DNA from: Comamonadaceae bacterium
GTDB lineage: Bacteria > Pseudomonadota > Gammaproteobacteria > Burkholderiales > Burkholderiaceae_C
Length of the DNA stretch: 64,000 nucleotides
Direction of reading: 5' to 3'
NCBI GenBank assembly: GCA_027486555.1
Contig: JAIXOX010000128.1
Coordinates: 1-64,000, forward strand
Position numbers and translations under genes: made by a program. The notes below the pieces were generated by a model that saw only the letters and a list, made by a program, of their open reading frames with translations, had not been told where the DNA came from and did no database searches. How positions within the stretch are numbered: the stretch's first letter is position 1; the number at the start of each line of letters is the position of its first letter. Shown piece after piece: positions 1 to 64,000 of this stretch.

Positions 1-103
1 CAATCAGCCTCGTAGTCCCTGATCCACAGTCACTGACAGAGAAGACAAAAGAAACAGAGAGATAGCTGTAAAACAACCGACACCTATTGACAGGTCAATC
101 CAT

Positions 104-463
104 ACCAGGAGCGACGCCATCGCCTCGATGGAGCCCGCAAACCACTACCCATCGCCCCGAGGGCGGGGCTCCTACAAAAAGGCAAGCATTCCTGAAGGAG
201 CTACGCCCTCGTCGCGAAAAGCTTTGCAAGCCACCGAGCATCGCCCCGGGGGCAGGGCCCCCACAAAAGGCAGGTATTTCCCTGTAGGAGCGGCGCCCTC
301 GCCGCGAGGGAGCCCGCAAACCACTACCCATCGCCCCGAGGGCGGGGCGCCTACAAAAAGGCAAGCATTCCTGTAGGAGCGACGCCATCGTCGCGAAAAG
401 CTTTGCAAACCACCACGCATCGCCAAGGCGGTGTGGTTCCCACAAAAGGCGGGCATTTCCCTG
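104..463. repeat. Tandem array of four REP/BIME-like elements (family A)
   Basis: Four imperfect units start near 105, 194, 284 and 373, so the period is about 89-90 bp. Each unit has a left arm like GTAGGAGCGGCGCCCTCGCC and a right arm like CGCCCCGAGGGCGGGGCTCC, so its ends are inverted repeats (GTAGGAGC/GCTCCTAC) with two internal GC hairpins. Units 1 and 3 resemble each other, as do units 2 and 4, which points to duplication of a 179-bp pair. The open frames crossing this array are repeat translations with no credible start. Related elements recur at 38044, 44569, 46319, 54196, 56541 and 57866. Confidence 0.85.
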
Positions 464-693
464 TAGACATGGTCTTATCAACAGGCAAAACAAACACATG
501 GCAAAAAACGGGGGCGATTCAAATCGCATGGGGTCAGATAAGCTGATCTGCATTCGGTGAGGCATAGATCATGTTGTGGACAAGAGCTTGTCGAAATGCC
601 AAAGACCAAGGCAGCAGAATGCAGCGAAAAACTCAATCAGAACTCGGATGAATGACCAACACATCAGGGCGTGAGACATCGTAAAAAAGAACA
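464..693. other. Intergenic region with no recognised gene
   Basis: Between the repeat array and parS I see no credible coding frame, tRNA or clear terminator. A single DnaA-box-like nonamer (TGTGGACAA at 575-583, one mismatch from consensus on the opposite strand) is present, but one box alone is not evidence of oriC. Confidence 0.5.
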
Positions 694-709
694 TGTTTCA
701 CGTGAAACA
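694..709. promoter_or_regulatory. parS: parS centromere site (ParB binding)
   Basis: TGTTTCACGTGAAACA is a perfect 16-bp palindrome and matches the canonical bacterial chromosomal parS sequence. It lies 66 bp upstream of the first exporter gene and about 1.35 kb upstream of parA, in the same region as parB. In the known system ParB loads at parS, spreads as a CTP-dependent clamp, and ParA segregates the origin region. The site therefore suggests this end of the window is near the chromosome origin. Confidence 0.96.
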
Positions 710-774
710 GGAAAAGATAAACCAAAGCGAACATGTGGCATTTACACTCAAGGTCTACTTATCAAAGAGTTCAC

Positions 775-1389
775 ATGTTGGGCATTTCAGATTACGGCGC
801 ATTTTCGGCAACGTTTGTGTTGCTTTTGTTCCTGCCTGGTCCAGGCAATCTGGCGCTGATCACCTCAACCACGATGGGAGGCGTGATGGGCGGTATGGCC
901 TCAATGATGGGCTTGTTAATGGGAGACCAAATTTTGCTGTGGCTCACGGTGGCGGGAGTTGCGGCCATGCTCAAGGCCTATCCATCATTTTTCATGGCCG
1001 TGCAGTACATGGGGGCAGCCTATTTGGTGTGCTTGGGTTACAAGATGATCATGGCCAAGTCGGGCGCAGGGCCGAGCATGAAGATCACGCTTGGACATTA
1101 TTTTCGTGAGACCTTGCTGATCACTTTGCTCAACCCAAAGGCCATTTTGTTTTACTTGGCATTTTTCCCGCAGTTCATTGATCCCGTTCAACACTTGGGC
1201 TGGGTGACTTTTGCGGTGATGGCCATGACCATTGCCAGCTTGGGACTTGTTTATTGTGTCGGTGTGGTGTGGGTCACGCACAAGATGGCAGAGCGCATAC
1301 AAACAAGGCCTCAAGTGGCGGGTTTTTTACAAAAATTGGCGGGCGCTTGCCTGATGGGATTTGGCTTGAAAATGCTGATGGTCAAATGA
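775..1389 (+). CDS. LysE/RhtB family amino-acid exporter (first of two)
   Basis: This is a 204-residue inner-membrane protein of the RhtB/LysE translocator family, which exports amino acids or their derivatives by proton antiport. The N-terminus GISDYGAF, the PGPGNLALITST segment and the LLNPKAILFYLAFFPQFI segment are typical, and about six hydrophobic segments are visible. An upstream in-frame ATG exists at 733, but the start at 775 is preferred because it aligns exactly with the next gene, whose product begins MFFGISDYGAF. The two proteins are clear paralogues, probably from tandem duplication. The substrate cannot be read from the sequence. Confidence 0.9.
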   Translation: MLGISDYGAFSATFVLLLFLPGPGNLALITSTTMGGVMGGMASMMGLLMGDQILLWLTVAGVAAMLKAYPSFFMAVQYMGAAYLVCLGYKMIMAKSGAGPSMKITLGHYFRETLLITLLNPKAILFYLAFFPQFIDPVQHLGWVTFAVMAMTIASLGLVYCVGVVWVTHKMAERIQTRPQVAGFLQKLAGACLMGFGLKMLMVK

Positions 1390-1423
1390 ATCAATCACCT
1401 CAAACCTCAATCGAAAGCCTTCT

Positions 1424-2041
1424 ATGTTTTTTGGTATTTCTGACTATGGTGCCTTTGTGGCCGCGATTGTGTTGTTTCTGGCCATTCCCGGACCGGGAAA
1501 TTTGGCCTTGATCACCTCGACGGGTAAAGGCGGCGTGGCTGGCGGTTTGGGTGCTACTTTGGGCGTGATCGTGGGTGATCAGGTGTTGATGTGGATGGCA
1601 GTGGCCGGTGTGGCGACGGTGTTGGCCACGTATCCAGCCGCTTTTGTGGCCGTGCAATGGATGGGTGCCTTGTATCTGACCTGGCTGGGCTGGAAGCTGT
1701 TGTCCGCCAAGCCGGGTGATGCGCCCGTACTCAACATTCGACCGCGTGATTTTTTTCAGCAAGCGGTGGTCATCACCTTGCTGAATCCGAAAGCCATTGT
1801 GTTTTACATGGCGTTCTTTCCTTTGTTTGTTGATCCACAAACCCACTTGGGGTGGATCAGTTTTGGTGTCATGGCGGCCACCATTGCCGCCTTGACGTTT
1901 TTGTACGGTTTGGGCATGACCTTGTTGACTTACCATTTGGCAGAACGCATGCGCGCAAATCCCCGCGTCGGACGCCTGCTTGAAAAACTGGCGGGTGTTT
2001 TTCTGGTGGGTTTTGGTCTGAAGTTGGCCATTTCCAAATAA
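1424..2041 (+). CDS. LysE/RhtB family amino-acid exporter (second of two)
   Basis: This is a 205-residue multi-pass membrane protein, paralogous along its whole length to the product of 775-1389 (shared GISDYGAF, PGPGNLALITST, LLNPKA and FYMAFFP blocks). The family exports amino acids such as homoserine, threonine or lysine. It starts 34 bp after its paralogue and ends 15 bp before parA, so all three may be co-transcribed. RhtB-type genes near parAB may be positional neighbours only, as no functional link to partitioning is known to me. Confidence 0.9.
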   Translation: MFFGISDYGAFVAAIVLFLAIPGPGNLALITSTGKGGVAGGLGATLGVIVGDQVLMWMAVAGVATVLATYPAAFVAVQWMGALYLTWLGWKLLSAKPGDAPVLNIRPRDFFQQAVVITLLNPKAIVFYMAFFPLFVDPQTHLGWISFGVMAATIAALTFLYGLGMTLLTYHLAERMRANPRVGRLLEKLAGVFLVGFGLKLAISK

Positions 2042-2056
2042 CTCGGACACCTCCTT

Positions 2057-2827
2057 ATGGCCCACATTTTCTGCATTGCCAACCAAAAGGGTGGCGTTGG
2101 CAAAACCACCACCACCGTCAACTTGGCGGCTGGTTTGGCCCAATTGAATCAGCGCGTTTTGCTGGTCGATCTGGACCCACAGGGCAATGCCACCATGGGT
2201 TCGGGCATTGACAAGCGGCAGCTCGAGCTCAGCGTGTATGACGTGTTGCTTGAATCGGCCTCAGTGGCCGAATCGGTCGTCAGGGCCGAAAAATGCGGCT
2301 ACGACGTGCTGAGCGCCAACCGCGAATTGGCCGGTGCCGAAGTCGAGCTGGTGCAACTGACGCACCGTGAACAGCGGCTGAAAGTGGCCTTGCAAGCCGT
2401 TGCTGCCGACTACGATTTTGTGCTGATTGATTGCCCGCCATCCTTGTCCATGCTGACCCTCAATGGTTTGTGCTGTGCCCATGGTGTGATTGTGCCGATG
2501 CAGTGTGAATATTTTGCGCTGGAAGGGCTGACCGATTTGGTCAACACCATCAAGCAGGTGCATGCCAACATGAACAAAGACCTGAAGATCATTGGTTTGT
2601 TGCGGGTGATGTTTGACCCACGCATCACGCTGCAGGTGCAAGTCAGCGACCAGCTCAAGGCCCACTTTGGAGACAAGGTGTTTAACACCGTGATCCCACG
2701 CAATGTGAGATTGGCCGAGGCCCCCAGTTATGGCGTTCCAGGGGTGGTGTTTGATCCTGCGGCCAAAGGCAGTCAGGCCTATGTTGAGTTTGCCCAGGAA
2801 ATGATCCAGCGCGCGCCCGTGCTGTGA
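2057..2827 (+). CDS. parA: Chromosome partitioning ATPase ParA
   Basis: This is a 256-residue Soj/ParA ATPase, the expected length for a chromosomal ParA lacking an N-terminal DNA-binding domain. The deviant Walker A is KGGVGKTT (residues 11-18), with the signature lysine K11. Walker A' is LLVDLDPQGNAT (about 35-46), and Walker B follows in FVLIDCPPSLSMLT. ATP-bound ParA dimers bind DNA non-specifically and are released by ParB, which moves the parS complex. A perfect parS site lies upstream and parB follows after one intervening hydrolase gene. Confidence 0.97.
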   Translation: MAHIFCIANQKGGVGKTTTTVNLAAGLAQLNQRVLLVDLDPQGNATMGSGIDKRQLELSVYDVLLESASVAESVVRAEKCGYDVLSANRELAGAEVELVQLTHREQRLKVALQAVAADYDFVLIDCPPSLSMLTLNGLCCAHGVIVPMQCEYFALEGLTDLVNTIKQVHANMNKDLKIIGLLRVMFDPRITLQVQVSDQLKAHFGDKVFNTVIPRNVRLAEAPSYGVPGVVFDPAAKGSQAYVEFAQEMIQRAPVL

Positions 2828-2830
2828 TCG

Positions 2831-3433
2831 GTGTCAGTGGCCATGGTCATGAACACTTTGAGCGAAGGCGCACGCCTTGATGTGCGACCCGAGGCTGAGC
2901 CCGTCAACGTGCTGATCTTGCCAGGCTGGCAAGGCAGTGGCCCTGGGCATTGGCAAATGCTTTGGGCCCAAGGTCATGGCTATACCGTGGTGGAACAAAA
3001 CGATTGGTGCAGGCCTCGCCGTGGTGATTGGCTTGCGCGCTTGGACGAAGTGATTGGCGATGCACCGGGTCCTGTGGTGTTGGTTGCACACAGTTTGGGC
3101 TGTATTTTGGTCGCCGCTTGGGCTTCGTTTTCACGCCACACGGCGCGTGTGCGGGGGGCCTTGCTGGTTGCGCCTGGCGATGTGGAGGCACTTGAGCACC
3201 GGGAGCGCTTGCCAGGTTGGGCGCCCATCGTGCGCCTTCCTTTGCCATTTCCGAGTATTTTGGTAGGCAGTCAGAACGATCCTCATTGCCGGACCGACCG
3301 CGCCCAGGAGATGGCCGAAAATTGGGGTTCGCAATGGCTCAATTGCGGACCTTTTGGACACCTTAACGCCGACGCATCTTTGGGCGATTGGCCACAAGGT
3401 CATGCGCTTTTGCAATCCCTTTTGAAAGAATGA
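2831..3433 (+). CDS. RBBP9/YdeN-type serine hydrolase between parA and parB
   Basis: This is a 200-residue alpha/beta hydrolase of the small RBBP9/YdeN family (DUF1234-like). The N-terminal LILPGWQGSGPGHWQ is characteristic. The nucleophile elbow AHSLG puts the serine at residue 88, the acid is probably D150 in GSQNDPHC, and the base H177 is in GHLN. The GTG start is at 2831, 3 bp after the parA stop, with in-frame ATGs at 2843 and 2849 as alternatives. The stop overlaps the parB start region, so it is translationally embedded in the partition operon. The substrate is unknown. Confidence 0.85.
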   Translation: MSVAMVMNTLSEGARLDVRPEAEPVNVLILPGWQGSGPGHWQMLWAQGHGYTVVEQNDWCRPRRGDWLARLDEVIGDAPGPVVLVAHSLGCILVAAWASFSRHTARVRGALLVAPGDVEALEHRERLPGWAPIVRLPLPFPSILVGSQNDPHCRTDRAQEMAENWGSQWLNCGPFGHLNADASLGDWPQGHALLQSLLKE

Positions 3434-3435
3434 CC

Positions 3436-4353
3436 ATGGTCACCAAAAAACCCAAAGGCCTTGGCCGTGGACTGGAAGCCTTGCTGGGCCCCAAGGTGTC
3501 AGATGCACCGCTTGAGGCCGATACCGGCATGCCCCATCAGCTCAGACTCGACCAAATGGTGGCGGGCATGTACCAGCCTCGAACGCGCATGGACGAAGGT
3601 GCGCTGTACGAACTGGCCGAGTCCATCAAGGCGCAAGGCATCATGCAGCCGATTTTGGTGCGACAACTCACCGAGGGCGACAACGCCGGCAAATACGAGA
3701 TCATTGCCGGCGAGCGGCGCTTTCGCGCCTCGCGCCTGGCCGGTCTGGAGTCGGTGCCTGTGCTCGTGCGGGATGTGCCCAACGAGGCCGCTGCGGCCAT
3801 GGCGCTCATTGAAAACATCCAGCGAGAAGACCTCAATCCCCTGGAGGAAGCCCAAGGCCTGCAAAGATTGGTCAAAGAATTTGGGCTGACTCACGAGGCG
3901 GCCGCCCAAGCCGTTGGGCGTTCGCGCAGCGCGGCCAGCAATTTGCTTCGATTGCTCAATCTGGCCGACCCGGTGCAAAGCATGCTCATGGCCGGGGATC
4001 TCGACATGGGCCACGCCAGGGCCTTGTTGGCCTTGGACAAGGCCCATCAAATCACAGCGGCCAATCAGATTGCGGCCAAAAAGCTCTCGGTCAGAGAGAC
4101 CGAGGTGTTGGTCAAAAAGCTGGGCAACGACGCGAATCCGGCACCCCGAAAAGCGAACGCAGAAAAGTCGGGTGACATCCGGCGGGTCGAAGAAGAGCTG
4201 TCAGATGCCCTGATGGCTCAGGTCGAAGTGCGCATCAAAAAGCGGGTCAAACGCATGGGCAAGATGCAGGAGATGGGTGAGCTGAGCATCCAGTTTGGCT
4301 CGCTCGACGAGCTCAATGGTTTGATCGACCGGTTGCGTGGACAAAGCAGCTGA
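3436..4353 (+). CDS. parB: Chromosome partitioning protein ParB
   Basis: This is a 305-residue Spo0J/ParB CTPase and parS-binding protein. The N-terminal KGLGRGLEALLG is the ParA-stimulating peptide. The CTP-binding region contains GERR in IIAGERRFRA and the ENIQREDLNPLEEA block, and a helix-turn-helix (LTHEAAAQAVGRSRSAASN) follows, then a C-terminal dimerisation region. The start at 3436 is favoured because GAAAG (3424-3428) is 7 bp upstream. The in-frame ATG at 3430 would overlap the hydrolase stop but has no suitably placed ribosome-binding site. Confidence 0.96.
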   Translation: MVTKKPKGLGRGLEALLGPKVSDAPLEADTGMPHQLRLDQMVAGMYQPRTRMDEGALYELAESIKAQGIMQPILVRQLTEGDNAGKYEIIAGERRFRASRLAGLESVPVLVRDVPNEAAAAMALIENIQREDLNPLEEAQGLQRLVKEFGLTHEAAAQAVGRSRSAASNLLRLLNLADPVQSMLMAGDLDMGHARALLALDKAHQITAANQIAAKKLSVRETEVLVKKLGNDANPAPRKANAEKSGDIRRVEEELSDALMAQVEVRIKKRVKRMGKMQEMGELSIQFGSLDELNGLIDRLRGQSS

Positions 4354-4359
4354 AGCCCC

Positions 4360-6099
4360 ATGTTGAGAAAGGGTGCTTCATCGTTGCCTGCCGGTGCGGA
4401 TGCCGACGGCAAAACTTTGTTTTCCAGGGAAAACCTGCTGGTCATTTTTTTGCTGGCCATCGGGCTGAGCTCCTTGCTTTTTTTCATCATCCCGCCGGGG
4501 TATTACGATCGGCGCGTCAATTTGGCGTGCACGGTGTTGATGGTGGCTTTGGTACCCCTGGCTTACCAGCCGCGTTTTTTTGCAGCCGTTGTGCATGGTG
4601 CCGCATTGATCAGCGCCACCATGGTCACCTACATTGCCATGGCGTCTGGGGGCGTCAATTCCATGGGCATGGTGTGGCTCAATGTGCTGTCGGTGCCGGT
4701 GCTGCTGCTGCTAGGCCCCCTGGCCACCTTGATCTGGATTGTCATTTCCTTGTCGCTCACGGCGGGTTTGCTGGTGGCCACCTTGAACGGCTGGACGGCT
4801 GTGTATGTTCAGATCACGCAACAGGCCGTGCCCTGGTCTTTGATGAACAATGCTTTGGTCGCTGGCAATTTGATGCTGGCTGTTTTTTTGTACGATCATT
4901 TGCACGACAGGCAGCGTCAGCAACTGGATCGAGGAAACGAAGAACTCAAGGCCACGCACCAGGCCTTGTTGCAGGCACAGGCGCACAAAGATGAATTTGT
5001 GGCGGCGGTTGGGCATGAGCTGCGCACGCCCATGAACGCCATCCTGGGTTTTAACGGGGTGTTGCGTCAGGAGTTGGCGGATCACCCTGATCAGGTGGAA
5101 GTGGTAGACCACATACGCCGCTCCACCATGCACTTGTTGCAAGTGGTCAACGACATTCTGGATTTTTCGCAACTGCAGGCCGGAAAATTGTTGGTCCACA
5201 CGGTGGATTTTGATGTGGAGCCGCTCATGCAAGAAGCCTTGCAAACGCACAAGACCCGTGCCCAGGAAAAAGGCTTGACCTGGACAGGCCAGATTTCAGA
5301 CGGTGTGCCAAAACGGGTGCATGCAGACCGCCAGCGGCTGCTTCAAATATTGCGCAATTTGCTCGACAACGCCTTGAAATTCACCGATCAAGGAACGGTC
5401 CAGTTGTGCATTGCAGTGCAATCGGGCCAATTGCGCTTTGAGCTCACCGACACAGGTCGCGGCATAGCGCTAGCAGAGCATCGCCAGATTTTCAAACGGT
5501 TTGAACATGCCAACATACAAACCACCCGCGCGTATGGTGGAACAGGGCTGGGCTTGTCCATTTGCGAGAAGCTGGTGAACTTGCAGGGGGGGCAGATCGG
5601 GCTTCGAAGTGAGCCTGGTCATGGCGCCACATTCTGGTTCCAAATACCCCTTCAAGCCGCAAGCACGCCCTCAGAAGCGAACCCCCAATCTTCGGCCAGT
5701 TTGCAAGATGAGGCCTTGCGCATGCTGGTGGTCGATGACAACCCGATGAACCTCATGGTGGCGCGTTTGCAGCTCAAAAAATGCTGGCCCAAAGCGCAGA
5801 TCGTCACCGCAGACGGGGCTGCACAAGCGCTGAACTTGTTGGACAGCCAAAGCTTTGACATTGCCTTGGTCGACATGATCATGCCCGAGATGGATGGCAT
5901 GCAATTGACCGCACAAATCCGGAAACAATTTCCGGCCATCACGGCCCGCATGCCCATTTTGGCGCTCACGGCCAACACCAATCCGGTCGACCGACAACGC
6001 TGCCTAGATGCTGGCATGGATGAGGTACTGGACAAACCCATGGACACCGAGGTTCTGGTCAGCTGTGTGAGTCGCCACATTCGAAAAGCGAGGGCCTGA
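4360..6099 (+). CDS. Membrane hybrid histidine kinase with receiver domain (first)
   Basis: This is a 579-residue hybrid sensor kinase. About the first 180 residues form several hydrophobic segments with no recognisable periplasmic sensor. They are followed by a HisKA domain with phospho-acceptor H219 (GHELRTPMNAILGF), a HATPase_c domain with the N box LLDNALKF and G boxes DTGRGIA and GGTGLGLSI, and a C-terminal receiver with D505 (LVDMIMPEMDG). It begins 6 bp after parB. The next gene encodes a paralogue of the same architecture. No output DNA-binding domain is attached, so phosphate probably goes to a separate regulator or phosphotransfer protein. Confidence 0.92.
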   Translation: MLRKGASSLPAGADADGKTLFSRENLLVIFLLAIGLSSLLFFIIPPGYYDRRVNLACTVLMVALVPLAYQPRFFAAVVHGAALISATMVTYIAMASGGVNSMGMVWLNVLSVPVLLLLGPLATLIWIVISLSLTAGLLVATLNGWTAVYVQITQQAVPWSLMNNALVAGNLMLAVFLYDHLHDRQRQQLDRGNEELKATHQALLQAQAHKDEFVAAVGHELRTPMNAILGFNGVLRQELADHPDQVEVVDHIRRSTMHLLQVVNDILDFSQLQAGKLLVHTVDFDVEPLMQEALQTHKTRAQEKGLTWTGQISDGVPKRVHADRQRLLQILRNLLDNALKFTDQGTVQLCIAVQSGQLRFELTDTGRGIALAEHRQIFKRFEHANIQTTRAYGGTGLGLSICEKLVNLQGGQIGLRSEPGHGATFWFQIPLQAASTPSEANPQSSASLQDEALRMLVVDDNPMNLMVARLQLKKCWPKAQIVTADGAAQALNLLDSQSFDIALVDMIMPEMDGMQLTAQIRKQFPAITARMPILALTANTNPVDRQRCLDAGMDEVLDKPMDTEVLVSCVSRHIRKARA

Positions 6100-6102
6100 G
6101 CT

Positions 6103-7851
6103 GTGCACCAAGACAAGGCCGACCCTTCACGGTTTGAGCAAATCGTCGCCCGACTGCCTGCAAGCTACCGACAGGGGAAGATGCCCTATGTGTTTTTATT
6201 TGGTCTTTTGATCATTGGCGTGCTCTTGCTGCATGTGGTGACAAACCTGCAACAGGCGGCAACGCCCGTGTTTTTGTTGATGGCCGTCATCTTGATGCTG
6301 CTGCTGGTGTTGATTCACCATGGGATGCCCCTGAATTGGGCGGTGCACATCGGCACTGCCACCAGCTTGTTGGTGCTGGCCTATGCCGCTTGGACAACAG
6401 GAGGCGTTTCATCGCCACGCTTGGCCTGGATGCTGGTGCTGCCCTTGATGCCGTTTTACATCGTGGGTCGTCAAGCCGGGGCTGTCTGGTTGGTGTTGGT
6501 GTGGCTGGCGCAGTTGAGCCTGGGCTGGGCCAATTTGGCGGGATGGACACCACCGCATGTCTTGGGCGTCGAGCATGCGGTGTCGTCTTGGATGACGTTC
6601 AGTTTGGTGACTGGGGTGCTGGTCATTGTGCCGTTGATCTATGACCGCTTGTACCAAGCCACCTTGAGCAAAAGCCTTCGTTACCAAACCGAGCTCGAAA
6701 CCAAGCGCCACGAATTGGAGATGGCCTTGAAGATGCGCGAGCATTTCATTGCCAACGTCAGCCATGAGTTGCGCACACCCATGAATGCCATCTTGGGCTT
6801 CAACGCGCTGCTGCTGTCCCGGGTCCGGGACAAACCCGAGGCGGTCAAAGTCCTCAACCACACCCACCAATCGGCCGATCACTTGATGACCGTGATCAAC
6901 GACATCCTGGACTATTCCCAGCTGCAGGCCGGTCAACTGGTCACCCACCCCGAAACCTTTGAGCTGCGAAAAACAGTGGAGCATGCCTTCGAACTGTTCA
7001 AACCGCGCGTGAAAAGCATGGACATCGATTACCGCTTGGTGCTCGACGATGCGCTGCCCATATGGGTGCAAACCGACCGCCACCGCCTGATGCAGGTGTT
7101 GGTCAATTTGTTGGGCAATGCCCTCAAGTTCACCCACCAGGGTGCGGTGCAACTGCAGGTGCGTTGGCAAACCCCCGGGGTGGAGTTTTCGGTCAAAGAC
7201 ACAGGCATTGGCATCGCCAAGGAAAGGCAAGCCCAAATTTTCAAGCGCTTTAGCCAAGCCGAAAGTGATACACAAACGCTGTACGGCGGCAATGGCCTGG
7301 GCTTGGCCATCTCGCAAAAACTGGCCCACTTGCTCGGGGGCGAAATCGGCTTTGAAAGCAAACCAGGCGAGGGGTCAAGGTTTTGGTTGCGCTTGCCCCT
7401 GACGGCCGTGGAGGCTCCGGGTAAAAAGTTGTCTTCGGTGCATCTGCGCTTGCTCAGTTCAGACAAGGCCTGGACTTTTTTGGTCGCCGATGACCACCCG
7501 GTCAACCGCTTGCTGCTCAAGAAGGTCTTGCAAAACGCCTGGCCACGCTGTGTGGTACTTGAAGCGGTGGACGGACAAGACACGCTCGACACCTTGCACC
7601 AAGAACAGGTGGACCTGGTGCTCATGGACATGGTCATGCCCATCATGGATGGCATTGACGCGACACGCGTCATTCGGCAGCACCCCCTGACGCGTGTGCG
7701 TGACGTGCCGGTGCTGGGACTGACAGCCAATGTGAACCCCTTGGATCTGGCCGCTTTCAAATCGGCAGGCCTGAGCGACGTCATGCTCAAACCTTTTGAG
7801 CCGGCCGTGTTGTGCAGCAAGATCGAGCAATGCCTGATGGGGGGCACATAA
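6103..7851 (+). CDS. Membrane hybrid histidine kinase with receiver domain (second)
   Basis: This 582-residue protein has the same layout as its upstream neighbour: a hydrophobic N-terminal half, HisKA with H221 (SHELRTPMNAILGF), HATPase_c (LLGNALKF, DTGIGIA, GNGLGLAI) and a receiver with D509 (LMDMVMPIMDG). It starts with GTG 3 bp after the previous stop, so the pair is certainly one transcriptional unit. An in-frame ATG at 6181 would remove a short hydrophilic tail. The tandem suggests duplication followed by divergence of the sensory membrane part. The signal and the target are not evident. Confidence 0.9.
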   Translation: MHQDKADPSRFEQIVARLPASYRQGKMPYVFLFGLLIIGVLLLHVVTNLQQAATPVFLLMAVILMLLLVLIHHGMPLNWAVHIGTATSLLVLAYAAWTTGGVSSPRLAWMLVLPLMPFYIVGRQAGAVWLVLVWLAQLSLGWANLAGWTPPHVLGVEHAVSSWMTFSLVTGVLVIVPLIYDRLYQATLSKSLRYQTELETKRHELEMALKMREHFIANVSHELRTPMNAILGFNALLLSRVRDKPEAVKVLNHTHQSADHLMTVINDILDYSQLQAGQLVTHPETFELRKTVEHAFELFKPRVKSMDIDYRLVLDDALPIWVQTDRHRLMQVLVNLLGNALKFTHQGAVQLQVRWQTPGVEFSVKDTGIGIAKERQAQIFKRFSQAESDTQTLYGGNGLGLAISQKLAHLLGGEIGFESKPGEGSRFWLRLPLTAVEAPGKKLSSVHLRLLSSDKAWTFLVADDHPVNRLLLKKVLQNAWPRCVVLEAVDGQDTLDTLHQEQVDLVLMDMVMPIMDGIDATRVIRQHPLTRVRDVPVLGLTANVNPLDLAAFKSAGLSDVMLKPFEPAVLCSKIEQCLMGGT

Positions 7852-7921
7852 AAAGGGGACGGCCGTTCGCATCCTTGGTATTGAGGAGGATGTAAACCCG
7901 CTGGGCCCCCGTGCCGGATCG

Positions 7922-8698
7922 ATGTTTAATTCGAAAATACCCATCAGCCAAAAAGAGGTGCCCGTGTACCTGACAGGAAAACAAACCACCTTGCTCGGCC
8001 AGATCATGCAAACCCTGGCCGAACCGCACGAAGAAACCGAGATCCGCGAGATCATGGGCGATTTGGTCATGCAGCTGCTCGGTGCGCAGTATTACGCCAG
8101 CTTTGTCTGGCAGCCAGGCAGCCAGATTTTTGCCCAGCCCATCCAAATCAACATGGACCCCCTGAATTTGCGGGCCTACGAAACTTATTACCAGTTCCAT
8201 GACCCGATCACACCGCTCATGCAGCGTTACCAGGTGGCGGTGCGTGCCACCGATGTGTTGCCCGTCGAAGAATTGAAGAAAACCGAGTTTTTCAACGATT
8301 TTCTGAACAAGGATGGCCTGTATTGGGGTGTGAACCTGTACGCCTGGCACCAGGGCCAAAACCTGGGTGACATGCGCATCTGGCGTGACAAGCGCCGGGA
8401 CAACTTCACACCCGACGAGATGCGTTTGCTCGACATGCTGCAACCGGCTTTTGTGACGGCGCTGGCGCGTGCACAAAGGTCCAGTCAGCCTGCCACCTTG
8501 ACCTTGAACACCTTGTCGCAACGCTTGACCACGCGCGAGCAAGACACCGCCCGCTTGGTCATGTTGGGCATGACCGACAAGGAAATTGCCCGGGCGCTTC
8601 ACATTTCCACCACCACCGTGCGCACCCACCTGGAAAACGCGTTTCGCAAAGTTGGCGTGAGCAACCGGGCTGCGTTGGTGCACAAACTCCGGCCATGA
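7922..8698 (+). CDS. LuxR-type transcriptional regulator (copy 1)
   Basis: This is a 258-residue regulator with an N-terminal ligand-sensing-like domain (about 25-190) and a C-terminal LuxR/GerE helix-turn-helix (about 200-256; LTTREQDTARLVMLGMTDKEIA, then TVRTHLENAFRKVGV). The N-terminal half has the Y-x3-F-x-DPITP block and FFNDFL-x4-LYWGV seen in many LuxR proteins with no known acyl-homoserine-lactone ligand. No luxI-type synthase is in the window, so it would be an orphan regulator. It sits 106 bp upstream of a Tat-exported amidase on the same strand. A paralogue at 11655 also neighbours an amidase gene. Confidence 0.87.
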   Translation: MFNSKIPISQKEVPVYLTGKQTTLLGQIMQTLAEPHEETEIREIMGDLVMQLLGAQYYASFVWQPGSQIFAQPIQINMDPLNLRAYETYYQFHDPITPLMQRYQVAVRATDVLPVEELKKTEFFNDFLNKDGLYWGVNLYAWHQGQNLGDMRIWRDKRRDNFTPDEMRLLDMLQPAFVTALARAQRSSQPATLTLNTLSQRLTTREQDTARLVMLGMTDKEIARALHISTTTVRTHLENAFRKVGVSNRAALVHKLRP

Positions 8699-8803
8699 AG
8701 GGCATGCAGGCATCCTGCAAATCAAGGATGTTCCCTCACCCGCCGCGTCTCTAGCATGGTGTTCACGCCCATTCAGGCGTTTCAACCCAAAAAGGAGACC
8801 TCC

Positions 8804-10429
8804 ATGCCTACAAACACATCACGTCGGAATTTCTTCAAAAACACGGGAGCCGTGTCCGCAGCGGCCATGCTGGGCGGCGTTGGCGCAGGCCTGACGGCTT
8901 GCGGTGGCGATTCCACCACCACACTGACTTCAACCGAACAACTGAACTTGACCGCCTCTGAAGCGGTTGCCGCCCTGAAGGCGGGCAAGATGACGGCGAC
9001 TGACTATGTCACCCACCTGATCAACCGCGCCAAGTCATTGTCTGAGCTCAACGCCATGATCAGCCTTGACGAAGCGGGTGCCTTGGCTGCAGCCAAGCAA
9101 GTCGATGCGGACCGCGCTGCAGGCAAAACACTGGGTGTGTTGGCCGGTTTGCCGATCGTGGTCAAAGACAACATCAACACCAAAGGCATGAAAACCACAG
9201 GCGGCACGTCGTCGCTGCGCAACTTCCAGCCCAGAACCAACGCCCCTTCCGTGCAGAAACTGCTGGATGCAGGCGCCATCATTTTGGGCAAATCCAACCT
9301 GCACGAGTGGGCCTTTGGCATCACCTCGACCAACTTCACCTTGGGCATTGACCCCATCACCAAAGAAGCCACCCGTCCTGCCAAAAACCCATACGACACC
9401 AGCCGCATTCCTGGCGGTTCATCAGGCGGTACCGCCATTGCCGTGGCCGCACGCTTTGCGCCAGCAGGTTTGGGCACCGACACGGGCGGCTCGACCAGAG
9501 AGCCTGCCTCTTTTTCTGGCATTGCGGGCTTTCGCCCCTCCGTGGGCGACGGCGCCGGCAAAGGCCGCCGCTACCCTGATGGCGTGAGTGATGTGCTACC
9601 GATCAGCACCACACGCGACACCGTCGGCCCCATGGCCCGCACAGTCGCAGACATCGCTTTGCTCGATGCGGTCATCACAGGCGGCGCTGTGCCTACAGCC
9701 AAATCCTTGAAGGGTCTGAAAATCGGTATTCCCTCTGCCTTCTGGAAAGATTTGGACGACAGCGTGAAACCAGTCGCTGATGCAGCCAAGAAAAAGCTGG
9801 CAGATGCGGGTGTGGTGTTCGTGGAGGCCTCCACGGCCGATTTGGATGGCATCATGGCAATCAACGACACGGTCTCTTTCCCGATTGCGTTGCACGAGCC
9901 CGTCGCTGCGATTCCTGCTTACTTGAACGCCAACACCGCACCGGTGACCACCGTTGCTCAAGTGCAAGCCGGATTGGCCAGCCCTGACGTGATCGGTGCT
10001 TTTGGTGCGATTGCGGGTGATGTGTTTGCCGCCGCTTATGACGCGGCCATGGTCCCCACGACAGGGGGCCGCGCGCAACTGCAAAAACTCTACAAAGACT
10101 ACTTTGCTGCGACTGGTGTGGAGTGTGTTCTGTTCCCAACAACCCTCTTGGCAGCGCCCAAGATCGATGCAGCCAAAGGTTCAAGCGAAGTCAAGTACAC
10201 CGTTGGTGGCGTTGCGAAAACGGGCGACACCTTTGGCACTTGCATCCGCAACACCGACCCCTGCACCAACGCCGGCATTCCCAGCCTGTCGATCCCTGCG
10301 GGTCTGACGGCTGGCGGCTTGCCAGTGGGCATGGAAATCGACGGCCCATTGGGCACTGACACCAATTTGTTGGCCATTGGCATGGGCATTGAAGCGGTGT
10401 GGGGTTCGCTGAAAGCACCAGCGGTCTGA
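8804..10429 (+). CDS. Tat-exported amidase-signature family lipoprotein
   Basis: This is a 541-residue amidase-signature enzyme. The start at 8804 follows AAGGAGACC and gives a Tat signal (SRRNFF) followed by a hydrophobic stretch and a lipobox-like LTAC, so a Tat-exported lipoprotein is predicted. The Ser-cisSer-Lys triad is visible: K121 in VVKDNIN, S206/S207 in GGSSGG, and nucleophile S230 in DTGGSTREP. Members hydrolyse amides to acid and ammonia, and exported versions are less common than cytosolic ones. The neighbouring LuxR regulator and the convergent Bug receptor suggest periplasmic breakdown and uptake of an amide, which is inference. Confidence 0.9.
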   Translation: MPTNTSRRNFFKNTGAVSAAAMLGGVGAGLTACGGDSTTTLTSTEQLNLTASEAVAALKAGKMTATDYVTHLINRAKSLSELNAMISLDEAGALAAAKQVDADRAAGKTLGVLAGLPIVVKDNINTKGMKTTGGTSSLRNFQPRTNAPSVQKLLDAGAIILGKSNLHEWAFGITSTNFTLGIDPITKEATRPAKNPYDTSRIPGGSSGGTAIAVAARFAPAGLGTDTGGSTREPASFSGIAGFRPSVGDGAGKGRRYPDGVSDVLPISTTRDTVGPMARTVADIALLDAVITGGAVPTAKSLKGLKIGIPSAFWKDLDDSVKPVADAAKKKLADAGVVFVEASTADLDGIMAINDTVSFPIALHEPVAAIPAYLNANTAPVTTVAQVQAGLASPDVIGAFGAIAGDVFAAAYDAAMVPTTGGRAQLQKLYKDYFAATGVECVLFPTTLLAAPKIDAAKGSSEVKYTVGGVAKTGDTFGTCIRNTDPCTNAGIPSLSIPAGLTAGGLPVGMEIDGPLGTDTNLLAIGMGIEAVWGSLKAPAV

Positions 10430-10460
10430 TCAAGACAGGCCTTGAGCCGGTCTGAAAGAA

Positions 10461-10496
10461 AAAACGGCCAGGTGGGAAATCCCACCTGGCCGTTTT
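10461..10496. terminator. Bidirectional rho-independent terminator
   Basis: A perfect 16-bp stem (AAAACGGCCAGGTGGG pairing with CCCACCTGGCCGTTTT) around a four-base loop has an A-run on the left and a T-run on the right. It sits between the convergent amidase and Bug receptor genes and would serve both. Confidence 0.93.
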
Positions 10497-10511
10497 ATTG
10501 GAGGCACTTGC

Positions 10512-11471
10512 TCAATCTGCCGTGAAACCCGAGGCCTTGACCACCGGTGCCCAGCGGGCAGTTTCTGTGCTGATCAGCGCTTGCAGGTCTTGCGGACTGC
10601 CGCCACCGATTTCCAAGCCCATTTTGATGAAGCGGTCCTTGAGGGCCGGGTTTTTCAAGGCGCGGTTCACGGCGGCATTCAGTGAGGCGATCTGCGCGGA
10701 ATCCGTGCCGCCCGGTGCAAACAGGGCAAACCAGCCCACGCCCACCAAATCCTTGAAACCCGATTCGCGCAGCGTGGGCACATCTGGGAACAGTGCGTTG
10801 CGGGTCGGGCCTGAGGTGGCCAGAATGCGGCTTTTGCCTGCGCGGTGCATTTCGCCTTGGTCCACCAAGGTGTCAATGCCCAGCGTGACTTGATCGCCGA
10901 TGAGGGCCGTCATCAATTGCGCGCCACCGTTGTAAGGCACATGGGTCATGTCTAGCCCTGTTTTCTGACCGATCATGACGCCAAAGAAATGCGGCAAGCT
11001 GCCCGGGGCGGGTGAACCAAAAGAGCCCGTTTTGGGGTTCTTTTTGACCACGGGCACCAAGTCCGCAATGCTGCGAATGGGGCTGTCGGCCTTAACCGAC
11101 ACCCCAAACTGAAAGTCGGCAATGTGCGCCACAGGCGCAAGGTCTTTTTGCACGTCGTAGTTGAGTTTCTTGAACACCAGCGGTGCCAGCACCGGCACCA
11201 CAATCGGTGCCAACATGACGGTGGAGCCGTTGGGCGGGGCATTTTTCAAGGCTTCAGCGGCGATGCGACCACCCGCACCCACGCGGTTTTCAACCACCAC
11301 AGGGCGGCCCAATTCGTCCTTGAGGCGTTCGGCCAGCAGACGTGCGGCCAAATCGGCCGAGCCGCCTGCGCCAAAACCCACCAGCACCTTGAGCGGCAAG
11401 GGCTCGTTGGCATGGACTAGTCCAGATACCAACAGCAGCACGCTGCTTAACCAAAGTTTCTTTTTCATCAT
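10512..11471 (-). CDS. Bug/TctC-type periplasmic solute receptor
   Basis: This is a 319-residue tripartite tricarboxylate transporter substrate-binding protein of the Bug family, greatly expanded in Burkholderiales. A Sec signal peptide (MMKKKLWLSSVLLLVSGLVHA) precedes LKVLVGFGAGGSADLAARLLA and VVENRVGAGG, two hallmark segments of the fold. Ligands of the family are carboxylates, amino acids or aromatic acids held through water-mediated contacts. No tctA or tctB is nearby. It is convergent with the exported amidase, and the product of that reaction is a possible ligand. Confidence 0.92.
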   Translation of the reverse strand: MMKKKLWLSSVLLLVSGLVHANEPLPLKVLVGFGAGGSADLAARLLAERLKDELGRPVVVENRVGAGGRIAAEALKNAPPNGSTVMLAPIVVPVLAPLVFKKLNYDVQKDLAPVAHIADFQFGVSVKADSPIRSIADLVPVVKKNPKTGSFGSPAPGSLPHFFGVMIGQKTGLDMTHVPYNGGAQLMTALIGDQVTLGIDTLVDQGEMHRAGKSRILATSGPTRNALFPDVPTLRESGFKDLVGVGWFALFAPGGTDSAQIASLNAAVNRALKNPALKDRFIKMGLEIGGGSPQDLQALISTETARWAPVVKASGFTAD

Positions 11472-11654
11472 GGTTCCTTGAAGTTCAAAAGGTGAAAACC
11501 CAGTCGATGACTGTAGGATTTTTGGCGGACCAGCAACACCCTCAAGATTGATAGGTGGCCAAGCGGCGGTAAAACGGACAGCGGGTTATCACTCTTGACG
11601 TTGAGCGCCTGTTTGTTAACTTGAAATCTTTATGAACAGCCGAGCTTTCCCCCC

Positions 11655-12434
11655 ATGTACCTGAGCACCCAACAATCCAGACGCCTGGCGGACCTGTGTG
11701 CTGTGATGGCATCGGATGTGACCAAAGCGCAGCTGCTCCAGAGTCTGGCGCAACCTTTGGCGCAGTTCATGCAAGCCGACCATTTGGTGTCTCGTCAGTG
11801 GGATGCAGGCAAGAAACAATACGCCATTTGTGCGTCTTACAACGTCAAGCCTTCCAGAATTCGGGCTTATGAAGAGCATTTCCAGTTTTGCGATCCCATC
11901 ACGCCGCGCTTGCGCCAGTTGCGCCAACCGTCCCGGGTCAGCGATGTGTGCTCGGTGCAGGAACTTGAGCAATCCGAGTTTTACAACGACCACTTGCGTC
12001 AGGACGGGATCCATTGGGGTGTGAATGTTTATGCTTACCAAGGCGATGCGTGCCTGGGTGATTTGGTGATTTACAGGGCACGAGGGCGCGAAGACTTCAG
12101 CCGTCAAGACATGGCTTGCCTGAACATCATTGCGCCAGTGTTCTCGGCGGCCTTGACCAGGCTAGAAGGGGTGAGTGCCGCCAAGACCGGATGGATGGGC
12201 TACAACGAAACCGAACTGACACGGTTGTTGACTGGCCGGTGCCAACTCAGCCCACGCGAAACGGATGTGGTGATGCACTGTTTGCACGGGCGCTCAGACA
12301 AGGAAATTGCACGCCTGTTGCAGATAGGCTTTACCACTGTGCGTTATCACCTGGGCCATGCGTTTGAAAAACTCGGGGTGCAGGGCCGCACCAAGCTGGC
12401 CCATCAAATCGGTCAACTTTTGAGCCAGGCTTAA
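11655..12434 (+). CDS. LuxR-type transcriptional regulator (copy 2)
   Basis: This 259-residue regulator is paralogous to the product of 7922-8698. It shares the F-x-DPITP block, FYNDHL-x4-IHWGVNVYAY and a C-terminal LuxR helix-turn-helix (LSPRETDVVMHCLHGRSDKEIA, then TVRYHLGHAFEKLGV). It is divergent from the Bug receptor gene across about 180 bp and converges on a cytosolic amidase, with the last 4 bp of the two genes overlapping. The recurrence of this regulator type next to amidase genes suggests a duplicated regulatory module. The ligand is unknown. Confidence 0.87.
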   Translation: MYLSTQQSRRLADLCAVMASDVTKAQLLQSLAQPLAQFMQADHLVSRQWDAGKKQYAICASYNVKPSRIRAYEEHFQFCDPITPRLRQLRQPSRVSDVCSVQELEQSEFYNDHLRQDGIHWGVNVYAYQGDACLGDLVIYRARGREDFSRQDMACLNIIAPVFSAALTRLEGVSAAKTGWMGYNETELTRLLTGRCQLSPRETDVVMHCLHGRSDKEIARLLQIGFTTVRYHLGHAFEKLGVQGRTKLAHQIGQLLSQA

Positions 12435-13828
12435 ACCCCAGGCGGGCGAGGCATGGGCGGCAGGGCGCGCTCAATCGCTGCGGCCACCCGCAAAAGATGC
12501 CGATCAGAACCACAGGCCCCATCCAGCTCAAGCCCCACGGGCAAGCCTGCAGCCGTTAAGCCCACAGGAATGCTGATGCCCGGTAAACCCGCATTGCTGC
12601 CCGGGTCGGTGTTTCGGATCAGTGTCTGAAACATCGGCATCTGCTGGCCCAACAACACCACCATGTCGTCCTGACCAATGGGTGGGGCGGTCATGGGACA
12701 GGTGGGGAAAGCCAAAGCATCCAGCCGGTGATCTGCAAAGTGGCGGGCATATACGTCCTGCAGCTTCTGTCGCCGAGTTCGTGCCGCTGCGTAAGCCGCC
12801 GATGTGACCCTTTCCGCTCCGAGTTGACGCGACAAAAGCCGAGCCACATCCGGGCTACCGATGCCCGCCAAGAGGGCATCCATCGGCATGTTGTGCTGAC
12901 TCAGATAAGCGGGAAGGCTGCGCATCATTTCGAACATGACCAAGGTCGAGCCGGTTGCCTCGTTGTGCAAGTTCAGCTCTTGGACATCCAGCGGAACACA
13001 TGCCACGCCCTGTTGGGTCAGCGCCTGCAAGGACTGCTCAATGACAGCAAGCACCTCTGGGTCGGCACCTTTAAAAAAGTCGGCACGAGGCAGCCCCAGC
13101 CGCATTCCCTTGAGTGACAAATGGGGCAATTCGGAGTGATCGTGTGCCAGTAGTCCATCGAGCCAAGCCACATCGGCCACGCTGCGAGCCATCAGACCCA
13201 CGGTGTCTTTAGAGGGTGACAAATGCAGGATGCCACCTGAGGGATAACGCCCCGTCGTGGGACGCAAGCCGACCACCCCACACAAAGCGGCAGGCAGGCG
13301 AACAGAAGCCCCCGTGTCGGTGCCCAGCGCAGCAGGCACCATGCGCGCAGCCACGGCCACCGCGGAGCCACCACTGCTGCCGCCTGAAATGCGCGACGGA
13401 TTCCAGGGGTTGCGGCAGGCCCCTGTGACGGCATTCTGGTTGGTGCCGCCCAAAGCCAACTCATGCAGATTGGTTTTACCCGCAATCAGGGCGCCGGCCT
13501 GAAGCAGGACATCCACCACCGGCGCGTTGCGTTTGGGTCTGGCATCCAGCAAGGACCGAGTGCCCCCACTGGTGGGCAGATCCGAGGTGTCGATGTTGTC
13601 CTTGATCGCTATGGGAATGCCTGCCAAAGTCTTTTGGTCTTCAGGGCGCACCTGATCCAGCGCTTTGGCTTGCGCGATCAATTGCTCAGGATCGCGGCTG
13701 ATCCAGGCATTCAGAGGGCTCAGTCGATCGGTTTGCGAAAGCAAGGCCTGGACGTACTCCAGGTGTCCGAGTTGTCGCGTGCGCAGCGTTGCGGCCGCTT
13801 CCATCAGCGTGAGTTCGAGGGGGAGCAT
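12431..13828 (-). CDS. Amidase-signature family hydrolase (cytosolic)
   Basis: This is a 465-residue amidase-signature protein with no export signal. The triad is K76 (IAIKDNID), S151/S152 (GGSSGG) and nucleophile S175 (DTGASVRLP). The C-terminal block RNTDPGSNAGLPGISIPVGL matches the equivalent part of the Tat-exported amidase at 8804. It lacks the GatB/GatC context expected of a glutamyl-tRNA amidotransferase subunit, so a catabolic amidase is more likely. Its stop overlaps the stop of the convergent LuxR gene by 4 bp. The substrate is not predictable from sequence alone. Confidence 0.88.
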   Translation of the reverse strand: MLPLELTLMEAAATLRTRQLGHLEYVQALLSQTDRLSPLNAWISRDPEQLIAQAKALDQVRPEDQKTLAGIPIAIKDNIDTSDLPTSGGTRSLLDARPKRNAPVVDVLLQAGALIAGKTNLHELALGGTNQNAVTGACRNPWNPSRISGGSSGGSAVAVAARMVPAALGTDTGASVRLPAALCGVVGLRPTTGRYPSGGILHLSPSKDTVGLMARSVADVAWLDGLLAHDHSELPHLSLKGMRLGLPRADFFKGADPEVLAVIEQSLQALTQQGVACVPLDVQELNLHNEATGSTLVMFEMMRSLPAYLSQHNMPMDALLAGIGSPDVARLLSRQLGAERVTSAAYAAARTRRQKLQDVYARHFADHRLDALAFPTCPMTAPPIGQDDMVVLLGQQMPMFQTLIRNTDPGSNAGLPGISIPVGLTAAGLPVGLELDGACGSDRHLLRVAAAIERALPPMPRPPGV

Positions 13829-13876
13829 GGGGCATCAAGAATCAAAAACATCTGACTCTAGGGGGCCTTTGAAAAC

Positions 13877-13957
13877 GTGAACACCCCCATCAATGACGGT
13901 GCTCAAAAAATTCATCGTGTGCAGGCCCATACCGTGCTCTCCGGTGCGGGTGGCCAT
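13877..13957 (-). pseudogene. Fragment of an FAD-linked oxidase C-terminal domain
   Basis: Read on the minus strand this stretch encodes TGEHGMGLHTMNFL and flanking residues, matching TGEHGIGLHKMDFL of the intact FAD-linked oxidase at 15393-16820. The nucleotide match extends about 75 bp. There is no start codon and no remaining N-terminal part, so it is a decayed remnant of a similar gene. Confidence 0.75.
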
Positions 13958-13960
13958 GTT

Positions 13961-14040
13961 ACACCTTGGGCACCTGTCTATTTCTCACCGACCCTGGCAC
14001 CAACGTCGGCACTGTTCGCCTGTCGATCCCAGCAGCTGCT
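13961..14040 (+). pseudogene. Fragment of an amidase-signature gene
   Basis: On the plus strand this reads GTCLFLTDPGTNVGTVRLSI, which aligns with GTCIRNTDPCTNAGIPSLSI of the amidase at 8804-10429. No frame extends it to a full gene. It directly abuts the oxidase fragment on the other strand, so this 160-bp stretch is a scar of at least two lost genes. Confidence 0.7.
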
Positions 14041-14184
14041 TTGGATCACGTCTCCAAACGCCAAACTGCGCAGTGCCATACTTCACCGATGCCCGTTTAG
14101 CTGCATTAACCTGCGCCTGACGGTGAGGCGCGCGGGGACCAAAAATCCTCGTGCCTGGTGCAAGTCTTCGGTGAGAAAAAATCC

Positions 14185-15354
14185 ATGTTGAAAAAATGGC
14201 TGCGCGATGCGTCCCTGTCCACGGTCGTTGCTGGCTTTGTGGCCGTGCTGGTGGGGTTCACCAGTTCGGCGGTCATAGTTTTTGCGGCTGCACAGGCCTT
14301 GGGTGCCAACGAGGCGCAAATGGCCTCCTGGATGTGGGCGCTGGGTTTGGGCATGGGCGGTACCAGCTTGGTGTTGAGCCTTTGGTACCGGCAACCGGTG
14401 TTGACGGCGTGGTCAACGCCCGGTGCGGCGGTATTGGCGGTGACGCAGGGCGTGACCCTGCCAGAAGCCACGGGGGCCTTCATCGTGAGTGCTTTGCTCA
14501 TCATGGGGGTGGGTTACAGCGGTTTGTTTGAGCGGTGGATGGTACGCATTCCCTTGGCTTTGGCCAGTGCCTTGCTGGCGGGGGTTTTGGCCCGCTTTGC
14601 TTTGGATGCGGTGGGGGCTGTCGGCCAAGCGCCAGTGTTGGTTCTCTGCATGGCGGGCGCGTACTTGGTGGGGCGTCGGCTCTTTCCCCGTTGGGCCGTA
14701 CCTGGTGTGCTTGCCGTTGGCGTGGCGGTGGCGGCCTTGCAGGGCCAATTGAATGCGGCCCAGATTGCCTGGGCTTGGGCCACGCCGGTGTGGGTGTCTC
14801 CCGAGTGGCGTTGGGGCGCCATGGTCAGTGTGGCTTTGCCGCTTTTCATCGTGACCATGGCATCGCAAAATTTGCCGGGCGTGGCGGCGCAGCGCAGTGC
14901 GGGTTTCAACACACCGATTTCGCCCGTGATCGGGGCCACCGGATGCGTGACCTTGCTGTTGGCCCCCTTTGGCGGGTATGCGCTCAATTTAGCCGCCATC
15001 ACAGCGTCCATTTGCATGGGCCGTGAAGCGCATGCCGATCCTGCGCGCCGGTACACGGCTTCTGCGGCGGCCGGCATTTTTTACATTCTTTTGGGCTTGG
15101 CCGGTGCCTCGATTGTCAGTTTGCTGGCCGCCTTTCCCAAGGCACTGGTGTTGGCCGTTGCCGGCTTGGCCTTGGTCAGCACCATCGCGTCGAGCTTGTC
15201 GACGGCCATGAAAGACGAAGGCCACCGCGATGCGGCTTTGCTGACTTTTCTGGTGACCCTGTCGGGCCTGAGCATTGCCGGGGTGGGGGCGGCTTTTTGG
15301 GGCCTGCTGGTGGGCATCGTTGCACTTTGGGCCTTGTCTGCGCGCAAAGCCTGA
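14185..15354 (+). CDS. benE: BenE-family benzoate/proton symporter-like transporter
   Basis: This is a 389-residue polytopic membrane protein of the BenE family, usual length about 390. The start MLKKWLRDASLSTVVAGFVAVLVGFTSSA, the WSTPGAAVLA segment, NLPGVAAQRSAGF and FGGYALNLAAITASICMG are family hallmarks. Known members carry benzoate into the cell with protons. An in-frame start at 14158 would add nine residues, but 14185 fits the family. No benzoate degradation genes are in the window. A link to the nearby amidases (amide to aromatic acid) is conceivable but unproven. Confidence 0.85.
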   Translation: MLKKWLRDASLSTVVAGFVAVLVGFTSSAVIVFAAAQALGANEAQMASWMWALGLGMGGTSLVLSLWYRQPVLTAWSTPGAAVLAVTQGVTLPEATGAFIVSALLIMGVGYSGLFERWMVRIPLALASALLAGVLARFALDAVGAVGQAPVLVLCMAGAYLVGRRLFPRWAVPGVLAVGVAVAALQGQLNAAQIAWAWATPVWVSPEWRWGAMVSVALPLFIVTMASQNLPGVAAQRSAGFNTPISPVIGATGCVTLLLAPFGGYALNLAAITASICMGREAHADPARRYTASAAAGIFYILLGLAGASIVSLLAAFPKALVLAVAGLALVSTIASSLSTAMKDEGHRDAALLTFLVTLSGLSIAGVGAAFWGLLVGIVALWALSARKA

Positions 15355-15392
15355 AGCGACTTTGCCTGCGCAAATTCAAACCCCTGTGGTCA

Positions 15393-16820
15393 TCACATCG
15401 AGAAAATTTTCCCCGGGTTCATGATGTTGTGCGGGTCCAGCGCCCGCTTGATGGTGCGCATCATGTCCACAGCGCCTTCGCCGGTTTCGGTGCGCAAAAA
15501 GTCCATCTTGTGCAGTCCAATTCCGTGCTCACCGGTACAGGTGCCCCCCAAGCGCAGGGCGCGGCTGACCAGTTGCTGATTTAATGCTTCGGCCGTTTCG
15601 CACTCTTGTGGGTTGTTCGGGTCGATCAAATAGCCAAAGTGGAAGTTGCCGTCGCCCACATGGCCGACCAAAAAGTAAGGAATGCCGCTGGCATCGGTTT
15701 CGGTGATGGAGTCCAGCAGGCAATCGGCCAGGCGGCTGATCGGCACGCAGGTGTCGGTGCTGATGGCGCGGCAGCCGGGTTTGCTCTGGATGGCGGCAAA
15801 GTAGGCGTTGTGCCGGGCCGTCCACAGGCGCGTGCGCTCTTCGGGGGTGGTGGCCCATTCAAACGAATTGCCGCCAAATTCGCTGGCAATTTCTTGCACC
15901 GTCTCGGCTTGCTCTTTCACGCCTGCGGGTGAGCCGTGAAACTCCATCAGCAGCATGGGCTCTTCGCGCAGGCCCAGTTTGGCGTAGGCATTGACCATGC
16001 GGATGCTGTTGTGGTCCAGCAATTCCACCCGTGCGATCGGTACGCCCAGCTGGATGGTCTGGATCACGGTGCGCACAGCTGCTTCGATGCTGGGGAAAGA
16101 ACAAATGGCCGCCGAAATGGCTTCGGGCAAGGGGTACAGACGCACCGTGATTTCGGTGATCACGCCCAGCGTGCCTTCGCTGCCCACCATCAGGCGGGTC
16201 AGGTCATAACCTGCGCTTGACTTCTTGGCGCGGGTGCCGGTGCGGATGATTTCACCCGAGGAGGTGACCACTTCCATGGCCAACACGTTCTCGCGCATGG
16301 TGCCGTAACGCACGGCGTTGGTGCCGCTGGCGCGGGTGGCGCTCATGCCGCCAATCGTGGCGTCGGCGCCCGGGTCGATGGGGAAGAACAAGCCGGTGGA
16401 CTTGATCTCTTCGTTGAGCTGCTTTCGCGTCACGCCCGGCTGCACCGTGACCGTCAGGTCTTCGGCGTTGATGGCCAACACCTTGTTCATGCGCATCAAG
16501 TCAATGCTGATGCCGCCTTGCACGGCCAACAAATGGCCTTCTAGCGAAGAGCCCACGCCAAACGGAATGACGGGCACTTTGTGCTCGGCGCACAGCCTGA
16601 CGGCATCGGCCACGTCTTGCGTGCTCTCGGCAAACACCACCGCAGCCGGAGGCGGCACATGGGTGAAAGCCGATTCGTCGCGTCCATGTTGCTCGCGCAC
16701 CACCAAGGCTGTTGAGCAGTTGTTGCCAAATCGTGCCTTCAGAGCCGCCAAAAAGGCTTCGGGCACGGCGCGTTGCGCAACTTCGGGGGCCAGGTGGGCG
16801 GCAGAGGTGGGGGCGTTCAT
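15393..16820 (-). CDS. FAD-linked oxidase (D-lactate/glycolate dehydrogenase GlcD type)
   Basis: This is a 475-residue flavoprotein of the FAD_binding_4 plus FAD-oxidase_C type, which oxidises D-2-hydroxyacids such as D-lactate, glycolate or 2-hydroxyglutarate. The FAD segment is VPVIPFGVGSSLEGHLL, with DPGADATIGGMSATRASGTN following. The C-terminal domain has VGHVGDGNFH and the TCTGEHGIGLHK signature. The start at 16820 follows GGAGACACCC on the minus strand; a longer frame to 16883 would add an uncharacteristic Arg/Pro-rich tail. It is convergent with benE. Confidence 0.9.
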   Translation of the reverse strand: MNAPTSAAHLAPEVAQRAVPEAFLAALKARFGNNCSTALVVREQHGRDESAFTHVPPPAAVVFAESTQDVADAVRLCAEHKVPVIPFGVGSSLEGHLLAVQGGISIDLMRMNKVLAINAEDLTVTVQPGVTRKQLNEEIKSTGLFFPIDPGADATIGGMSATRASGTNAVRYGTMRENVLAMEVVTSSGEIIRTGTRAKKSSAGYDLTRLMVGSEGTLGVITEITVRLYPLPEAISAAICSFPSIEAAVRTVIQTIQLGVPIARVELLDHNSIRMVNAYAKLGLREEPMLLMEFHGSPAGVKEQAETVQEIASEFGGNSFEWATTPEERTRLWTARHNAYFAAIQSKPGCRAISTDTCVPISRLADCLLDSITETDASGIPYFLVGHVGDGNFHFGYLIDPNNPQECETAEALNQQLVSRALRLGGTCTGEHGIGLHKMDFLRTETGEGAVDMMRTIKRALDPHNIMNPGKIFSM

Positions 16821-16947
16821 GGGTGTCTCCAGTGGTGGCGGGGCATGGCCGCCAGACGTGCGAATCCGCAGTTTACGCCGCAATCAGAGGCCTTGCTGTC
16901 CACTGTCAGACAAGTTGCAGCCAGTTGGCCGACAATCAACCCTCTTT

Positions 16948-16971
16948 GCAGGAGCCCACCCCTGTGGGCGA
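16948..16971. repeat. Short palindromic element (GTGGGC type), copy 1
   Basis: A 24-bp sequence containing the inverted pair GCCCAC and GTGGGC occurs here and again, identically, at 20202-20225. It lies between the divergent oxidase and adenosyltransferase genes. It differs from the longer family A elements but shares the AGGAGC motif. Confidence 0.6.
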
Positions 16972-17019
16972 TTTTTCCGACCCTGCACGCTTGAACGAAC
17001 ACAATAAGAGAGCAACACC

Positions 17020-17598
17020 ATGGGCAACCGACTCACACAAATCGCCACCCGCACAGGGGACAACGGCACCACCGGCCTGGGCAACAACCAGCGCGTCTCC
17101 AAAAACAGCTTGCGTGTGCACGCCATGGGCGAGGTGGACGAACTGAACTCCAACATTGGCGTGTTGCTGTGCGAAGACATGCCCGCCGATGTGCGTGAGG
17201 TGCTGGTCGAGGTGCAGCACCAGCTCTTCAACCTGGGCGGCGAATTGTCCATTCCCGGCTTTGAGCTGCTCAAGGAAGAAGCCGTGGTCGACCTGGACAC
17301 GGCTTTGGAAACCTACAACGCCCAGTTGCCCAAACTCGCGGAGTTCATCTTGCCTGCGGGCACCCGAGGCGCGTCACAAGCCCATGTGTGCCGCACCGTG
17401 GCGCGCCGGGCAGAGCGTGCCTGCGTGGCGCTGGGCAACGAAGAAGCCCTGAACGACACGCCGCGCCACTACCTCAACCGTTTATCGGACTTGATGTTCG
17501 TGCTCGCCCGCGTGCTCAACCGTTTGAATGGCGGCGATGACGTGTACTGGAAAAGTGCCAGCATGCAAAAAGATGGCCCCCAAGACGCTGCTGCCTGA
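17020..17598 (+). CDS. PduO-type ATP:cob(I)alamin adenosyltransferase
   Basis: This is a 192-residue enzyme of the PduO/MMAB family, which transfers the adenosyl group of ATP to cob(I)alamin to make coenzyme B12. The N-terminal ATP-binding segment TRTGDNGTTGLGNNQRVSK and the VDELNSNIG motif are typical. Arg-containing RTVARRAERACV and YLNRLSDLMFVLARVLNR form the C-terminal helices. A small unknown gene follows after 6 bp. No B12-dependent mutase or cobalamin riboswitch is visible in the window. Confidence 0.92.
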   Translation: MGNRLTQIATRTGDNGTTGLGNNQRVSKNSLRVHAMGEVDELNSNIGVLLCEDMPADVREVLVEVQHQLFNLGGELSIPGFELLKEEAVVDLDTALETYNAQLPKLAEFILPAGTRGASQAHVCRTVARRAERACVALGNEEALNDTPRHYLNRLSDLMFVLARVLNRLNGGDDVYWKSASMQKDGPQDAAA

Positions 17599-17604
17599 AG
17601 TGCC

Positions 17605-17970
17605 ATGAACAGGCTGTTGTGCGGCGTGGTTTTGCGCAAGGTGGTGTTGGGTCTGAGCCTGTCGAGCATGTTGGCGATGGGCCCCGCGGTCATGGCTGCA
17701 CCGTCTACGGTGGTGCTGAGTTGCGCCGTGGCCTACTTGCCGCAGCGCAGCACTTGGGTGCGTGAAGTGCGCATCGACTGGGACGCCAAAGCCATCCGCA
17801 GTTTGCGCATTGACGGTTTGGTGCCCCATGGTTTTTCACTCACACCACAAGGCGTGATGACGGCGATTGACAACGAGCGCATCCAAATCGATTTGGTCGC
17901 GCGCCAATGGCAAAGCGATTTTCGGGGGCACGCCACAGGCCAAGGCCGTTGCGAAACGGTGCCCGGCTGA
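17605..17970 (+). CDS. Small exported protein of unknown function
   Basis: This 121-residue protein has a predicted Sec signal peptide (basic MNRLLCGVVLRK, a hydrophobic core, then a cleavage region AMGPAVMAAP). The mature part is about 90 residues of mixed character with two cysteines (in LSCAV and near the C-terminus in GRCETV), which could form a disulfide. It starts 6 bp after the adenosyltransferase stop, so co-transcription is likely. I do not recognise the family, and periplasmic location is inferred only from the leader. Confidence 0.7.
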   Translation: MNRLLCGVVLRKVVLGLSLSSMLAMGPAVMAAPSTVVLSCAVAYLPQRSTWVREVRIDWDAKAIRSLRIDGLVPHGFSLTPQGVMTAIDNERIQIDLVARQWQSDFRGHATGQGRCETVPG

Positions 17971-18054
17971 GCCCTGCCCCACCTGTCACCTAGGTGCACA
18001 TTTCAGGGTTCTTGCGCGTGACAGCGGAGCATGGCCGCTGATACGCTGCAATGC

Positions 18055-20151
18055 ATGAACACCGAGACACGACCTTCAGCCTCTGCCCCTTACCTGCCCC
18101 AGATCAGGCTCTACCAAAACTGGTTGCGCGACGAACGCGGCCTGAGCTTTGACACCTACAACGACCTTTGGCGCTGGTCCGTGACCGAGCTGGACGCGTT
18201 TTGGCAAAGCATCTGGGATTACTTTGATTTCCAGTCGCCCACGCCCCACACGGCGGTGCTGGCGAACAACGTGATGCCCGGGGCCAAGTGGTTTCCGGGG
18301 GCCCAAACCAATTACGCGCACCAAGTGCTGCGCCATGTGCAGCCCGCACACGCTGCGGGGCTTTTGGCCGTCATCAGCCACAACGAAAAGGGCTTGCGCC
18401 GCGAGATGAGCTGGCCCGAGCTGCGCCGCCAAGTCGCCGCCATGGCGTTGCACTTGCAAGCGCAAGGCGTGCAGCCGGGTGACCGCGTGGCCGCGTATTT
18501 GCCCAACATCCCAGAAGCCATGGTGGCGTTTTTGGCCACGGCCAGTGTGGGTGGTGTGTGGAGCATCTGCGCGCCCGACATGGGCACCAACGCGGTGCTC
18601 GACCGCTTCAAACAGATCGAGCCCAAGGTGTTGATCGCGGTAGACGGCGTGAGTTACGGTGGGCGCGACTTTGACCGCATGGACGTGGTGCAAGAGCTGC
18701 AAAACGCCTTGCCCACGGTGCAGCACGTCATCATTCATGAAAACCTGGGCACGCTGGATTTGGCCAACTGCGACGTGGGCGCCAGCGCGCAAATGTCCGT
18801 CATCACCGCCCGTGACGATGCCCAAGTGCAAGCGTTTGAGCCCTTGTGGTTGCCGTTTGATCACCCGCTGTGGATCGTTTATTCCAGCGGCACCACCGGC
18901 TTGCCCAAGCCCATCGTGCATGGCCACGGCGGCACGGTGATCGTGGCACTGGCCAACAAAATTTTGCACAACGACATCGGCTGCAGCTACCAAGCGAACA
19001 GCTTTGGCGAGCGCTTCCATTGGTACAGCTCGACCGGCTGGGTCATGTGGAACGCGCAAGTCGCGGGCCTGTTGAACGGCGTGACCTGCGTGATTTACGA
19101 CGGCAACCCCGGCGGCAGCAAAGACAAGCCCGACTGGGGCATTTTGTGGCGCATGGCCGCCGAAGAAAAAGTCACTTTCTTTGGTGCGGGCGCAGCCTAC
19201 TTTGCCAACTGCCAAAAAGCGAATGTGGACATTTCCCGCTGCGGCGACTTGTCGCAGGTGCGGGCTTTGGGCACCACCGGTTCGCCCTTGTCACCCGAAA
19301 CCCAAAGCTGGGGCACCGACCAGTTCAAGGCGATTGGCACCGACATCTGGTGGTGCAACATCTCGGGCGGCACCGACTTTGCGGGCGCATTTTTGGGCGG
19401 CCACCGCGAGCTGCCGCAAGAGCCCGGTGTGATGCAGTGCCGTGAGCTCGGCTGCGCCGTCGAGGCCTGGAACGAAGCGGGCGAGCCCGTGTTGGGCGAA
19501 GTGGGCGAGTTGGTCTGCGCCCAGCCCATCCCGTCCATGCCGCTGTACTTCTGGAACGACAAGGACAACGCCCGTTATCTGGCCAGCTATTTTGAGATGT
19601 ATCCGGCAGGCCACGGCCGCCAACCCGGCGGCGGCAACGGACCCGCCAGCATGGGCGGCGTCTGGCGGCACGGCGACTGGCTGCGCATTGGCAACACGCA
19701 AGGCGAGGGCGAAGGCTGTGTGATCTTTGGCCGCAGCGACGCCACCATCAACCGCTACGGCCTGCGCATGGGCACCAGCGAGTTGTACAGCGCCGTCGAA
19801 GCGCTGCCCGAAGTCATGGACTCGATGGTGGTGGACCTGGAGTATCTGGGCAAAGAAAGCTACATGCCGCTGTTTGTGGTGCTGCGCCCCGGCACGGCGT
19901 TTGACGATGCGATCAAGGCCAAACTCAACAATGCCATCAAAGTGGCGCTCAGCCCGCGTTTCATCCCGAACGAGATTTTTCAGGTGGCCGAGATTCCACG
20001 CACCTTGTCTGGCAAAAAGCAGGAGTTGCCGATCAAGAAACTCATGCTCGGCCAGCCGCTGGAAAAGGTCGTCAACCGTGACGCCATGGCCAACCCGGGG
20101 TGTCTGGATTGGTATGTGGAGTTGGCCAAAGTGCATTTGGCCAAGGCCTAA
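18055..20151 (+). CDS. aacS: Acetoacetyl-CoA synthetase
   Basis: This is a 698-residue ANL-superfamily ligase that activates acetoacetate to acetoacetyl-CoA with ATP. Length and the N-terminal domain (LRDERGLSFDTYNDLWRWSV, WFPGAQTNYA) fit acetoacetyl-CoA synthetase rather than acetyl-CoA synthetase. The P-loop-like IVYSSGTTGLPKPIVHGHGG, the HWYSSTGWVMWN motif and the C-terminal RTLSGKKQELPIKK with its catalytic lysine are present. The start at 18055 is chosen over an upstream ATG at 18031. It may serve ketone-body or polyhydroxybutyrate turnover. Confidence 0.93.
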   Translation: MNTETRPSASAPYLPQIRLYQNWLRDERGLSFDTYNDLWRWSVTELDAFWQSIWDYFDFQSPTPHTAVLANNVMPGAKWFPGAQTNYAHQVLRHVQPAHAAGLLAVISHNEKGLRREMSWPELRRQVAAMALHLQAQGVQPGDRVAAYLPNIPEAMVAFLATASVGGVWSICAPDMGTNAVLDRFKQIEPKVLIAVDGVSYGGRDFDRMDVVQELQNALPTVQHVIIHENLGTLDLANCDVGASAQMSVITARDDAQVQAFEPLWLPFDHPLWIVYSSGTTGLPKPIVHGHGGTVIVALANKILHNDIGCSYQANSFGERFHWYSSTGWVMWNAQVAGLLNGVTCVIYDGNPGGSKDKPDWGILWRMAAEEKVTFFGAGAAYFANCQKANVDISRCGDLSQVRALGTTGSPLSPETQSWGTDQFKAIGTDIWWCNISGGTDFAGAFLGGHRELPQEPGVMQCRELGCAVEAWNEAGEPVLGEVGELVCAQPIPSMPLYFWNDKDNARYLASYFEMYPAGHGRQPGGGNGPASMGGVWRHGDWLRIGNTQGEGEGCVIFGRSDATINRYGLRMGTSELYSAVEALPEVMDSMVVDLEYLGKESYMPLFVVLRPGTAFDDAIKAKLNNAIKVALSPRFIPNEIFQVAEIPRTLSGKKQELPIKKLMLGQPLEKVVNRDAMANPGCLDWYVELAKVHLAKA

Positions 20152-20201
20152 GCTGGCCCCCTTGCGCCAGACACCGTAGCGAACGAGGGTTTGGTGTCTT
20201 C

Positions 20202-20225
20202 GCAGGAGCCCACCCCTGTGGGCGA
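20202..20225. repeat. Short palindromic element (GTGGGC type), copy 2
   Basis: This 24-bp stretch is identical to 16948-16971. It lies shortly after the acetoacetyl-CoA synthetase stop at the left edge of an AT-richer accessory segment. Confidence 0.6.
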
Positions 20226-20269
20226 AGCGATGCTCGCGCACCACCAAGACCGTATTCAGACCTGTCACA

Positions 20270-20348
20270 AGTACTTTTGCGACTTTTATCCAGTACTTTA
20301 AAATAGAGTCGCGACTAAATCACAAACAAATTTAAAAAAGTCGCAAAA
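20270..20348. promoter_or_regulatory. Repeat-rich promoter/operator region upstream of the DUF4143 ATPase
   Basis: The stretch is AT-rich compared with its surroundings. It contains a long-range inverted repeat (TTTTGCGAC at 20275-20283 with GTCGCAAAA at 20340-20348), a central 10-bp palindrome (AGTCGCGACT, 20307-20316) and a direct repeat AGTACTTT (20270 and 20292). It ends 8 bp before the ATG of the ATPase gene, so it probably carries the promoter and operator sites. The binding protein is unknown. Confidence 0.45.
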
Positions 20349-20356
20349 TAGCGGGT

Positions 20357-21487
20357 ATGAAACGCTACCTTGATGACCGCGTGCAGGCCGATCTGGCCCA
20401 CAAAATGGTGTTCCTCACAGGCCCGCGCCAAGTGGGCAAAACCACGCTCAGCCGCCAACTGATGGCGCAGCAAGGCGGCCAATACCTGAACTGCGACGTG
20501 CCAGCCGACCGGGCCCTCATCCTGAAACAGCGTTGGAGCCCCCAAGCGCCTTTGCTGGTGCTGGATGAAATTCACAAAATGCCCGACTGGAAAGCCTGGC
20601 TCAAAGGTGTTTACGACGGCAAACCCGCCACCCAGCAAATGCTGGTCACGGGCAGCGCCCGCATGGACACCTTCCGGCAAAGTGGAGAATCGCTGACCGG
20701 GCGTTTTTTCGGTCTGCGACTGCATCCCCTGTCGGTACGCGAATGGTGCGAGCAAACCGGGGCCAAACCCGATGCTGCGCTGACCCATCTGCTGGAGCGC
20801 GGCGGCTTTCCTGAGCCCTGCTTGGCCCCAGACAACGAACAAGCCGAGCGCTGGCGCAGGCAGTACTTTGATGGCCTGGTGCGCAACGACGTGCTGGAGT
20901 TTTCGCGCATCCAGGAGGTCAACGCCATTCGCCTGTTTGCCCAAATGCTGCGCTCGCGAGTGGGTTCGCCCCTGTCGCTGGCCAGCATGGCACGCGACTT
21001 GGCCGTGTCACCCGTTACGCTCAAGAAATACCTCTACATATTGGAAGCGCTTTTCATTGTCTTTGTGGTGCGCCCTTGGCATGACAACATCGCCCGCTCG
21101 GTGTTGCAAAGCCCCAAGGTCTACTTTTATGACACTGGCCTGGTCGAAGGTGACGAAGGCCTGCGCTTTGAAAACCTGGCGGCCACTGCTTTGCTCAAGC
21201 ATGTGCAATGGCAGCACGATGTGCAGGGCAAAGAGGCCGGACTGCACTACATCCGCACCAAAGACGGGGCCGAGGTGGACTTTGCTTTGAGCGAAAAAAA
21301 CCAGCTCACGCAGCTGGTGGAATGCAAGTTGTCTGATGAAAAACCGCACCGCGCATTGCAACGCTTTGCCCGGGAAAAAGCGCCGGTTCAGGCTGTGCAG
21401 GTGGTTCGCAACGCCCGGCACAGCTACACGCTGGGCGATATCCAGATCGCGGTTGCGCACGAATTTCTGAACGATTTGGCGGCTTGA
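20357..21487 (+). CDS. AAA-type ATPase with DUF4143 domain
   Basis: This 376-residue protein has an N-terminal P-loop ATPase domain (AAA_14) with Walker A GPRQVGKTT (residues 22-30) and Walker B LLVLDEIHK (D70, E71), then a sensor-like VTGSARMD. A C-terminal DUF4143 domain is recognisable from VGSPLSLASMARDLAVSPVT and the later GAEVDFALSEKNQLTQLVECK, which resembles a PD-(D/E)XK-like core. Such genes are frequent, patchily distributed and of uncertain role. The AT-rich leader and neighbouring toxin-like genes suggest acquired DNA. Confidence 0.85.
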   Translation: MKRYLDDRVQADLAHKMVFLTGPRQVGKTTLSRQLMAQQGGQYLNCDVPADRALILKQRWSPQAPLLVLDEIHKMPDWKAWLKGVYDGKPATQQMLVTGSARMDTFRQSGESLTGRFFGLRLHPLSVREWCEQTGAKPDAALTHLLERGGFPEPCLAPDNEQAERWRRQYFDGLVRNDVLEFSRIQEVNAIRLFAQMLRSRVGSPLSLASMARDLAVSPVTLKKYLYILEALFIVFVVRPWHDNIARSVLQSPKVYFYDTGLVEGDEGLRFENLAATALLKHVQWQHDVQGKEAGLHYIRTKDGAEVDFALSEKNQLTQLVECKLSDEKPHRALQRFAREKAPVQAVQVVRNARHSYTLGDIQIAVAHEFLNDLAA

Positions 21488-21529
21488 GGGCCTGAGCCCA
21501 AGAACCCAACTGGCCCGTGAAAAAATCCA

Positions 21530-21637
21530 TTCAATGAACTTCCTGACAGTTACAAAATTCTGGAAATATTCATTGAAATACAGGCACTTAAATATGATTT
21601 ATCATTGAAATATCTATTCAGATATCCATTCAATGAA
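21530..21637. promoter_or_regulatory. Four operator-like TTCAATGAA boxes before a HipA/YjjJ-type gene
   Basis: TTCAATGAA occurs at 21530-21538 and 21629-21637, its reverse complement TTCATTGAA at 21569-21577, and a one-mismatch version (ATCATTGAA) at 21601-21609. The last box overlaps the ATG at 21633. The downstream protein has its own N-terminal helix-turn-helix, so autoregulation through these boxes is likely. The region is markedly AT-rich. Confidence 0.6.
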
Positions 21638-22955
21638 CACATCGACCCCCCTGATCGCAGCCCTGCGACGCCACAATGGCCATGCCAGCAGCCCCGAGCT
21701 GCAGGCGCAGCTGGGCGTCAGCCAGCCCACGGTTTCGCGCCTGCTGGCCCCATTGTTGGCATCGGGCCAGGTGGTCAAGGTAGGCGCTGCCAGGTCGCAA
21801 CGATATTTGTTGCCACGCGATGTGCCGGGGGTGGGGCGGCAGGTGCTCATCCACCAGGTGCATCCCAGTGGTGAGCTGCAAAACTTTGGCACGATGTACC
21901 CGCTGGCCGGAGGCGGCTTCTGGATGGAAGAAGCCGACAAGGCGCACGGACGCAGTGAATTCCACCCCAGCTTGCCTTGGTTCTTGATGGACGCCCGCCC
22001 CCAGGGTTTTCTGGGGCGCGCTTTTGCGCAAGCCCATGCCGAGCTGGCCTTGCCCTCGCGACTGGCGCACTGGAGCGATGACCACATCTTGCTGGCGCTG
22101 GTGCATGCCGGTGAAGACCTGCCCGGCAACCTGCTGACCGGCGGCGTCTCGCTCGACCGCTACCTGGCCCTGCCGCCCAGCCGCAGCGCCTCCCCCCTGG
22201 TGACTGACCCTGTTCAAGACTACCCCCGTCTGGCTTTGCAAGCCCTGGGCAGCGCGGCCCCTGGCTCCAGTGCGGGTGGTGAGCAACCCAAGTTTTGCGC
22301 GGTGACGGGTGGCATGCCCGTGCTGGTCAAGTTCTCGCCTGCAGGCGACGCCCCGGCTGACCAGCGCTGGCGCGACCTGCTGGTGTGCGAGGCACTGGCC
22401 CTGCAAACCTTGCAAGCCGCAGGCATTGCCGCAGCACAGACCGACATCGTGCAGGCCGGTGGCCGCGTCTTTTTGCAAAGCCGCCGTTTTGACCGCACGC
22501 CCCAAGGCCGTGTGGGCATGGTGTCTTTGGAGATGTACGACGCGCACTACATCGGCATCGGTTCGCAGTGGGCGGCGACCGCCATGCAGACTGGCCGTGC
22601 AGGTGCGGAAAAACTGAGTGCTGCCGACATCCAGACCCTGTGCCTGCTGGACGCTTTTGGTGCCTTGATCGCCAACACCGACCGCCACCACGGCAATGTG
22701 TCTTTGCTGCTGGACCAGCACCACTGGCAACTGGCCCCTGCTTACGACATGTTGCCCATGTTTTATGCCCCGGTGGCGGGCGAGGTGGTGCAGCGCGACT
22801 GGTCCAGTCAACTGCCGCGACCCAATGCCCATACCTTGGGCGTTTGGCAACAGGCGAGGGGTATGGCCTTGCTGTTCTGGGAAAGTGCTGAGGGGGATGC
22901 GCGCATCAGCGGTGAGTTTCGTGCCATCGCTCGTGCCAACATGGGCTTGCTATAA
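21633..22955 (+). CDS. HipA-family kinase with fused N-terminal HTH (YjjJ/HipH type)
   Basis: This 440-residue protein has a winged helix-turn-helix-like N-terminus (about 14-50; SSPELQAQLGVSQPTVSRLL) joined to a HipA-like Ser/Thr kinase. Kinase features are the probable ATP lysine in VLVKFSP, the catalytic loop NTDRHHGN and the metal-binding PAYDMLPM. YjjJ-type proteins lack a separate HipB partner, and the fused domain is thought to provide DNA binding. Canonical HipA phosphorylates glutamyl-tRNA synthetase; the target here is unknown. Four repeated boxes precede it and an unrecognised gene follows after 42 bp. A canonical hipBA pair also lies at 61442-63051. Confidence 0.88.
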   Translation: MNTSTPLIAALRRHNGHASSPELQAQLGVSQPTVSRLLAPLLASGQVVKVGAARSQRYLLPRDVPGVGRQVLIHQVHPSGELQNFGTMYPLAGGGFWMEEADKAHGRSEFHPSLPWFLMDARPQGFLGRAFAQAHAELALPSRLAHWSDDHILLALVHAGEDLPGNLLTGGVSLDRYLALPPSRSASPLVTDPVQDYPRLALQALGSAAPGSSAGGEQPKFCAVTGGMPVLVKFSPAGDAPADQRWRDLLVCEALALQTLQAAGIAAAQTDIVQAGGRVFLQSRRFDRTPQGRVGMVSLEMYDAHYIGIGSQWAATAMQTGRAGAEKLSAADIQTLCLLDAFGALIANTDRHHGNVSLLLDQHHWQLAPAYDMLPMFYAPVAGEVVQRDWSSQLPRPNAHTLGVWQQARGMALLFWESAEGDARISGEFRAIARANMGLL

Positions 22956-22997
22956 AAGGTTTGACGAAGTCATCTGGGAAAAAAAGGAACGGGAAAC

Positions 22998-23522
22998 ATG
23001 AAGATCCGACACATCGGAACGCCAGAAGAAGCGAATGCCCTGGTGGCTGAGCTCTCAAAATCTGCATCTCATGCAGTAGAACAGCTGAAGGCATTGATTC
23101 ACGAGCAAGAAGGTCTTCAGGTGCTGGAGAACATCAAGTTCCAACGCATTGGCTGCGACCCGTTGGATGCCGGAAGGCCTCTGAACTTGATGGAGCAAGT
23201 CAATCAGACCTTTACATACTTGGCATCGGCCAAGGCGGTCAAACAATTGATCGAATGGCATCCGACTTTGGTGCCATTCATCGTGAATCTAGGCACTGCA
23301 CCCGGCTCCGACATTGCAAGTGCAAACGGGGAATTAGCGGCTGAGGTTTTTGCAGCAGTGAGCACGTCAAGCAACAGAAAACTGGCAAATGACCTTAACA
23401 AAGTAAGTCAGACATCGGCGACATTGAAATATGTGTTCTTCATATGCCCAGGTATTGGGCCAGGACGACAGTTAAAACTGGAGCGAAATTCCGGTGTGGA
23501 GGTCTGGTCCGTTTCTCAATAA
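22998..23522 (+). CDS. Unrecognised protein downstream of the HipA/YjjJ-type kinase
   Basis: This 174-residue protein has visibly lower GC than its neighbours and a good ribosome-binding site (AAAGGAACGGGAAAC). I do not recognise its family with confidence. The segment GSDIASANGELAAEVFAAVS followed by NRKLANDLNKV and KYVFFICP resembles the D...E...K layout and beta-strand pattern of PD-(D/E)XK nuclease-like proteins, but this is weak. The gene lies 42 bp after the kinase gene on the same strand and ends at a terminator, so the two could form an operon. Confidence 0.65.
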   Translation: MKIRHIGTPEEANALVAELSKSASHAVEQLKALIHEQEGLQVLENIKFQRIGCDPLDAGRPLNLMEQVNQTFTYLASAKAVKQLIEWHPTLVPFIVNLGTAPGSDIASANGELAAEVFAAVSTSSNRKLANDLNKVSQTSATLKYVFFICPGIGPGRQLKLERNSGVEVWSVSQ

Positions 23523-23538
23523 ATACCAATGTTGCAAA

Positions 23539-23569
23539 AACGGCGTGCCGCTTTCGCGCACACGCCGTT
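23539..23569 (+). terminator. Rho-independent terminator
   Basis: AACGGCGTG (23539-23547) pairs perfectly with CACGCCGTT (23561-23569) and is followed by CAATTTTG. It closes the transcript of the HipA-type and downstream genes and lies before the convergent dapD. Confidence 0.8.
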
Positions 23570-23591
23570 CAATTTTGTAAGAACTTAAAAA

Positions 23592-24569
23592 TCAGTTCTT
23601 GTGCAATTCAGCGTTCAACTCGCCCCAGCTCTTGTTGCGCGGGATGGCGTGCAACGCGCCCGACTGTGAATCGCGGCGGAACAAGATACCGTTTTTGCCG
23701 GATAACTCTTTGGCCTTCATGACCGAGCCGTCGGGCAGCTGCACGCGGCTGCCGCCGGTGATGTAGCAACCGGCTTCCACAATGCAGTCGTCGCCCAGCG
23801 AGATGCCGATGCCGGCGTTGGCACCCAGCAAGCAGCGCTTGCCGACCTTGATGACTTCTTTGCCGCCACCGGACAGCGTGCCCATGATGGACGAGCCGCC
23901 GCCGATGTCGCTGGCGTCGTCCACCACCACGCCTGCGCTGATGCGGCCTTCGACCATCGAAGTGCCCAGCGTGCCGGCGTTGAAGTTGCAGAAACCTTCG
24001 TGCATGACAGTGGTGCCGCTGGCCAGGTGCGCGCCCAGGCGCACGCGGTCGGCGTTGGCAATGCGCACACCGGCGGGCACCACGTAGTCGGTCATCTGCG
24101 GGAATTTGTCCAAGCCCTTGATCTCGAGCACGCGGCCGGTGGCGCGGGCCTTCATGCGGGCGGCGGGCACATCGGGCACGGCGCAGGGGCCAAAGTTGGT
24201 CCAGGCCACGGTGGGCATATGGCCAAAGATGCCGGTCACGTTGGCACCGTGCGGCTGGATTAAGCGGTGGCTCAGCAGGTGCAGGCGCAGGTAAACGTCG
24301 TGGATGTCCGCAGGCGCGTCGGCCAGCGACTTGATCTCGGTGCGCACCGCCACCACGGTGGTGCCCCGAACGGCGCAGGTGCTCAGGGCCAAGGCCACGT
24401 CAGCGCCCAGAGCTGCCACGGCCTCGGCTTCGGTCAGGCGCGTGCTGCTGCTGGCAGCAATGCCGTCGGCCAGCTCGGGGGCCGGGAACCAGGTGTCCAG
24501 CACGGTGCCGTCAGCGGCCAGGGTGGCCAGGCCCGTGGCGCGTGCGCCGGTGGTTTGGAATGTGCTCAT
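23592..24569 (-). CDS. dapD: Tetrahydrodipicolinate N-succinyltransferase
   Basis: This 325-residue enzyme of the lysine/diaminopimelate pathway transfers succinyl from succinyl-CoA to tetrahydrodipicolinate. It is longer than the E. coli type (about 274) and fits the longer class known from actinobacteria and some pseudomonads. It has an N-terminal alpha/beta region and a left-handed beta helix of hexapeptide repeats (VRLGAHLASGTTVMHEGFCN, then ASDIGGGSSIMGTLSGGGK). The neighbouring genes on both sides are accessory, so this housekeeping gene separates two acquired patches. Confidence 0.93.
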   Translation of the reverse strand: MSTFQTTGARATGLATLAADGTVLDTWFPAPELADGIAASSSTRLTEAEAVAALGADVALALSTCAVRGTTVVAVRTEIKSLADAPADIHDVYLRLHLLSHRLIQPHGANVTGIFGHMPTVAWTNFGPCAVPDVPAARMKARATGRVLEIKGLDKFPQMTDYVVPAGVRIANADRVRLGAHLASGTTVMHEGFCNFNAGTLGTSMVEGRISAGVVVDDASDIGGGSSIMGTLSGGGKEVIKVGKRCLLGANAGIGISLGDDCIVEAGCYITGGSRVQLPDGSVMKAKELSGKNGILFRRDSQSGALHAIPRNKSWGELNAELHKN

Positions 24570-24713
24570 GGTGTTGCTCCGAAAAAATGGCCCGCAGTGC
24601 GTGCGAGCCGTTGGAAATTTGAAGAGGTGATTATCGGCGATGGCCGGTCATGGAACAGATAACCCTGAATGATGCCAAAATCAGATGAAATTTGACGGAA
24701 TGTGAGCCCACCC

Positions 24714-24932
24714 ATGAACAGAATCACTTTGACCCCTGGACAACGCGGCGGACGGCCTAACATCCGTGGGCTGCGGATTTCGGTTTATGACGTCTTGTCC
24801 ATGATGTCCAGCGGCATGCCTGTGGCCGAAATCCTCGAAGACTTCCCTGAGTTGGAGATGGAAGACATTGCGGCTGTGCTGGCTTATGCCGCAGACCGCG
24901 AGCACAAGGTTCACACGCTGGCCGTGCAATGA
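24714..24932 (+). CDS. DUF433 family antitoxin-like protein
   Basis: This 72-residue protein (from the ATG at 24714; a longer frame starts at 24702) matches the DUF433 helix-turn-helix family: RGGRPNIRGLRISVYDVLSMM, then GMPVAEILEDFPELEMEDIAAVLAY. DUF433 proteins are usually antitoxins paired with DUF5615 (PIN-like, Mut7-C) toxins encoded immediately downstream with a start overlapping their stop. Here the downstream frame begins at an ATGA overlap but is truncated (see 24929-25039), so the antitoxin appears to be orphaned. Confidence 0.85.
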   Translation: MNRITLTPGQRGGRPNIRGLRISVYDVLSMMSSGMPVAEILEDFPELEMEDIAAVLAYAADREHKVHTLAVQ

Positions 24933-25039
24933 AATTGTTGTTGGCTGAAACCCAAAATCAAACCTGCATCGACTCAATAGGCGTGAAGTTGACAGGTGGG
25001 TTGTCGCCTCACCCTTTTGTGGGCTTGGGAAAGGCTTAG
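24929..25039 (+). pseudogene. Truncated DUF5615-type toxin remnant
   Basis: The ATG overlaps the stop of the DUF433 gene (ATGA). The frame begins MKLLLAETQNQTC, close to the MKLLLDEN-type N-terminus of DUF5615 toxins, then runs out of resemblance and stops after 36 codons. An intact toxin is about 110 residues. The acidic residue expected in the MKLLLDE motif is altered. This reads as a decayed or deleted toxin gene. Confidence 0.6.
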
Positions 25040-25095
25040 GCCGCTTCTTCCAAGGCGCGCCTATTGAACTCTGCACCTTCAGACTCCAATATTGA

Positions 25096-25299
25096 TCACC
25101 GCTGGGTGGTGAACTGCTCGTATTGCGCTTGAGCATGCGCTGTGGCTTGTTGATTTGATACCTTGCCCCCGCCTTCGAGCACCTGGCGTTCGTTGAAAGT
25201 CAAAAACCCATCCAACTTCTCGGCCCAGTCTTTCAAAAACATTCGCTGGCGCTGAGCGGACCGATGCTTTGGCCTCGCGATCCCTGTCTGACGGTTCAA
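25096..25299 (-). pseudogene. C-terminal remnant of a RhuM-family gene
   Basis: The minus-strand frame encodes MFLKDWAEKLDGFLTFNERQ, then VLEGGGKVSNQQATAHA and AQYEQF, which matches the C-terminal end of RhuM-family (virulence-associated) proteins. An intact RhuM protein is about 300-340 residues, so at least three quarters of the gene is missing and no plausible start remains. RhuM genes are typical of genomic and defence islands. The flanks (25040-25095 and 25300-25445) hold no other gene that I can see. Confidence 0.7.
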
Positions 25300-25445
25300 A
25301 AACAGCGGGCAATAACCCCGTCAAAAGGCAGCATGTCACGAATTATTCATCGATCCTTCATATGCTGATCGTTTTCAACTGATCACTGGTTTTGGCTCCG
25401 AACAGGTCCCGCACCTTTACGCACCACAGAGCCAAAGCCCAGACC

Positions 25446-26351
25446 ATGTCCGCCAAATTTTTCAATCGCCTTGCTGCTCCTTGGCACCTGTTGGGCTTGC
25501 TGTGCATGGCCTGCGTGCTGAGCGCCTGCATGCCGCGTCAGCTGCTCGTCAACAGTGCTGCCGACGCCCTCACCACCCAAGGCCAAGCCGATGAAGAAGA
25601 CATTGGTTTGGCGCGTGAGGCCAGCGCGTTCTACCTCAAAGTGTCTGAATCCTTGTTGCGCCAAACCCCCGGGCACTTGCCTTTGGCCGAATCGGTGGCC
25701 TCGGGTTTCACGCAATACGCCTACGCCTTTGTGGCTTTCGAAGCCGAACGCCTGGCCCCCACCGACGCCAAGGCCGCGCACCAGCTCAACGAGCGCGCAC
25801 GCCGTTTGTACTGGCGTGCCCATCGCCACGCCATGGCCGCCTTGAACCAAACGACGCCCGGATTTTCTGCCGCGCTGGCGCAACCACAAGCCGCGCTTTG
25901 GCCCAAGCTCCGGGCCGAACAAGTGGGCGTGGCCTATTGGGCGGCGGCGTCTTGGGGCGCCTACATTGCGCTGTCCAAAGACGACCCCGACGCGGTGGCC
26001 GACTTGCCTTTGGCCATGCGTTTGGCCGAACAGGCATGGCGCACGTCGCCCGACCATGGTCAAGGGGCTTTGACCAGTTTGATGGGCAACTTTGAGGCCG
26101 CACGCCCGGGCGGGTCAATGGCCAAAGCGGCTGCATTTTTTGACCAGGCTTTTGCCATCAGCGGGGCGCAAAGCCCGGGGCCATTGGTGGCCAAGGCCGA
26201 GGCCATTGCCCAAGCGGCGGGCGACCGACCGAGCTTTGAAGCCTTGTTGAAACAGGCGCTTTCAGTGAGCGCCAAGCGCACCGATTTGTCCAGCCAAATC
26301 ATGCGGCAGCGTGCGCAGTGGTTGCTTGACAACGCCGACGATCTTTTTTAA
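25446..26351 (+). CDS. TRAP transporter-associated lipoprotein TatT
   Basis: This 301-residue protein starts at 25446 with a lipoprotein signal whose lipobox LSAC precedes the mature cysteine. The rest is helical with TPR-like repeats and matches the TatT (TRAP-associated protein T) family, known to form a periplasmic trimer that docks with the substrate-binding TatP. The next two genes encode TatP and a fused TatQM, so the full system is present. Lipidation would anchor it to a membrane facing the periplasm. Confidence 0.88.
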   Translation: MSAKFFNRLAAPWHLLGLLCMACVLSACMPRQLLVNSAADALTTQGQADEEDIGLAREASAFYLKVSESLLRQTPGHLPLAESVASGFTQYAYAFVAFEAERLAPTDAKAAHQLNERARRLYWRAHRHAMAALNQTTPGFSAALAQPQAALWPKLRAEQVGVAYWAAASWGAYIALSKDDPDAVADLPLAMRLAEQAWRTSPDHGQGALTSLMGNFEAARPGGSMAKAAAFFDQAFAISGAQSPGPLVAKAEAIAQAAGDRPSFEALLKQALSVSAKRTDLSSQIMRQRAQWLLDNADDLF

Positions 26352-26363
26352 TTGGACTTGAGC

Positions 26364-27422
26364 ATGACACGAACAATGGCTTGGATACAAAGCAAGAACT
26401 GGTCTCAGTGGCTGAGTGCGTCACTGAATGCGTCACTGGTGGCTTTGGTCATGGCGGGCGCACCTGCAGCGCAAGCCAACACCCAGCAGTTGCGCATCGG
26501 TTCTTTGGTGCCCAAAAACTCGCTGTACCACCGCCAAGTGATCGACATCGCAGAAAGCTGGCGCGCGGCACAAGGCGCAGGTGCGCGCTTTGTGGTGTTC
26601 CCGGATGGTGCGCAAGGGGGCGAAGCCGAAATGGCGCGGCGCATGCGCATTGGCCAGTTGCAAGGGGCCTTGTTGTCTGTTGTGGGTCTGCGCGAAATTG
26701 AACCCTCGATATCGGCCTTGCAAGCCATGCCGCTGTTGTTTCGCAATTGGGAAGAAGTGGACTATGTGCGCGAAAAAATGCGCCCAGCCATGGAAAAAAA
26801 GTTTTTGGACAAAGGCTTTGTGGTGTTGGCTTGGGGCGACGCGGGCTGGGTGCGTTTCTTTTCCAAAGAAGCGGCGCTGAGGCCCGATGATTACAAGCGC
26901 ATGAAGTTTTTTGCTTGGGGCTCAGAACCCGACCAGCAAAACATCATGAAAAGCCTGGGCTACACGCCCGTCCCGCTGGAGACGACCGACATCTTGCCCG
27001 CTATCCAGACGGGCATGATCAATGTGGTGCCTTCGACGCCCTACTTTGCTTTGGCGACCCAGGTTTACAACTCAGCGCCCCACATGCTGGAAATCAATTG
27101 GGCCCCGATTGTGGGGGCCTTGGTGGTGACCCGCAAAGCATGGGATGGCATGTCGCCTGAGGCTCAAAAAGCGGTGCGTGCTGCGAGCGACAAGGCGGGT
27201 GCAGAAATCCGCACCAAAGCCCGGCAAGAGGTCGAAGAAGCGGTGGATGCGATGAAAAAGCGCGGCCTGACGGTCAACAAACCCAATGCCGCGCAAATGA
27301 AAGAGTGGAACGACTTGGCCGACAAACTCTATCCCCGCATCCGCGGCACCATGGTGCCTGCAGAGACGTTTGACGAGGTGATGGCCCACATCAAAACCTT
27401 CCGTGCAGGCCCAGCCAAGTGA
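26364..27422 (+). CDS. TRAP transporter substrate-binding protein (TatP/DctP)
   Basis: This 352-residue periplasmic receptor has a signal peptide (hydrophobic region ending APAAQA) and a DctP-type fold: LRIGSLVPKNSLYHRQVIDI, then FPDGAQGGEAEMARRMRIGQLQGALLS and the typical TDILPAIQTGMINVVP. It starts 12 bp after tatT. Its stop overlaps the GTG start of the permease gene. In the T-type systems TatP and TatT form a complex thought to bind a hydrophobic ligand, possibly an organic acid or lipid-like molecule. Confidence 0.9.
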   Translation: MTRTMAWIQSKNWSQWLSASLNASLVALVMAGAPAAQANTQQLRIGSLVPKNSLYHRQVIDIAESWRAAQGAGARFVVFPDGAQGGEAEMARRMRIGQLQGALLSVVGLREIEPSISALQAMPLLFRNWEEVDYVREKMRPAMEKKFLDKGFVVLAWGDAGWVRFFSKEAALRPDDYKRMKFFAWGSEPDQQNIMKSLGYTPVPLETTDILPAIQTGMINVVPSTPYFALATQVYNSAPHMLEINWAPIVGALVVTRKAWDGMSPEAQKAVRAASDKAGAEIRTKARQEVEEAVDAMKKRGLTVNKPNAAQMKEWNDLADKLYPRIRGTMVPAETFDEVMAHIKTFRAGPAK

Positions 27423-29290
27423 CATCGCATTCACAGACTTCTCAAAAAAGCGCATGGCCGGTTGACGAATGGTTGGCCTCAGCCGCGCTGGCGCTGATGG
27501 TGTTGATCCCGGTTGTTGAAATTGTGATGCGCCCGTGGACAGGCAGCGGCATCGACAACGCAGCTGTGTTGGTCCAGCACTTGGGCTTGGTGTTGACCAT
27601 GTGGGGCGCTTTGGCGGCCGAGCGGCATGGTCACTTGACCACGCTGGGCGGCGGTGTGTGCGCCGACGACAATGGCACCCCCCAGGGGGTCAAGCACTTC
27701 GCGCTTGTATTTGCTTACGGCTTGTCGGCCGTGGTGTGCGGCATGTTGGCCGTGAGCAGTTGGCGTTTGGTGGACAGTGAGCGCGAGGCCGCCCAAGTGC
27801 TGGCCTATGGCATGCCCATTTGGTGGGTGCAGGCCAGCATGCCATTGGGCTTTGCTTTGTTGGGATTGAAGTTGGGCCAGCGCTGCGCCCGTTTTGTGAG
27901 CGCTTGGCCGCTGCAGTGCTTGCCAGGTTTGCTGCTCACCTTGCTGGGTGCCGTTTTGGTCGTGCAATTTGAAGACACGGCGATCTCCTTGTGGCCAGCG
28001 CTCATGCTGTTGCTGGCGGCTTTGTTGGCGGGTGCGCCCATTTTTGCGGTGTTGGGAGGTTTGGCACTGGCACTGTTTTGGCAAGAGGGCATGCCTTTGG
28101 CCTCGGTGTCTTTGTCGCATTACCAAATCACGGTGAACCCGTCTTTGCCTGCCTTGCCCTTGTTCACATTGGCGGGTTTGATTTTTGCGCGCACCGAGGC
28201 CGCGCAAAGACTGGGCACTTTGTTTGTGGCCTTGTTGGGGCATGGTGCCAAGGGCACGGTGCTGGCCGCGGCCTTGTTGTGTTCGTGCTTTACGGCTTTT
28301 ACCGGGGGCAGCGGGGTGACGATTTTGGCCCTGGGCGGTCTGTTGTTGCCTTTGTTGATGAAGGCGGGTTACCCCGAAAAACGCGGCATTGGCTTGGTGA
28401 CCAGCGCCAGTGCTTTGGGCGTTTTGTTGGCGCCTTCGGTGCCACTCATCATGTACGCCGTCATCGCCCGCGTGCCCATCAACACCATGTTTTTGGCGGG
28501 CCTCTTGCCGGCCTTGGTCATGGTGGGATTTTTGTTGGTGTTTGGCGGGTATTTGCGTCGACCCACCGGTGCAGACCCAGCGGTCGTTGCGCCAGTCTTG
28601 CACACACCGCCTTCGCAGAGGCCTTTGCTTTGGCCCTCTGTTTGGGCCGCCAAATGGGAAATTTTGGCCCCTGTGGTGGCCATTGGTTCATTGGTCAGTG
28701 GCTTGGCCACGCCCACCGAAAGCGCGGCCGTCACGGCGCTTTATGCCATCTTGACCCAAGCTTGGGGCCACCGCGAATTGGGTTGGCGCTTGTTGTTCAA
28801 ATGCCTGAGCGAATCGGCCCAGATCATTGGTGGTGTGTTGTTGATTTTGGGCATGGCTTTGGCACTGACCAATTTCTTGATCGACGCGGGCATCCCGGAT
28901 GCGGCCATTGAAGCTGTGCAAGGTGCCATTCCGGACAAATTTTTGTTCTTGTTGGCTTTGACGGTGTTTTTGCTGCTGGCCGGTGCGCTCATGGAAATTT
29001 ATGCGGCCATTGTGGTCTTGGTGCCCTTGCTCTTGCCGGTGGCCATGAGCTATGGCATTGACCCGGTTAACTTTGGCATCATTTTCCTGGCCGCCATGGA
29101 GATGGGCTTTTTGTGCCCACCGGCGGGCATGAACATCTACTTTTCGTCGGCCATGTTCAAAAAGCCGGTGAGTGAAGTGGCTGTGGCGGTGCTGCCCGCC
29201 TTGTTGGCGATCTTTTTGGGCACATTGGCCATTGCTTCGGTCCCGTGGCTGGCCACAGGCTTACCCGCTTTGTGGGGGTCGAAGGTCTGA
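27419..29290 (+). CDS. Fused TRAP transporter permease (DctQ-DctM)
   Basis: This 623-residue polytopic protein fuses the small DctQ-like subunit (about residues 1-170, four membrane segments) to the large DctM-like subunit (about 180-620). The DctM part shows AGLIFARTEAAQRLGTLFVALLGH, TAFTGGSGVTILALGGLLLP and EMGFLCPPAGMNIYFSSAMF. It starts at GTG in a GTGA overlap with the receptor gene. With TatT and TatP it completes a three-gene secondary transporter driven by an ion gradient. A zinc-ribbon gene converges on it from the right. Confidence 0.92.
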   Translation: MTSHSQTSQKSAWPVDEWLASAALALMVLIPVVEIVMRPWTGSGIDNAAVLVQHLGLVLTMWGALAAERHGHLTTLGGGVCADDNGTPQGVKHFALVFAYGLSAVVCGMLAVSSWRLVDSEREAAQVLAYGMPIWWVQASMPLGFALLGLKLGQRCARFVSAWPLQCLPGLLLTLLGAVLVVQFEDTAISLWPALMLLLAALLAGAPIFAVLGGLALALFWQEGMPLASVSLSHYQITVNPSLPALPLFTLAGLIFARTEAAQRLGTLFVALLGHGAKGTVLAAALLCSCFTAFTGGSGVTILALGGLLLPLLMKAGYPEKRGIGLVTSASALGVLLAPSVPLIMYAVIARVPINTMFLAGLLPALVMVGFLLVFGGYLRRPTGADPAVVAPVLHTPPSQRPLLWPSVWAAKWEILAPVVAIGSLVSGLATPTESAAVTALYAILTQAWGHRELGWRLLFKCLSESAQIIGGVLLILGMALALTNFLIDAGIPDAAIEAVQGAIPDKFLFLLALTVFLLLAGALMEIYAAIVVLVPLLLPVAMSYGIDPVNFGIIFLAAMEMGFLCPPAGMNIYFSSAMFKKPVSEVAVAVLPALLAIFLGTLAIASVPWLATGLPALWGSKV

Positions 29291-29337
29291 GCGGCGACTT
29301 AAAACGCCAACTCAAACCACTCTCTCAAACTGCCCAT

Positions 29338-29571
29338 TCAGTCGCGGGGCTTGGTGTATTTGATTGTGCAGGCTTGGCACATGAAAGTGCGCTGATTCAA
29401 AAAGCGGGTGAACGAACCGAGCGCGCGCGGTTTGTGTTCGCCACAACGGTAGCAGCTCATGGTGCCCATATTGGCCGAATCCTGGAAAGGAGAGCCGCCA
29501 CCTTTGAAGGTGTAGCGAAGGCCATTGGACGCCATGATGGAGTCGGCTTCAAGCTTGAGCGCTGTGTTCAT
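29338..29571 (-). CDS. Small zinc-ribbon-like protein
   Basis: This 77-residue protein carries two CxxC pairs (C40/C43 in MSCYRCGEH and C65/C68 in FMCQACTI), consistent with a zinc ribbon. The N-terminal half, including FKGGGSPFQDSANMGTMSC, has no recognised domain. It lies downstream of and in the same direction as the 250-residue unknown gene at 29622, with 50 bp between. The function is unknown; nucleic-acid or protein binding is a guess based only on the ribbon. Confidence 0.75.
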   Translation of the reverse strand: MNTALKLEADSIMASNGLRYTFKGGGSPFQDSANMGTMSCYRCGEHKPRALGSFTRFLNQRTFMCQACTIKYTKPRD

Positions 29572-29621
29572 GTGATGGAGTGGGTTTGTAAAAAAGAAAA
29601 GTCAGATTTTGTAAAGCCAGC

Positions 29622-30374
29622 TCAAGCCAAAGCCAGCTCAGGTGCTGTAGCCAGCCACAGCGTGTCGATGTCGCGCAAGGTTTGGCGATCAAAACGGTCG
29701 TGCTCTTCCCAATAACGACCCGATTCGACCCAATAGCCCACATCGGCTTCGGCGCGCAAGGCAGTTTGAACGGCCAAGGCATGCGGCGCGCCATGAATTG
29801 GACTTTGGGTCATTGACGCCAAGTTTTCAAATGACATGCGTGGAAAACAAAGCCGGGAGCTTTCAAGCGCCGAGAGATTGACCACTGCGCAGCCTTGGTG
29901 ATTCGCCAAAGCCTGCAAACGCAAAGACTTGGCTTCCAGACTTTGCAAGGTGACATCGAAGCGCAAAGGGTCAGCCGTGCCCGCGCCATAAAAATGGGTG
30001 TTCTGTCCGGGCTTGGCTTCATAGACCATGTCACAGCCGACGTAAGCAATGACGTCGGGTTGAAGTGCGCCCAAGGCCCAATACCCGGCCGTGTAAGACA
30101 TGGTGCCGCCCGCATAAACAAAGCCGCCAAACCTGTTTTGGACCGGTACAAACTCTTTGGCTGTGACCACCCGTTTGCCACGAAGATGGTCTGCGCTGGG
30201 GTGCCTGTCGGTTGGAAAGTCTTCGGGGTAAATCAAACAATTCCATGAAGGGCAGGCCTTCCAAGCATTGTTGATCACGATGGTGTGGGTAAAACAGGAG
30301 GTGTCCCATTCAGCGGTTCTGACCGCATCGGGAGCGCTTCCAACAATCAAGACTTTGTTCAATGAAGAGACCAT
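29622..30374 (-). CDS. Uncharacterised 250-residue protein with nucleotide-fold-like start
   Basis: The protein begins KVLIVGSAPDAVR and continues HTIVINNAWKACPSWNCLIYP, a pattern like the N-terminal strand-loop of some glycosyltransferase-like or motility accessory proteins (VIVGxGPS...NN). Later GGFVYAGGTMSYTAGYWALG and DVIAYVGCDMVYE suggest a Rossmann-like alpha/beta core. No signal peptide or membrane segment is present. I do not recognise a definite family, and a role in surface glycan synthesis is only a possibility. Confidence 0.75.
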   Translation of the reverse strand: MVSSLNKVLIVGSAPDAVRTAEWDTSCFTHTIVINNAWKACPSWNCLIYPEDFPTDRHPSADHLRGKRVVTAKEFVPVQNRFGGFVYAGGTMSYTAGYWALGALQPDVIAYVGCDMVYEAKPGQNTHFYGAGTADPLRFDVTLQSLEAKSLRLQALANHQGCAVVNLSALESSRLCFPRMSFENLASMTQSPIHGAPHALAVQTALRAEADVGYWVESGRYWEEHDRFDRQTLRDIDTLWLATAPELALA

Positions 30375-30587
30375 AAAAAGTGTTTATTCCAGCAATTCCT
30401 GCATGTTTGAGGATTGAGATGACGCCTTGATGAATATCACCAAAGGTGGTTGGCCGTGACCATGTCACATTTCGCCAATCCCTTTGAGGCTTGGGGCGAT
30501 TGCAAAAGCAGGGCTGTCTGGGTGCAATACAGACCAAGCCACCCGCATTCTCACGCAAAAGCAGGGCTGGCCGCAGGAGACAACAAC

Positions 30588-32147
30588 ATGCATTTGACTT
30601 CAGGATTGCACCGCTCGGTGCAAAAGCACCCCGACAAGACGGCCACGGTCACCGGCCAACGTCGCCAGACTTTTCGGCAACTCGCTCAGCGGGTGGCACA
30701 AACGGCAGGTGCATTGCAGGCGTTGGGTTTGCAGCCGGGAGATCGTTTGTCGGTGTTGGCGCAAAACAGCGACCGCATGATGACGCTGCTGTTGGCCGGT
30801 TGGTGGGCGGGCCTGGTGGTCAACCCGGTCAACACCCGCTGGACCAGCGCCGAGGTGGCCTATGCCCTGCGCGACTGCGCGGCCAGCGCCTTGGCGGTGG
30901 ATGACGCCTTGATCAGCGTGGCTCAGGCGATGGACGCGCTGCCCGACTTGCGCTGCAAGCTGTTCATGGGCGACACGGCGCATGGCACCGAAGTGGCCAC
31001 CCCGGCGGGCTATCAAAACTTGGAGGCGCTGGTGCAAGCTGCCACAGCGATCGAGGACGTGCGCAGCCCGACCGACGCGTTGGCGGCCATCGTCTACACC
31101 GGTGGCACCACGGGCTTTCCCAAGGGCGTGATGCTCTCGCACGGCAATTTTTGGGCCTCGCTGGTGGGGCGGATGGCAGAAATTCCCAATCCACCGCACT
31201 ACGTGACTTTGCTCACCTCGCCTTTGTTCCATGTGGCGGGTCTGGGCCGCATGCTGGGACAGACCCTGGTGGGCGGCACCTGTGTCACCGTGCCCGTTTT
31301 CCAGCCCCGTCTGGTGGTGGAGACCATGGCCCGAGAGGGTGTGTCTGACCTGGTCATTGTGCCCAGCATGCTTCAAATGCTGCTCAACACCGAAGGCTTC
31401 AGCCCGCAGCATCTGCCCCGCCTCGAGCGCATTTTGTGGGGCGCTGCGCCCATCACCTTGCCCCTGCTTGAGCGTGGATTGGCAGCTTTTCCCCAAGTCC
31501 AGTTTGTGCACGCCTATGGCATGACCGAAACCGCTGCGTCGGTGTCGGTGCTGCAGATCGCGCGTGATCCAGCCTTTCTGGCGAGCCAACGCATCCGCTC
31601 GGCTGGCATGGCGGGCTTATCGTCTGAGATCCGCATCGCAGACGCCTTGGGCCAAGAAGTGCCGCCGGGCACCCCGGGTGAAATCCTGGTCCGTGGTCCC
31701 ATGGTCATGCAAGGTTATTGGGGCCGCCCGGAAGAAACCGCCAAAACCCTGCAAGGTGGTTGGTTGCACACGGGCGACGTCGGCACCATGGACGAAGGCG
31801 GCTTTTTGTATGTCGTTGACCGCATCAAAGACATGGTCATCACCGGAGGCGAAAACGTCTATCCCGCCGAAGTCGAAAACGTCCTGAGCAGCCACCCCGC
31901 CGTGGCCGCTTGTGCTGTGATCGGTGTGCCACACGAGAAATGGGGCGAGTTGGTGCATGCCGTTGTCGTGCTCCAGCCCGGCACGCAGGCCAGCGACGCA
32001 GAGCTTTCGGCGCACTGCCACAAGCGCATCAGCGGCTTCAAATGCCCCAAAACTTACGAATTTCGAGCCCAGTTGCCCTTGACGGCAGCGGGCAAAGTCC
32101 TGAAAACCGAACTGCGTCAATCATGGCAATCCAGGAGCGTCTCATGA
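30588..32147 (+). CDS. Acyl-CoA ligase (AMP-forming) 1
   Basis: This is a 519-residue ANL-family acyl-CoA synthetase. The start at 30588 follows AGGAGAC; the upstream in-frame extension to 30450 is not supported. Motifs: A3 IVYTGGTTGFPKGVMLSHGN, the A5 region YGMTETAAS, the hinge D-R-I-K-D-M followed by TGGENVYPAEVE, and the C-terminal LTAAGKVLKTELR with the catalytic lysine. Activates a medium or long-chain or branched acid to its CoA ester. The stop overlaps the racemase-like gene (ATGA), so ligase and racemase are translationally coupled. Confidence 0.9.
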   Translation: MHLTSGLHRSVQKHPDKTATVTGQRRQTFRQLAQRVAQTAGALQALGLQPGDRLSVLAQNSDRMMTLLLAGWWAGLVVNPVNTRWTSAEVAYALRDCAASALAVDDALISVAQAMDALPDLRCKLFMGDTAHGTEVATPAGYQNLEALVQAATAIEDVRSPTDALAAIVYTGGTTGFPKGVMLSHGNFWASLVGRMAEIPNPPHYVTLLTSPLFHVAGLGRMLGQTLVGGTCVTVPVFQPRLVVETMAREGVSDLVIVPSMLQMLLNTEGFSPQHLPRLERILWGAAPITLPLLERGLAAFPQVQFVHAYGMTETAASVSVLQIARDPAFLASQRIRSAGMAGLSSEIRIADALGQEVPPGTPGEILVRGPMVMQGYWGRPEETAKTLQGGWLHTGDVGTMDEGGFLYVVDRIKDMVITGGENVYPAEVENVLSSHPAVAACAVIGVPHEKWGELVHAVVVLQPGTQASDAELSAHCHKRISGFKCPKTYEFRAQLPLTAAGKVLKTELRQSWQSRSVS

Positions 32148-33367
32148 TCAGCACAAGCGCCAGCCCCCCACCCAGCCCCCCACCCAGCCGCCCGCCCAAC
32201 CGCCCGCCCAACCGCCCGCCGCTGCAAGGCGTGCGCGTGCTCGACCTCACCCGCCTGCTGCCCGGCCCCATGTGTACCCTGCACCTGGCCGACCTAGGCG
32301 CCGACGTCATCAAGATCGAAGACTTGGGCGCGGGCGACTACGCCTCGCCTGCGGTGCGCGAAATGCTCAACCGCAACAAGCGCGGCATGCGCCTGGACCT
32401 CAAGCACCCCGAAGGCGTGCAGCTTTTGCTCAAGCTGTGCGAGACCGCCGACGTGCTGGTCGAAGGCTTTCGCCCCGGCGTGATGGCCCGGCTGGGCTTG
32501 GGCTACGACGTGGTCAGGGCTCGCAACCCGCGCCTGGTGTACTGCAGCATCAGCGGCTACGGCCAGACCGGGCCGCTCAGTCAAAAGGCCGGGCACGACC
32601 TGAACTACTGCGGCTATGCCGGGGTGGCCGACCAGGTGGGCACGCCGTCTGGCGAGCTGGCGCTGTCCAACCTGCCCATGGGCGACTTGCTGGGTGGCAC
32701 CATGCCCGCCGTCATGGGCATCCTGGCGGCGCTGTTCGACGCGCAGCGCACGGCTCAGGGCCGCCATGTGGACGTGGCCATCGCCGACGGCGTGCTGGCC
32801 CACGCGGTGATCCCGCTCGCAGGCCTGCACAGCCGGGGCCGCACCCCTTCGCCCGGGGGCGACAAGCTGACCGGGGCGCTGCCCTGCTACGGCCTGTACC
32901 CCACACAAGACGGCCGCTACCTGGCCGTGGGCGCGTTCGAACACAAGTTCTGGGCCAGCTTTTGCACCTTGCTGGGCCGCCCCGACCTGGCCGAGCACCA
33001 CATCCCCAAAACCCAGGCCTTGAACGACTGGGTGCGCCGCGAAGTGTCACAAGCGGTGCAAGCCCACCCCCTGGCCCACTGGGCGCAGCTGCTCGATGGT
33101 GCCGACTGCTGCGTGACCCCCGTGCTCAAGCTCGACGAGGCGCAACAGCTGCCGCACTTCCAGGATCGCGGAATGTGGGTGCAGGTGCAAACCGCGCAGG
33201 GCGAGTCCATGACACAACTGGCCATGCCGGTGCAGATGAGCGGCTACACCTTCGCGGTGCACAGCCCCGCGCCCCTGCAGGGCCAGCACACCCGCGAGGT
33301 GCTGACCGCTGCGGGACTCGATGACGCCGAGATTGATGTTTTATGCCAACGCAAAGTCGTAGGATAG
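32144..33367 (+). CDS. Alpha-methylacyl-CoA racemase-like CaiB/BaiF protein
   Basis: This is a 407-residue class III CoA-transferase superfamily member. The block AGHDLNYCGYAGV with H151 and NLPMGDLLGG with D181 matches the His/Asp pair of alpha-methylacyl-CoA racemases, and the 30-residue spacing equals that of the mycobacterial enzyme (H126/D156). Such enzymes epimerise 2-methylacyl-CoA esters in branched-chain and steroid side-chain oxidation. The N-terminal 27 residues are a Pro/Arg/Asn repeat encoded by a tandem CCCGCCCAA-type DNA repeat and are probably disordered. The start overlaps the ligase stop. Confidence 0.8.
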   Translation: MISTSASPPPSPPPSRPPNRPPNRPPLQGVRVLDLTRLLPGPMCTLHLADLGADVIKIEDLGAGDYASPAVREMLNRNKRGMRLDLKHPEGVQLLLKLCETADVLVEGFRPGVMARLGLGYDVVRARNPRLVYCSISGYGQTGPLSQKAGHDLNYCGYAGVADQVGTPSGELALSNLPMGDLLGGTMPAVMGILAALFDAQRTAQGRHVDVAIADGVLAHAVIPLAGLHSRGRTPSPGGDKLTGALPCYGLYPTQDGRYLAVGAFEHKFWASFCTLLGRPDLAEHHIPKTQALNDWVRREVSQAVQAHPLAHWAQLLDGADCCVTPVLKLDEAQQLPHFQDRGMWVQVQTAQGESMTQLAMPVQMSGYTFAVHSPAPLQGQHTREVLTAAGLDDAEIDVLCQRKVVG

Positions 33368-33422
33368 AGGCCTTGTATTCGAGGCCCTGAAGTCAAAATT
33401 GCCCCCGAAATCATCACATCCC

Positions 33423-33735
33423 GTAGGTCGGCGGCTTCAGCCCCGACATGAGACCTGCGCCGAAGCGAACCATGTCGGAGCTAAAGCTACCGACCTACGA
33501 AGGCAGTATTTGTAGGTCAGCGGCTTCTGCCCCGACACGCAGCCTGGGCCGAAGCAAACCATGCCGGAGCTAAAGCTACCGACCTACGAAGGCAGTATTT
33601 GTAGGTCAGCGGCTTCTGCCCCGACAAGCAGCCTGAGCCGAAGCCAACCATGTAGGAGCTAAAGCTACCGACCTACGGAGGCGGTATTCGTAGGTCGGCG
33701 GCTTCAGCCCCGACATGAGGCCTGCACCGAAGCCA
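33423..33735. repeat. Tandem array of REP-like elements (family B)
   Basis: Units begin at 33423, 33512, 33601 and 33690, an exact 89-bp period, with the last unit partial. Each has left arm GTAGGTCGGCGGCTTCAGCC and right arm GAGCTAAAGCTACCGACCTA, so the ends form an inverted repeat GTAGGTCGG/CCGACCTAC. Related elements recur at 40418-40800. The array fills most of the 446-bp gap between the racemase-like gene and the AraC regulator. Confidence 0.88.
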
Positions 33736-33813
33736 CCCATGTTGAAATTGAAGGCAAACCCTCCAACAGCTTTAACCTTATTTCTCAAAAACTGAACCTC
33801 TGACAACAGCACC

Positions 33814-34866
33814 ATGAGCCGCCCCCCCATCGCTAAGCCCATTCAGCACACCATCGCCGTCTACCAAGTGGTGCAGATGCTCATGGCCATCGAGGGCGAA
33901 GACGCCCGTGCAGCGGTGCTGCGCCGTGCGGGCATCTCGCCCGCGCTGTTGGAATCACCCCTGGCGCGGGTCACCCAAACCCAATTTGCCCGCCTCATGA
34001 CCGCGCTGGTGCGCCACCACCGCGACGAGTTCTGGGGCCTGGGTTCTGCGCCCTTGCCGCTGGGCTCGTTTGCCGTGTGCTGCCGCATGCTGGTGGGCCA
34101 CCGCAAGCTGGGCGACGCCTTGCGCGCCGGGCTGCGTTTCTACCACGCACTGCTGGTCGATTTTGTGCCCCGCCTGCAGGTCAGCGGCGGCGTGGCCTAC
34201 CTGCGCATGGGCTCGCGCCACCAACTTACCGCCCGGCAGGTCTATGCCGTGCGCGTTTTCATGTTCTTCAGCTACGGCGTCATGTGCTGGCTGGCGGCGC
34301 GGCGCATCCCGGTGGATGACGTGGTCTACCAAGACAGCGACGTGGCCCGCCGCAGCGACGCCTCGCGCCTGTTCCAAGCGCCCATCCACTTGGTCGACGG
34401 TGAATGGGGTTACCGCTTTGACGCCAAGTGGCTCGACCTGCCCGTGGTGCAAAGCCACGAAAGCGTCGAGACCTTTTTGCACGAAGCCCCGGCCTGCCTC
34501 TTGGTCAAGTACCGCGACCAGACCAGCCTGACCGAGCGCATCCGCCGCCTGCTGCGCCGCTACCTGGCCGAAGAAATGCCCTCGCTCGAAACCGTCAGCG
34601 ACATGCTCGCCACCACACCTCAAACTCTGCGCCGTCACCTGCAGCGCGAAGGCCAGGGCTACCAAATGATCAAAGACGCTCTGCGCCGCGACGTGGCCGT
34701 CGAGTTCCTCACCCAGTCTGATTTGCCCCTGCTCGAAGTGGCGGCCCGCGTGGGCTTTTCAGAAGCCAGCACCTTCCACCGAGCCTTCAAAGGCTGGACG
34801 GGCCTGACACCGGGGGCGTACCGGCAGGCGCATAACGAACCGGCTGAAGGCGCAGTGCAGGCCTGA
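33814..34866 (+). CDS. AraC-family transcriptional regulator
   Basis: This is a 350-residue regulator with an N-terminal arabinose-binding-like domain (Arabinose_bd type, about 20-210) and a C-terminal double helix-turn-helix (about 250-345; TPQTLRRHLQREGQGYQMIKD, then LEVAARVGFSEASTFHRAFK). This architecture is common among regulators of lipid and amino-acid catabolism (OruR, MmsR-like). It is flanked by acyl-CoA genes and is a good candidate to control the surrounding catabolic region, though toxin-antitoxin genes follow immediately. Confidence 0.9.
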   Translation: MSRPPIAKPIQHTIAVYQVVQMLMAIEGEDARAAVLRRAGISPALLESPLARVTQTQFARLMTALVRHHRDEFWGLGSAPLPLGSFAVCCRMLVGHRKLGDALRAGLRFYHALLVDFVPRLQVSGGVAYLRMGSRHQLTARQVYAVRVFMFFSYGVMCWLAARRIPVDDVVYQDSDVARRSDASRLFQAPIHLVDGEWGYRFDAKWLDLPVVQSHESVETFLHEAPACLLVKYRDQTSLTERIRRLLRRYLAEEMPSLETVSDMLATTPQTLRRHLQREGQGYQMIKDALRRDVAVEFLTQSDLPLLEVAARVGFSEASTFHRAFKGWTGLTPGAYRQAHNEPAEGAVQA

Positions 34867-34892
34867 GCGTTTGTCCGTGCAGAGGCCGCTAA

Positions 34893-35222
34893 TCAGTGAT
34901 TCATTCCAAGAATCCGCGCTATGCCTTCTTCGATCTTCGCCATGTCTGTATTTGAAATAGAGCCGATCTTGTCGGCAAGTCGGGCTTTATCGATGGAGCG
35001 GATATATTCACACCGCGCTACTGAACCACCTTTCAAAGCAACATTCAAAAACTCGATGGCGGGTGCTGAGGTCGAGAGTGGAACGACAACCACCGTTTTT
35101 CGTGCCTTGTTGATTGGATTGATGGAGAGAACAACAAAAGGGCGGGTTTTTTGAAGTTCCGAGCCAATGGTCGGATCAAGTCGTGCCCAAAAAACATCAC
35201 CCCGTGCAAGCTCTATGTTCAT
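34893..35222 (-). CDS. MazF/PemK-type toxin
   Basis: This 109-residue protein of the MazF/PemK endoribonuclease family has the hallmarks ARGDVFWARLDPTIGSELQKTRP and the strand VVVVPLSTS. The family cleaves mRNA at short sequence motifs. The start at 35222 overlaps the antitoxin stop (ATGA); an in-frame ATG at 35231 would lengthen it by three residues. The order antitoxin then toxin is the usual one. Confidence 0.88.
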   Translation of the reverse strand: MNIELARGDVFWARLDPTIGSELQKTRPFVVLSINPINKARKTVVVVPLSTSAPAIEFLNVALKGGSVARCEYIRSIDKARLADKIGSISNTDMAKIEEGIARILGMNH

Positions 35223-35494
35223 TTTTGACATAGAGCGAACAGTTTGTCCGTATCAAAGGTTTCGTTGGGATCAAGTCCGTCCATGAGGGTTGATTCGAGT
35301 TCGCTCGATTCCTCGGGGTTGGCACGGTCAAACGCCTCTGCCTTGAGGGCCAGTTCGTACATGTGTTCATCCAGATTGGGAAGGTTTTGCTCAAGAAGCT
35401 TGCAAATAAAACTGCTCCGTTGACGAGCAGGCACGGCATCACGAAAACGCCGTGCAACCTCTGTGGGGAGGCGGATAAGGACTTGAGTGGTCAT
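35219..35494 (-). CDS. Antitoxin of the MazF-type toxin
   Basis: This 91-residue acidic protein starts with TTQVLIRLPTEVARRFRDAVPARQRSSFI, a ribbon-helix-helix-like N-terminus suited to DNA binding and autoregulation. The acidic C-terminal half (RANPEESSELESTLMDGLDP) would neutralise the toxin. A perfect 16-bp palindrome lies 15 bp upstream of its start. Confidence 0.82.
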   Translation of the reverse strand: MTTQVLIRLPTEVARRFRDAVPARQRSSFICKLLEQNLPNLDEHMYELALKAEAFDRANPEESSELESTLMDGLDPNETFDTDKLFALCQK

Positions 35495-35509
35495 GATGGT
35501 GGATATTAG

Positions 35510-35525
35510 ATATTGATATCAATAT
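35510..35525. promoter_or_regulatory. Palindromic operator of the MazF-type module
   Basis: ATATTGATATCAATAT is a perfect 16-bp palindrome just upstream of the antitoxin start on the minus strand, in an otherwise GC-rich region. It fits an autoregulatory operator bound by the ribbon-helix-helix antitoxin. Confidence 0.65.
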
Positions 35526-35720
35526 TATTGTATGGAAGGAGCCAGCAAAGTCAATTCTTAATGCACAAACGCTGGGTAAGAGCCAAAGTCAGCAAGCCCT
35601 GAATCGAAAGAACCACGAGCGATAGCCTGGCCGTCGGTAACCCGGTGCATTGATTCAATTTACAAACGGATACGACAGAAGTGGAACCGGTGTGGGTCAG
35701 CGCGGATAGCATTGCCAACC

Positions 35721-36110
35721 ATGACAAATCTCGAACTCAACGAAGCCTTGCTGGATGCGGTGGCCGACCATGACCTTGCCGCCGTTGAACAATGCCTGAA
35801 AGACGGTGCCGACATTCTTTATGTCCGCACCCTGGATGAAGACTATGGTGCGGTTCAGCCCATCACGGTGCTGAGCATGGTGTTGTTCCGATGGTCCGAC
35901 AGCAGGCTGGAAGCGCCTGACTTCTTGGCATTCATCGAAATCACCGCGCTTCTTTTGGCACATGGCGCGGACACACGCCATGCCATCGCAATGGCTGGGC
36001 AAAATTACAGCCTGCACGATGTCAGATTGGCCGATGAAAACGACTTTGGAATGCCACCTTGGCAAATGATCGCCAGGGTACACGCGCAGCGTTACCCTGA
36101 CGGGTGTTGA
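35721..36110 (+). CDS. Small ankyrin-repeat-like protein
   Basis: This 129-residue protein (ATG at 35721, alternative at 35712) shows two ankyrin-like helical stretches: NEALLDAVADHDLAAVEQCL followed by KDGAD, and FIEITALLLAHGADTRHA. Only about two partial repeats are present. No signal peptide or membrane segment. It sits alone between two toxin-antitoxin modules of opposite orientation and may be cassette-like cargo. The function is unknown. The 195 bp before it hold no other gene. Confidence 0.65.
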   Translation: MTNLELNEALLDAVADHDLAAVEQCLKDGADILYVRTLDEDYGAVQPITVLSMVLFRWSDSRLEAPDFLAFIEITALLLAHGADTRHAIAMAGQNYSLHDVRLADENDFGMPPWQMIARVHAQRYPDGC

Positions 36111-36132
36111 GTGGGGATGGAGGTCTTACCGC

Positions 36133-36435
36133 TCAAACTTCATCATCTTGATAACCCGCTTCGCGCTGGTGCCGAACCCGGGCCACCATGACCCGGTCCA
36201 ACACATCGTCCCATGCGTAGCGCGCCAGATAGCCGCTGCGCCTGCGGGAGATGATCAGTTCACGCAAACCACCTTCCACCGGGCGACCTATGCCGGGTTG
36301 GTGCGTCAGCACTTGCAAGGCATCCAGGATGAAATCGAGCAGTTCCCCAGCCAATGGGTCTTCGGATTCGTGCAAAAACGTTTCCAGCCGGACCAAATCC
36401 TGGAATGCTGCGTGACTCAGAAATACGGTGCTCAC
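36133..36435 (-). CDS. ParE/RelE-superfamily toxin
   Basis: This 100-residue protein has the ParE-like layout SHAAFQDLVRLETFLHE, then LTHQPGIGRPVEGGLRELII and YLARYAWDDVLDRVMVARVRHQRE. ParE members inhibit gyrase and RelE members cut mRNA on the ribosome; the H-Q-R-E ending of the core fits ParE. The start is 3 bp after the stop of the upstream antitoxin gene. Confidence 0.85.
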   Translation of the reverse strand: MSTVFLSHAAFQDLVRLETFLHESEDPLAGELLDFILDALQVLTHQPGIGRPVEGGLRELIISRRRSGYLARYAWDDVLDRVMVARVRHQREAGYQDDEV

Positions 36436-36438
36436 ACC

Positions 36439-36753
36439 TCAGCCCATTTTTTTCGCTTGCAAAGGTGCAGGCGGCGCGCTTTTTCCCTGACGATGTTCTT
36501 TCAGTTGAGAAAAATAGAGACGAACATCGTCCAGCGCATGACCTGTGCCGGTGGACTTCATGACGGCCAGCGCATCGGCCGAATCTTGTGCAAATGTTTG
36601 CCGCAAGCGCTTGCGCTGCGCCGCATCGGCCAGCGTGCTCACCATGAAAGCGTGCAGGCTCATGCCCATTTGCTTGGCATCTTCTTCAAGCTGCAGCTTG
36701 AGTGCGCCGGGCAGTTTCAGACTGGTGGGGATGTTGGCAGGAACAGCGGGCAT
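36439..36753 (-). CDS. Antitoxin of the ParE/RelE-type toxin
   Basis: This 104-residue protein, starting at 36753 with a GGAG site on the minus strand, has a ribbon-helix-helix-like region (TSLKLPGALKLQLEEDAKQMGM, then SLHAFMVSTLADAAQ) and a basic C-terminus. It is encoded directly before the ParE-like toxin, the usual antitoxin-first order. Confidence 0.8.
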   Translation of the reverse strand: MPAVPANIPTSLKLPGALKLQLEEDAKQMGMSLHAFMVSTLADAAQRKRLRQTFAQDSADALAVMKSTGTGHALDDVRLYFSQLKEHRQGKSAPPAPLQAKKMG

Positions 36754-36865
36754 GACAAGCTCCATTCATGGGTAGTCAGAAGTGACTACTTGGGTCAATT
36801 TTACACAGCTCGAACCGGCTGAGGGCGATGCGATGGCTTGATTGCCGGTAACCGACGCGTGTCCC

Positions 36866-37090
36866 TTATTCAGCAAATATCAGCAGGGCATCGTTGCCCT
36901 GGGCCGCCACGGCAGCTGCGGCCACTGACCAAGCAGCGCGCACCGCCATGGCGGGTTTGCTCAAGATGATCTGCCCGTTTTCCACCACGATGTTGGCAGT
37001 GGTTTGATCTTCCAGTCCGGCTTGTGCCAGCAGCGCTTTGGGCAGCACCACGCCCTTGCTGTTCCCGATCGTTTTGATGGCAATTTCCAT
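36866..37090 (-). CDS. AbrB/SpoVT-type antitoxin without an adjacent toxin
   Basis: This 74-residue protein starts MEIAIKTIGNSKGVVLPKAL, a swapped-hairpin AbrB domain typical of MazE/PemI antitoxins. The start at 37090 is preceded by GGGGAG. No toxin follows: the next gene in this direction is the unrelated antitoxin at 36753, 112 bp away. The C-terminus ends at ALLIFAE, slightly shorter than paired relatives. It appears to be a solitary antitoxin left after toxin loss. Confidence 0.8.
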   Translation of the reverse strand: MEIAIKTIGNSKGVVLPKALLAQAGLEDQTTANIVVENGQIILSKPAMAVRAAWSVAAAAVAAQGNDALLIFAE

Positions 37091-37111
37091 GAAGCTCCCC
37101 AGTTGCAACAA

Positions 37112-37325
37112 TGTTGAATATTGATCGACGTGCCGACAAGTAAGAGTTGGCGCATTGTGAAACTAAAAAAAGGATTTCACCCGATGCCTGCCGTCAAGCG
37201 CACAAGGAACCAGCTGACATGGCATGGCACACACACCTCCTCTCGCTGACAGCAGAACAAAGCGCAGACAGAGAATGAAACTGAGTTGTTGACGATGTTG
37301 CAGGCTGGGTGTGGACTTGACGCGA
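37112..37325. other. Intergenic region with no recognised gene
   Basis: No convincing frame, repeat or hairpin was seen between the solitary antitoxin and the Phd-type operator. Confidence 0.5.
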
Positions 37326-37337
37326 ACCAAATTTGGT
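37326..37337. promoter_or_regulatory. Palindromic operator of the Phd/YefM-type module
   Basis: ACCAAATTTGGT is a perfect 12-bp palindrome 34 bp before the antitoxin ATG, in an AT-rich leader. It fits the autoregulatory operator of a Phd/YefM antitoxin. Confidence 0.6.
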
Positions 37338-37371
37338 CTATATTTAGTCTCAATTTACTTCTGAGGCTGCC

Positions 37372-37638
37372 ATGTCACTTGCTCAACAAATCAAGCCTAT
37401 TTCATATCTCAAGTCACACGCTGCCGACATCATCAAAAACTTCGCCACCAACCCTGATCCGCTGATCATCACGCAAAACGGTGAAGCCAAGATGGTGGTG
37501 CTGGATATCCAAGCCTACGAGCAACAACAAGAAACCATGGCACTCTTAAAGCTGATTGCCATGGGTAACAAAGAGTTGGCTCAAGGCCAGTTTCAAGAGG
37601 CTGATGATTTTTTCAGCGAAATGGCGCGTGAAGAATGA
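37372..37638 (+). CDS. Phd/YefM-family antitoxin
   Basis: This 88-residue protein has the Phd/YefM N-terminal DNA-binding fold: ISYLKSHAADIIKNFATNPDPLIITQNGEAKMVVLDIQAY. The acidic C-terminus (ADDFFSEMAREE) would wrap the toxin. Its stop overlaps the toxin ATG (ATGA), so the two are translationally coupled. Confidence 0.9.
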   Translation: MSLAQQIKPISYLKSHAADIIKNFATNPDPLIITQNGEAKMVVLDIQAYEQQQETMALLKLIAMGNKELAQGQFQEADDFFSEMAREE

Positions 37639-37967
37639 CAGGCCCCAGAAAAGTTGTGATTCTTCATTCGGCAAAATCAGACTACCGAAGAATCAAAAAC
37701 GACGTGACGCAGAAATTTGGTGCTGAAACTTGGCTTGAAATCAATCACGAATGGAAAGTCAAACTCAATAAATTGGCAGTGAATCCGGAACTGGGCAGCA
37801 ACATCTCTGAACTGGACGGCACGGGCTTGACTGGATTTAAAAGATATCAGTACAAAAATGCCTATGTGGTTTACCAGACCTCTGATGCACTTTTGACCGT
37901 TTACATGTTCATACCGAGCATGCGCGATTTCAGGCGGCATTTGATGGATCGCTTGCTCGCTGCTTGA
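37635..37967 (+). CDS. RelE/ParE-superfamily toxin paired with the Phd-type antitoxin
   Basis: This 110-residue protein shows the RelE-fold order SAKSDYRRIKNDVTQKFG, then VNPELGSNISELDGTGLTGFKRYQYKNAYVVYQ. It starts in an ATGA overlap with the antitoxin. Members are ribosome-dependent mRNA nucleases or gyrase inhibitors; which applies cannot be told here. Confidence 0.87.
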   Translation: MTGPRKVVILHSAKSDYRRIKNDVTQKFGAETWLEINHEWKVKLNKLAVNPELGSNISELDGTGLTGFKRYQYKNAYVVYQTSDALLTVYMFIPSMRDFRRHLMDRLLAA

Positions 37968-38043
37968 TCGTCCGCATCATTTAAACCCGGAAACAACGAA
38001 CCGGCTGAGGCCGAAGCGCGGATCTGCGCAGAGCACTTTTCTT

Positions 38044-38118
38044 TGTAGGAGCGGCGCCCTCGCCGCGAAAGAGCATCCGCCGCCTGCAGACATTCGCCCT
38101 GAGGACGGGGCTTCCACA
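38044..38118. repeat. Single REP-like element (family A)
   Basis: A left arm TGTAGGAGCGGCGCCCTCGC and a degenerate right arm (CGCCCTGAGGACGGGGCTTCC) surround a short spacer. It lies between the toxin gene and the SCP2-type thiolase gene, and the remainder of the 274-bp gap has no other feature that I can see. Confidence 0.8.
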
Positions 38119-38241
38119 CAAGGGGTCTTTCTCATCACAAAAATGTCATTTCCTGCCAATCATCTTGACCTGATTGGCGATTGGTAAAGCCCTGCTGCCG
38201 CTCGATACTTTGTCCATATCGACCCTTTACAAGGAGCAGGC

Positions 38242-39435
38242 ATGGCCGTATGCAAGCGCGCAGTTCACGTCGTTGGCGTGGGCATGATCCCTTTCACCAA
38301 ACCCGGGGCCAGCGAGTCCTACAACGTCATGGGGGCCCGTGCGGCCCAGCTGGCGCTGGATGACGCGGGCGTGCCCTACGACGCGGTGCAGCAGGCCTAT
38401 GTGGGTTACGTTTATGGCGATTCCACTGCTGGGCAGGCCGCCATTTACGGCGTGGGCCTGACCGGCATTCCGGTCTTCAACATCAACAACAACTGCTCCA
38501 CCGGCTCCAGTGCGCTGTACCTGGCGCGCCAGGCAGTCGAGAGTGGCATGGTCGAATGCGCCATTGCGTTGGGTTTTGAGCAAATGGTGCCCGGCCCGCT
38601 GAAAGGGGCGTACCAAGACCGCCCCGCGCCCATGGTCCGCTTTGTCGAGACCATGACCGCGCACCAGGGTTTTGATGAGGCCGCGCCGCGTGCCGCCCAA
38701 TTCTTTGGCGGCGCGGGCATGGACTACATGAAGCAGTACGGCATCCGCCCCGACACCTTTGGTCGCATCTCGGTCAAGGCGCGCCAGCACGCGGCCCGCA
38801 ACCCGCTGGCCGTGTTCCGCCAGACACTCACGCTAGAAGAGGTGATGGCCTCGCCCACCGTGTTTGGCCCGCTGACGCGCTACCAGTGCTGCCCGCCCAC
38901 CTGCGGCGCGGCGGCGGCCATTGTTTGCTCGGCCGACTTTGCCAAAAAGCACAAGCTCGACATGCGCGTGGTGATCGCCGCGCAGGCCATGACCACCGAC
39001 ACGCCCAGCACCTTCGAGAGCGATGACATGCGTCGCGTGGTGGGCTACGACATGACGGCCAACGCCGCCAAACAGGTGTACGAAGCCGCAGGCATTGGCC
39101 CCGAAGACCTCGATGTGGTCGAGCTGCACGACTGCTTCACGGCCAACGAGCTTCTGACTTACGAAGGCCTGGGCCTCACGCCCGAAGGCACCGCCGAAAA
39201 GTTCATCGTGGACGGCGACAACACCTATGGCGGGCGCATCGTCACCAACCCCTCGGGCGGCTTGCTGTCCAAGGGCCACCCGCTGGGCGCCACCGGGCTG
39301 GCGCAGTGTTACGAGCTGGTGTCGCAGCTGCGCGGCACAGCCGATCAGCGCCAGGTCGAAGGCGCACGCTTGGCCTTGCAGCACAACCTGGGCTTGGGCG
39401 GTGCTTGCGTGGTGACGCTGTATCAGAAAGTCTAA
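38242..39435 (+). CDS. SCP2/lipid-transfer-type thiolase
   Basis: This is a 397-residue thiolase of the sterol-carrier-protein-x type. The nucleophile C85 is in NNNCSTGSSA, the active-site H296 in ELHDCF and H346 in GHPLGATG, so it should be a competent 3-ketoacyl-CoA thiolase. Such enzymes cleave branched or steroid-type 3-ketoacyl-CoA to acetyl- or propionyl-CoA. A clear AAGGAG site precedes the ATG. Two MaoC-type hydratase genes follow. Contrast the degenerate active site of the second thiolase-fold protein at 47769. Confidence 0.9.
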   Translation: MAVCKRAVHVVGVGMIPFTKPGASESYNVMGARAAQLALDDAGVPYDAVQQAYVGYVYGDSTAGQAAIYGVGLTGIPVFNINNNCSTGSSALYLARQAVESGMVECAIALGFEQMVPGPLKGAYQDRPAPMVRFVETMTAHQGFDEAAPRAAQFFGGAGMDYMKQYGIRPDTFGRISVKARQHAARNPLAVFRQTLTLEEVMASPTVFGPLTRYQCCPPTCGAAAAIVCSADFAKKHKLDMRVVIAAQAMTTDTPSTFESDDMRRVVGYDMTANAAKQVYEAAGIGPEDLDVVELHDCFTANELLTYEGLGLTPEGTAEKFIVDGDNTYGGRIVTNPSGGLLSKGHPLGATGLAQCYELVSQLRGTADQRQVEGARLALQHNLGLGGACVVTLYQKV

Positions 39436-39493
39436 ACATGAAGCCACCACGCTCCTCACTTCGTGTAGTCGCTGTCCCCCGAGGGGGTCAAAA

Positions 39494-39937
39494 ATGATCG
39501 ACCGCCAATACATCGGCCACACCATGCCGCCCTTTGAGGTGTTGGTCGAAAAAGGCCGCCTGCGCTTTTTCGCCAAGGCCACGGGCCAGACCGACCCTGT
39601 CTACACCGACGAATCCGCCGCCCTCGCCGCAGGCCACCCAGGCTTGCCCGTGCCGCCCACGTTTTTGTTTTGTCTGGAGATGGAGTCGCCCGACCCGGCC
39701 GCGATCCGCAACCTGCTGGGCATGGACTACCGCAAGCTGTTGCACGGCGAGCAGGGCTTCACCTTCCACCGCATGGCCTATGCGGGCGATGTGCTGCGCT
39801 TTGAGCAGCGCATCGAAGACATCTACGACAAAAAGGGTGGCGCACTCGAATTCGTTGTCCGCAAAACCCGCGTCAGCAACCAGCGTGGCGAGCATGTGGC
39901 CGATCTGCGTGCCGTGACCGTGTTGCGCCACGGATAA
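39494..39937 (+). CDS. MaoC-like hydratase subunit (N-terminal type)
   Basis: This is a 147-residue hot-dog protein of the FAS1-dehydratase/MaoC_dehydrat_N type (KATGQTDPVYTDESAA, then GHPGLPVPPTFLF). It lacks the catalytic D-x-N-x-x-H hydratase motif found in its downstream partner, so it is probably the structural or substrate-binding half of a heteromeric enoyl-CoA hydratase. The next gene starts 10 bp later. Confidence 0.87.
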   Translation: MIDRQYIGHTMPPFEVLVEKGRLRFFAKATGQTDPVYTDESAALAAGHPGLPVPPTFLFCLEMESPDPAAIRNLLGMDYRKLLHGEQGFTFHRMAYAGDVLRFEQRIEDIYDKKGGALEFVVRKTRVSNQRGEHVADLRAVTVLRHG

Positions 39938-39947
39938 GGAAACTTCC

Positions 39948-40367
39948 ATGACCCTCCCATCCTTTGACGCCCTGCAAGTAGGCGACGCTATTTGCCCGCT
40001 GGAGTTGCCACCCGTCTCGCGCCTGACGCTGGCGCTGTACTGCGGCGCGTCGGGCGACCACAACCCGATCCACGTCGACACCGACTTTGCCGCCCTCGCC
40101 GGCCTGCCCGACGTGATCGCGCACGGCATGTTGTCCATGGGCTGGCTGGCGCGCTTGCTCACCAACTGGGTGCCACAAACCGCGATCCGCGACTACAGCG
40201 TGGGCTTTGCCGCCATGACCCAGGTGCACGAAAAGATCACTTGCACCGGCCAAGTGACCGAGAAATTCGAGGTTGATGGCGAGCGCCGTGTGCGCCTGTC
40301 GTTGACCACGGTCAACGCCGAAGGCCAGGTCAAGCTGGCGGGCGACGCCGTGGTGGCGCTGGCCTGA
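39948..40367 (+). CDS. MaoC-like (R)-enoyl-CoA hydratase subunit (catalytic)
   Basis: This is a 139-residue hot-dog protein with the hydratase 2 motif GASGDHNPIHVD: D37, N39 and H42 are the expected catalytic positions, followed by GLPDVIAHGML. With the preceding non-catalytic subunit it should form a heteromeric hydratase adding water to trans-2-enoyl-CoA, as in steroid and branched-chain acyl degradation. The product would be the substrate of the SDR-type dehydrogenases nearby. Confidence 0.9.
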   Translation: MTLPSFDALQVGDAICPLELPPVSRLTLALYCGASGDHNPIHVDTDFAALAGLPDVIAHGMLSMGWLARLLTNWVPQTAIRDYSVGFAAMTQVHEKITCTGQVTEKFEVDGERRVRLSLTTVNAEGQVKLAGDAVVALA

Positions 40368-40548
40368 AACAGCATGATTGATTTGGCCCTGTGAAGTTTT
40401 CAATGCCCAAAGATGTTGTAGGTCGGCGGCTTCAGCCTCGACATGCAGCCTCTGCCAACGTCAGCAATGTCGGGGCTAAAGCCACCGACCTACGAGATGA
40501 CTTGCGCACACATTTCAAACTTCAGCATGTCGTAGAAAAGGACTCTCC

Positions 40549-40632
40549 ATGACCCGCAAACATCGAAGTTGTAGGTCGGCGGCTTCAGCCCCGACATGTA
40601 GCCTCTGCCAAAGTCAGCAATGTCGGGGCTAA
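40549..40632 (+). other. Decoy start: 27-codon frame from a duplicated gene leader (1)
   Basis: The frame opens MTRK, as in the real SDR gene, under an AAAAGGACT site, then reads into the family B element (HRSCRSAASAPTCSL) and stops after 27 codons. It would be translated if transcribed. It is not a gene in the ordinary sense, but it could act as a leader peptide. Confidence 0.5.
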
Positions 40633-40701
40633 AGCCACCGACCTGCGAGATGACTTGGGCACATATTTCGAACTTCAGCATGACGTAGAAAAGGACTCTC
40701 T

Positions 40702-40785
40702 ATGACCCGCAAACATCGAAGTTGTAGGTCGGCGGCTTCAGCCTCGACATGCAGCCTCTGCCAACGTCAGCAATGTCGGGGCTAA
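40702..40785 (+). other. Decoy start: 27-codon frame from a duplicated gene leader (2)
   Basis: This is a near-identical copy of 40549-40632, exactly 153 bp downstream, with the same MTRK start, ribosome-binding site, length and stop. The reading frame is conserved between the copies with a few substitutions. Confidence 0.5.
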
Positions 40786-40854
40786 AGCCACCGACCTGCG
40801 AGATGACTTGCGCACACATTTCGAACTTCAACATGCCATAGAAAAGGACTTCCC

Positions 40855-41682
40855 ATGACCCGCAAACTCGAAGGCCAAGTGGCCTTGGTCTCAGGCTCCG
40901 GTCGCGGCATTGGCCGCGAAATCGCGCTCAAGCTCGCCAGCGAAGGCGCACGCCTCGTCATCAACGACCTCGACCAAGCCCCGGCCGAGCAGACCGTGGC
41001 CGACATCGTCGCCAGCGGTGGCCAGGCCGTGGCCTGCATTGGCAGCGTGACCGACACCGACTTTGGCGAGCGTTTCGTCAAGACGGCGCTCGACGCTTTT
41101 GGCGGCATCGACATCATCGTCAACAACGCCGGTTACACCTGGGACAACGTGTTGCAAAAGATGAGCGACGAGCAGTGGGAAGCCATGCTGGCCGTGCACT
41201 TGACGGCACCGTTTCGCATCTTGCGCGCCGCCTCAGGCTTCATCCGCGAGGCTGCCAAACGCGAAGCCGAAGCGGGCACACCCAAACACCGCAAGGTGGT
41301 CAACATCTCGTCCACTTCGGGCGTGTACGGCAACGCAGGCCAAGCCAATTACGCGGCGGCCAAGGCCGGTATCAACGGCCTGACCAAAGCCATGGCCAAA
41401 GAGTGGGGCCGCTACAAGGTCAACGTCAACAGCGTGGCCTTTGGCCTGATCATGACGCGCCTGACACAACCCTTGACCTCGGGCGATGCGAGTGTGGACA
41501 TCGCGGGCCGCACCATCGCAGTGGGCGTGCAGCCTGACCGCCTGAAGGCCGCCGAAGCCACCATTCCGCTGGGCCGGGGCGGCACACCCGAAGAAGCCGC
41601 AGGTGCGGTCTACATGTTCTGTATCCCCGAGTCCAACTACGTCAGCGGCCAAGTGTTGGTCTGCGGCGGTGGCCGTCCTTGA
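40855..41682 (+). CDS. SDR-family 3-hydroxyacyl-CoA dehydrogenase-like protein
   Basis: This is a 275-residue classical SDR. The cofactor loop is SGSGRGIG (residues 13-20), NNAG is at 90-93, and the active site has S153-S155 with Y166 and K170 (YAAAK). It most resembles FabG-like enzymes that oxidise 3-hydroxyacyl-CoA or cyclic alcohols. A long acidic/basic insert REAAKREAEAGTPKH precedes the active site, as in multifunctional-enzyme-like SDRs. The start is the third copy of a duplicated leader. The acyl-CoA dehydrogenase gene follows after 7 bp. Confidence 0.88.
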   Translation: MTRKLEGQVALVSGSGRGIGREIALKLASEGARLVINDLDQAPAEQTVADIVASGGQAVACIGSVTDTDFGERFVKTALDAFGGIDIIVNNAGYTWDNVLQKMSDEQWEAMLAVHLTAPFRILRAASGFIREAAKREAEAGTPKHRKVVNISSTSGVYGNAGQANYAAAKAGINGLTKAMAKEWGRYKVNVNSVAFGLIMTRLTQPLTSGDASVDIAGRTIAVGVQPDRLKAAEATIPLGRGGTPEEAAGAVYMFCIPESNYVSGQVLVCGGGRP

Positions 41683-41689
41683 GGCGCGT

Positions 41690-42841
41690 ATGGACAGCAT
41701 CCTCACCTTCCCCCGCAGCGTGTTCCGTGAAGACCACGAAATGCTGCGCACCACCGTGCGCCGCTTTTTGGAGCGCGAATGCAAACCCCGTCAGGCCCAG
41801 TGGGACAAAGACGGCAAGGTCGACCGCGAGACCTGGCTCAAGGCCGGGCGCGAAGGCCTGCTCTGCGCCACCATGGACCCCGAGTGGGGCGGCGGTGGCG
41901 GTGACTTCGGCCATGCGGCCGTGATCGTCGAAGAGATCGGCCGCTCCGGTGTGAGCGGCTTGGGCTTTGGCCTGCACTCGGATGTGGTGGCACCCTACAT
42001 CGAGCGCCTGGGCACGCCAGAACAAAAGGCCAAATGGCTCCCCCAATGCGCCACGGGTGAGGTGATCCTGGCGATTGCCATGAGCGAGCCTGGCGCTGGC
42101 AGTGACCTCAAAGCCATCCGCACCACGGCCCGCCGTGAGGGTGACGAGTACGTCATCAACGGCGCCAAAACTTTCATCTCGAATGGCCTGAACTGCGACC
42201 TGGTCGTGGTGGTGGCCAAGACCGAGCCCGAGCTGGGTGCCAAGGGCGTGTCGCTGATCTTGGTCGAGGCCGACCGCGCCGGTTTTCGCAAAGGCCGCAA
42301 GCTCGACAAAATGGGCCAAGAAGCGGCCGACACCGCCGAGCTGTTTTTTGAAGACGTGCGCGTGCCTGTGACCAACATTCTGGGCGAAGAGAACAAGGGC
42401 TTTGCCTACCTGATGCAAGAGTTGGCACAAGAGCGCTTTGTGATCGCGTTGGGCGCGGCCGCCAAGATGGAAGCCATGTTCGACGAAACCGTGCGCTACA
42501 CCAAGGAGCGCGTGGTGTTTGGCAAGCCGCTGTTTGATTTTCAGAACACCCGCTTCAAGTTGGCCGAAATCAAAGTGCGCACCACCGCCGTGCGCATGAT
42601 GGTCGACCAGTATCTGGGCGAACACCTGCGCCGCAAACTCACCGTGCAAGAAGGCGCCATGGCCAAACTCTTTGCCACCGAAGAGCTGGGCAAAGCACTG
42701 GACGAGTTGCTGCAGCTCTATGGCGGCTATGGCTACATGATGGAATACCCGATCACCCGCGCCTTTGTCGACTCGCGTGTGACCCGCATTTACGGCGGCA
42801 CCAGCGAGGTCATGAAAGAGTTGATCTCCAGAAGCCTGTGA
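41690..42841 (+). CDS. Acyl-CoA dehydrogenase (LCAD/IVD-type active site)
   Basis: This is a 383-residue FAD-dependent acyl-CoA dehydrogenase. FAD and substrate segments include AIAMSEPGAGSDLKAIRTTA and TFISNGLNCDLVVVV. The usual C-terminal catalytic Glu (YEG) is Gly here (IYGGTSE), while helix G has AQERFVIA with E248 in the position used by long-chain and isovaleryl-CoA dehydrogenases, so E248 is the likely base. That placement is common for branched or bulky acyl groups. The start at 41690 overrides a longer overlapping frame. Its stop overlaps the next start. Confidence 0.9.
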   Translation: MDSILTFPRSVFREDHEMLRTTVRRFLERECKPRQAQWDKDGKVDRETWLKAGREGLLCATMDPEWGGGGGDFGHAAVIVEEIGRSGVSGLGFGLHSDVVAPYIERLGTPEQKAKWLPQCATGEVILAIAMSEPGAGSDLKAIRTTARREGDEYVINGAKTFISNGLNCDLVVVVAKTEPELGAKGVSLILVEADRAGFRKGRKLDKMGQEAADTAELFFEDVRVPVTNILGEENKGFAYLMQELAQERFVIALGAAAKMEAMFDETVRYTKERVVFGKPLFDFQNTRFKLAEIKVRTTAVRMMVDQYLGEHLRRKLTVQEGAMAKLFATEELGKALDELLQLYGGYGYMMEYPITRAFVDSRVTRIYGGTSEVMKELISRSL

Positions 42842-44556
42842 TGACCCCATCGTCCCTGCCCTTCTGGCCCAAAGGGGTTCCGCGCACGCTGAGCCTGCCA
42901 CAGGTGCCGCTCACGCATTACGTGCAGGTCGCGGCCGAGCGCTTTCCGAACAAGCCGGCCGTGATCTTTTGTGGCAGCACGCTGACTTACGCGGCGCTGC
43001 TCGCACGCGTGGAGGCGCTGGCCGGTTACCTTGTGCAGCGCCTGGGTGTGCAGCGCGGCGACCGGGTCTTGTTGATGAGCCAAAACTGCCCACAATACGT
43101 GGCGGCCTATTACGGCATCATGCGCGCCGGGGCCGTGGTGGTGCCGGTCAACGCCATGTGCACGCCAAGCGAAATCCGCTACTACCTGCAAGACAGCGGT
43201 GCTCGCGTGGCCATGGTGGCGCAAGAGTTGCTGCCCCAAGTCATGCCGCTGTTGCAAGCGGGCTACCCGGATGCATTGCAAGCTGTACTTGTGCATGCGT
43301 ATTCAGAAGGCCTGCCCGCGCAGCCCGTCAGTGACGAAGTGCCGGATGAGGTGCCTGATGTGGTGTTGGCCCCGCGCCAGTGGCCCGATGCCCCGGGCCT
43401 GCACGGGCTCGAAGACGCCATCGCACAGGCCTTGCCCGCGCCCGCAGAGCACCCCCACAGCGACGACCTGTGTGTGCTGCCCTACACCTCGGGCACCACC
43501 GGCCACCCCAAGGGCTGCATGCACACCCACGCCACGGTGCTGGCGTCCAACATGGCTGCGCAGGTCTGGCGCAGCATGCACATGGACTCGGTGTTTTTGG
43601 CTGTTGCGCCTTTGTTCCACATGCTGGGCATGCAGGGCGGCCTCAACGTGCCGATCACGCTGGGTGCCACCGTGGTCATGTTGCCACGCTGGCACGCGGC
43701 ATCAGCGGCGCGGCTGATCGAGCAACACCGCGTCACGACCTGGTCGGCACCCCCCGCCATGCTGATCGATTTCTTTGCCAGCCCGGCCGCTGCGCAACGA
43801 GACCTGAGCAGCTTGTCGACCTTGGCGGGTGGTGGCGCGGCCATGCCGGAGACGGTGGCGAACTTGCTGCAAACGCGTTTTGGCATCACCTACAACGAGG
43901 CCTACGGCATGACCGAGACCGCCTCATTTTTGATGTGCAATCCCCCAGCACGCGGCAAGCGTCAGTGCCTGGGCGTCATCACCCCTGGCGTGGACGCCCG
44001 CATCGTGGACCCGGAAACTCTGCGCGAGTTGCCCGTGGGCGAGGTGGGTGAACTGGTCACGCGTGGCGCGCAACTCATGCGCGGCTATTGGCAAAACGAG
44101 CAGGCCAACCAGTCCTCCTTTTTTGAGCTGGACGGCCAAATGTTTTTCCGCACAGGCGACTTGGCCAGTGTCGATGAAGAGGGCTACTTTTTCATGCGCG
44201 ACCGCCTCAAGCGCATGGTCAACGTCTCGGGCTTCAAGGTCTGGCCCGCCGAGGTGGAAAACACCTTGTACGAACACCCGGCGGTGCACGAGGCCTGCGT
44301 GATCGCCGTGCCCGACAACAAGCGCGGCGAAAACGTGATGGCCCTCTTGGTGCTCAAGCCTGCCTTCAAAGGCCAAGTCACCGAGCAAGACCTCATCGAC
44401 TGGAGCCGCGAGCACATGGCCGCCTACAAAACCCCACGCATCGTGCGTTTTGTGGACACCCTGCCCAAGTCGGGCACCGGCAAGATCCTCTGGCGACAGT
44501 TGCAAGAGCAAGAACGCGACCGCCTTGCTGCACCTCCATCGCAGGAGATCACATGA
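42841..44556 (+). CDS. Acyl-CoA ligase (AMP-forming) 2
   Basis: This 571-residue ANL-family ligase has A3 LPYTSGTTGHPKGCMHTHAT, YGMTETASF, the hinge MRDRLKRMVNVSGFKVWPAE and C-terminal LPKSGTGKILWRQL with the catalytic lysine. It starts at 42841 in a TGATG overlap with the acyl-CoA dehydrogenase stop. It resembles fatty-acid or aryl-acid CoA ligases of degradation clusters. This is one of three such ligases between 30 and 54 kb, which suggests several entry substrates or steps. Confidence 0.9.
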   Translation: MTPSSLPFWPKGVPRTLSLPQVPLTHYVQVAAERFPNKPAVIFCGSTLTYAALLARVEALAGYLVQRLGVQRGDRVLLMSQNCPQYVAAYYGIMRAGAVVVPVNAMCTPSEIRYYLQDSGARVAMVAQELLPQVMPLLQAGYPDALQAVLVHAYSEGLPAQPVSDEVPDEVPDVVLAPRQWPDAPGLHGLEDAIAQALPAPAEHPHSDDLCVLPYTSGTTGHPKGCMHTHATVLASNMAAQVWRSMHMDSVFLAVAPLFHMLGMQGGLNVPITLGATVVMLPRWHAASAARLIEQHRVTTWSAPPAMLIDFFASPAAAQRDLSSLSTLAGGGAAMPETVANLLQTRFGITYNEAYGMTETASFLMCNPPARGKRQCLGVITPGVDARIVDPETLRELPVGEVGELVTRGAQLMRGYWQNEQANQSSFFELDGQMFFRTGDLASVDEEGYFFMRDRLKRMVNVSGFKVWPAEVENTLYEHPAVHEACVIAVPDNKRGENVMALLVLKPAFKGQVTEQDLIDWSREHMAAYKTPRIVRFVDTLPKSGTGKILWRQLQEQERDRLAAPPSQEIT

Positions 44557-44568
44557 CCCACCGTTCAT

Positions 44569-44642
44569 GTAGGAGCCCCGCCCCCGGGGCGATGAGGGGT
44601 GGTCTGCGCAGGCCCCATCGCGGCGGGGGCGCCGCTCCCACA
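44569..44642. repeat. Single REP-like element (family A, reversed)
   Basis: The element runs in the opposite orientation to most others: it begins TGTAGGAGCCCCGCCCCCGG and ends GGGGGCGCCGCTCCCACA. It sits between the second ligase gene and the dienoyl-CoA reductase-like gene. Confidence 0.82.
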
Positions 44643-44677
44643 ACCAACCTCATCAACTTTGACCAACAGGAGACCCC

Positions 44678-45469
44678 ATGCGCATCCCCTTGAGTTTCAA
44701 AGGCCAGTCGGTGTTTGTGGCCGGTGGCAGCAGCGGCATCAATCTGGGCATCGCCACCGCGTTTGCGCAGGCCGGGGCCAAGGTGGCGATTGCCAGCCGC
44801 AACGCCGAGCGCGTGGCCCAAGCCGTCGAGCAGTTGCGCCAACACGGCACGCAGATTGAAGGTTACAGCGCCGATGTGCGCGACGCCCCTGGCATTGCCG
44901 CCGTGCTGCAGCAGGCGCGTGACGCCATCGGCCCGTTTGATGTGTTGATTTCTGGTGCGGCAGGCAACTTTTTGGCACCCGCTTTGGGCATGTCGGCCAA
45001 TGGCTTCAAGACGGTGGTGGACATTGACCTGAATGGCACTTTCCATGTGCTGCGTGCAGGCTACGAACACCTGCGCCGCCCGGGTGCTTGCGTCATCAAC
45101 ATCTCGGCACCGCAGGCCTTCAACCCCACCAAGCTGCAAGCCCATGTGTGCGCGGCCAAGGCGGGCGTGGACATGCTCACCCGCGTGCTGGCCATGGAGT
45201 GGGGGCCCGAAGGCGTGCGCGTCAATTCCATCGTGCCCGGCCCGATCGGTGACACCGAAGGCATTCGCCGTTTGGCACCCACGCCCGAAGCGCTGCAACG
45301 CATGACGCAGTCCGTGCCCTTGCAGCGCATGGGCCGGGTGGAAGAGATCGCCGACATGGCGCTGTTTTTGGCGTCACAGCACGCCGCATTTGTCACCGGT
45401 GCCATCCTGGCGGTGGACGGTGGCAGTTCCCTGGCCGGTGGCCGGGATTACTCAGGAGCCTTGACATGA
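44678..45469 (+). CDS. 2,4-dienoyl-CoA reductase-like SDR
   Basis: This 263-residue SDR has the cofactor loop GGSSGINLG. The classical YxxxK tyrosine is absent: the segment is KLQAHVCAAKAGVDMLTR, with V157 in the Tyr position and K161 retained. That, and the following WGPEGVRVNSIVPGPIGDTE, match the peroxisomal/bacterial 2,4-dienoyl-CoA reductase branch, which works without that Tyr. It would reduce dienoyl-CoA made from unsaturated acids with NADPH. The stop overlaps the enoyl-CoA hydratase start (ATGA). Confidence 0.78.
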   Translation: MRIPLSFKGQSVFVAGGSSGINLGIATAFAQAGAKVAIASRNAERVAQAVEQLRQHGTQIEGYSADVRDAPGIAAVLQQARDAIGPFDVLISGAAGNFLAPALGMSANGFKTVVDIDLNGTFHVLRAGYEHLRRPGACVINISAPQAFNPTKLQAHVCAAKAGVDMLTRVLAMEWGPEGVRVNSIVPGPIGDTEGIRRLAPTPEALQRMTQSVPLQRMGRVEEIADMALFLASQHAAFVTGAILAVDGGSSLAGGRDYSGALT

Positions 45470-46278
45470 CCGACAACACCCTTCAATCGACAGCACTCCA
45501 ATTCGAGGTGCTTGACCAAGTCGCCACCCTGACCTTCAACAGCCCGACCAAGCGCAATGCGCTTGAATCTGCAATGCGTGAAGGTTTGGTGCTGGCGCTG
45601 CGCCACATTCAGCAAAACAAAGACATCCGCGCCGTGGTGCTGACTGGGGCTGGAGGTCACTTTTGCGCGGGTGGTGATTTGAAAAACATGGCGACGGTCC
45701 AGCATGAAAACGGTGCTTGGCTCAGCCGCATGCAGACGCTGCACGAGTGGTTACAAATATTGCTGACTCTTGACCGTCCAGTCATTGCCGCCGTCGATGG
45801 CGCAGCCGCCGGGGCGGGCTTCAGCCTGGCGCTGTCGGCCGACTTCGTGCTGGCCACGCCGCGTGCCTGGTTCAACATGTCCTTCCTCAAGGTTGGGCTG
45901 GTGCCTGATGTGGGTGCGCTCTACACCTTGCCGCGTGTGGTGGGCGTGCAGCGCGCCAAGGAAATCATGCTCTCGGCCCGTGACATCAGCGCACAAGAGG
46001 CCTTGCGACTGGGCATCGTGATGGAATTGCATGAACCTGAGCAATTGCTGGCCCGCGCACAGGCCATGGCGCGCAGCTTTGTGGGCGCGTCGCCCACAGC
46101 GGTGTCGCTCATCAAGCGCAGTTTGGGCAGCGCTTTGGGCGGCGGGCTGCAAGACATGCTGACGGCCGAGGCACAGGCGCAAGCTTTGGCCGCAGGCACC
46201 GCCTATCACCGCGATGCCGTAGGGCGGTTTCTGAACAAGCAGCCGCTCTTGTTTGCTTGGCCAGCCCACAAAGACTGA
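45466..46278 (+). CDS. Enoyl-CoA hydratase/isomerase family protein
   Basis: This 270-residue crotonase-fold protein has the oxyanion-hole segment GHFCAGGDLKNMA, then DGAAAGAGFSLALSADFVLA. The acidic residue sits in KVGLVPDVGALY, a PaaG-like arrangement with Asp rather than the paired Glu of classic hydratases, so isomerase activity moving double bonds is at least as likely as hydration. It starts in an ATGA overlap with the dienoyl-CoA reductase-like gene, which fits joint handling of unsaturated intermediates. Confidence 0.87.
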   Translation: MTDNTLQSTALQFEVLDQVATLTFNSPTKRNALESAMREGLVLALRHIQQNKDIRAVVLTGAGGHFCAGGDLKNMATVQHENGAWLSRMQTLHEWLQILLTLDRPVIAAVDGAAAGAGFSLALSADFVLATPRAWFNMSFLKVGLVPDVGALYTLPRVVGVQRAKEIMLSARDISAQEALRLGIVMELHEPEQLLARAQAMARSFVGASPTAVSLIKRSLGSALGGGLQDMLTAEAQAQALAAGTAYHRDAVGRFLNKQPLLFAWPAHKD

Positions 46279-46318
46279 GGTGTTCTGGTGTGGGAGCTGT
46301 GTTCTGTGAGGGGTTTTT

Positions 46319-46635
46319 TGTGGGAGCGGCGCCCCCGCCGCGATGCAGTGCCCGCAGACCACCACCATCGCCCCGGGGGCGGGGCTCCTACAAAGAGCGT
46401 TGTCTCCCAAGTCATGTATTCCGAATTGGGCACGGCGTTTTGTGGGAGTGGCGCCCCCGCCGCGATGCAGCGCCTGCAGCCCACCACCATCGCCCCGAGG
46501 GCGGGGCTCCTACAAAGAGCGTTGTCTCCCAAGTCCGGTCTTCCGATTTGGGCATGTCGCTCTATGGGAGCGGCGCCCCCGCCGCGATGCAGCGCCTGCA
46601 GACCGCCACCATCGCCCCGAAGGCGGGGTGCCCAC
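46319..46635. repeat. Tandem array of three REP-like elements (family A)
   Basis: Units start at 46319, 46441 and 46563, an exact 122-bp period. Each has a 74-bp inverted-repeat element plus a conserved 48-bp linker (AAGAGCGTTGTCTCCCAAGT...). The array fills most of the 559-bp gap between the enoyl-CoA hydratase and the next SDR gene. Frames translating through it are not genes. Confidence 0.88.
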
Positions 46636-46837
46636 AACAAGCTGCATCATCCCGAGTGCGGGGCACCTGCAGATGAAGCATCCCAAACCAAGGGCAATCC
46701 CTGAGTTAGGCAATCCGAAAGACCCGGTTCAGCATTCGAAGATTGTTCAGAATCACTGAACGCCGCAAGATACATCAACCCCCAGTGGGGTGACGCTGGC
46801 CCGCCAGACGTTCGCCCCACGACCTGAAGGAGAAAAA

Positions 46838-47758
46838 ATGAGCAAAGCCCGATTGGTTGAAGACAAAGTCGTCGTGGTCACAGGCGCAGGCGGCGGCATT
46901 GGACGCGACATCGCGCTGGCCATGGCGCGTGAGGGCGCCAAGGTGGTGGTCAACGACATCGGCGCTTCGGTGTCGGGCGAAGGCCAGGACGCAGGCCCCG
47001 CGCAAAAAGTCGTGGACGAAATCCAAGCCATGGGCGGTCAGGCTGCTGCCAACACCGACAGCGTGTCTGACGCCGCAAGCGCTGCCCGCATCATCCAAAC
47101 GGCCATCGACAGCTTTGGCCGCATCGACGTGGTGGTCAACAACGCCGGCATTTTGCGCGACCGCTTCTTCCACAAAATGAGCATGGACGAGTGGGATGCG
47201 GTGCTCAAGGTGCACTTGTACGGCGCGTTTTACGTCAGCCGCGCAGCCGCCCCGCACTTCAAGGAACAAGAAAGCGGCAACTACATCCACATGACGTCCA
47301 CCTCGGGGCTGGTGGGCAATTTTGGTCAGGCCAACTACTCGGCGGCCAAGCTGGGTGTGACCGCGCTGTCCAAGTCGATCGCGCTCGACATGCAAAAGTT
47401 CAATGTGCGTTCCAACTGCATCTCGCCTTTTGCCTGGAGCCGCATGATCGGCTCGATCCCGACCGAGACGCCCGAAGAGCAGGCCCGCGTGGAGCGCATC
47501 AAGCAGATGACGCCCGCCAAGATAGCGCCCATGGCCGTGGCCTTGGCCAGCGACGCCTCGGCCCATGTGAACGGCCAGGTCTTTGCCGTGCGCAACAACG
47601 AAATCTTTTTGATGAGCCAGCCGCGCCCGATCCGCTCGGTGCATCGCAGCGAAGGCTGGACGCCGCAGTCGGTCCTGGACCAAGCCATGCCCGCGCTCAA
47701 GTCGAGCTTCTTTGACTTGGAGCGTTCGGGCGATGTGTTCAGCTGGGACCCGATCTGA
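46838..47758 (+). CDS. MFE-2-like SDR (3-hydroxyacyl-CoA dehydrogenase)
   Basis: This 306-residue SDR has TGAGGGIGRD (cofactor loop, 15-24), NNAGILRDRFFHKMS and the active-site Y167/K171 (YSAAK) with TSTSGLVGNFGQ before it. This pattern, including NDIGASVSGEGQDAGPAQKVV, is typical of the dehydrogenase domain of peroxisomal multifunctional enzyme 2 and its bacterial homologues in branched-chain and steroid degradation. It starts at 46838 after AAGGAGAAAAA. The DUF35-thiolase fusion follows after 10 bp. Confidence 0.87.
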   Translation: MSKARLVEDKVVVVTGAGGGIGRDIALAMAREGAKVVVNDIGASVSGEGQDAGPAQKVVDEIQAMGGQAAANTDSVSDAASAARIIQTAIDSFGRIDVVVNNAGILRDRFFHKMSMDEWDAVLKVHLYGAFYVSRAAAPHFKEQESGNYIHMTSTSGLVGNFGQANYSAAKLGVTALSKSIALDMQKFNVRSNCISPFAWSRMIGSIPTETPEEQARVERIKQMTPAKIAPMAVALASDASAHVNGQVFAVRNNEIFLMSQPRPIRSVHRSEGWTPQSVLDQAMPALKSSFFDLERSGDVFSWDPI

Positions 47759-47768
47759 GGAAAATACG

Positions 47769-49382
47769 ATGAGCGACAACGCAAAAGGGGTGCTCGCGCA
47801 GCACCAAGCCGCCCTCGATGAAGGCCGCTTCATGGTCCAGCATTGCAAGGGCTGTAACCAACACATTTACTTCCCGCGTGAGGTCTGCCCGCATTGCGGC
47901 AGCGACGACCTCGCGCTGGTGGCCCCCACGGGCTTGGGCACGGTGTATTCCGTGACCACCGTGCGCCGCAAGCCCGACGCGGGTGGCGACTACAACGTTT
48001 GCCTGATCGACCTGGACGAAGGCGTGCGCCTGATGAGCCGCGTGGACATGGACCCTGTCGACGCCGTGCAGGTGGGTCAGCGTGTGCAGGCCCGTGTGGT
48101 GGTCGACAAGGGCCAAGGCATGGTGGTGTTTGACGCGGTCAGCACAGCGGCAACAGTGGCCAAGCCCGTGCCCCGAGGCCCCGCCGCATCGGCAGCGGTG
48201 CATTCGTCCACGGGCCTGAAAGCCTTGCGCGGCAGCGCCGCCATTGCGGGCGTGGCCACCTTTGGTTGTGGCGAAGCCACGGGTTTTACCGAGATGGAAG
48301 TGCTGGCCCGCGCTGCGCGCGCAGCCGTGGCCGATGCTGGCCTGAAGATGAGCGACATCGACGGCCTGTGCACCGCCAGTGTGCTCTCCACCATGTGGCC
48401 CATGCCCGTGACCGAGTATTTGGGTATCAACCCCCGTTACATCAACGGCACCATGCTCGGCGGCTCCAGCTTTGTGGCGCACATTTTGCCCGCCATGATG
48501 GCTTTGCAGTCGGGCCAGTGCAACGCGGTGCTGGTCTGCTACGGCAGCACGCAGCGCACCTCCACCTTTGGCCGCGCCGAGATCGCGCAGGCGCGCCGCG
48601 TGATGGACCCGCAGCCTTACGAAACCCCCTACGCCCCCATGCAGCCGCTCAGCGCCTACGCGCTGGCCACGCGTCGGCACATGCACCAGTACGGCACCAC
48701 CCGCCGCCAGCTGGCCGAAGTGGCCGTGGCCGCCCGCGCCTGGGCGCAGCGCAACCCCGAAGCCTTCATGCGCGATCCGCTGTCGATCGACGATGTGCTC
48801 AAGGCCCGCATGGTGTCTGACCCCTTGTCCGTGCGCGACTGCTGTTTGGTCACCGACGGCGGTGGTGCCTTTGTGCTGGTGCGCGCCGACAGTGCGCGTG
48901 ACCTGCCCAAAAAGCCGGTCTACGTGCTGGGCAACGCCACCGCCAATTGGAACCGCCAGATTTCGGCCATGCACGACCTGACCGTGACTGCCGCCAGCCA
49001 GTCTGGCCGCGAAGCCTTTGCCATGGCGGGCCTCACGCCTGCCGACATGGGCGTGGTGGAGCTGTACGACGCGTTCACCATCAACACCTTGCTTTTCCTT
49101 GAAGACCTGGGCTTTTGCAAAAAAGGCGAAGCCGGTGCCTTTGTGGAAGGCGGCGGCATCGCGCCCGGTGGCCACCTGCCGGTCAACACCAATGGCGGCG
49201 GCCTGTCGTGCACGCACCCGGGCATGTACGGCATCTTCACCGTGATCGAAGCCGTGCGCCAGTTGCGCGGCGAAGGCGGCGAGCGCCAAGTGCAAGGCGT
49301 GCAGACCGCGCTGGCCCATGGCAACGGCGGCACGCTGTCGAGCCAGTCCACGGCCATCCTCGGCACTTTTGAAACTTTGTAA
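47769..49382 (+). CDS. DUF35 (OB-fold/Zn ribbon)-Ltp2-like thiolase-fold fusion
   Basis: This 537-residue protein fuses two domains that are often separate. Residues 1-125 are a rubredoxin-like Zn ribbon (C26, C29, C40, C43) plus OB fold (DUF35, as in ChsH2). Residues 150-537 are a lipid-transfer thiolase-fold domain. The thiolase cysteine is replaced (TMLGGSS), HDC becomes ELYDAF (Y433), and GHPxGATG becomes CTHPGMYG (Y487). Ltp2-type proteins with such tyrosines act as aldolases in steroid side-chain degradation, in complex with a DUF35 partner. A retro-aldol role is therefore likely. Confidence 0.82.
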   Translation: MSDNAKGVLAQHQAALDEGRFMVQHCKGCNQHIYFPREVCPHCGSDDLALVAPTGLGTVYSVTTVRRKPDAGGDYNVCLIDLDEGVRLMSRVDMDPVDAVQVGQRVQARVVVDKGQGMVVFDAVSTAATVAKPVPRGPAASAAVHSSTGLKALRGSAAIAGVATFGCGEATGFTEMEVLARAARAAVADAGLKMSDIDGLCTASVLSTMWPMPVTEYLGINPRYINGTMLGGSSFVAHILPAMMALQSGQCNAVLVCYGSTQRTSTFGRAEIAQARRVMDPQPYETPYAPMQPLSAYALATRRHMHQYGTTRRQLAEVAVAARAWAQRNPEAFMRDPLSIDDVLKARMVSDPLSVRDCCLVTDGGGAFVLVRADSARDLPKKPVYVLGNATANWNRQISAMHDLTVTAASQSGREAFAMAGLTPADMGVVELYDAFTINTLLFLEDLGFCKKGEAGAFVEGGGIAPGGHLPVNTNGGGLSCTHPGMYGIFTVIEAVRQLRGEGGERQVQGVQTALAHGNGGTLSSQSTAILGTFETL

Positions 49383-49400
49383 AAACTCCCCGCATTCACC

Positions 49401-50567
49401 ATGATCCGAGACCCCGAAACCTTTGAAGCCCTGCTCGATTCCGTGCGCCGTTTTGTGCGCGAGCGCCTGGTGCCCGCCGAAAACGAAGTGGCCGAAACCG
49501 ACGAGATCCCCGAAGCCATCGTGCAAGAAATGCGCGCGATGGGCCTGTTTGGTTTGACCATCCCCGAGTCTTATGGCGGCCTGGAGCTGACCATGGAGGA
49601 AGAGTCGCGCCTGTTGTTTGAGCTGTGCAAGACCTCGCCCGCTTTCCGCTCGGTGATCGGCACCACGGTGGGCATTGGCTCACAAGGCATCTTGATGGAT
49701 GGCACCGAAGAACAAAAAGCCTACTACCTGCCCAAGCTGGCCACAGGCGAGTTGTCGTCTTCGTTTGCGCTGACCGAACCCGAAGCGGGCTCGGACGCGG
49801 CGTCGCTGCGCACCACGGCCATCCGAGGCACGGACAGTGAGGGCGAGCACTACATCGTCAACGGCACCAAGCGCTACATCACCAACGCGCCGCATTCCAA
49901 AATCTTCACGCTCATGGCGCGCACCAACCCGGCCGACAAGGGTGCGGGCGGGGTGTCGGCCTTCATCGTCGACGCCCAATCGCCCGGCATCAGCTTGGGC
50001 AAAAACGACAAGAAGATGGGCCAAAAAGGCGCGCACACCTGCGATGTGATGTTTGACAACGTGCGTGTGCCTGCCGCCAACCTGATTGGCAACCAAGAGG
50101 GCCAAGGCTTCAAGACCGCGATGAAGGTGCTTGAAAAGGGCCGCATCCATTTGGCTGCCGTGTGCGTGGGCGTGGCCCAGCGCATCCTCGATGACGCTTT
50201 GCGCTACGCCATCGACCGCAAACAGTTCGGTCAGCCGATCGCCGAGTTTCAGCTGGTGCAGGCCATGTTGGCCGACAGCAAGGCCGAGCTGTACGCGGCC
50301 GAGTGCATGGTGATCGACGCCGCGCGCAAACGCGACGAAGGCCGCAGCGTGTCGACCGAGGCCTCGTGCTGCAAGATGTTTGCGTCCGAGATGTGTGGCC
50401 GCGTGGCCGACCGGGCGGTGCAAATCTTGGGCGGAGCCGGTTATTTGGCCGAGTACGGCATCGAGCGCTTTTACCGCGATGTGCGTTTGTTCCGCCTGTA
50501 TGAGGGTACGACCCAGATACAACAAATCATCATTGGCCGCAACATGGTGCGCGAGGCACGCGGCTGA
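49401..50567 (+). CDS. Acyl-CoA dehydrogenase (SCAD/MCAD-type active site)
   Basis: This 388-residue flavoprotein has FALTEPEAGSDAASLRTTA in the FAD region, YITNAPHSKIF, and the C-terminal catalytic Glu E368 in LYEGTTQIQQIIIGR, the position used by short- and medium-chain enzymes. Helix G has EKGRIHLAA. It lies 18 bp after the fusion gene and just before two Bug receptor genes. Together with the dehydrogenase at 41690 it gives the region two acyl-CoA dehydrogenases of different active-site class. Confidence 0.92.
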   Translation: MIRDPETFEALLDSVRRFVRERLVPAENEVAETDEIPEAIVQEMRAMGLFGLTIPESYGGLELTMEEESRLLFELCKTSPAFRSVIGTTVGIGSQGILMDGTEEQKAYYLPKLATGELSSSFALTEPEAGSDAASLRTTAIRGTDSEGEHYIVNGTKRYITNAPHSKIFTLMARTNPADKGAGGVSAFIVDAQSPGISLGKNDKKMGQKGAHTCDVMFDNVRVPAANLIGNQEGQGFKTAMKVLEKGRIHLAAVCVGVAQRILDDALRYAIDRKQFGQPIAEFQLVQAMLADSKAELYAAECMVIDAARKRDEGRSVSTEASCCKMFASEMCGRVADRAVQILGGAGYLAEYGIERFYRDVRLFRLYEGTTQIQQIIIGRNMVREARG

Positions 50568-50612
50568 GCCATTCGATCACGCGTTCAAGACCACAACCCT
50601 AGGAGACAAGAC

Positions 50613-51587
50613 ATGACAAAGACATTCACACGCCGCATGGCCCTGGCCACGGTGGGCAGTTTGGCCCTGTTGGGGGCAGGCAGTGCGCTGGCGCAAACCG
50701 CCTACCCTAGCCAGCCCATCAAGTTCATCGTGCCCTACCCCGCAGGCGGTGCCACCGATGTGTTGGCCCGCATGGTGGCGCAAAAAATGCAAGACAGCTG
50801 GCAGCAGACGGTGGTGGTTGAAAACAAGCCGGGCGCAGGCGGCACCATTGGCAACAACCAGGTGGCCAAAGCCCCGGCCGATGGCCACACGGTGTTGTTT
50901 GGCATCGTGGCGCTGGTGCAGCAAATGACCTTGATGAAGCTGCCCTATGACCCGATCAAGGATTTTGCGCCGATCAGCCGTGTGGCCATCAGCCCCAGTG
51001 TGTTGGCCGCATCGCCCACCCTGCCCATCAACAACCTGGCCGAGTTCACCAGCCTGGTCAAGGCCAACCCCGGCAAGCACAGCATCGGCTCTTATGGCCC
51101 CGGCACCTCGGCCCACCTGCAAGGCGCTTTGCTCAACCTGCAGTCGGGTCTGGACCTGATGCATGTGCCCTACCAGGGCGGAGCGCCCTTGGTCACCGCC
51201 ATGATCGGTGGCCAGTTGTCCTCGGCCTTTATGGATGCCGGTTCATCCAAGCAACACCTGCCCAAATTCAAGCTGCTGGGCGTGACCGGCACCGAGCGCC
51301 TGTCGTGGTTGCCCAATGTGCCCACGCTCAAGGAGCAGGGCCTCAACTCTTACGAGCCCATGGGCTGGTTCGGCCTGTTTATGCCAGGGGCCACGCCCAA
51401 GCCGGTGGTGGACAAGTTCTCGGCCGAGACACAGCGTATCCTCAAGCTGCCCGATGTGCGCGAGAAGATCGAAGCCATGGGCCTGATCCCCGGCGGTGAA
51501 ACCACGGACAGCTTTGCCAAGGTCGTGAAGAGCGATGCGGATATTTACGCCCGCATCATCCGCGACGCCAAGATCACCTTGAACTGA
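50613..51587 (+). CDS. Bug/TctC-type periplasmic solute receptor
   Basis: This 324-residue receptor has a signal peptide (TRRMALATVGSLALLGAGSALAQ). Family segments are IKFIVPYPAGGATDVLARMVAQ and VVENKPGAGGTIGNNQVAKA. It is adjacent to a second Bug gene 25 bp downstream, with no tctAB nearby. Ligand unknown. By position it could feed either the branched acyl-CoA region or the itaconate-type cluster. Confidence 0.92.
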   Translation: MTKTFTRRMALATVGSLALLGAGSALAQTAYPSQPIKFIVPYPAGGATDVLARMVAQKMQDSWQQTVVVENKPGAGGTIGNNQVAKAPADGHTVLFGIVALVQQMTLMKLPYDPIKDFAPISRVAISPSVLAASPTLPINNLAEFTSLVKANPGKHSIGSYGPGTSAHLQGALLNLQSGLDLMHVPYQGGAPLVTAMIGGQLSSAFMDAGSSKQHLPKFKLLGVTGTERLSWLPNVPTLKEQGLNSYEPMGWFGLFMPGATPKPVVDKFSAETQRILKLPDVREKIEAMGLIPGGETTDSFAKVVKSDADIYARIIRDAKITLN

Positions 51588-51612
51588 CACCACCCCATAA
51601 CAGGAGACCATC

Positions 51613-52617
51613 ATGATCCTCAAACCTTCACATTTTTCCTTGCCTTCTCGCCGCGGTGTTTTGGGTGCATTCGGCGCTGTGGGCCTGGCACTGACCCTGG
51701 GCGGCGGCACGGCCTGGGCCCAGTCCGCAGGCAACAACACCGTCAAGCTCATTGTGGGCTACGCCCCGGGCGGGCCGGTGGATTCATCGGCGCGCGTGTT
51801 TGCGCCGGTGCTCAGCCGCGAACTGGGCCAGCCCGTGATCGTGGAAAACAGGCCCGGCGCAGGCGGTGCGGTGGCAGGCAACACCGTGGTCAAGTCCGCG
51901 CCCAACAGCCTGGAAATTTTTTATGCCGCCAGCCCCACCATGACCATCAGCCCCCATGTGCTCAAAGCCATGGCTTTTGACCCGCTCAAGGACATGACCC
52001 CGCTGGCCACCATCCTCAGTTATGCCAACGTGCTGGTCATCAACCAGAACCAGCCCTTCAAAACCTTGCCCGAGTTGGTGGCCTTTGGCAAAGCCAACCC
52101 CGGCAAACTGGCTTACGGCTCGGCTGGCATGGGTGCATCCAACCACCTGAGCGGCGAGCTGTTTGCAAGGCGTGCAGGCATCACCATGACGCATGTGCCC
52201 TACAAGGGCAACGCCCCGGCCATGACCGACGTGATGGGCGGGCAGATCCAGATGATGTTTGACATCGTGGGCGGTGCCAAGTCGCACATCGACGGCGGCA
52301 AGGTGCGCCCCCTGGCCGTGACCTCCAAAGAGCGCAACCCGGCCCTGCCGCAGCTGCCCAGCATGAGCGAGTTGGGCGTGCGTGATTACGACGTGGGTGG
52401 TTGGTACGGCCTGTATGGCCCGCTGGGCATGAGCGCCGAGCTCAGCCAGAAGATCACGGCCGCCACGGCGCGCGCCTTGCAAGACCCCGAGCTGAACAAG
52501 CGCTGGGTGGACCAGGGTTACGTGATTTGGAATGCCAAGCCCGCCGACATGGCCGAGCGCATGCGCCGAGAACACGCGCTGTGGGCCGAAGTCACCAAAG
52601 GCATGACGTTCGAATAA
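51613..52617 (+). CDS. Bug/TctC-type periplasmic solute receptor
   Basis: This 334-residue receptor has a signal peptide (RRGVLGAFGAVGLALTLGGG, cleaved near AWAQS). Family segments are LIVGYAPGGPVDSSARVFAP and VIVENRPGAGGAVAGNTVV. It follows the preceding Bug gene closely but is clearly divergent from it, so the two probably bind different ligands. The ligase gene starts 3 bp after its stop, which suggests that the ligand is activated to a CoA ester after uptake. Confidence 0.92.
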   Translation: MILKPSHFSLPSRRGVLGAFGAVGLALTLGGGTAWAQSAGNNTVKLIVGYAPGGPVDSSARVFAPVLSRELGQPVIVENRPGAGGAVAGNTVVKSAPNSLEIFYAASPTMTISPHVLKAMAFDPLKDMTPLATILSYANVLVINQNQPFKTLPELVAFGKANPGKLAYGSAGMGASNHLSGELFARRAGITMTHVPYKGNAPAMTDVMGGQIQMMFDIVGGAKSHIDGGKVRPLAVTSKERNPALPQLPSMSELGVRDYDVGGWYGLYGPLGMSAELSQKITAATARALQDPELNKRWVDQGYVIWNAKPADMAERMRREHALWAEVTKGMTFE

Positions 52618-52620
52618 AAC

Positions 52621-54162
52621 ATGTCTTTGCACCAGACCTCACCCCGCCCCCACACCCGCACCCATACGCGCATTCACCACCTCTTTGACGAGCGCGCTGC
52701 GCAGGCACCCGGGCACCCCTTTCTTTTCATGCCCGATCGGGTGATGACCTTGGGTGAACTGGCGGTGCAGGTGGATGCGCTCGAAGCCGAGCTGCGTGAA
52801 TCCGGGGTGCGCCTGGGCGACCGCGTGCTGGTGGCGGCCGAAAACTGCCCCGAGCATGTGGCGCTGGTGCTGGCCTGCAGCCGCGTGGGGGCCTGGGCCT
52901 GCGGGGTCAATGCGCGCATGACCGCGTCCGAACTTGCGGGCTTTGCCGCCAAGGCCGACGCCCGCGTGCTGTATTTCACGGTGGGGGTGTCGCCAGCCGC
53001 GCGCCAGCATGCGCAGCATTACGACACGCGAGAGAGCGCTTTGCCTGCGCTGCGCCGTACGCTGGCTGAGCCCCAAGCCACTGCGCAAACGGGTGACCTG
53101 GCCGAGCGCGTGGCCGCCATCATCTTCACCTCGGGCACCACGGGACAACCCAAAGGCGTGATGCTCACGCACGCTGGGCTGTTGCAGTTTGGCAAGATTT
53201 CGGCACAGTCGCGCCAGCTGGTGCCTGCCGACCGCTCGTACGCTTATCTGCCGATGACGCACATCTTCGGTCTGGGCACGGTGCTCATGGCCTCGCTGCA
53301 TGCAGGCGCTGGCTTGCTCATGCGCAGCCAGTTTGACCCGGCCGACGTGTTTGACACGCTGGCCCACCAAGGCCTGACGCAACTGCAAGGCCCGCCCGCC
53401 ATGTTCACCCGCTTGCTGGCTTGGCTCGATGCCCAGGGCATTGAACACCCCGCCGCGCCTGAGCTGCGCTATGTGTACACCGGCGCTGCGCCGCTGGACC
53501 TGAGCGTGAAAAAAGCCATCGAGGTGCGCTTCAAGCACCCCTTGCACCATGGTTATGGTCTGTCGGAATACGCAGGCGCATTGACCCTGTGCCGCCGGGG
53601 CGAGTGGCGTGACGACACCAGCGCCGGTTATTTGGTCGAAGGTGCTGAGCTGCGCATCATCGGCCCAGATGGGCAAGACCTGCCCGCAGGCGAGACCGGC
53701 GAAATCTGGATGCGCGGCGTGGGCCTGATGCCGGGTTACTTTCGCGACCCCGAAATCACCGCGCAGGTCATCAAGCCCGGCGGCTGGTACGCCAGCGGCG
53801 ACCTGGGCCGACAAGAGGCCGATGGCGCTTTGCAGGTGGTGGGGCGTCTCAAGGAAATGATCATCCGCTCCGGCTTCAATGTGTACCCCGGAGAGGTCGA
53901 AGCTGTTTTCCTGGCCTGGCCCGGTGTGCAGCGCGCGGCCGTGGCTGGACGCAAGACGGCCGACGGCAACGAAGACATCCTGGCCTTCATCGAAGCCAAG
54001 CCCGGCGTGACTCTTGACCTGCAGGCCTTGAAGACCCACGCACACGAACACCTCTCGCCCTACAAACGCCCATCGGTGGTGGTGCAGGTGCCCGAAATGC
54101 CCATGACCCTGAGCGGCAAAGTGCTCAAGCGCGAACTGGTGGAGCAGTACAGCCAGGCGTGA
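52621..54162 (+). CDS. Acyl-CoA ligase (AMP-forming) 3
   Basis: This 513-residue ANL-family ligase has A3 IIFTSGTTGQPKGVMLTHAG, the conserved GYGLSEYAG, hinge VGRLKEMIIRSGFNVYPGEVE and C-terminal MTLSGKVLKRELV with the catalytic lysine. It starts 3 bp after a Bug receptor gene. It may activate the receptor's ligand, but the substrate cannot be read from the sequence. After its stop a repeat pair separates it from the itaconate-type genes. Confidence 0.9.
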   Translation: MSLHQTSPRPHTRTHTRIHHLFDERAAQAPGHPFLFMPDRVMTLGELAVQVDALEAELRESGVRLGDRVLVAAENCPEHVALVLACSRVGAWACGVNARMTASELAGFAAKADARVLYFTVGVSPAARQHAQHYDTRESALPALRRTLAEPQATAQTGDLAERVAAIIFTSGTTGQPKGVMLTHAGLLQFGKISAQSRQLVPADRSYAYLPMTHIFGLGTVLMASLHAGAGLLMRSQFDPADVFDTLAHQGLTQLQGPPAMFTRLLAWLDAQGIEHPAAPELRYVYTGAAPLDLSVKKAIEVRFKHPLHHGYGLSEYAGALTLCRRGEWRDDTSAGYLVEGAELRIIGPDGQDLPAGETGEIWMRGVGLMPGYFRDPEITAQVIKPGGWYASGDLGRQEADGALQVVGRLKEMIIRSGFNVYPGEVEAVFLAWPGVQRAAVAGRKTADGNEDILAFIEAKPGVTLDLQALKTHAHEHLSPYKRPSVVVQVPEMPMTLSGKVLKRELVEQYSQA

Positions 54163-54195
54163 AACCCCAGCCAAGGTCGCGCCCCTTCATCCCCT

Positions 54196-54357
54196 TGTAG
54201 GGGCGGCGCCCCCGCCGCGATGCGCCTGCGCAAACCACCAACCATCGCCCCGAGGGCGGGGCTCCCACAACGAAACATCCCCTTGTAGGAGCGGTGCCCT
54301 CGCCGCGATGCACCCGCGCAAACCACCAAGAATCGCCCCGAGGGCGCGTCTCCCACA
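54196..54357. repeat. Tandem pair of REP-like elements (family A)
   Basis: Two units begin at 54196 and 54284, a period of 88 bp, each with both hairpin arms. They separate the third ligase gene from the itaconate-type cluster. Confidence 0.87.
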
Positions 54358-54441
54358 GCGAGATGCCCCCTTCACGTTCGCCAAAGATGGTCTTCCACAA
54401 AGACAGACCAGTGCAGCCCTGAACTCAGCGAAGATACGACC

Positions 54442-55323
54442 ATGAACGCACCCACCACCCTTGATGCCGCCCAGGTCGCGCACCTGCGCAGCTGGGAAGG
54501 CCGTAGCGAAACGCTCACCGACGAGATCGTGGCCGCCCCGCTGCGTGGCCAAAGCGCTCTGCTCGACCGTGATGACACACGCCAAACCGCAGGCAGCGAA
54601 GTGCCGCCACTGTGGCACTGGCTGTACTTTTTGCCGCAGGCCCCGCAAAGCCAGATCGGGCCCGATGGTCACCCTTTGCGCGGTGGCTTTTTGCCGCCCG
54701 TGCCGCTGCCTCGTCGCATGTGGGCCGGTGGCCGCTTGCAGTGGCAAACCAATAATCTATTACGCGTGGGTGACGCTGCACAAAAGCATTCGCGCATCGC
54801 CTCGGTCAAACACAAGGCGGGCCGCACCGGCGACCTGCTGTTTGTCGAAGTCGAGCATGCTTTCAGCAACGCCCAGGGCCTGTGCCTGACCGAAACACAC
54901 GACATCGTGTACCGCGCAGCGGCAGTGCCCGGCGCACCCGAAGTGCCACCCACCGCGGCCGAAACCGGCGCGCCTTGGCAACGCGAGTTTGTGCCCGACC
55001 CGGTGTCGCTGTTTCGTTATTCGGCGCTCACCTTCAACGGCCACCGCATCCATTACGACCGCAGCTACGTGACGCAAGAAGAAGGCTACCCCGGCCTGAT
55101 CGTGCACGGCCCGCTGATCGCCACCTTGTTGGTGGACCTGGTGCGCAGGCAAGTGCCCGGCGCGCGCCTGGCCTCGTTCCAGTTCCGCGCGGTGCGACCC
55201 ACTTTTGACCTGCACCCCTTCCGCCTGAATGGCCGGCCGTCTGCCGACGGCAAAACCATTGACCTTTGGGCCAGCGACCACGAAGGCTGGCTCACCATGC
55301 AAGCGCAAGCCACTTTGGCCTGA
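54442..55323 (+). CDS. ich: Itaconyl-CoA hydratase-like MaoC protein
   Basis: This 293-residue double hot-dog protein has FFLPPVPLPRRMWAGG-type middle segments (here GGFLPPVPLPRRMWAGGRLQ) and the second-half motif YSALTFNGHRIHYDRSYVTQ, then EGYPGLIVHGPL. This matches the itaconyl-CoA/mesaconyl-CoA hydratase family (Ich in Pseudomonas), which hydrates itaconyl-CoA to citramalyl-CoA. The order of the next genes (acyl-CoA dehydrogenase, CoA-transferase, PrpD-like, lyase, LysR) supports that assignment. A mesaconyl-C4-CoA hydratase is the alternative. Confidence 0.8.
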   Translation: MNAPTTLDAAQVAHLRSWEGRSETLTDEIVAAPLRGQSALLDRDDTRQTAGSEVPPLWHWLYFLPQAPQSQIGPDGHPLRGGFLPPVPLPRRMWAGGRLQWQTNNLLRVGDAAQKHSRIASVKHKAGRTGDLLFVEVEHAFSNAQGLCLTETHDIVYRAAAVPGAPEVPPTAAETGAPWQREFVPDPVSLFRYSALTFNGHRIHYDRSYVTQEEGYPGLIVHGPLIATLLVDLVRRQVPGARLASFQFRAVRPTFDLHPFRLNGRPSADGKTIDLWASDHEGWLTMQAQATLA

Positions 55324-55361
55324 CGTTTTTTGAACTGAATTTATTTACCGATACCACCACC

Positions 55362-56522
55362 ATGCAAACCTCACCCGACCAGTACCAAGACATCCGCGAC
55401 GCCGTGCGCGCCCTGTGCGCCCAGTTCCCTGACGAGTACCACCGCAAGGTCGACGAAAAACGCGGCTACCCCGAAGAGTTTGTCGACGCCCTGACCAAAG
55501 CCGGCTGGATGGCCGCGTTGATTCCGCAGGAATACGGCGGCTCTGGCCTGACCATGGCCGAGGCTTCGGTGATCATGGAAGAGATCAACCGCTCGGGCGG
55601 CAACTCCGGCGCGTGCCACGGCCAGATGTACGTGATGAATTCCATCGTGCGCAGCGGCTCTGAAGCGCAGAAAAACACGCTCTTGCCCAAGATCGCTACC
55701 GGCGAGTTGCGCATCCAGTCCATGGGCGTGACCGAGCCCACCACGGGTTCGGACACCACCAAGCTCAAAACCACCGCCGTCAAGAAAGACGGCCGCTGGG
55801 TCATCAACGGCCAAAAGGTCTGGATCTCGCGCATCCAGCACAGCGACCTGATGATTTTGTTGGCCCGCACCACGCCTGCCGACCAGGTGACCAAGCGCTC
55901 TGAAGGCCTGTCGTGCTTCTTGATTGATTTGAAGCAGGCCATCGGCAACGGCCTGACCGTGCGGCCGATTTTGAACATGGTCAACCACGAGACCAACGAG
56001 CTGTTTTTTGACAATCTGGAGATCCCCGAAGACGCGCTCTTGGGCGAAGAGGGCAAGGGTTTCAAGACCTTGCTCGACGGCCTGAACGCCGAGCGCGTGC
56101 TCATCGCCGCCGAGTGCATTGGCGACGGCTACTGGTTCATCGACCGCGCCACCCAATACGCCAAGGACCGCGTGGTCTTTGGCCGCCCGATTGGCCAAAA
56201 CCAGGGCGTGCAGTTCCCGATTGCCGACGCCTTCATTGAGCTGGAAGCGGCCAACCTGATGCGCTGGAAGGCCTGCGAAAAAATCGACGCCATGCAAAAC
56301 GCCGGGGCCGAAGCCAACATGGCCAAGTACCTCGCGGCCAAGGCCAGCTGGGAAGCGGCCAACGTCTGCCTGCAAACGCACGGCGGCTTTGGCTTTGCAT
56401 GCGAATACGACATCGAGCGCAAGTTCCGCGAAACCCGCCTGTACCAGGTCGCGCCGGTCTCGACCAACATGATCTTCAGCTACGTGGCCGAGCACATCCT
56501 CGGGCTGCCACGTTCGTTCTGA
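55362..56522 (+). CDS. Acyl-CoA dehydrogenase of the itaconate-type cluster
   Basis: This 386-residue flavoprotein has SMGVTEPTTGSDTTKLKTTA and VWISRIQHSDLMILL. The C-terminal YEG Glu is Gln here (LYQVAPVSTN), and helix G carries NAERVLIAAE, the long-chain/isovaleryl-type base position. The start at 55362 is preferred to the overlapping frame at 55266. An acyl-CoA dehydrogenase occupies the same place in the P. aeruginosa itaconate cluster, where its exact step is not established as far as I know. A C5 branched dicarboxylyl-CoA is a plausible substrate. Confidence 0.88.
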   Translation: MQTSPDQYQDIRDAVRALCAQFPDEYHRKVDEKRGYPEEFVDALTKAGWMAALIPQEYGGSGLTMAEASVIMEEINRSGGNSGACHGQMYVMNSIVRSGSEAQKNTLLPKIATGELRIQSMGVTEPTTGSDTTKLKTTAVKKDGRWVINGQKVWISRIQHSDLMILLARTTPADQVTKRSEGLSCFLIDLKQAIGNGLTVRPILNMVNHETNELFFDNLEIPEDALLGEEGKGFKTLLDGLNAERVLIAAECIGDGYWFIDRATQYAKDRVVFGRPIGQNQGVQFPIADAFIELEAANLMRWKACEKIDAMQNAGAEANMAKYLAAKASWEAANVCLQTHGGFGFACEYDIERKFRETRLYQVAPVSTNMIFSYVAEHILGLPRSF

Positions 56523-56540
56523 TGCTCATCGTGCATTCAC

Positions 56541-56655
56541 AGACCACCTCCCATCGCCCCGAGGGCGGGGCTCCTACAAAAGGCGTGCCCCTCCCCTGTG
56601 GGAGCGGCGCCCTCGCCGCGATGAACGCTTTGCACACCACTACCCATCGTCCCAT
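56541..56655. repeat. REP-like element arms (family A, partial)
   Basis: A right arm (CGCCCCGAGGGCGGGGCTCC) is followed 37 bp later by a left arm (GTGGGAGCGGCGCCCTCGCC) and the beginning of another right arm. This is what would remain if one and a half tandem units were trimmed. It fills the gap before the CoA-transferase gene. Confidence 0.8.
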
Positions 56656-56673
56656 CTCCATCAGGAGCACAAG

Positions 56674-57855
56674 ATGACAAGACCTTTGGACGGCATCACC
56701 GTCGTCTCACTCGAACACGCGATTGCCGCGCCGTTTTGCACGCGGCAATTGGCCGACTTGGGCGCTCGCGTCATCAAGGTTGAACGCCCCGGCTCGGGCG
56801 ACTTTGCCCGTGCCTACGACACGCGGGTGCGCGGCCAGGCCTCGCACTTTGTGTGGACCAATCGCTCCAAAGAAAGCCTGACGCTTGACCTGAAAAACCC
56901 GGACGCCATGGCCGTGCTGCGCGACCTGCTCAAGGGCGCCGACGTGCTGGTGCAGAACCTCGCGCCCGGTGCGGCCGCGCGCATGGGTCTGTCGTTTGAA
57001 GCCCTCAGCGCCACGCACCCCAAGCTCATTGTTTGCGACATCTCGGGCTATGGCGAAGACGGCCCCTACCGCGACAAGAAAGCCTATGACCTCTTGATCC
57101 AGAGCGAAGCGGGTCTGCTGTCGATCACCGGCACGCCCGACGCGCCGTCCAAGGCGGGCAATTCGATGGCCGACATCGCGGCCGGCATGTACGCCTACAC
57201 CAACATCCTCTCGGCCCTGCTCTTGCGCGGCAAGACCGGCCAAGGCAGCCACATCGACGTGTCCATGCTCGAAGCGCTGGGTGAGTGGATGGGCTACCCG
57301 CTGTACTACGCCTACGAAGGCGCTGCGCCGCCACCGCGCACCGCTGCCTCGCATGCCAGCATCTACCCCTATGGTCCGTTTGCGGCGGGCGACGGCGGCA
57401 CGGTGATGCTGGGCTTGCAAAACGAACGCGAGTGGAAAGTATTTTGCGAAGTGGTGCTGAGCGATGCGGCCTTGGCCACCGATGCGCGCTTTTGCACCAA
57501 CGCCTTGCGCAACACGAACCGCGCCGAGCTGCAGCAATTGATTTTGGTCGTGTTCGCGGGCATGACCACGGCCGAGGTCGAGGCGCGCTTAGACCAAGCG
57601 CAAATCGCCAACGCCCGCATGAACGACATGGCGGGTGTGTGGGCGCACCCGCAGCTGAAGGCTCGCCAACGCTGGCAACAGGTGGGCTCGCCCGCAGGAG
57701 ACATCCCGGCTCTGCTGCCGCCCGGACGCAACAACCGATACGACTACCGCATGGACCCCGTGCCCGCCGTGGGCGAGCACACCGAAGCGATCTTGCGCGA
57801 GCTGGGCCTGGATGACGCGGCGGTGCAAGCCTTGCGGAATAAGCAGGCCATTTGA
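56674..57855 (+). CDS. ict: Class III CoA-transferase, itaconate CoA-transferase-like
   Basis: This 393-residue CaiB/BaiF enzyme has the catalytic Asp D167 in NSMADIAAGMYA and SEAGLLSITGTPDAP before it. It lacks the GHDLNY motif of the racemase-like protein at 32144, so true CoA transfer is expected. By homology and context it should move CoA from succinyl-CoA to itaconate (Ict), with mesaconate or citramalate as alternatives. It is followed by a reversed family A repeat and a PrpD-like gene. Confidence 0.8.
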   Translation: MTRPLDGITVVSLEHAIAAPFCTRQLADLGARVIKVERPGSGDFARAYDTRVRGQASHFVWTNRSKESLTLDLKNPDAMAVLRDLLKGADVLVQNLAPGAAARMGLSFEALSATHPKLIVCDISGYGEDGPYRDKKAYDLLIQSEAGLLSITGTPDAPSKAGNSMADIAAGMYAYTNILSALLLRGKTGQGSHIDVSMLEALGEWMGYPLYYAYEGAAPPPRTAASHASIYPYGPFAAGDGGTVMLGLQNEREWKVFCEVVLSDAALATDARFCTNALRNTNRAELQQLILVVFAGMTTAEVEARLDQAQIANARMNDMAGVWAHPQLKARQRWQQVGSPAGDIPALLPPGRNNRYDYRMDPVPAVGEHTEAILRELGLDDAAVQALRNKQAI

Positions 57856-57865
57856 ATGGCGAATT

Positions 57866-57940
57866 TGTAGGAGCCCCGCCCTCGGGGCGATGGGCAGTGG
57901 TCTGCAAAAGGCCCATCGCGGCGAGGACGCCGCTCCCACA
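57866..57940. repeat. Single REP-like element (family A, reversed)
   Basis: The element begins TGTAGGAGCCCCGCCCTCGG and ends GAGGACGCCGCTCCCACA, the reverse orientation, as at 44569. It lies between the ict-like and PrpD-like genes inside an otherwise tight cluster. Confidence 0.83.
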
Positions 57941-57995
57941 GAATTCACCACCCCCACAGAAGTACAGAAGAATTGAACCCACACAAGGAGAGAAC

Positions 57996-59348
57996 ATGAC
58001 ATCCAACACCGCCCAACTCGCAGCCTTCGCATCCGCGCTGCGCTTCGAAGACATCCCCGCGCCCGTCGTCCGCAAGATCGAAGACCTGCTGGTCGACTGG
58101 TTTGGCTCGGCCGTGGCCGGGCACGGCACGCGCCCGGTGGAAAGCATCACCCGCTTTGCGCAAGCCATGGGTCCCGCCCAAGGCCCTTCCGAAGTCATCA
58201 TCAACGGCGCACGCACCACGCCGTACTTGGCCGCCATGGCCAACGCCGCCGCCTCGCATGTGGCCGAGCAAGACGATGTGCACAACGGCTCGGTGTTCCA
58301 CCCGGCCACTGTGGTGTTTCCGCCCGCCGTGGCGGTCGCCCAAGCCTTGGGCGCAAGCGGCCAGCAGCTGTTGGCCGCTTCGGTGGTGGGCTACGAAGTG
58401 GGCATCCGTGTGGGTGAGTTTTTGGGGCGCTCGCACTACCGCGTGTTCCACACCACCGGCACCGCAGGCACGCTGGCTGCGGCCGCCGCTGTGGGCCACT
58501 TGTTGGGCCTGAACGCGCAGCAGATGCTGCACGCGCTGGGCTCGGCCGGCACGCAGTCAGCGGGCTTGTGGGAGTTCTTGCGCACCGCCGCCGACAGCAA
58601 GCAACTGCACACCGCGCATGCCGCCGCTGCAGGCCTCATTTCGGCCTACTTGGCCCAAGACGGCTTCACGGGTGCAGCCGACATTTTGGAAGGCCCACAA
58701 GGCATGGCCGCTGGCATGTCGAGCGACGCCGATCCGAGCCGCTTGGTGGATGGTCTGGGCACGCGCTGGGCCACGGCCGAGACCTCGTTCAAGTACCACG
58801 CCAGCTGCCGCCACACGCACCCGGCGGCCGATGCGCTGCTGCACGTCATGCAGACGAATGACCTGAAACTTGATGACCTGGCCAAGGTCGTCACGCATGT
58901 GCACCAAGGTGCGATCGACGTGCTGGGTCCGGTGGTGCAGCCCACCACGGTGCACCAGAGCAAGTTTTCCATGGGCACGGTGTTGGCGCTGGTGGCGCAG
59001 CACGGTCACGCGGGCTTGACTGAATTCGACCGCGACTTCTTGAGCCAGCAGACGCAGGCCCTGCGCGACAAGGTGAGCATGGAACTCGACGCCGAGGTGG
59101 ACGGCGCTTATCCCAAGCGCTGGATCGGCAAGGTCACCGTCACCACCACAGACGGGCGTGTGCTGCACGGCCGTGTGGACGAGCCCAAGGGCGACCCGGG
59201 CAACACGCTTTCGCGTCAAGAGATCACCGACAAAGCCCTGCGCCTGGCCGCCTTCAGCGGCGGTGCCACGCCCGAAGCCATGCGCCAAAGCGTGGATGCG
59301 CTCTGGCAAGTGGCCACTTGGCCCAAGGTCGGCGCGCTGCTGTCATGA
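57996..59348 (+). CDS. MmgE/PrpD-family protein
   Basis: This 450-residue MmgE/PrpD-superfamily protein shows the segments EDLLVDWFGSAVAGHGTRPV, AAASHVAEQDDVHNGSVFHP and FKYHASCRHTHPAADALL. The superfamily includes 2-methylcitrate dehydratase and cis-aconitate (itaconate-forming) decarboxylase. A PrpD-like gene sits in the itaconate cluster of P. aeruginosa too; its exact step is uncertain, and substrate isomerisation or dehydration is possible. The start at 57996 follows AAGGAGAG. Its stop overlaps the lyase start (ATGA). Confidence 0.87.
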   Translation: MTSNTAQLAAFASALRFEDIPAPVVRKIEDLLVDWFGSAVAGHGTRPVESITRFAQAMGPAQGPSEVIINGARTTPYLAAMANAAASHVAEQDDVHNGSVFHPATVVFPPAVAVAQALGASGQQLLAASVVGYEVGIRVGEFLGRSHYRVFHTTGTAGTLAAAAAVGHLLGLNAQQMLHALGSAGTQSAGLWEFLRTAADSKQLHTAHAAAAGLISAYLAQDGFTGAADILEGPQGMAAGMSSDADPSRLVDGLGTRWATAETSFKYHASCRHTHPAADALLHVMQTNDLKLDDLAKVVTHVHQGAIDVLGPVVQPTTVHQSKFSMGTVLALVAQHGHAGLTEFDRDFLSQQTQALRDKVSMELDAEVDGAYPKRWIGKVTVTTTDGRVLHGRVDEPKGDPGNTLSRQEITDKALRLAAFSGGATPEAMRQSVDALWQVATWPKVGALLS

Positions 59349-60220
59349 GTGGGCTGATGCACTCGCAGTCTGCATCGCCTGCTCAGCCCTTGCCGACATC
59401 CCAGCTGGCGCAGGCGCGCAGCTTTTTGTTTGTGCCCGGCAACCGCCCCGAGCGCTTTGCCAAGGCCCTGGCCAGCGGTGCGGATGCGGTCATCATCGAC
59501 CTGGAAGACGCGGTGCCGCTGGACGCCAAAGACGCTGCACGCACCGCGCTGGCGCAGGCCTGGCCAGACTTTGACGCTGACCAACGCGTACGACTTTTGG
59601 TGCGCGTGAACCCCGCAGGCACCCCCTGGCACGAGGCCGACTTGGCCGCGCTGTGCCACTTGCCCGGCTTGGGCGCGCTCATGCTGCCCAAAGCCGAAAA
59701 CCCGCAGCAGCTTGAATACGCCTTCACCGCCTGCCGTGTGCCGGTGCTGCCCTTGATTGAAAGCGCCGAAGGTGTGGGGCAAATGGAGCCCATCGCCCGC
59801 GCCCCGGGTGTTTTGCGCTTGGGCTTGGGCCACATCGACCTGCAGGCCGATTTGCGCATCGTCTGCGGACCTGACGAAGCCGAACTTGCCCCCATCCGGC
59901 TGGCCATGGTGGTGGCTTCGCGCCGGGCCCATTTGCCCGCCCCGGTGGACGGCGTGACCACGGCCACGACCGACGCCGATGTGTTGGCCCGCGACGCCCA
60001 GCGCAGCCGCCGCTTTGGCTTTGGCGCCAAGCTGTGCATCCACCCCGCGCAGGTGGCGGGCGTGCACCAGGCCCTGGCCCCGACCGAGGCCGAACGCGCC
60101 TGGGCCGAACGCGTGCTGGCCGCTGAAGCACAGGCCCATGGCGGCGCGTTCAGTGTGGACGGCAAGATGGTCGACCCACCGGTTCTGCTGCTGGCGCGTC
60201 AGATTTTGCTGACCGCGTAG
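59345..60220 (+). CDS. ccl: CitE-like CoA-ester lyase, citramalyl-CoA lyase type
   Basis: This 291-residue HpcH/HpaI-fold lyase has RSFLFVPGNRPERFAKALAS, VIIDLEDAVPLDAKD and the Glu/Asp metal-ligand region LIESAEGVGQM, with CIHPAQ near the C-terminus. In the itaconate pathway the equivalent enzyme (Ccl) splits citramalyl-CoA into acetyl-CoA and pyruvate. Other CitE-like members split malyl-CoA types, so context carries much of the specific call. It starts in an ATGA overlap with the PrpD-like gene. Confidence 0.82.
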   Translation: MSGLMHSQSASPAQPLPTSQLAQARSFLFVPGNRPERFAKALASGADAVIIDLEDAVPLDAKDAARTALAQAWPDFDADQRVRLLVRVNPAGTPWHEADLAALCHLPGLGALMLPKAENPQQLEYAFTACRVPVLPLIESAEGVGQMEPIARAPGVLRLGLGHIDLQADLRIVCGPDEAELAPIRLAMVVASRRAHLPAPVDGVTTATTDADVLARDAQRSRRFGFGAKLCIHPAQVAGVHQALAPTEAERAWAERVLAAEAQAHGGAFSVDGKMVDPPVLLLARQILLTA

Positions 60221-60347
60221 GCACCCACCTTGTGTGCGATGGGCGTGGCACACGCCTTTTTAAAAACCATCGCGCACGGGGTGCGCTCCTACCCAAAACC
60301 CCTTCCGCGCCGCCGCTGACCCTCGGCTCGCTGTCACAATCCCCCCC

Positions 60348-61262
60348 ATGTCTGTTCATTTCGATCTGGTGGATTTGCGCCTCATGGTGCGGGTGGCCGA
60401 AGCCAACAGCCTCACCAAAGGGGCCGAGGCCTCGCACATCTCGCTGCCTGCGGCCAGCACACGCATCAAAAATCTCGAAGAAAGCATCGGCGCCAAGCTG
60501 TTCAACCGACACAGCCAGGGCGTCACCCTCACGCCGCCGGGCCAAGCCTTTGTGCACCGCGCGCGGCTGGTGCTGGGGCAGATCGAACACCTGCGCGGCG
60601 ACCTGCAGGAATACGCCAGCGGCATCAAAGGCCACTTGCGCGTGTACGCCAACACCACGGCCCTGGGCGAGTTCTTGCCCGAGGTGCTCAAGCGCTACCT
60701 GGCCACGCACCCCGATGTGAACATCGACCTGCAGGAAAAGCTGTCCAACGAAATCGTGCGCGCTGTCATCGACGGCAAAACTGACATCGGTATCGTGGCC
60801 GGATCGGTGCGCACCGAAAGCCTGCAGACCTTGCCCTACCGCTCGGACAGCCTGGTGCTGGTGGTGCCTGAGCACCATCCGGTGGCCGAGCTGCCCAGCA
60901 TGCAGCTCATTGACGCGCTGGAGTTTGACCATGTGGGCTTGCACGAAGCCAGCGCCTTGCACGCCTTCCTCAACCGCGAATGCGAGCGCCTGAACAAGCC
61001 ACTCAAAGTGCGCATTCAAGTCAGCAGCTTCGAGTCGGCCTGCCGCATGATCGAAGCCAAAGTGGGCGTGGGCGTGCTGCCCGAATCGGCCGCCCGCCGC
61101 CACGCCCGCAGCATGGCCATCCGGCTGGTGCCCCTGTCTGACGCATGGGCGCTGCGATCCATGCAAATTTGTGTGCGCAGTCTGGATGAGTTGCCTGCGT
61201 TTGCCAGGGACTTGATTGACTTGCTGGCAGAGGATGCGCGGCAGGTGGTGGCTCAAGGCTAA
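60348..61262 (+). CDS. LysR-type regulator of the itaconate-type cluster
   Basis: This 304-residue LTTR has an N-terminal winged helix (DLRLMVRVAEANSLTKGAEA, then TRIKNLEESIGAKLF) and a periplasmic-binding-like effector domain. It lies just after the lyase gene on the same strand, separated by 127 bp. An LTTR next to ict-ich-ccl homologues is known in Pseudomonas and senses itaconate or its CoA ester. The orientation differs here (downstream rather than divergent), so control of the whole cluster is inference. Confidence 0.9.
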   Translation: MSVHFDLVDLRLMVRVAEANSLTKGAEASHISLPAASTRIKNLEESIGAKLFNRHSQGVTLTPPGQAFVHRARLVLGQIEHLRGDLQEYASGIKGHLRVYANTTALGEFLPEVLKRYLATHPDVNIDLQEKLSNEIVRAVIDGKTDIGIVAGSVRTESLQTLPYRSDSLVLVVPEHHPVAELPSMQLIDALEFDHVGLHEASALHAFLNRECERLNKPLKVRIQVSSFESACRMIEAKVGVGVLPESAARRHARSMAIRLVPLSDAWALRSMQICVRSLDELPAFARDLIDLLAEDARQVVAQG

Positions 61263-61441
61263 GCCCGTTTGCAGTGCGCGTGATGGATGGATCTGTCTGA
61301 TCAACCTCGCAAACTTTTGAGCGGGACCATGGCCTTCAATTGCGTGGGCGTGAGTGGCGGCTCATCCGGATCTCTGCGGGCTGCGGCGGTGATGGCCTTG
61401 GCCTCTTGCACGCTGGGCATGTTGTTTCCCTTTGATTCAAA
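61263..61441. other. Intergenic region between the LysR gene and the hipA end
   Basis: An open plus-strand frame (MDLSDQPRKLL...) crosses this stretch but has no recognisable similarity, no good ribosome-binding site and runs into the antisense of hipA. I do not call it a gene. Confidence 0.5.
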
Positions 61442-62776
61442 TCACCGTTCACCCAGCAAGGGCGAACGGCCAATTTTTTTCGTTTCGGCTGCCAGCTTTG
61501 GGGGCGCAGAAAACCCCTCAAACGCCTCGCCTGCCGTCCAGTCGCCCACGGCATAGACGCGATCATCGCGCAGGCCTCGCACCCCCTCTGCCCAAGCCAG
61601 CAGCATGCGTTTGCCAATGTCTTCAAAGCCGGGGTGCTCGGTCATGGCCTGGCGCACTTCTTTGCCCACATCGGCCACGGCGTCGCTGATCGCCTGGACC
61701 ATGTGCTGTTGCTCTTTGGGCGGGATGCCGAAGGTGGCGGCGATGAACTTCTGCAGGTTTTTGCCGGGCAGCCAAGTCTTTTTGCCCATGAACTCGATGC
61801 CCGGCGGGTTGTGCTGAAAGCCTGCGTACACGCTGGTGGTCAGCATGTCGTAGGTGGGCGACAGGTGCACGTCTGCCCGGCTGGTGTAGAGCAGGGCCAG
61901 GTTTTTGGCGTGGCAGTCGGCGTTGCGCAAGGCGTAGGTCAACAGCAAAGTCGTGGCCAGATGGCGAAAGGTTTCCAGCCGCTGCGTGCCGGGCACATGG
62001 TCGCGCACGGCTTTGGCGATGCGTTCCCAAGTGGTGTCGTATTTGGCGGCGGGGCGCATGCCCAGCAGGCTGCAAAAGTCTTCCATGCCCCAGTGGGGCT
62101 GACCGTTGTCGTCCACATCAAAGCGGTGCACCACCAGCGCCTGGCCGTCGTCAGAGACTTGCGTGTGGGCCGTGGGCAAGACGCGCCGCGCCACTTGCAT
62201 GCACAGGTGCTCGTTCAGCGCCACAAAGGGCAGCCGGGCGCTGGAGCCTTTGACGATGTGCCGCCGGGTGACCAAACTGGCCTTGGGGTGCGCGCCCAGT
62301 GGCAAGGCGTCTTCGGTTTGTGAATCCAGAAATTTGGGCACCACACCCGATACGCCGCTGGTGGCGTGTTCGCGCACCAACGCAGCAAAAGCGGCCTCGG
62401 AGTTGTCGCCCTTGAGCAGCGCAGCCACTTCAATGGGTTTGGCGGGCTCGTCAAGCGTTGCCCCCGGGGCAGCCACTTGCAGGCGGCCGACCATGTTGCG
62501 GCCAATCACCGACAGCAGGGCCGCTGGGCTGGCACCGACGTGCGGGCCAAATTGCTCTTGCAGCACTTGCAGCAAATAGCCCTCGGGCAGGTTCATTTGC
62601 AGCACGGGCGGCAGCTGGTCGTCCCAGACATAGCTCTCGGTGCGCACGGGCATGGTAAGCGACACGAAGTCGTCTGTGCCCACACCAGGGTGGTAGCTCA
62701 GCACGTTTTTGAAGTCGCCCGAGGGCTCCAGCGTGGCCACTTCGCGGCCCAGCACGTACACCGACAGTGGCATCAC
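61442..62776 (-). CDS. hipA: HipA kinase toxin
   Basis: This 444-residue HipA-type Ser/Thr kinase toxin has an N-terminal HipA_N subdomain (MPLSVYVLGREVATLEPSGD), the glycine-rich region TRRHIVKGSSARLPF, the catalytic loop NADCHAKNLALLY and the metal-binding SPTYDMLTT. Canonical HipA phosphorylates GltX and causes growth arrest. It starts in an ATGA overlap with hipB, the standard antitoxin-first arrangement. The HipA/YjjJ-type kinase at 21633 belongs to a different branch with a fused HTH. Confidence 0.92.
   Translation of the reverse strand: MMPLSVYVLGREVATLEPSGDFKNVLSYHPGVGTDDFVSLTMPVRTESYVWDDQLPPVLQMNLPEGYLLQVLQEQFGPHVGASPAALLSVIGRNMVGRLQVAAPGATLDEPAKPIEVAALLKGDNSEAAFAALVREHATSGVSGVVPKFLDSQTEDALPLGAHPKASLVTRRHIVKGSSARLPFVALNEHLCMQVARRVLPTAHTQVSDDGQALVVHRFDVDDNGQPHWGMEDFCSLLGMRPAAKYDTTWERIAKAVRDHVPGTQRLETFRHLATTLLLTYALRNADCHAKNLALLYTSRADVHLSPTYDMLTTSVYAGFQHNPPGIEFMGKKTWLPGKNLQKFIAATFGIPPKEQQHMVQAISDAVADVGKEVRQAMTEHPGFEDIGKRMLLAWAEGVRGLRDDRVYAVGDWTAGEAFEGFSAPPKLAAETKKIGRSPLLGER
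61445..61480 (+). terminator. Rho-independent terminator overlapping the 3' end of hipA
   Basis: CCGTTCACCC (61445-61454) pairs with GGGCGAACGG (61460-61469), with one G-T wobble and a five-base loop, and is followed by CCAATTTTTTT. It would end plus-strand transcripts such as that of the LysR gene. It lies within the last codons of the opposing hipA gene. Confidence 0.6.
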
Positions 62777-63051
62777 GTCGCCCCTGTCTGGTTGGGCAAT
62801 GTCTGCGCCCGTTCACGCCGCAGCTCGTCCAGGTTGCCTGCCTGGCCTTGGGCCATCACATCCAGCTCGGCCCCCAGCACGGCCAGCACCGCCAGCAGTT
62901 TGCGGGTGCCAAATTCGGCAGAGCGCCCACGCTCAAAACGCGACAGCGATTCCGCCGTCACGCCCGCCATGGCCGCCACATCACCTTGCTTGAGGCCCAG
63001 CTGTTTGCGCCGTGCGGCCACGGCTTCACCGAGTTCTTGGAGGGTTTGCAC
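62773..63051 (-). CDS. hipB: HipB antitoxin
   Basis: This 92-residue Xre-type helix-turn-helix protein has ELGEAVAARRKQLGLKQGDV, then AAMAGVTAESLSRFERGRSA. It is the DNA-binding antitoxin of the following hipA, which it overlaps (ATGA). The C-terminal tail (LRRERAQTLPNQTGAT) is longer than in E. coli HipB. An AT-rich leader with inverted repeats lies upstream. Confidence 0.92.
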   Translation of the reverse strand: MQTLQELGEAVAARRKQLGLKQGDVAAMAGVTAESLSRFERGRSAEFGTRKLLAVLAVLGAELDVMAQGQAGNLDELRRERAQTLPNQTGAT

Positions 63052-63063
63052 TTGATAATTACG

Positions 63064-63095
63064 TCAAAATAAATTGAATTTAAACTGTATTTTGA
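63064..63095. promoter_or_regulatory. Operator-like inverted repeat upstream of hipB
   Basis: TCAAAATA (63064-63071) and TATTTTGA (63088-63095) form a perfect inverted repeat with a 16-bp spacer, just upstream of hipB on the minus strand in an AT-rich stretch. This is consistent with HipB autoregulation. Confidence 0.55.
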
Positions 63096-63182
63096 TTTAA
63101 ATATCAAGAAAAGCAAGACAAATCAAGTGTGACAGCTTAAAAATTACAGTCAATGCAAACCCTGCGCTAGGGCCACCCCCCT

Positions 63183-64000
63183 TCAAACCACCCCCCGCGC
63201 CACCAGCCCCGCCACCTGCGCATCCGTCAAGCCCAACTCCTCACGCAGCGTTTGCAAACTGTGTTCACCCAGCCTAGGTGGCGCGCGGTGTGTCACGGGC
63301 GATGCTGAAAAGTTCAAAGGGCTGCGCACCACGCGCACGGTCTGGCCTGAGCTGTGGGGCAGTTCCACCACCATTTGGCGGTGCTGGGTTTGCGGGTCGG
63401 CAAAGACTTGCGCCATGTCGTTGATCGGGCCGGCCGGGACGGTGGCGTCGCTCAGTTGCTGCAGCAACTGCGCCCGCGATCGGTTGCGCACCAGGGCTTG
63501 CAAGGCGGCGCGCAGTTCGCTGCGGTGTGCGATGCGTTGCATGTTGGTGACAAAGCGCGGGTCGGCACTCATATCGGGTGCGCCCAGCACGGCGCACAGT
63601 TGCTGGAACTGGCCGTTGTTGCCCGCCGCGATGATGATCAGCCCGTCGGCGCAATCAAACACTTCAGAAGGCGATGCGATCGGGTTGGTGTTGCCCACGC
63701 GCTGTGGGGCCTTGCCGCTCATCAGGTAGCCCACGGCCAGATGGCCGTTGAAGGCCACGGTGGCGTCGAGCATGGCCGCGTCGATGGCCTGGCCTTCGCC
63801 GGTTTTTTGCCGGTGCATGAGCGCGCCCAGAATGCCGATGGTGGCGTACAGGCCGGTCACCATGTCGGTCATCGGGATGGCCGTGCGCATGGGGCCGCCG
63901 CCGGGCTGATCGTCGGGCAGGCCGCAGGTGCTCATGGGCCCGGCCAGGCCTTGCAAGATGAAGTCGTAAGCGGGCTTGGGTGCATACGGGCCGGTCTGCC
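63183..64000 (-). CDS. Class III CoA-transferase (CaiB/BaiF), 5'-truncated by window end
   Basis: This is the C-terminal part of a CaiB/BaiF enzyme; the frame runs off the window at 64000. Visible segments are QTGPYAPKPAYDFILQGLAG, AIPMTDMVTGLYATIGILGAL with the expected catalytic Asp, and SEVFDCADGLIIIAAGNNGQF. About 270 residues are present of some 400 expected. It is separated from the hipBA module by about 130 bp and its CoA donor or acceptor cannot be inferred. Confidence 0.85.
   Translation of the reverse strand, partial: QTGPYAPKPAYDFILQGLAGPMSTCGLPDDQPGGGPMRTAIPMTDMVTGLYATIGILGALMHRQKTGEGQAIDAAMLDATVAFNGHLAVGYLMSGKAPQRVGNTNPIASPSEVFDCADGLIIIAAGNNGQFQQLCAVLGAPDMSADPRFVTNMQRIAHRSELRAALQALVRNRSRAQLLQQLSDATVPAGPINDMAQVFADPQTQHRQMVVELPHSSGQTVRVVRSPLNFSASPVTHRAPPRLGEHSLQTLREELGLTDAQVAGLVARGVV

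Follow-up and report, generated by a model that had tools for sequence, protein, structure and literature searches.

The question raised by this locus is which acids its genes degrade, and by what chemistry. The DNA analysed (hereafter the window) comprises positions 1–64,000 of the forward strand of contig JAIXOX010000128.1 of Comamonadaceae bacterium GCA_027486555.1, a host close to the freshwater genus Limnohabitans. A preliminary description had read the region 32144–49382 as a bacterial counterpart of peroxisomal branched-chain beta-oxidation. This region is real, but the catabolic unit is longer, occupying ca. 30,450–61,262 on the + strand, from the ligase gene at 30450 to the LysR gene ending at 61262, minus an interrupting nest of ca. 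3.4 kb (ORFs 34893–37967) that looked toxin-antitoxin-like by eye and was excluded. All the proteins listed previously (C, E, the F/G pair, N, K, I, and O) were located, and the unit comprises the following genes.

B, 30450–32147, +: AMP-forming acyl-CoA ligase (Pfam AMP-binding)
C, 32144–33367, +: alpha-methylacyl-CoA racemase-like protein (H151/D181/E266; best PDB matches AMACR/MCR)
D, 33814–34866, +: AraC-family regulator with ligand-binding domain (Pfam PF12625 and HTH_18)
E, 38242–39435, +: SCP2-type thiolase, catalytic residues complete (6hsj, PRK08256)
F, 39494–39937, +: MaoC/hot-dog subunit without the catalytic His (FAS1_DH, MFE-2_hydrat-2_N)
G, 39948–40367, +: catalytic MaoC subunit, motif GDHNPIHVDTDFA (MaoC_dehydratas)
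H, 40855–41682, +: SDR, 3-hydroxyacyl-CoA dehydrogenase-like, S-Y-K intact (2et6)
I, 41690–42841, +: acyl-CoA dehydrogenase, LCAD/IVD type (Gly at the MCAD Glu position, QELAQER loop)
J, 42838–44556, +: long-chain acyl-CoA ligase (PRK08314, 810 bits; cut-off 705)
K, 44678–45469, +: 2,4-dienoyl-CoA reductase-like SDR without the YxxxK Tyr (4fc6, PRK07576)
L, 45466–46278, +: crotonase, enoyl-CoA isomerase-like (both hydratase Glu absent, GLVPD Asp)
N, 46838–47758, +: MFE-2-type (3R)-hydroxyacyl-CoA dehydrogenase (2et6, 17beta-HSD4)
O, 47769–49382, +: DUF35 (C4 zinc ribbon and OB) fused to a thiolase-fold probable aldolase
P, 49401–50567, +: acyl-CoA dehydrogenase with the MCAD-position Glu
Q and R, 50613–52617, +: two TctC-type solute-binding proteins
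S, 52621–54162, +: acyl-CoA ligase
T, 54442–55323, +: Ich, itaconyl-/mesaconyl-C4-CoA hydratase homolog (46% identity to the P. aeruginosa MaoC gene)
U, 55362–56522, +: Mcd, methylsuccinyl-C4-CoA dehydrogenase homolog (75%)
V, 56674–57855, +: Ict, class III CoA-transferase (70%)
W, 57996–59348, +: Msi, MmgE/PrpD, methylsuccinate isomerase homolog (60%)
X, 59345–60220, +: Ccl, citramalyl-CoA lyase homolog (47%; RipC 143 bits, below the cut-off of 375)
Y, 60348–61262, +: LysR regulator of the methylsuccinate block (50%)

The B and C genes overlap by 4 nt, and the true start of B may be internal. An ORF at 46343–46759, inside tandem repeats of 122 nt, matched no family and is therefore probably spurious.

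C had been considered racemase-like unless homology searches placed it firmly among the CoA-transferases; the result was the opposite. The best PDB matches of C were AMACR/MCR (217 bits), against 187 bits for succinate-HMG CoA-transferase, and H151 and D181, spaced 30 residues, are completed by E266 to the racemase triad (presumably H126/D156/E241 in MCR numbering). This H/D/E triad was present in 16/16 relatives of C at ≥55% identity and in only 4 of the 56 below 55%, all four within similar clusters; 29 of these 56 had Y/D/N instead. In contrast to C, the unit's own class III CoA-transferase, V, has no GHD and no Glu. These results support a racemase-like identity of C. On the other hand, a close C relative (E ≤ 1e-140) was found in 16 of 100 relatives, all of the window's genus, which counts against the pathway proposed below.

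In E, the motifs NNNCS, HDCF, GHP, and GGAC were intact, giving the CxS nucleophile, HDCF, GHP, and C-terminal Cys of SCP2-type thiolases, and the same residues occurred in 18/18 sequences at ≥55% identity. Its best solved relative was 6hsj, the zebrafish peroxisomal SCP2-thiolase type-1 (462 bits), and it matched PRK08256 with 687 bits (cut-off 436); E is thus predicted to be the competent thiolase claimed earlier. In the alignment with E, the GGAC Cys is replaced by Ala in the zebrafish 6hsj chain. F scored 152 bits against FAS1_DH and 31 bits against MFE-2_hydrat-2_N, was closest in PDB to a HadA-like protein, and had Tyr in place of the catalytic His in 23/23 sequences, so that it is predicted to correspond to the N half of hydratase 2, which is inert. 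G, whose best PDB match was MaoC-like/HadB, kept D/N/H in 23/23, and the F/G pair bears out the two-subunit MaoC hydratase described previously. H was closest to the (3R)-hydroxyacyl-CoA dehydrogenase 2et6 (224 bits), which we take to be the yeast peroxisomal MFE-2; N matched 2et6 over two domains (365 bits) and 17beta-HSD4 (222 bits), in keeping with its description as an MFE-2-like SDR. The inert N hot-dog, the catalytic C hot-dog with the hydratase-2 motif, and the SDR of MFE-2 are therefore all represented, but the hydratase and SDR are encoded by separate genes. For I and P the best matches were families of acyl-CoA dehydrogenases, and models of acyl-CoA oxidase gave 29–35 bits only, so that neither is the oxidase of the peroxisomal first step. 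The LCAD/IVD-type dehydrogenase was confirmed as I, and its base loop is presumably QELAQER. K, confirmed as a DECR-like SDR, matched human peroxisomal DECR2 (4fc6) with 206 bits versus 156 bits for the mitochondrial enzyme, and PRK07576 with 401 bits (cut-off 321); the YxxxK Tyr position in K and its relatives was Val in 11/12 and Ala in 1/12. L showed an S/F/D pattern, in 16/16 sequences, at what we take to be the two hydratase Glu positions and the GLVPD Asp site.

The solved relatives of C, E, K, and N being AMACR/MCR, peroxisomal, or MFE-2-type, the comparison with peroxisomal branched-chain beta-oxidation (AMACR, MFE-2, SCPx, and DECR2) was upheld, with families for racemisation, (R)-hydration, 3R-dehydrogenation, thiolysis, and dienoyl reduction. 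The unit differs in having separate genes where the peroxisome has fused MFE-2 and SCPx, in using dehydrogenases instead of acyl-CoA oxidase, in a MaoC pair nearer to HadAB-like solved proteins, and in adding an aldolase and a methylsuccinate block.

Gene order was compared, as the preliminary description had suggested. Among 60 genomes of the genus (the window's own included), 14 carried both C and E orthologs, which were on one contig in 13 of the 14, 2.4–14.2 kb apart. Eleven of the 12 other same-genus genomes in which C and E orthologs share a contig were fetched; the order C-D-E-F-G-H-I was kept and D sat between C and E in 11/11, and B adjoined C in 10/11. Since these loci were picked for C–E linkage, only the other genes provide independent evidence. 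Two Variovorax megaplasmids had C-D-B-K-E-F-G-H-I-J-L-O, and the two Rhodococcus plasmids viewed (10 Rhodococcus records had an E match) carried E-F-G-H-I together with a ligase gene and a C that has the triad. Judged by this clustering within the genus and beyond it, C, E, F/G, the SDR, and the dehydrogenase are one module. In Sagittula and Roseovarius, a triad-bearing racemase-like gene adjoins a DUF35 and aldolase pair and a MaoC gene. Four short clusters kept F-G-L-N-O-P with H–K missing between G and L, indicating that the hydratase F-G goes with O.

O had been described as a DUF35-Ltp2 fusion. It has Gly at the thiolase Cys position, Y433-D-A-F, H483-P, and a DUF35 zinc ribbon of the form CX2CX10CX2C; Gly, YDAF, and His at the Ltp2 Tyr344/Sal Gln352 position were found together in 91/94 homologs. 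The DUF35 partner and Tyr base (YDHF) of Ltp2 are thus represented by the zinc ribbon and Y433, with Ala for the YDHF His, whereas His483 aligns with the second catalytic residue of Ltp2, Tyr344. Cys304 (YDCY), essential in Sal, was Ala in 92/94 homologs, and the two with Cys were remote paralogs. The closest solved structure was 4u4e (359 bits; 47% identity in the fold alignment), and O matched NCBIfam PRK06158 with 675 bits (cut-off 421). In a fold search with the O model (pLDDT 76, pTM 0.68), 4u4e ranked first and the Sal and Ltp2 aldolases next, all ahead of the peroxisomal SCP2-thiolase. 4u4e, a Sphaerobacter thermophilus 'putative thiolase', shares the YD-F...HP pattern (YDSF in 4u4e); its name and that of PRK06158 give no tested function, and the label 'thiolase' persists although O and its homologs lack the Cys. 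O resembles Sal-Shy (9myr) and Ltp2-ChsH2 (6ok1) in its thiolase fold, DUF35 partner, replacement of the nucleophilic Cys by Gly (as stated for CtSal), and Tyr base in YDxF/YDxY, but differs in YDAF and His483 and in having DUF35 fused to the aldolase, not on a MaoC domain. O is therefore a probable Sal/Ltp2-like aldolase of a separate subfamily: the fusion and the Ltp2-like fold stood, while a strict Ltp2 assignment did not, because O shares its second catalytic residue with neither Ltp2 nor Sal. The Tyr/His dyad of this DUF35-fused protein is not described in the literature examined. The aldolase step itself is one that we infer from the residues, solved relatives, and modelled fold of O.

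It is rather unlikely that O is instead another Cys-less thiolase-fold enzyme (a decarboxylase, an acyl-transfer scaffold, or a 3-ketoacyl-CoA hydrolase) working with N. N, of the 3-hydroxyacyl-CoA dehydrogenase type, was the most frequent recognised neighbour of O (31/80 loci) and is not needed by a retro-aldolase; O also retains the thiolase HP His, and its residue set occurs in neither Sal nor Ltp2. However, its Tyr base and Gly-for-Cys are common to proven aldolases, its closest solved relatives of known function are Sal and Ltp2 by both sequence and fold, and in 4 of the 6 annotated plasmid contexts viewed the O relative had MaoC hydratase genes in its vicinity.

Downstream, 54,442–61,262 matched a known itaconate/methylsuccinate cluster one-to-one at 46–75% identity (P. 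aeruginosa plasmid copy, ich/mcd/msi/ict/ccl), with Ich, Mcd, Msi, Ict, and Ccl all together; this operon had been overlooked in the preliminary description. T–X with the LysR gene resemble the cluster of Cupriavidus necator and Pseudomonas (PMC12290011 and PMC9875883) but here form the tail of a branched-chain beta-oxidation cluster. The order is T-U-V-W-X versus T-U-VOC-W-V-X in the P. aeruginosa plasmid copy, with no VOC gene here. At least two T–X genes lay near O in 13/80 loci and also in two further genomes of the order (L129 and L135), and parts of T–X adjoin an O relative in Castellaniella too. Among 200 order-level draft genomes, in each of which the best 7–8 candidates were scored, 15 had both O (E ≤ 1e-130) and W, within 15 kb of each other in only 2 and on different contigs in 13, so that the two are usually unlinked. 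Variovorax has the beta-oxidation module and O with no T–X within 15 kb, and Cupriavidus campinensis has O with T, U, and W without E–L; therefore, no single pathway is forced.

These separations are what would be expected if two or three independent operons lay side by side, B–L for branched-chain acids, N–S with an aldolase for an unrelated substrate, and T–X as an ordinary itaconate/methylsuccinate operon, an arrangement that we consider possible but unlikely. T–X is a known stand-alone operon (PMC12290011), and each end of the unit has its own regulator (AraC and LysR). Against this, the blocks were consecutive on one strand in three Limnohabitans loci and, with one opposite-strand gene between, in two other loci; O was linked with T–X genes also where E–L were missing (L023), and this linkage persisted in five loci with rearranged orders, L129 and L135 among them.

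As for the substrate, an E relative (67%) of Pseudosulfitobacter belongs to a cluster that also holds AtuA and acyl-CoA carboxylase genes in two sets, an O relative of Polaromonas JS666 has genes for carboxylase, HMG-CoA lyase, and 2,4-dienoyl-CoA reductase as neighbours, and an AtuA/biotin carboxylase operon begins just beyond the window end. In the annotated plasmid contexts viewed, carboxylase genes were near O in 2/6, AtuA near O in 0/6, and AtuA near E in 1/3. Of the 14 genomes that have both genes, 4 carried AtuA ≤40 kb from E on the cluster contig, one had it 79 kb from E, and 9 had it on other contigs; its presence in 53/60 genus genomes regardless weakens this link. According to PMC8538451, which cites others, racemase mutants lost the ability to grow on polyisoprene and related isoprenoids.

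The racemase, SCP2-thiolase, MaoC pair, 17beta-HSD4-like SDR, and DUF35 aldolase are also the enzyme types of the sterol C17 side-chain pathway. Nevertheless, a strict steroid, sterol, or bile-acid side-chain cluster is very improbable: HsaA, marker of the 9,10-seco ring pathway, was not found over the cut-off of 450 in the host's own 92%-complete genome (best 48 and 25 bits), the unit contains no MaoC-DUF35 fusion as in Shy, no ring-cleavage gene was found in the part of the window's genes scanned, and O lacks the second catalytic residue of both Ltp2 and Sal. The bile-acid-like substrate suggested earlier is unsupported given the HsaA result and the missing fusion.

Taken together, the unit probably degrades CoA-activated, methyl-branched, unsaturated carboxylic acids, most likely isoprenoid/terpenoid, by (R)-specific beta-oxidation and aldolytic cleavage, perhaps into methylsuccinate. 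The enzyme families were read from sequence, and from them we infer the order of steps. Ligases B/J would activate the acid, racemase C would set the alpha-methyl configuration, dehydrogenase I would form the 2-enoyl-CoA, the asymmetric hydratase F/G would add water, SDR H (and N) would oxidise the 3R-hydroxyl, and SCP2-thiolase E would cleave, with K/L (dienoyl reductase and enoyl isomerase) removing pre-existing double bonds. At a branched beta-carbon, where a 3-keto group cannot form, hydration by F/G would give a tertiary alcohol, which O may split by retro-aldol cleavage into a ketone or aldehyde and acetyl- or propionyl-CoA, in the manner of the final cycle of sterol side-chain degradation. 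Tyr433 would act as base and His483 as acid, the fused DUF35 standing in for the separate ChsH2/Shy DUF35 partner. Less firmly, part of the carbon might become methylsuccinate or another branched C5 diacid, which T–X would convert into pyruvate and acetyl-CoA. The acyclic terpene (Atu/Liu) pathway may share the substrate class, given the E relative in such a cluster and the AtuA operon next door, but the unit has no biotin-dependent carboxylase, and the beta-methyl branch would open by hydration and aldol cleavage. Also counting against this proposal, no oxygenase, alcohol dehydrogenase, or aldehyde dehydrogenase was found among the unit's genes by family assignment, and, by our own reasoning, the carbon parity of saturated isoprenoids would lead to methylmalonyl-CoA, not methylsuccinyl-CoA, without an extra step.

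A complete 'aldolytic' isoprenoid-acid route, in which hydration and retro-aldol cleavage open the beta-methyl block and yield free methylsuccinate of either configuration, is a speculative extension, as is its replacing the alpha-oxidation of peroxisomes and the carboxylation of Atu/Liu at that block. Since the carbonyl products of an aldolase leave the enzyme in free form, methylsuccinate would likewise arise free, in either configuration, and this would account for the CoA-transferase and the methylsuccinate isomerase encoded alongside. According to PMC12290011, it was not clear where methylsuccinate in the environment comes from until the reduction of itaconate in the gut was discovered. 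The attachment of methylsuccinate genes to a branched-chain degradation cluster makes the question of its origin testable, and the 'aldolytic' pathway, if true, would be one natural way in which methylsuccinate enters the environment.

The widespread DUF35-linked thiolase-fold family, annotated as thiolases but Cys-less with a Tyr/His pair, would probably consist of aldolases that act outside steroid metabolism and might be of use as biocatalysts for C-C bonds. The locus defines a gene set for a putative peroxisome-style degradation of methyl-branched acids; plasmids of two phyla carry this set, and it may serve as a bacterial model for AMACR/SCPx/MFE-2 chemistry.

The catabolic unit occupies ca. 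30,450-61,262 on the + strand and contains 23 genes, which serve CoA-ester chemistry, transport, and regulation:

B, ligase, + strand
C, racemase, + strand
D, AraC regulator, + strand
E, SCP2-thiolase, + strand
F and G, MaoC pair, + strand
H, SDR, + strand
I, dehydrogenase, + strand
J, ligase, + strand
K, DECR-like SDR, + strand
L, crotonase, + strand
N, MFE-2-like SDR, + strand
O, DUF35-aldolase fusion, + strand
P, dehydrogenase, + strand
Q and R, TctC, + strand
S, ligase, + strand
T, MaoC, + strand
U, dehydrogenase, + strand
V, CoA-transferase, + strand
W, MmgE/PrpD, + strand
X, CitE-like lyase, + strand
Y, LysR regulator, + strand

Four gene pairs (B-C, I-J, K-L, and W-X) overlap by 4 nt. 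The closest named relative, compared on O, is a Limnohabitans (96%). The ORF at 46343 was not counted as a gene because it sits in 122-nt tandem repeats and matches no family. Three tandem arrays of three copies each lie between genes, at 33423-33741 (89 nt), 40412-40870 (153 nt), and 46316-46681 (122 nt), and REP-like palindromes (TGTAGGAGCGGCGCCC...) occur in several intergenic gaps. HipA_C-domain genes flank the region on both sides (21633-22955 and 61442-62776). The TRAP transporter at 25392-29290, which includes a TAtT (T-component) gene and has DctQ and DctM fused in one protein, was excluded from the unit: apart from the window, just 2 of 11 same-genus loci have it next to the cluster.

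To assess conservation, we surveyed 60 genomes of the genus, that of the window included. An E ortholog (at least 90% identity) was present in 17, a racemase ortholog (at least 78%) in 16, and both in 14; in 13 of these 14, C and E were on a single contig, 2.4-14.2 kb apart. The order C-D-E-F-G-H-I was kept in all 11 genomes fetched from the 12 other C-E linked ones (G046 was left out), a set selected by that very linkage, and B was found in 10 of the 11. Across these 11 genomes the AraC-thiolase gap ranged from ca. 0.2 to ca. 12 kb, the latter in G021, which makes the D-E junction an insertion hot-spot within an otherwise fixed gene order. The 3.4-kb D-E interval of the window carries toxin-antitoxin-like ORF pairs (34893-37967; families assigned by eye), and given the variable gap they were excluded from the unit. 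Outside the genus, two Variovorax megaplasmids carry C-D-B-K-E-F-G-H-I-J-L-O, with B at just 46-47%. Both Rhodococcus plasmids examined, out of 10 records with an E match, carry E-F-G-H-I, a ligase, and a C relative with the catalytic triad described below. Sagittula and Roseovarius also have a triad-bearing gene, here adjoining a DUF35 and aldolase pair and a MaoC gene. These plasmid clusters (L116 and L139) are near-identical and contain three CaiB-type genes, one of them triad-bearing, as well as ETF genes, a transglutaminase-like gene, and a branched-chain ABC transporter.

C (at 32144; 407 aa) had been described from the sequence as racemase-like, with placement among CoA-transferases as the competing assignment. 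Its top solved matches were AMACR/MCR (217 bits), followed by succinate-HMG CoA-transferase (187 bits). The alignment places the catalytic triad of MCR at H151, D181, and E266. All 16 distinct C sequences with at least 55% identity among the compared loci have H/D/E. In the 56 distinct relatives below 55%, Y/D/N was found in 29 and H/D/E in four, namely the cluster genes of Rhodococcus (L158 and L160) and Sagittula/Roseovarius (L116 and L139). The unit's own CoA-transferase, V, lacks the triad His and Glu. The best matches, the triad, and the contrast with V thus speak against a CoA-transferase and in favour of a racemase. The close racemase does not look widespread: among 100 relatives it was detected (E<=1e-140) in 16, every one of them from the genus of the window.

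The genes around C resemble a peroxisomal system. E scored 462 bits against the zebrafish peroxisomal SCP2-thiolase and its catalytic residues are kept in 18/18 sequences. The top match of K was peroxisomal 2,4-dienoyl-CoA reductase (206 bits; 156 bits for the mitochondrial one), and the catalytic Tyr is missing in 12/12 sequences, as it is in DECR. The best solved matches of N were the (3R)-hydroxyacyl-CoA dehydrogenase 2et6, 17beta-HSD4, and, lower, a peroxisomal MFE-2; 2et6 was likewise the top solved match of H. In 23/23 sequences G has the hydratase-2 motif and F has Tyr in place of the catalytic His. In this, G resembles the active half of MFE-2 hydratase 2 and F the inert half, although by sequence their best solved relatives are HadAB-like dehydratases. 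At the positions of the catalytic Glu of ACADs and crotonases, the MCAD-type site is Glu in P and Gly in I, and both hydratase Glu are missing from L while the GLVPD Asp is kept (16/16 sequences); L is therefore more likely an isomerase. E, K, N, H, F/G, L, and I are predicted from these features to constitute an (R)-specific spiral plus auxiliary double-bond enzymes.

In O, a C4 zinc-ribbon/OB (DUF35) domain is joined to one of thiolase fold, and the subfamily of O is annotated as thiolase (PRK06158). Its nearest solved proteins, by sequence and fold, are 4u4e, CtSal, and TcLtp2; 4u4e is the closest but no tested function is shown for it. In a fold search these three outranked peroxisomal SCP2-thiolase, using an AlphaFold2 model built from 34 sequences (mean pLDDT 76, pTM 0.68, some loops of low confidence). 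PMC12329534 gives the catalytic dyads as Tyr302/Cys304 in CtSal and Tyr294/Tyr344 in TcLtp2, and Gly at the thiolase Cys position of CtSal. O also has Gly at that position, together with the motif Y433-D-A-F, and the alignments set its His483 opposite TcLtp2 Tyr344 and CtSal Gln352. Among 94 distinct homologs kept out of 102 matches, Gly was found in 94, Tyr in 94, Ala in 92, His in 91, and the full set in 91; a truncated match and two remote paralogs that have YDCF account for the rest. Six peptides free of the residues in question retrieved most of these loci; those added from plasmids and genomes were retrieved with whole proteins. Judging from these residues, O probably has a third catalytic arrangement, in an aldolase-like subfamily. 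L115 (11257-12381) and L068 (- strand, 5790-6935) each hold a second thiolase-fold paralog, in which Gly occupies the Cys position and the motif reads YDCF; this is close to what PMC12329534 gives for Sal and SLP proteins (YDCY/YDCF). In the open-access literature searched, neither this cluster nor the YDAF/HP residue set was found described.

The fusion itself was dropped as the key novelty. Of 102 homolog rows, in which several loci appear twice, 72 had split neighbouring genes, 15 were fused, and 15 were undecided. All fused rows, two of which are the window itself, have at least 88% identity, which marks the fusion as recent. Within flanks of up to 10 kb, N was near O in 31/80 loci and P in 24/80. 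Four short clusters (L007, L010, L012, and L047) read F-G-L-N-O-P, H-K being absent between G and L; L010, L012, and L047 have no E directly upstream of F, and the L007 contig begins 0.8 kb ahead of F. The F/G hydratase thus seems linked to the aldolase, much as ChsH1-ChsH2 is to Ltp2 (PMC12502768).

The genes T-X and Y correspond one-to-one to a P. aeruginosa plasmid copy of the known itaconate/methylsuccinate cluster (U 75%, V 70%, W 60%, Y 50%, X 47%, and T 46% identity). In the known cluster, PMC12290011 assigns the counterparts as methylsuccinyl-C4-CoA dehydrogenase (U), itaconate CoA-transferase (V), methylsuccinate isomerase (W), citramalyl-CoA lyase (X), and itaconyl-CoA hydratase (T). 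An NCBIfam profile search of T-X gave no name above cut-off. In 13/80 loci, two or more of T-X are near O. Among these 13 are the long Limnohabitans clusters, a Rhodoferax locus that lacks E-L (L023), and loci of Pseudorhodoferax (L020) and Castellaniella (L030) with other gene orders. The same linkage was seen in two more genomes of the order (L129 and L135), and Cupriavidus campinensis has T, U, and W near O. In 200 order-level draft genomes, with 7-8 candidates scored each, W was present in 27 and O (E<=1e-130) in 20; of the 15 with both, only two had them within 15 kb and 13 had them on different contigs. Variovorax, with the beta-oxidation module and O, has no T-X within 15 kb. O is a node common to two modules, which also occur apart.

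As to the substrate, the preliminary description had considered bile-acid-like compounds. A steroid or bile-acid cluster is disfavoured, as the steroid-ring marker HsaA stays below its cut-off in the 92%-complete genome. A reading modelled on the ibuprofen thiolase/DUF35 system led nowhere; the unit has no ring dioxygenase. An isoprenoid substrate is favoured by indirect and thin signs. Within the unit, these are K and L (double bonds) and C (alpha-methyl groups). From other organisms, PMC8538451, citing others, states that racemase mutants lose growth on polyisoprene and related isoprenoids. In Pseudosulfitobacter an E relative lies inside an AtuA/carboxylase cluster, and in Polaromonas an O relative has HMG-CoA lyase, biotin carboxylase, and two carboxyltransferases beside it. 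Right beyond the window end, in this genome as in G007, stands an operon with AtuA and biotin carboxylase. In the annotated contexts examined, carboxylases were near O in 2/6, AtuA near O in 0/6, and AtuA near E in 1/3. AtuA was present in 53/60 genus genomes; in the 14 cluster genomes it was within 40 kb of E in four, 79 kb away in one, and on other contigs in nine. The operon at the window end (L165) starts convergently at 63183-63956 and beyond, with a class III CoA-transferase, AtuA with a ferredoxin-like domain, and biotin carboxylase with a biotinyl domain; in G007 (L166) it continues with crotonase, acyl-CoA dehydrogenase, and carboxyltransferase.

From the families, residues, and linkage observed, we infer the following steps. 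The spiral would remove acetyl-CoA and propionyl-CoA via E. At a beta-branched position, F/G would make a tertiary alcohol, which O would then cleave, and products ending as a branched C5 diacid would be finished by T-X. Both the aldolase subfamily and the methylsuccinate link are testable.
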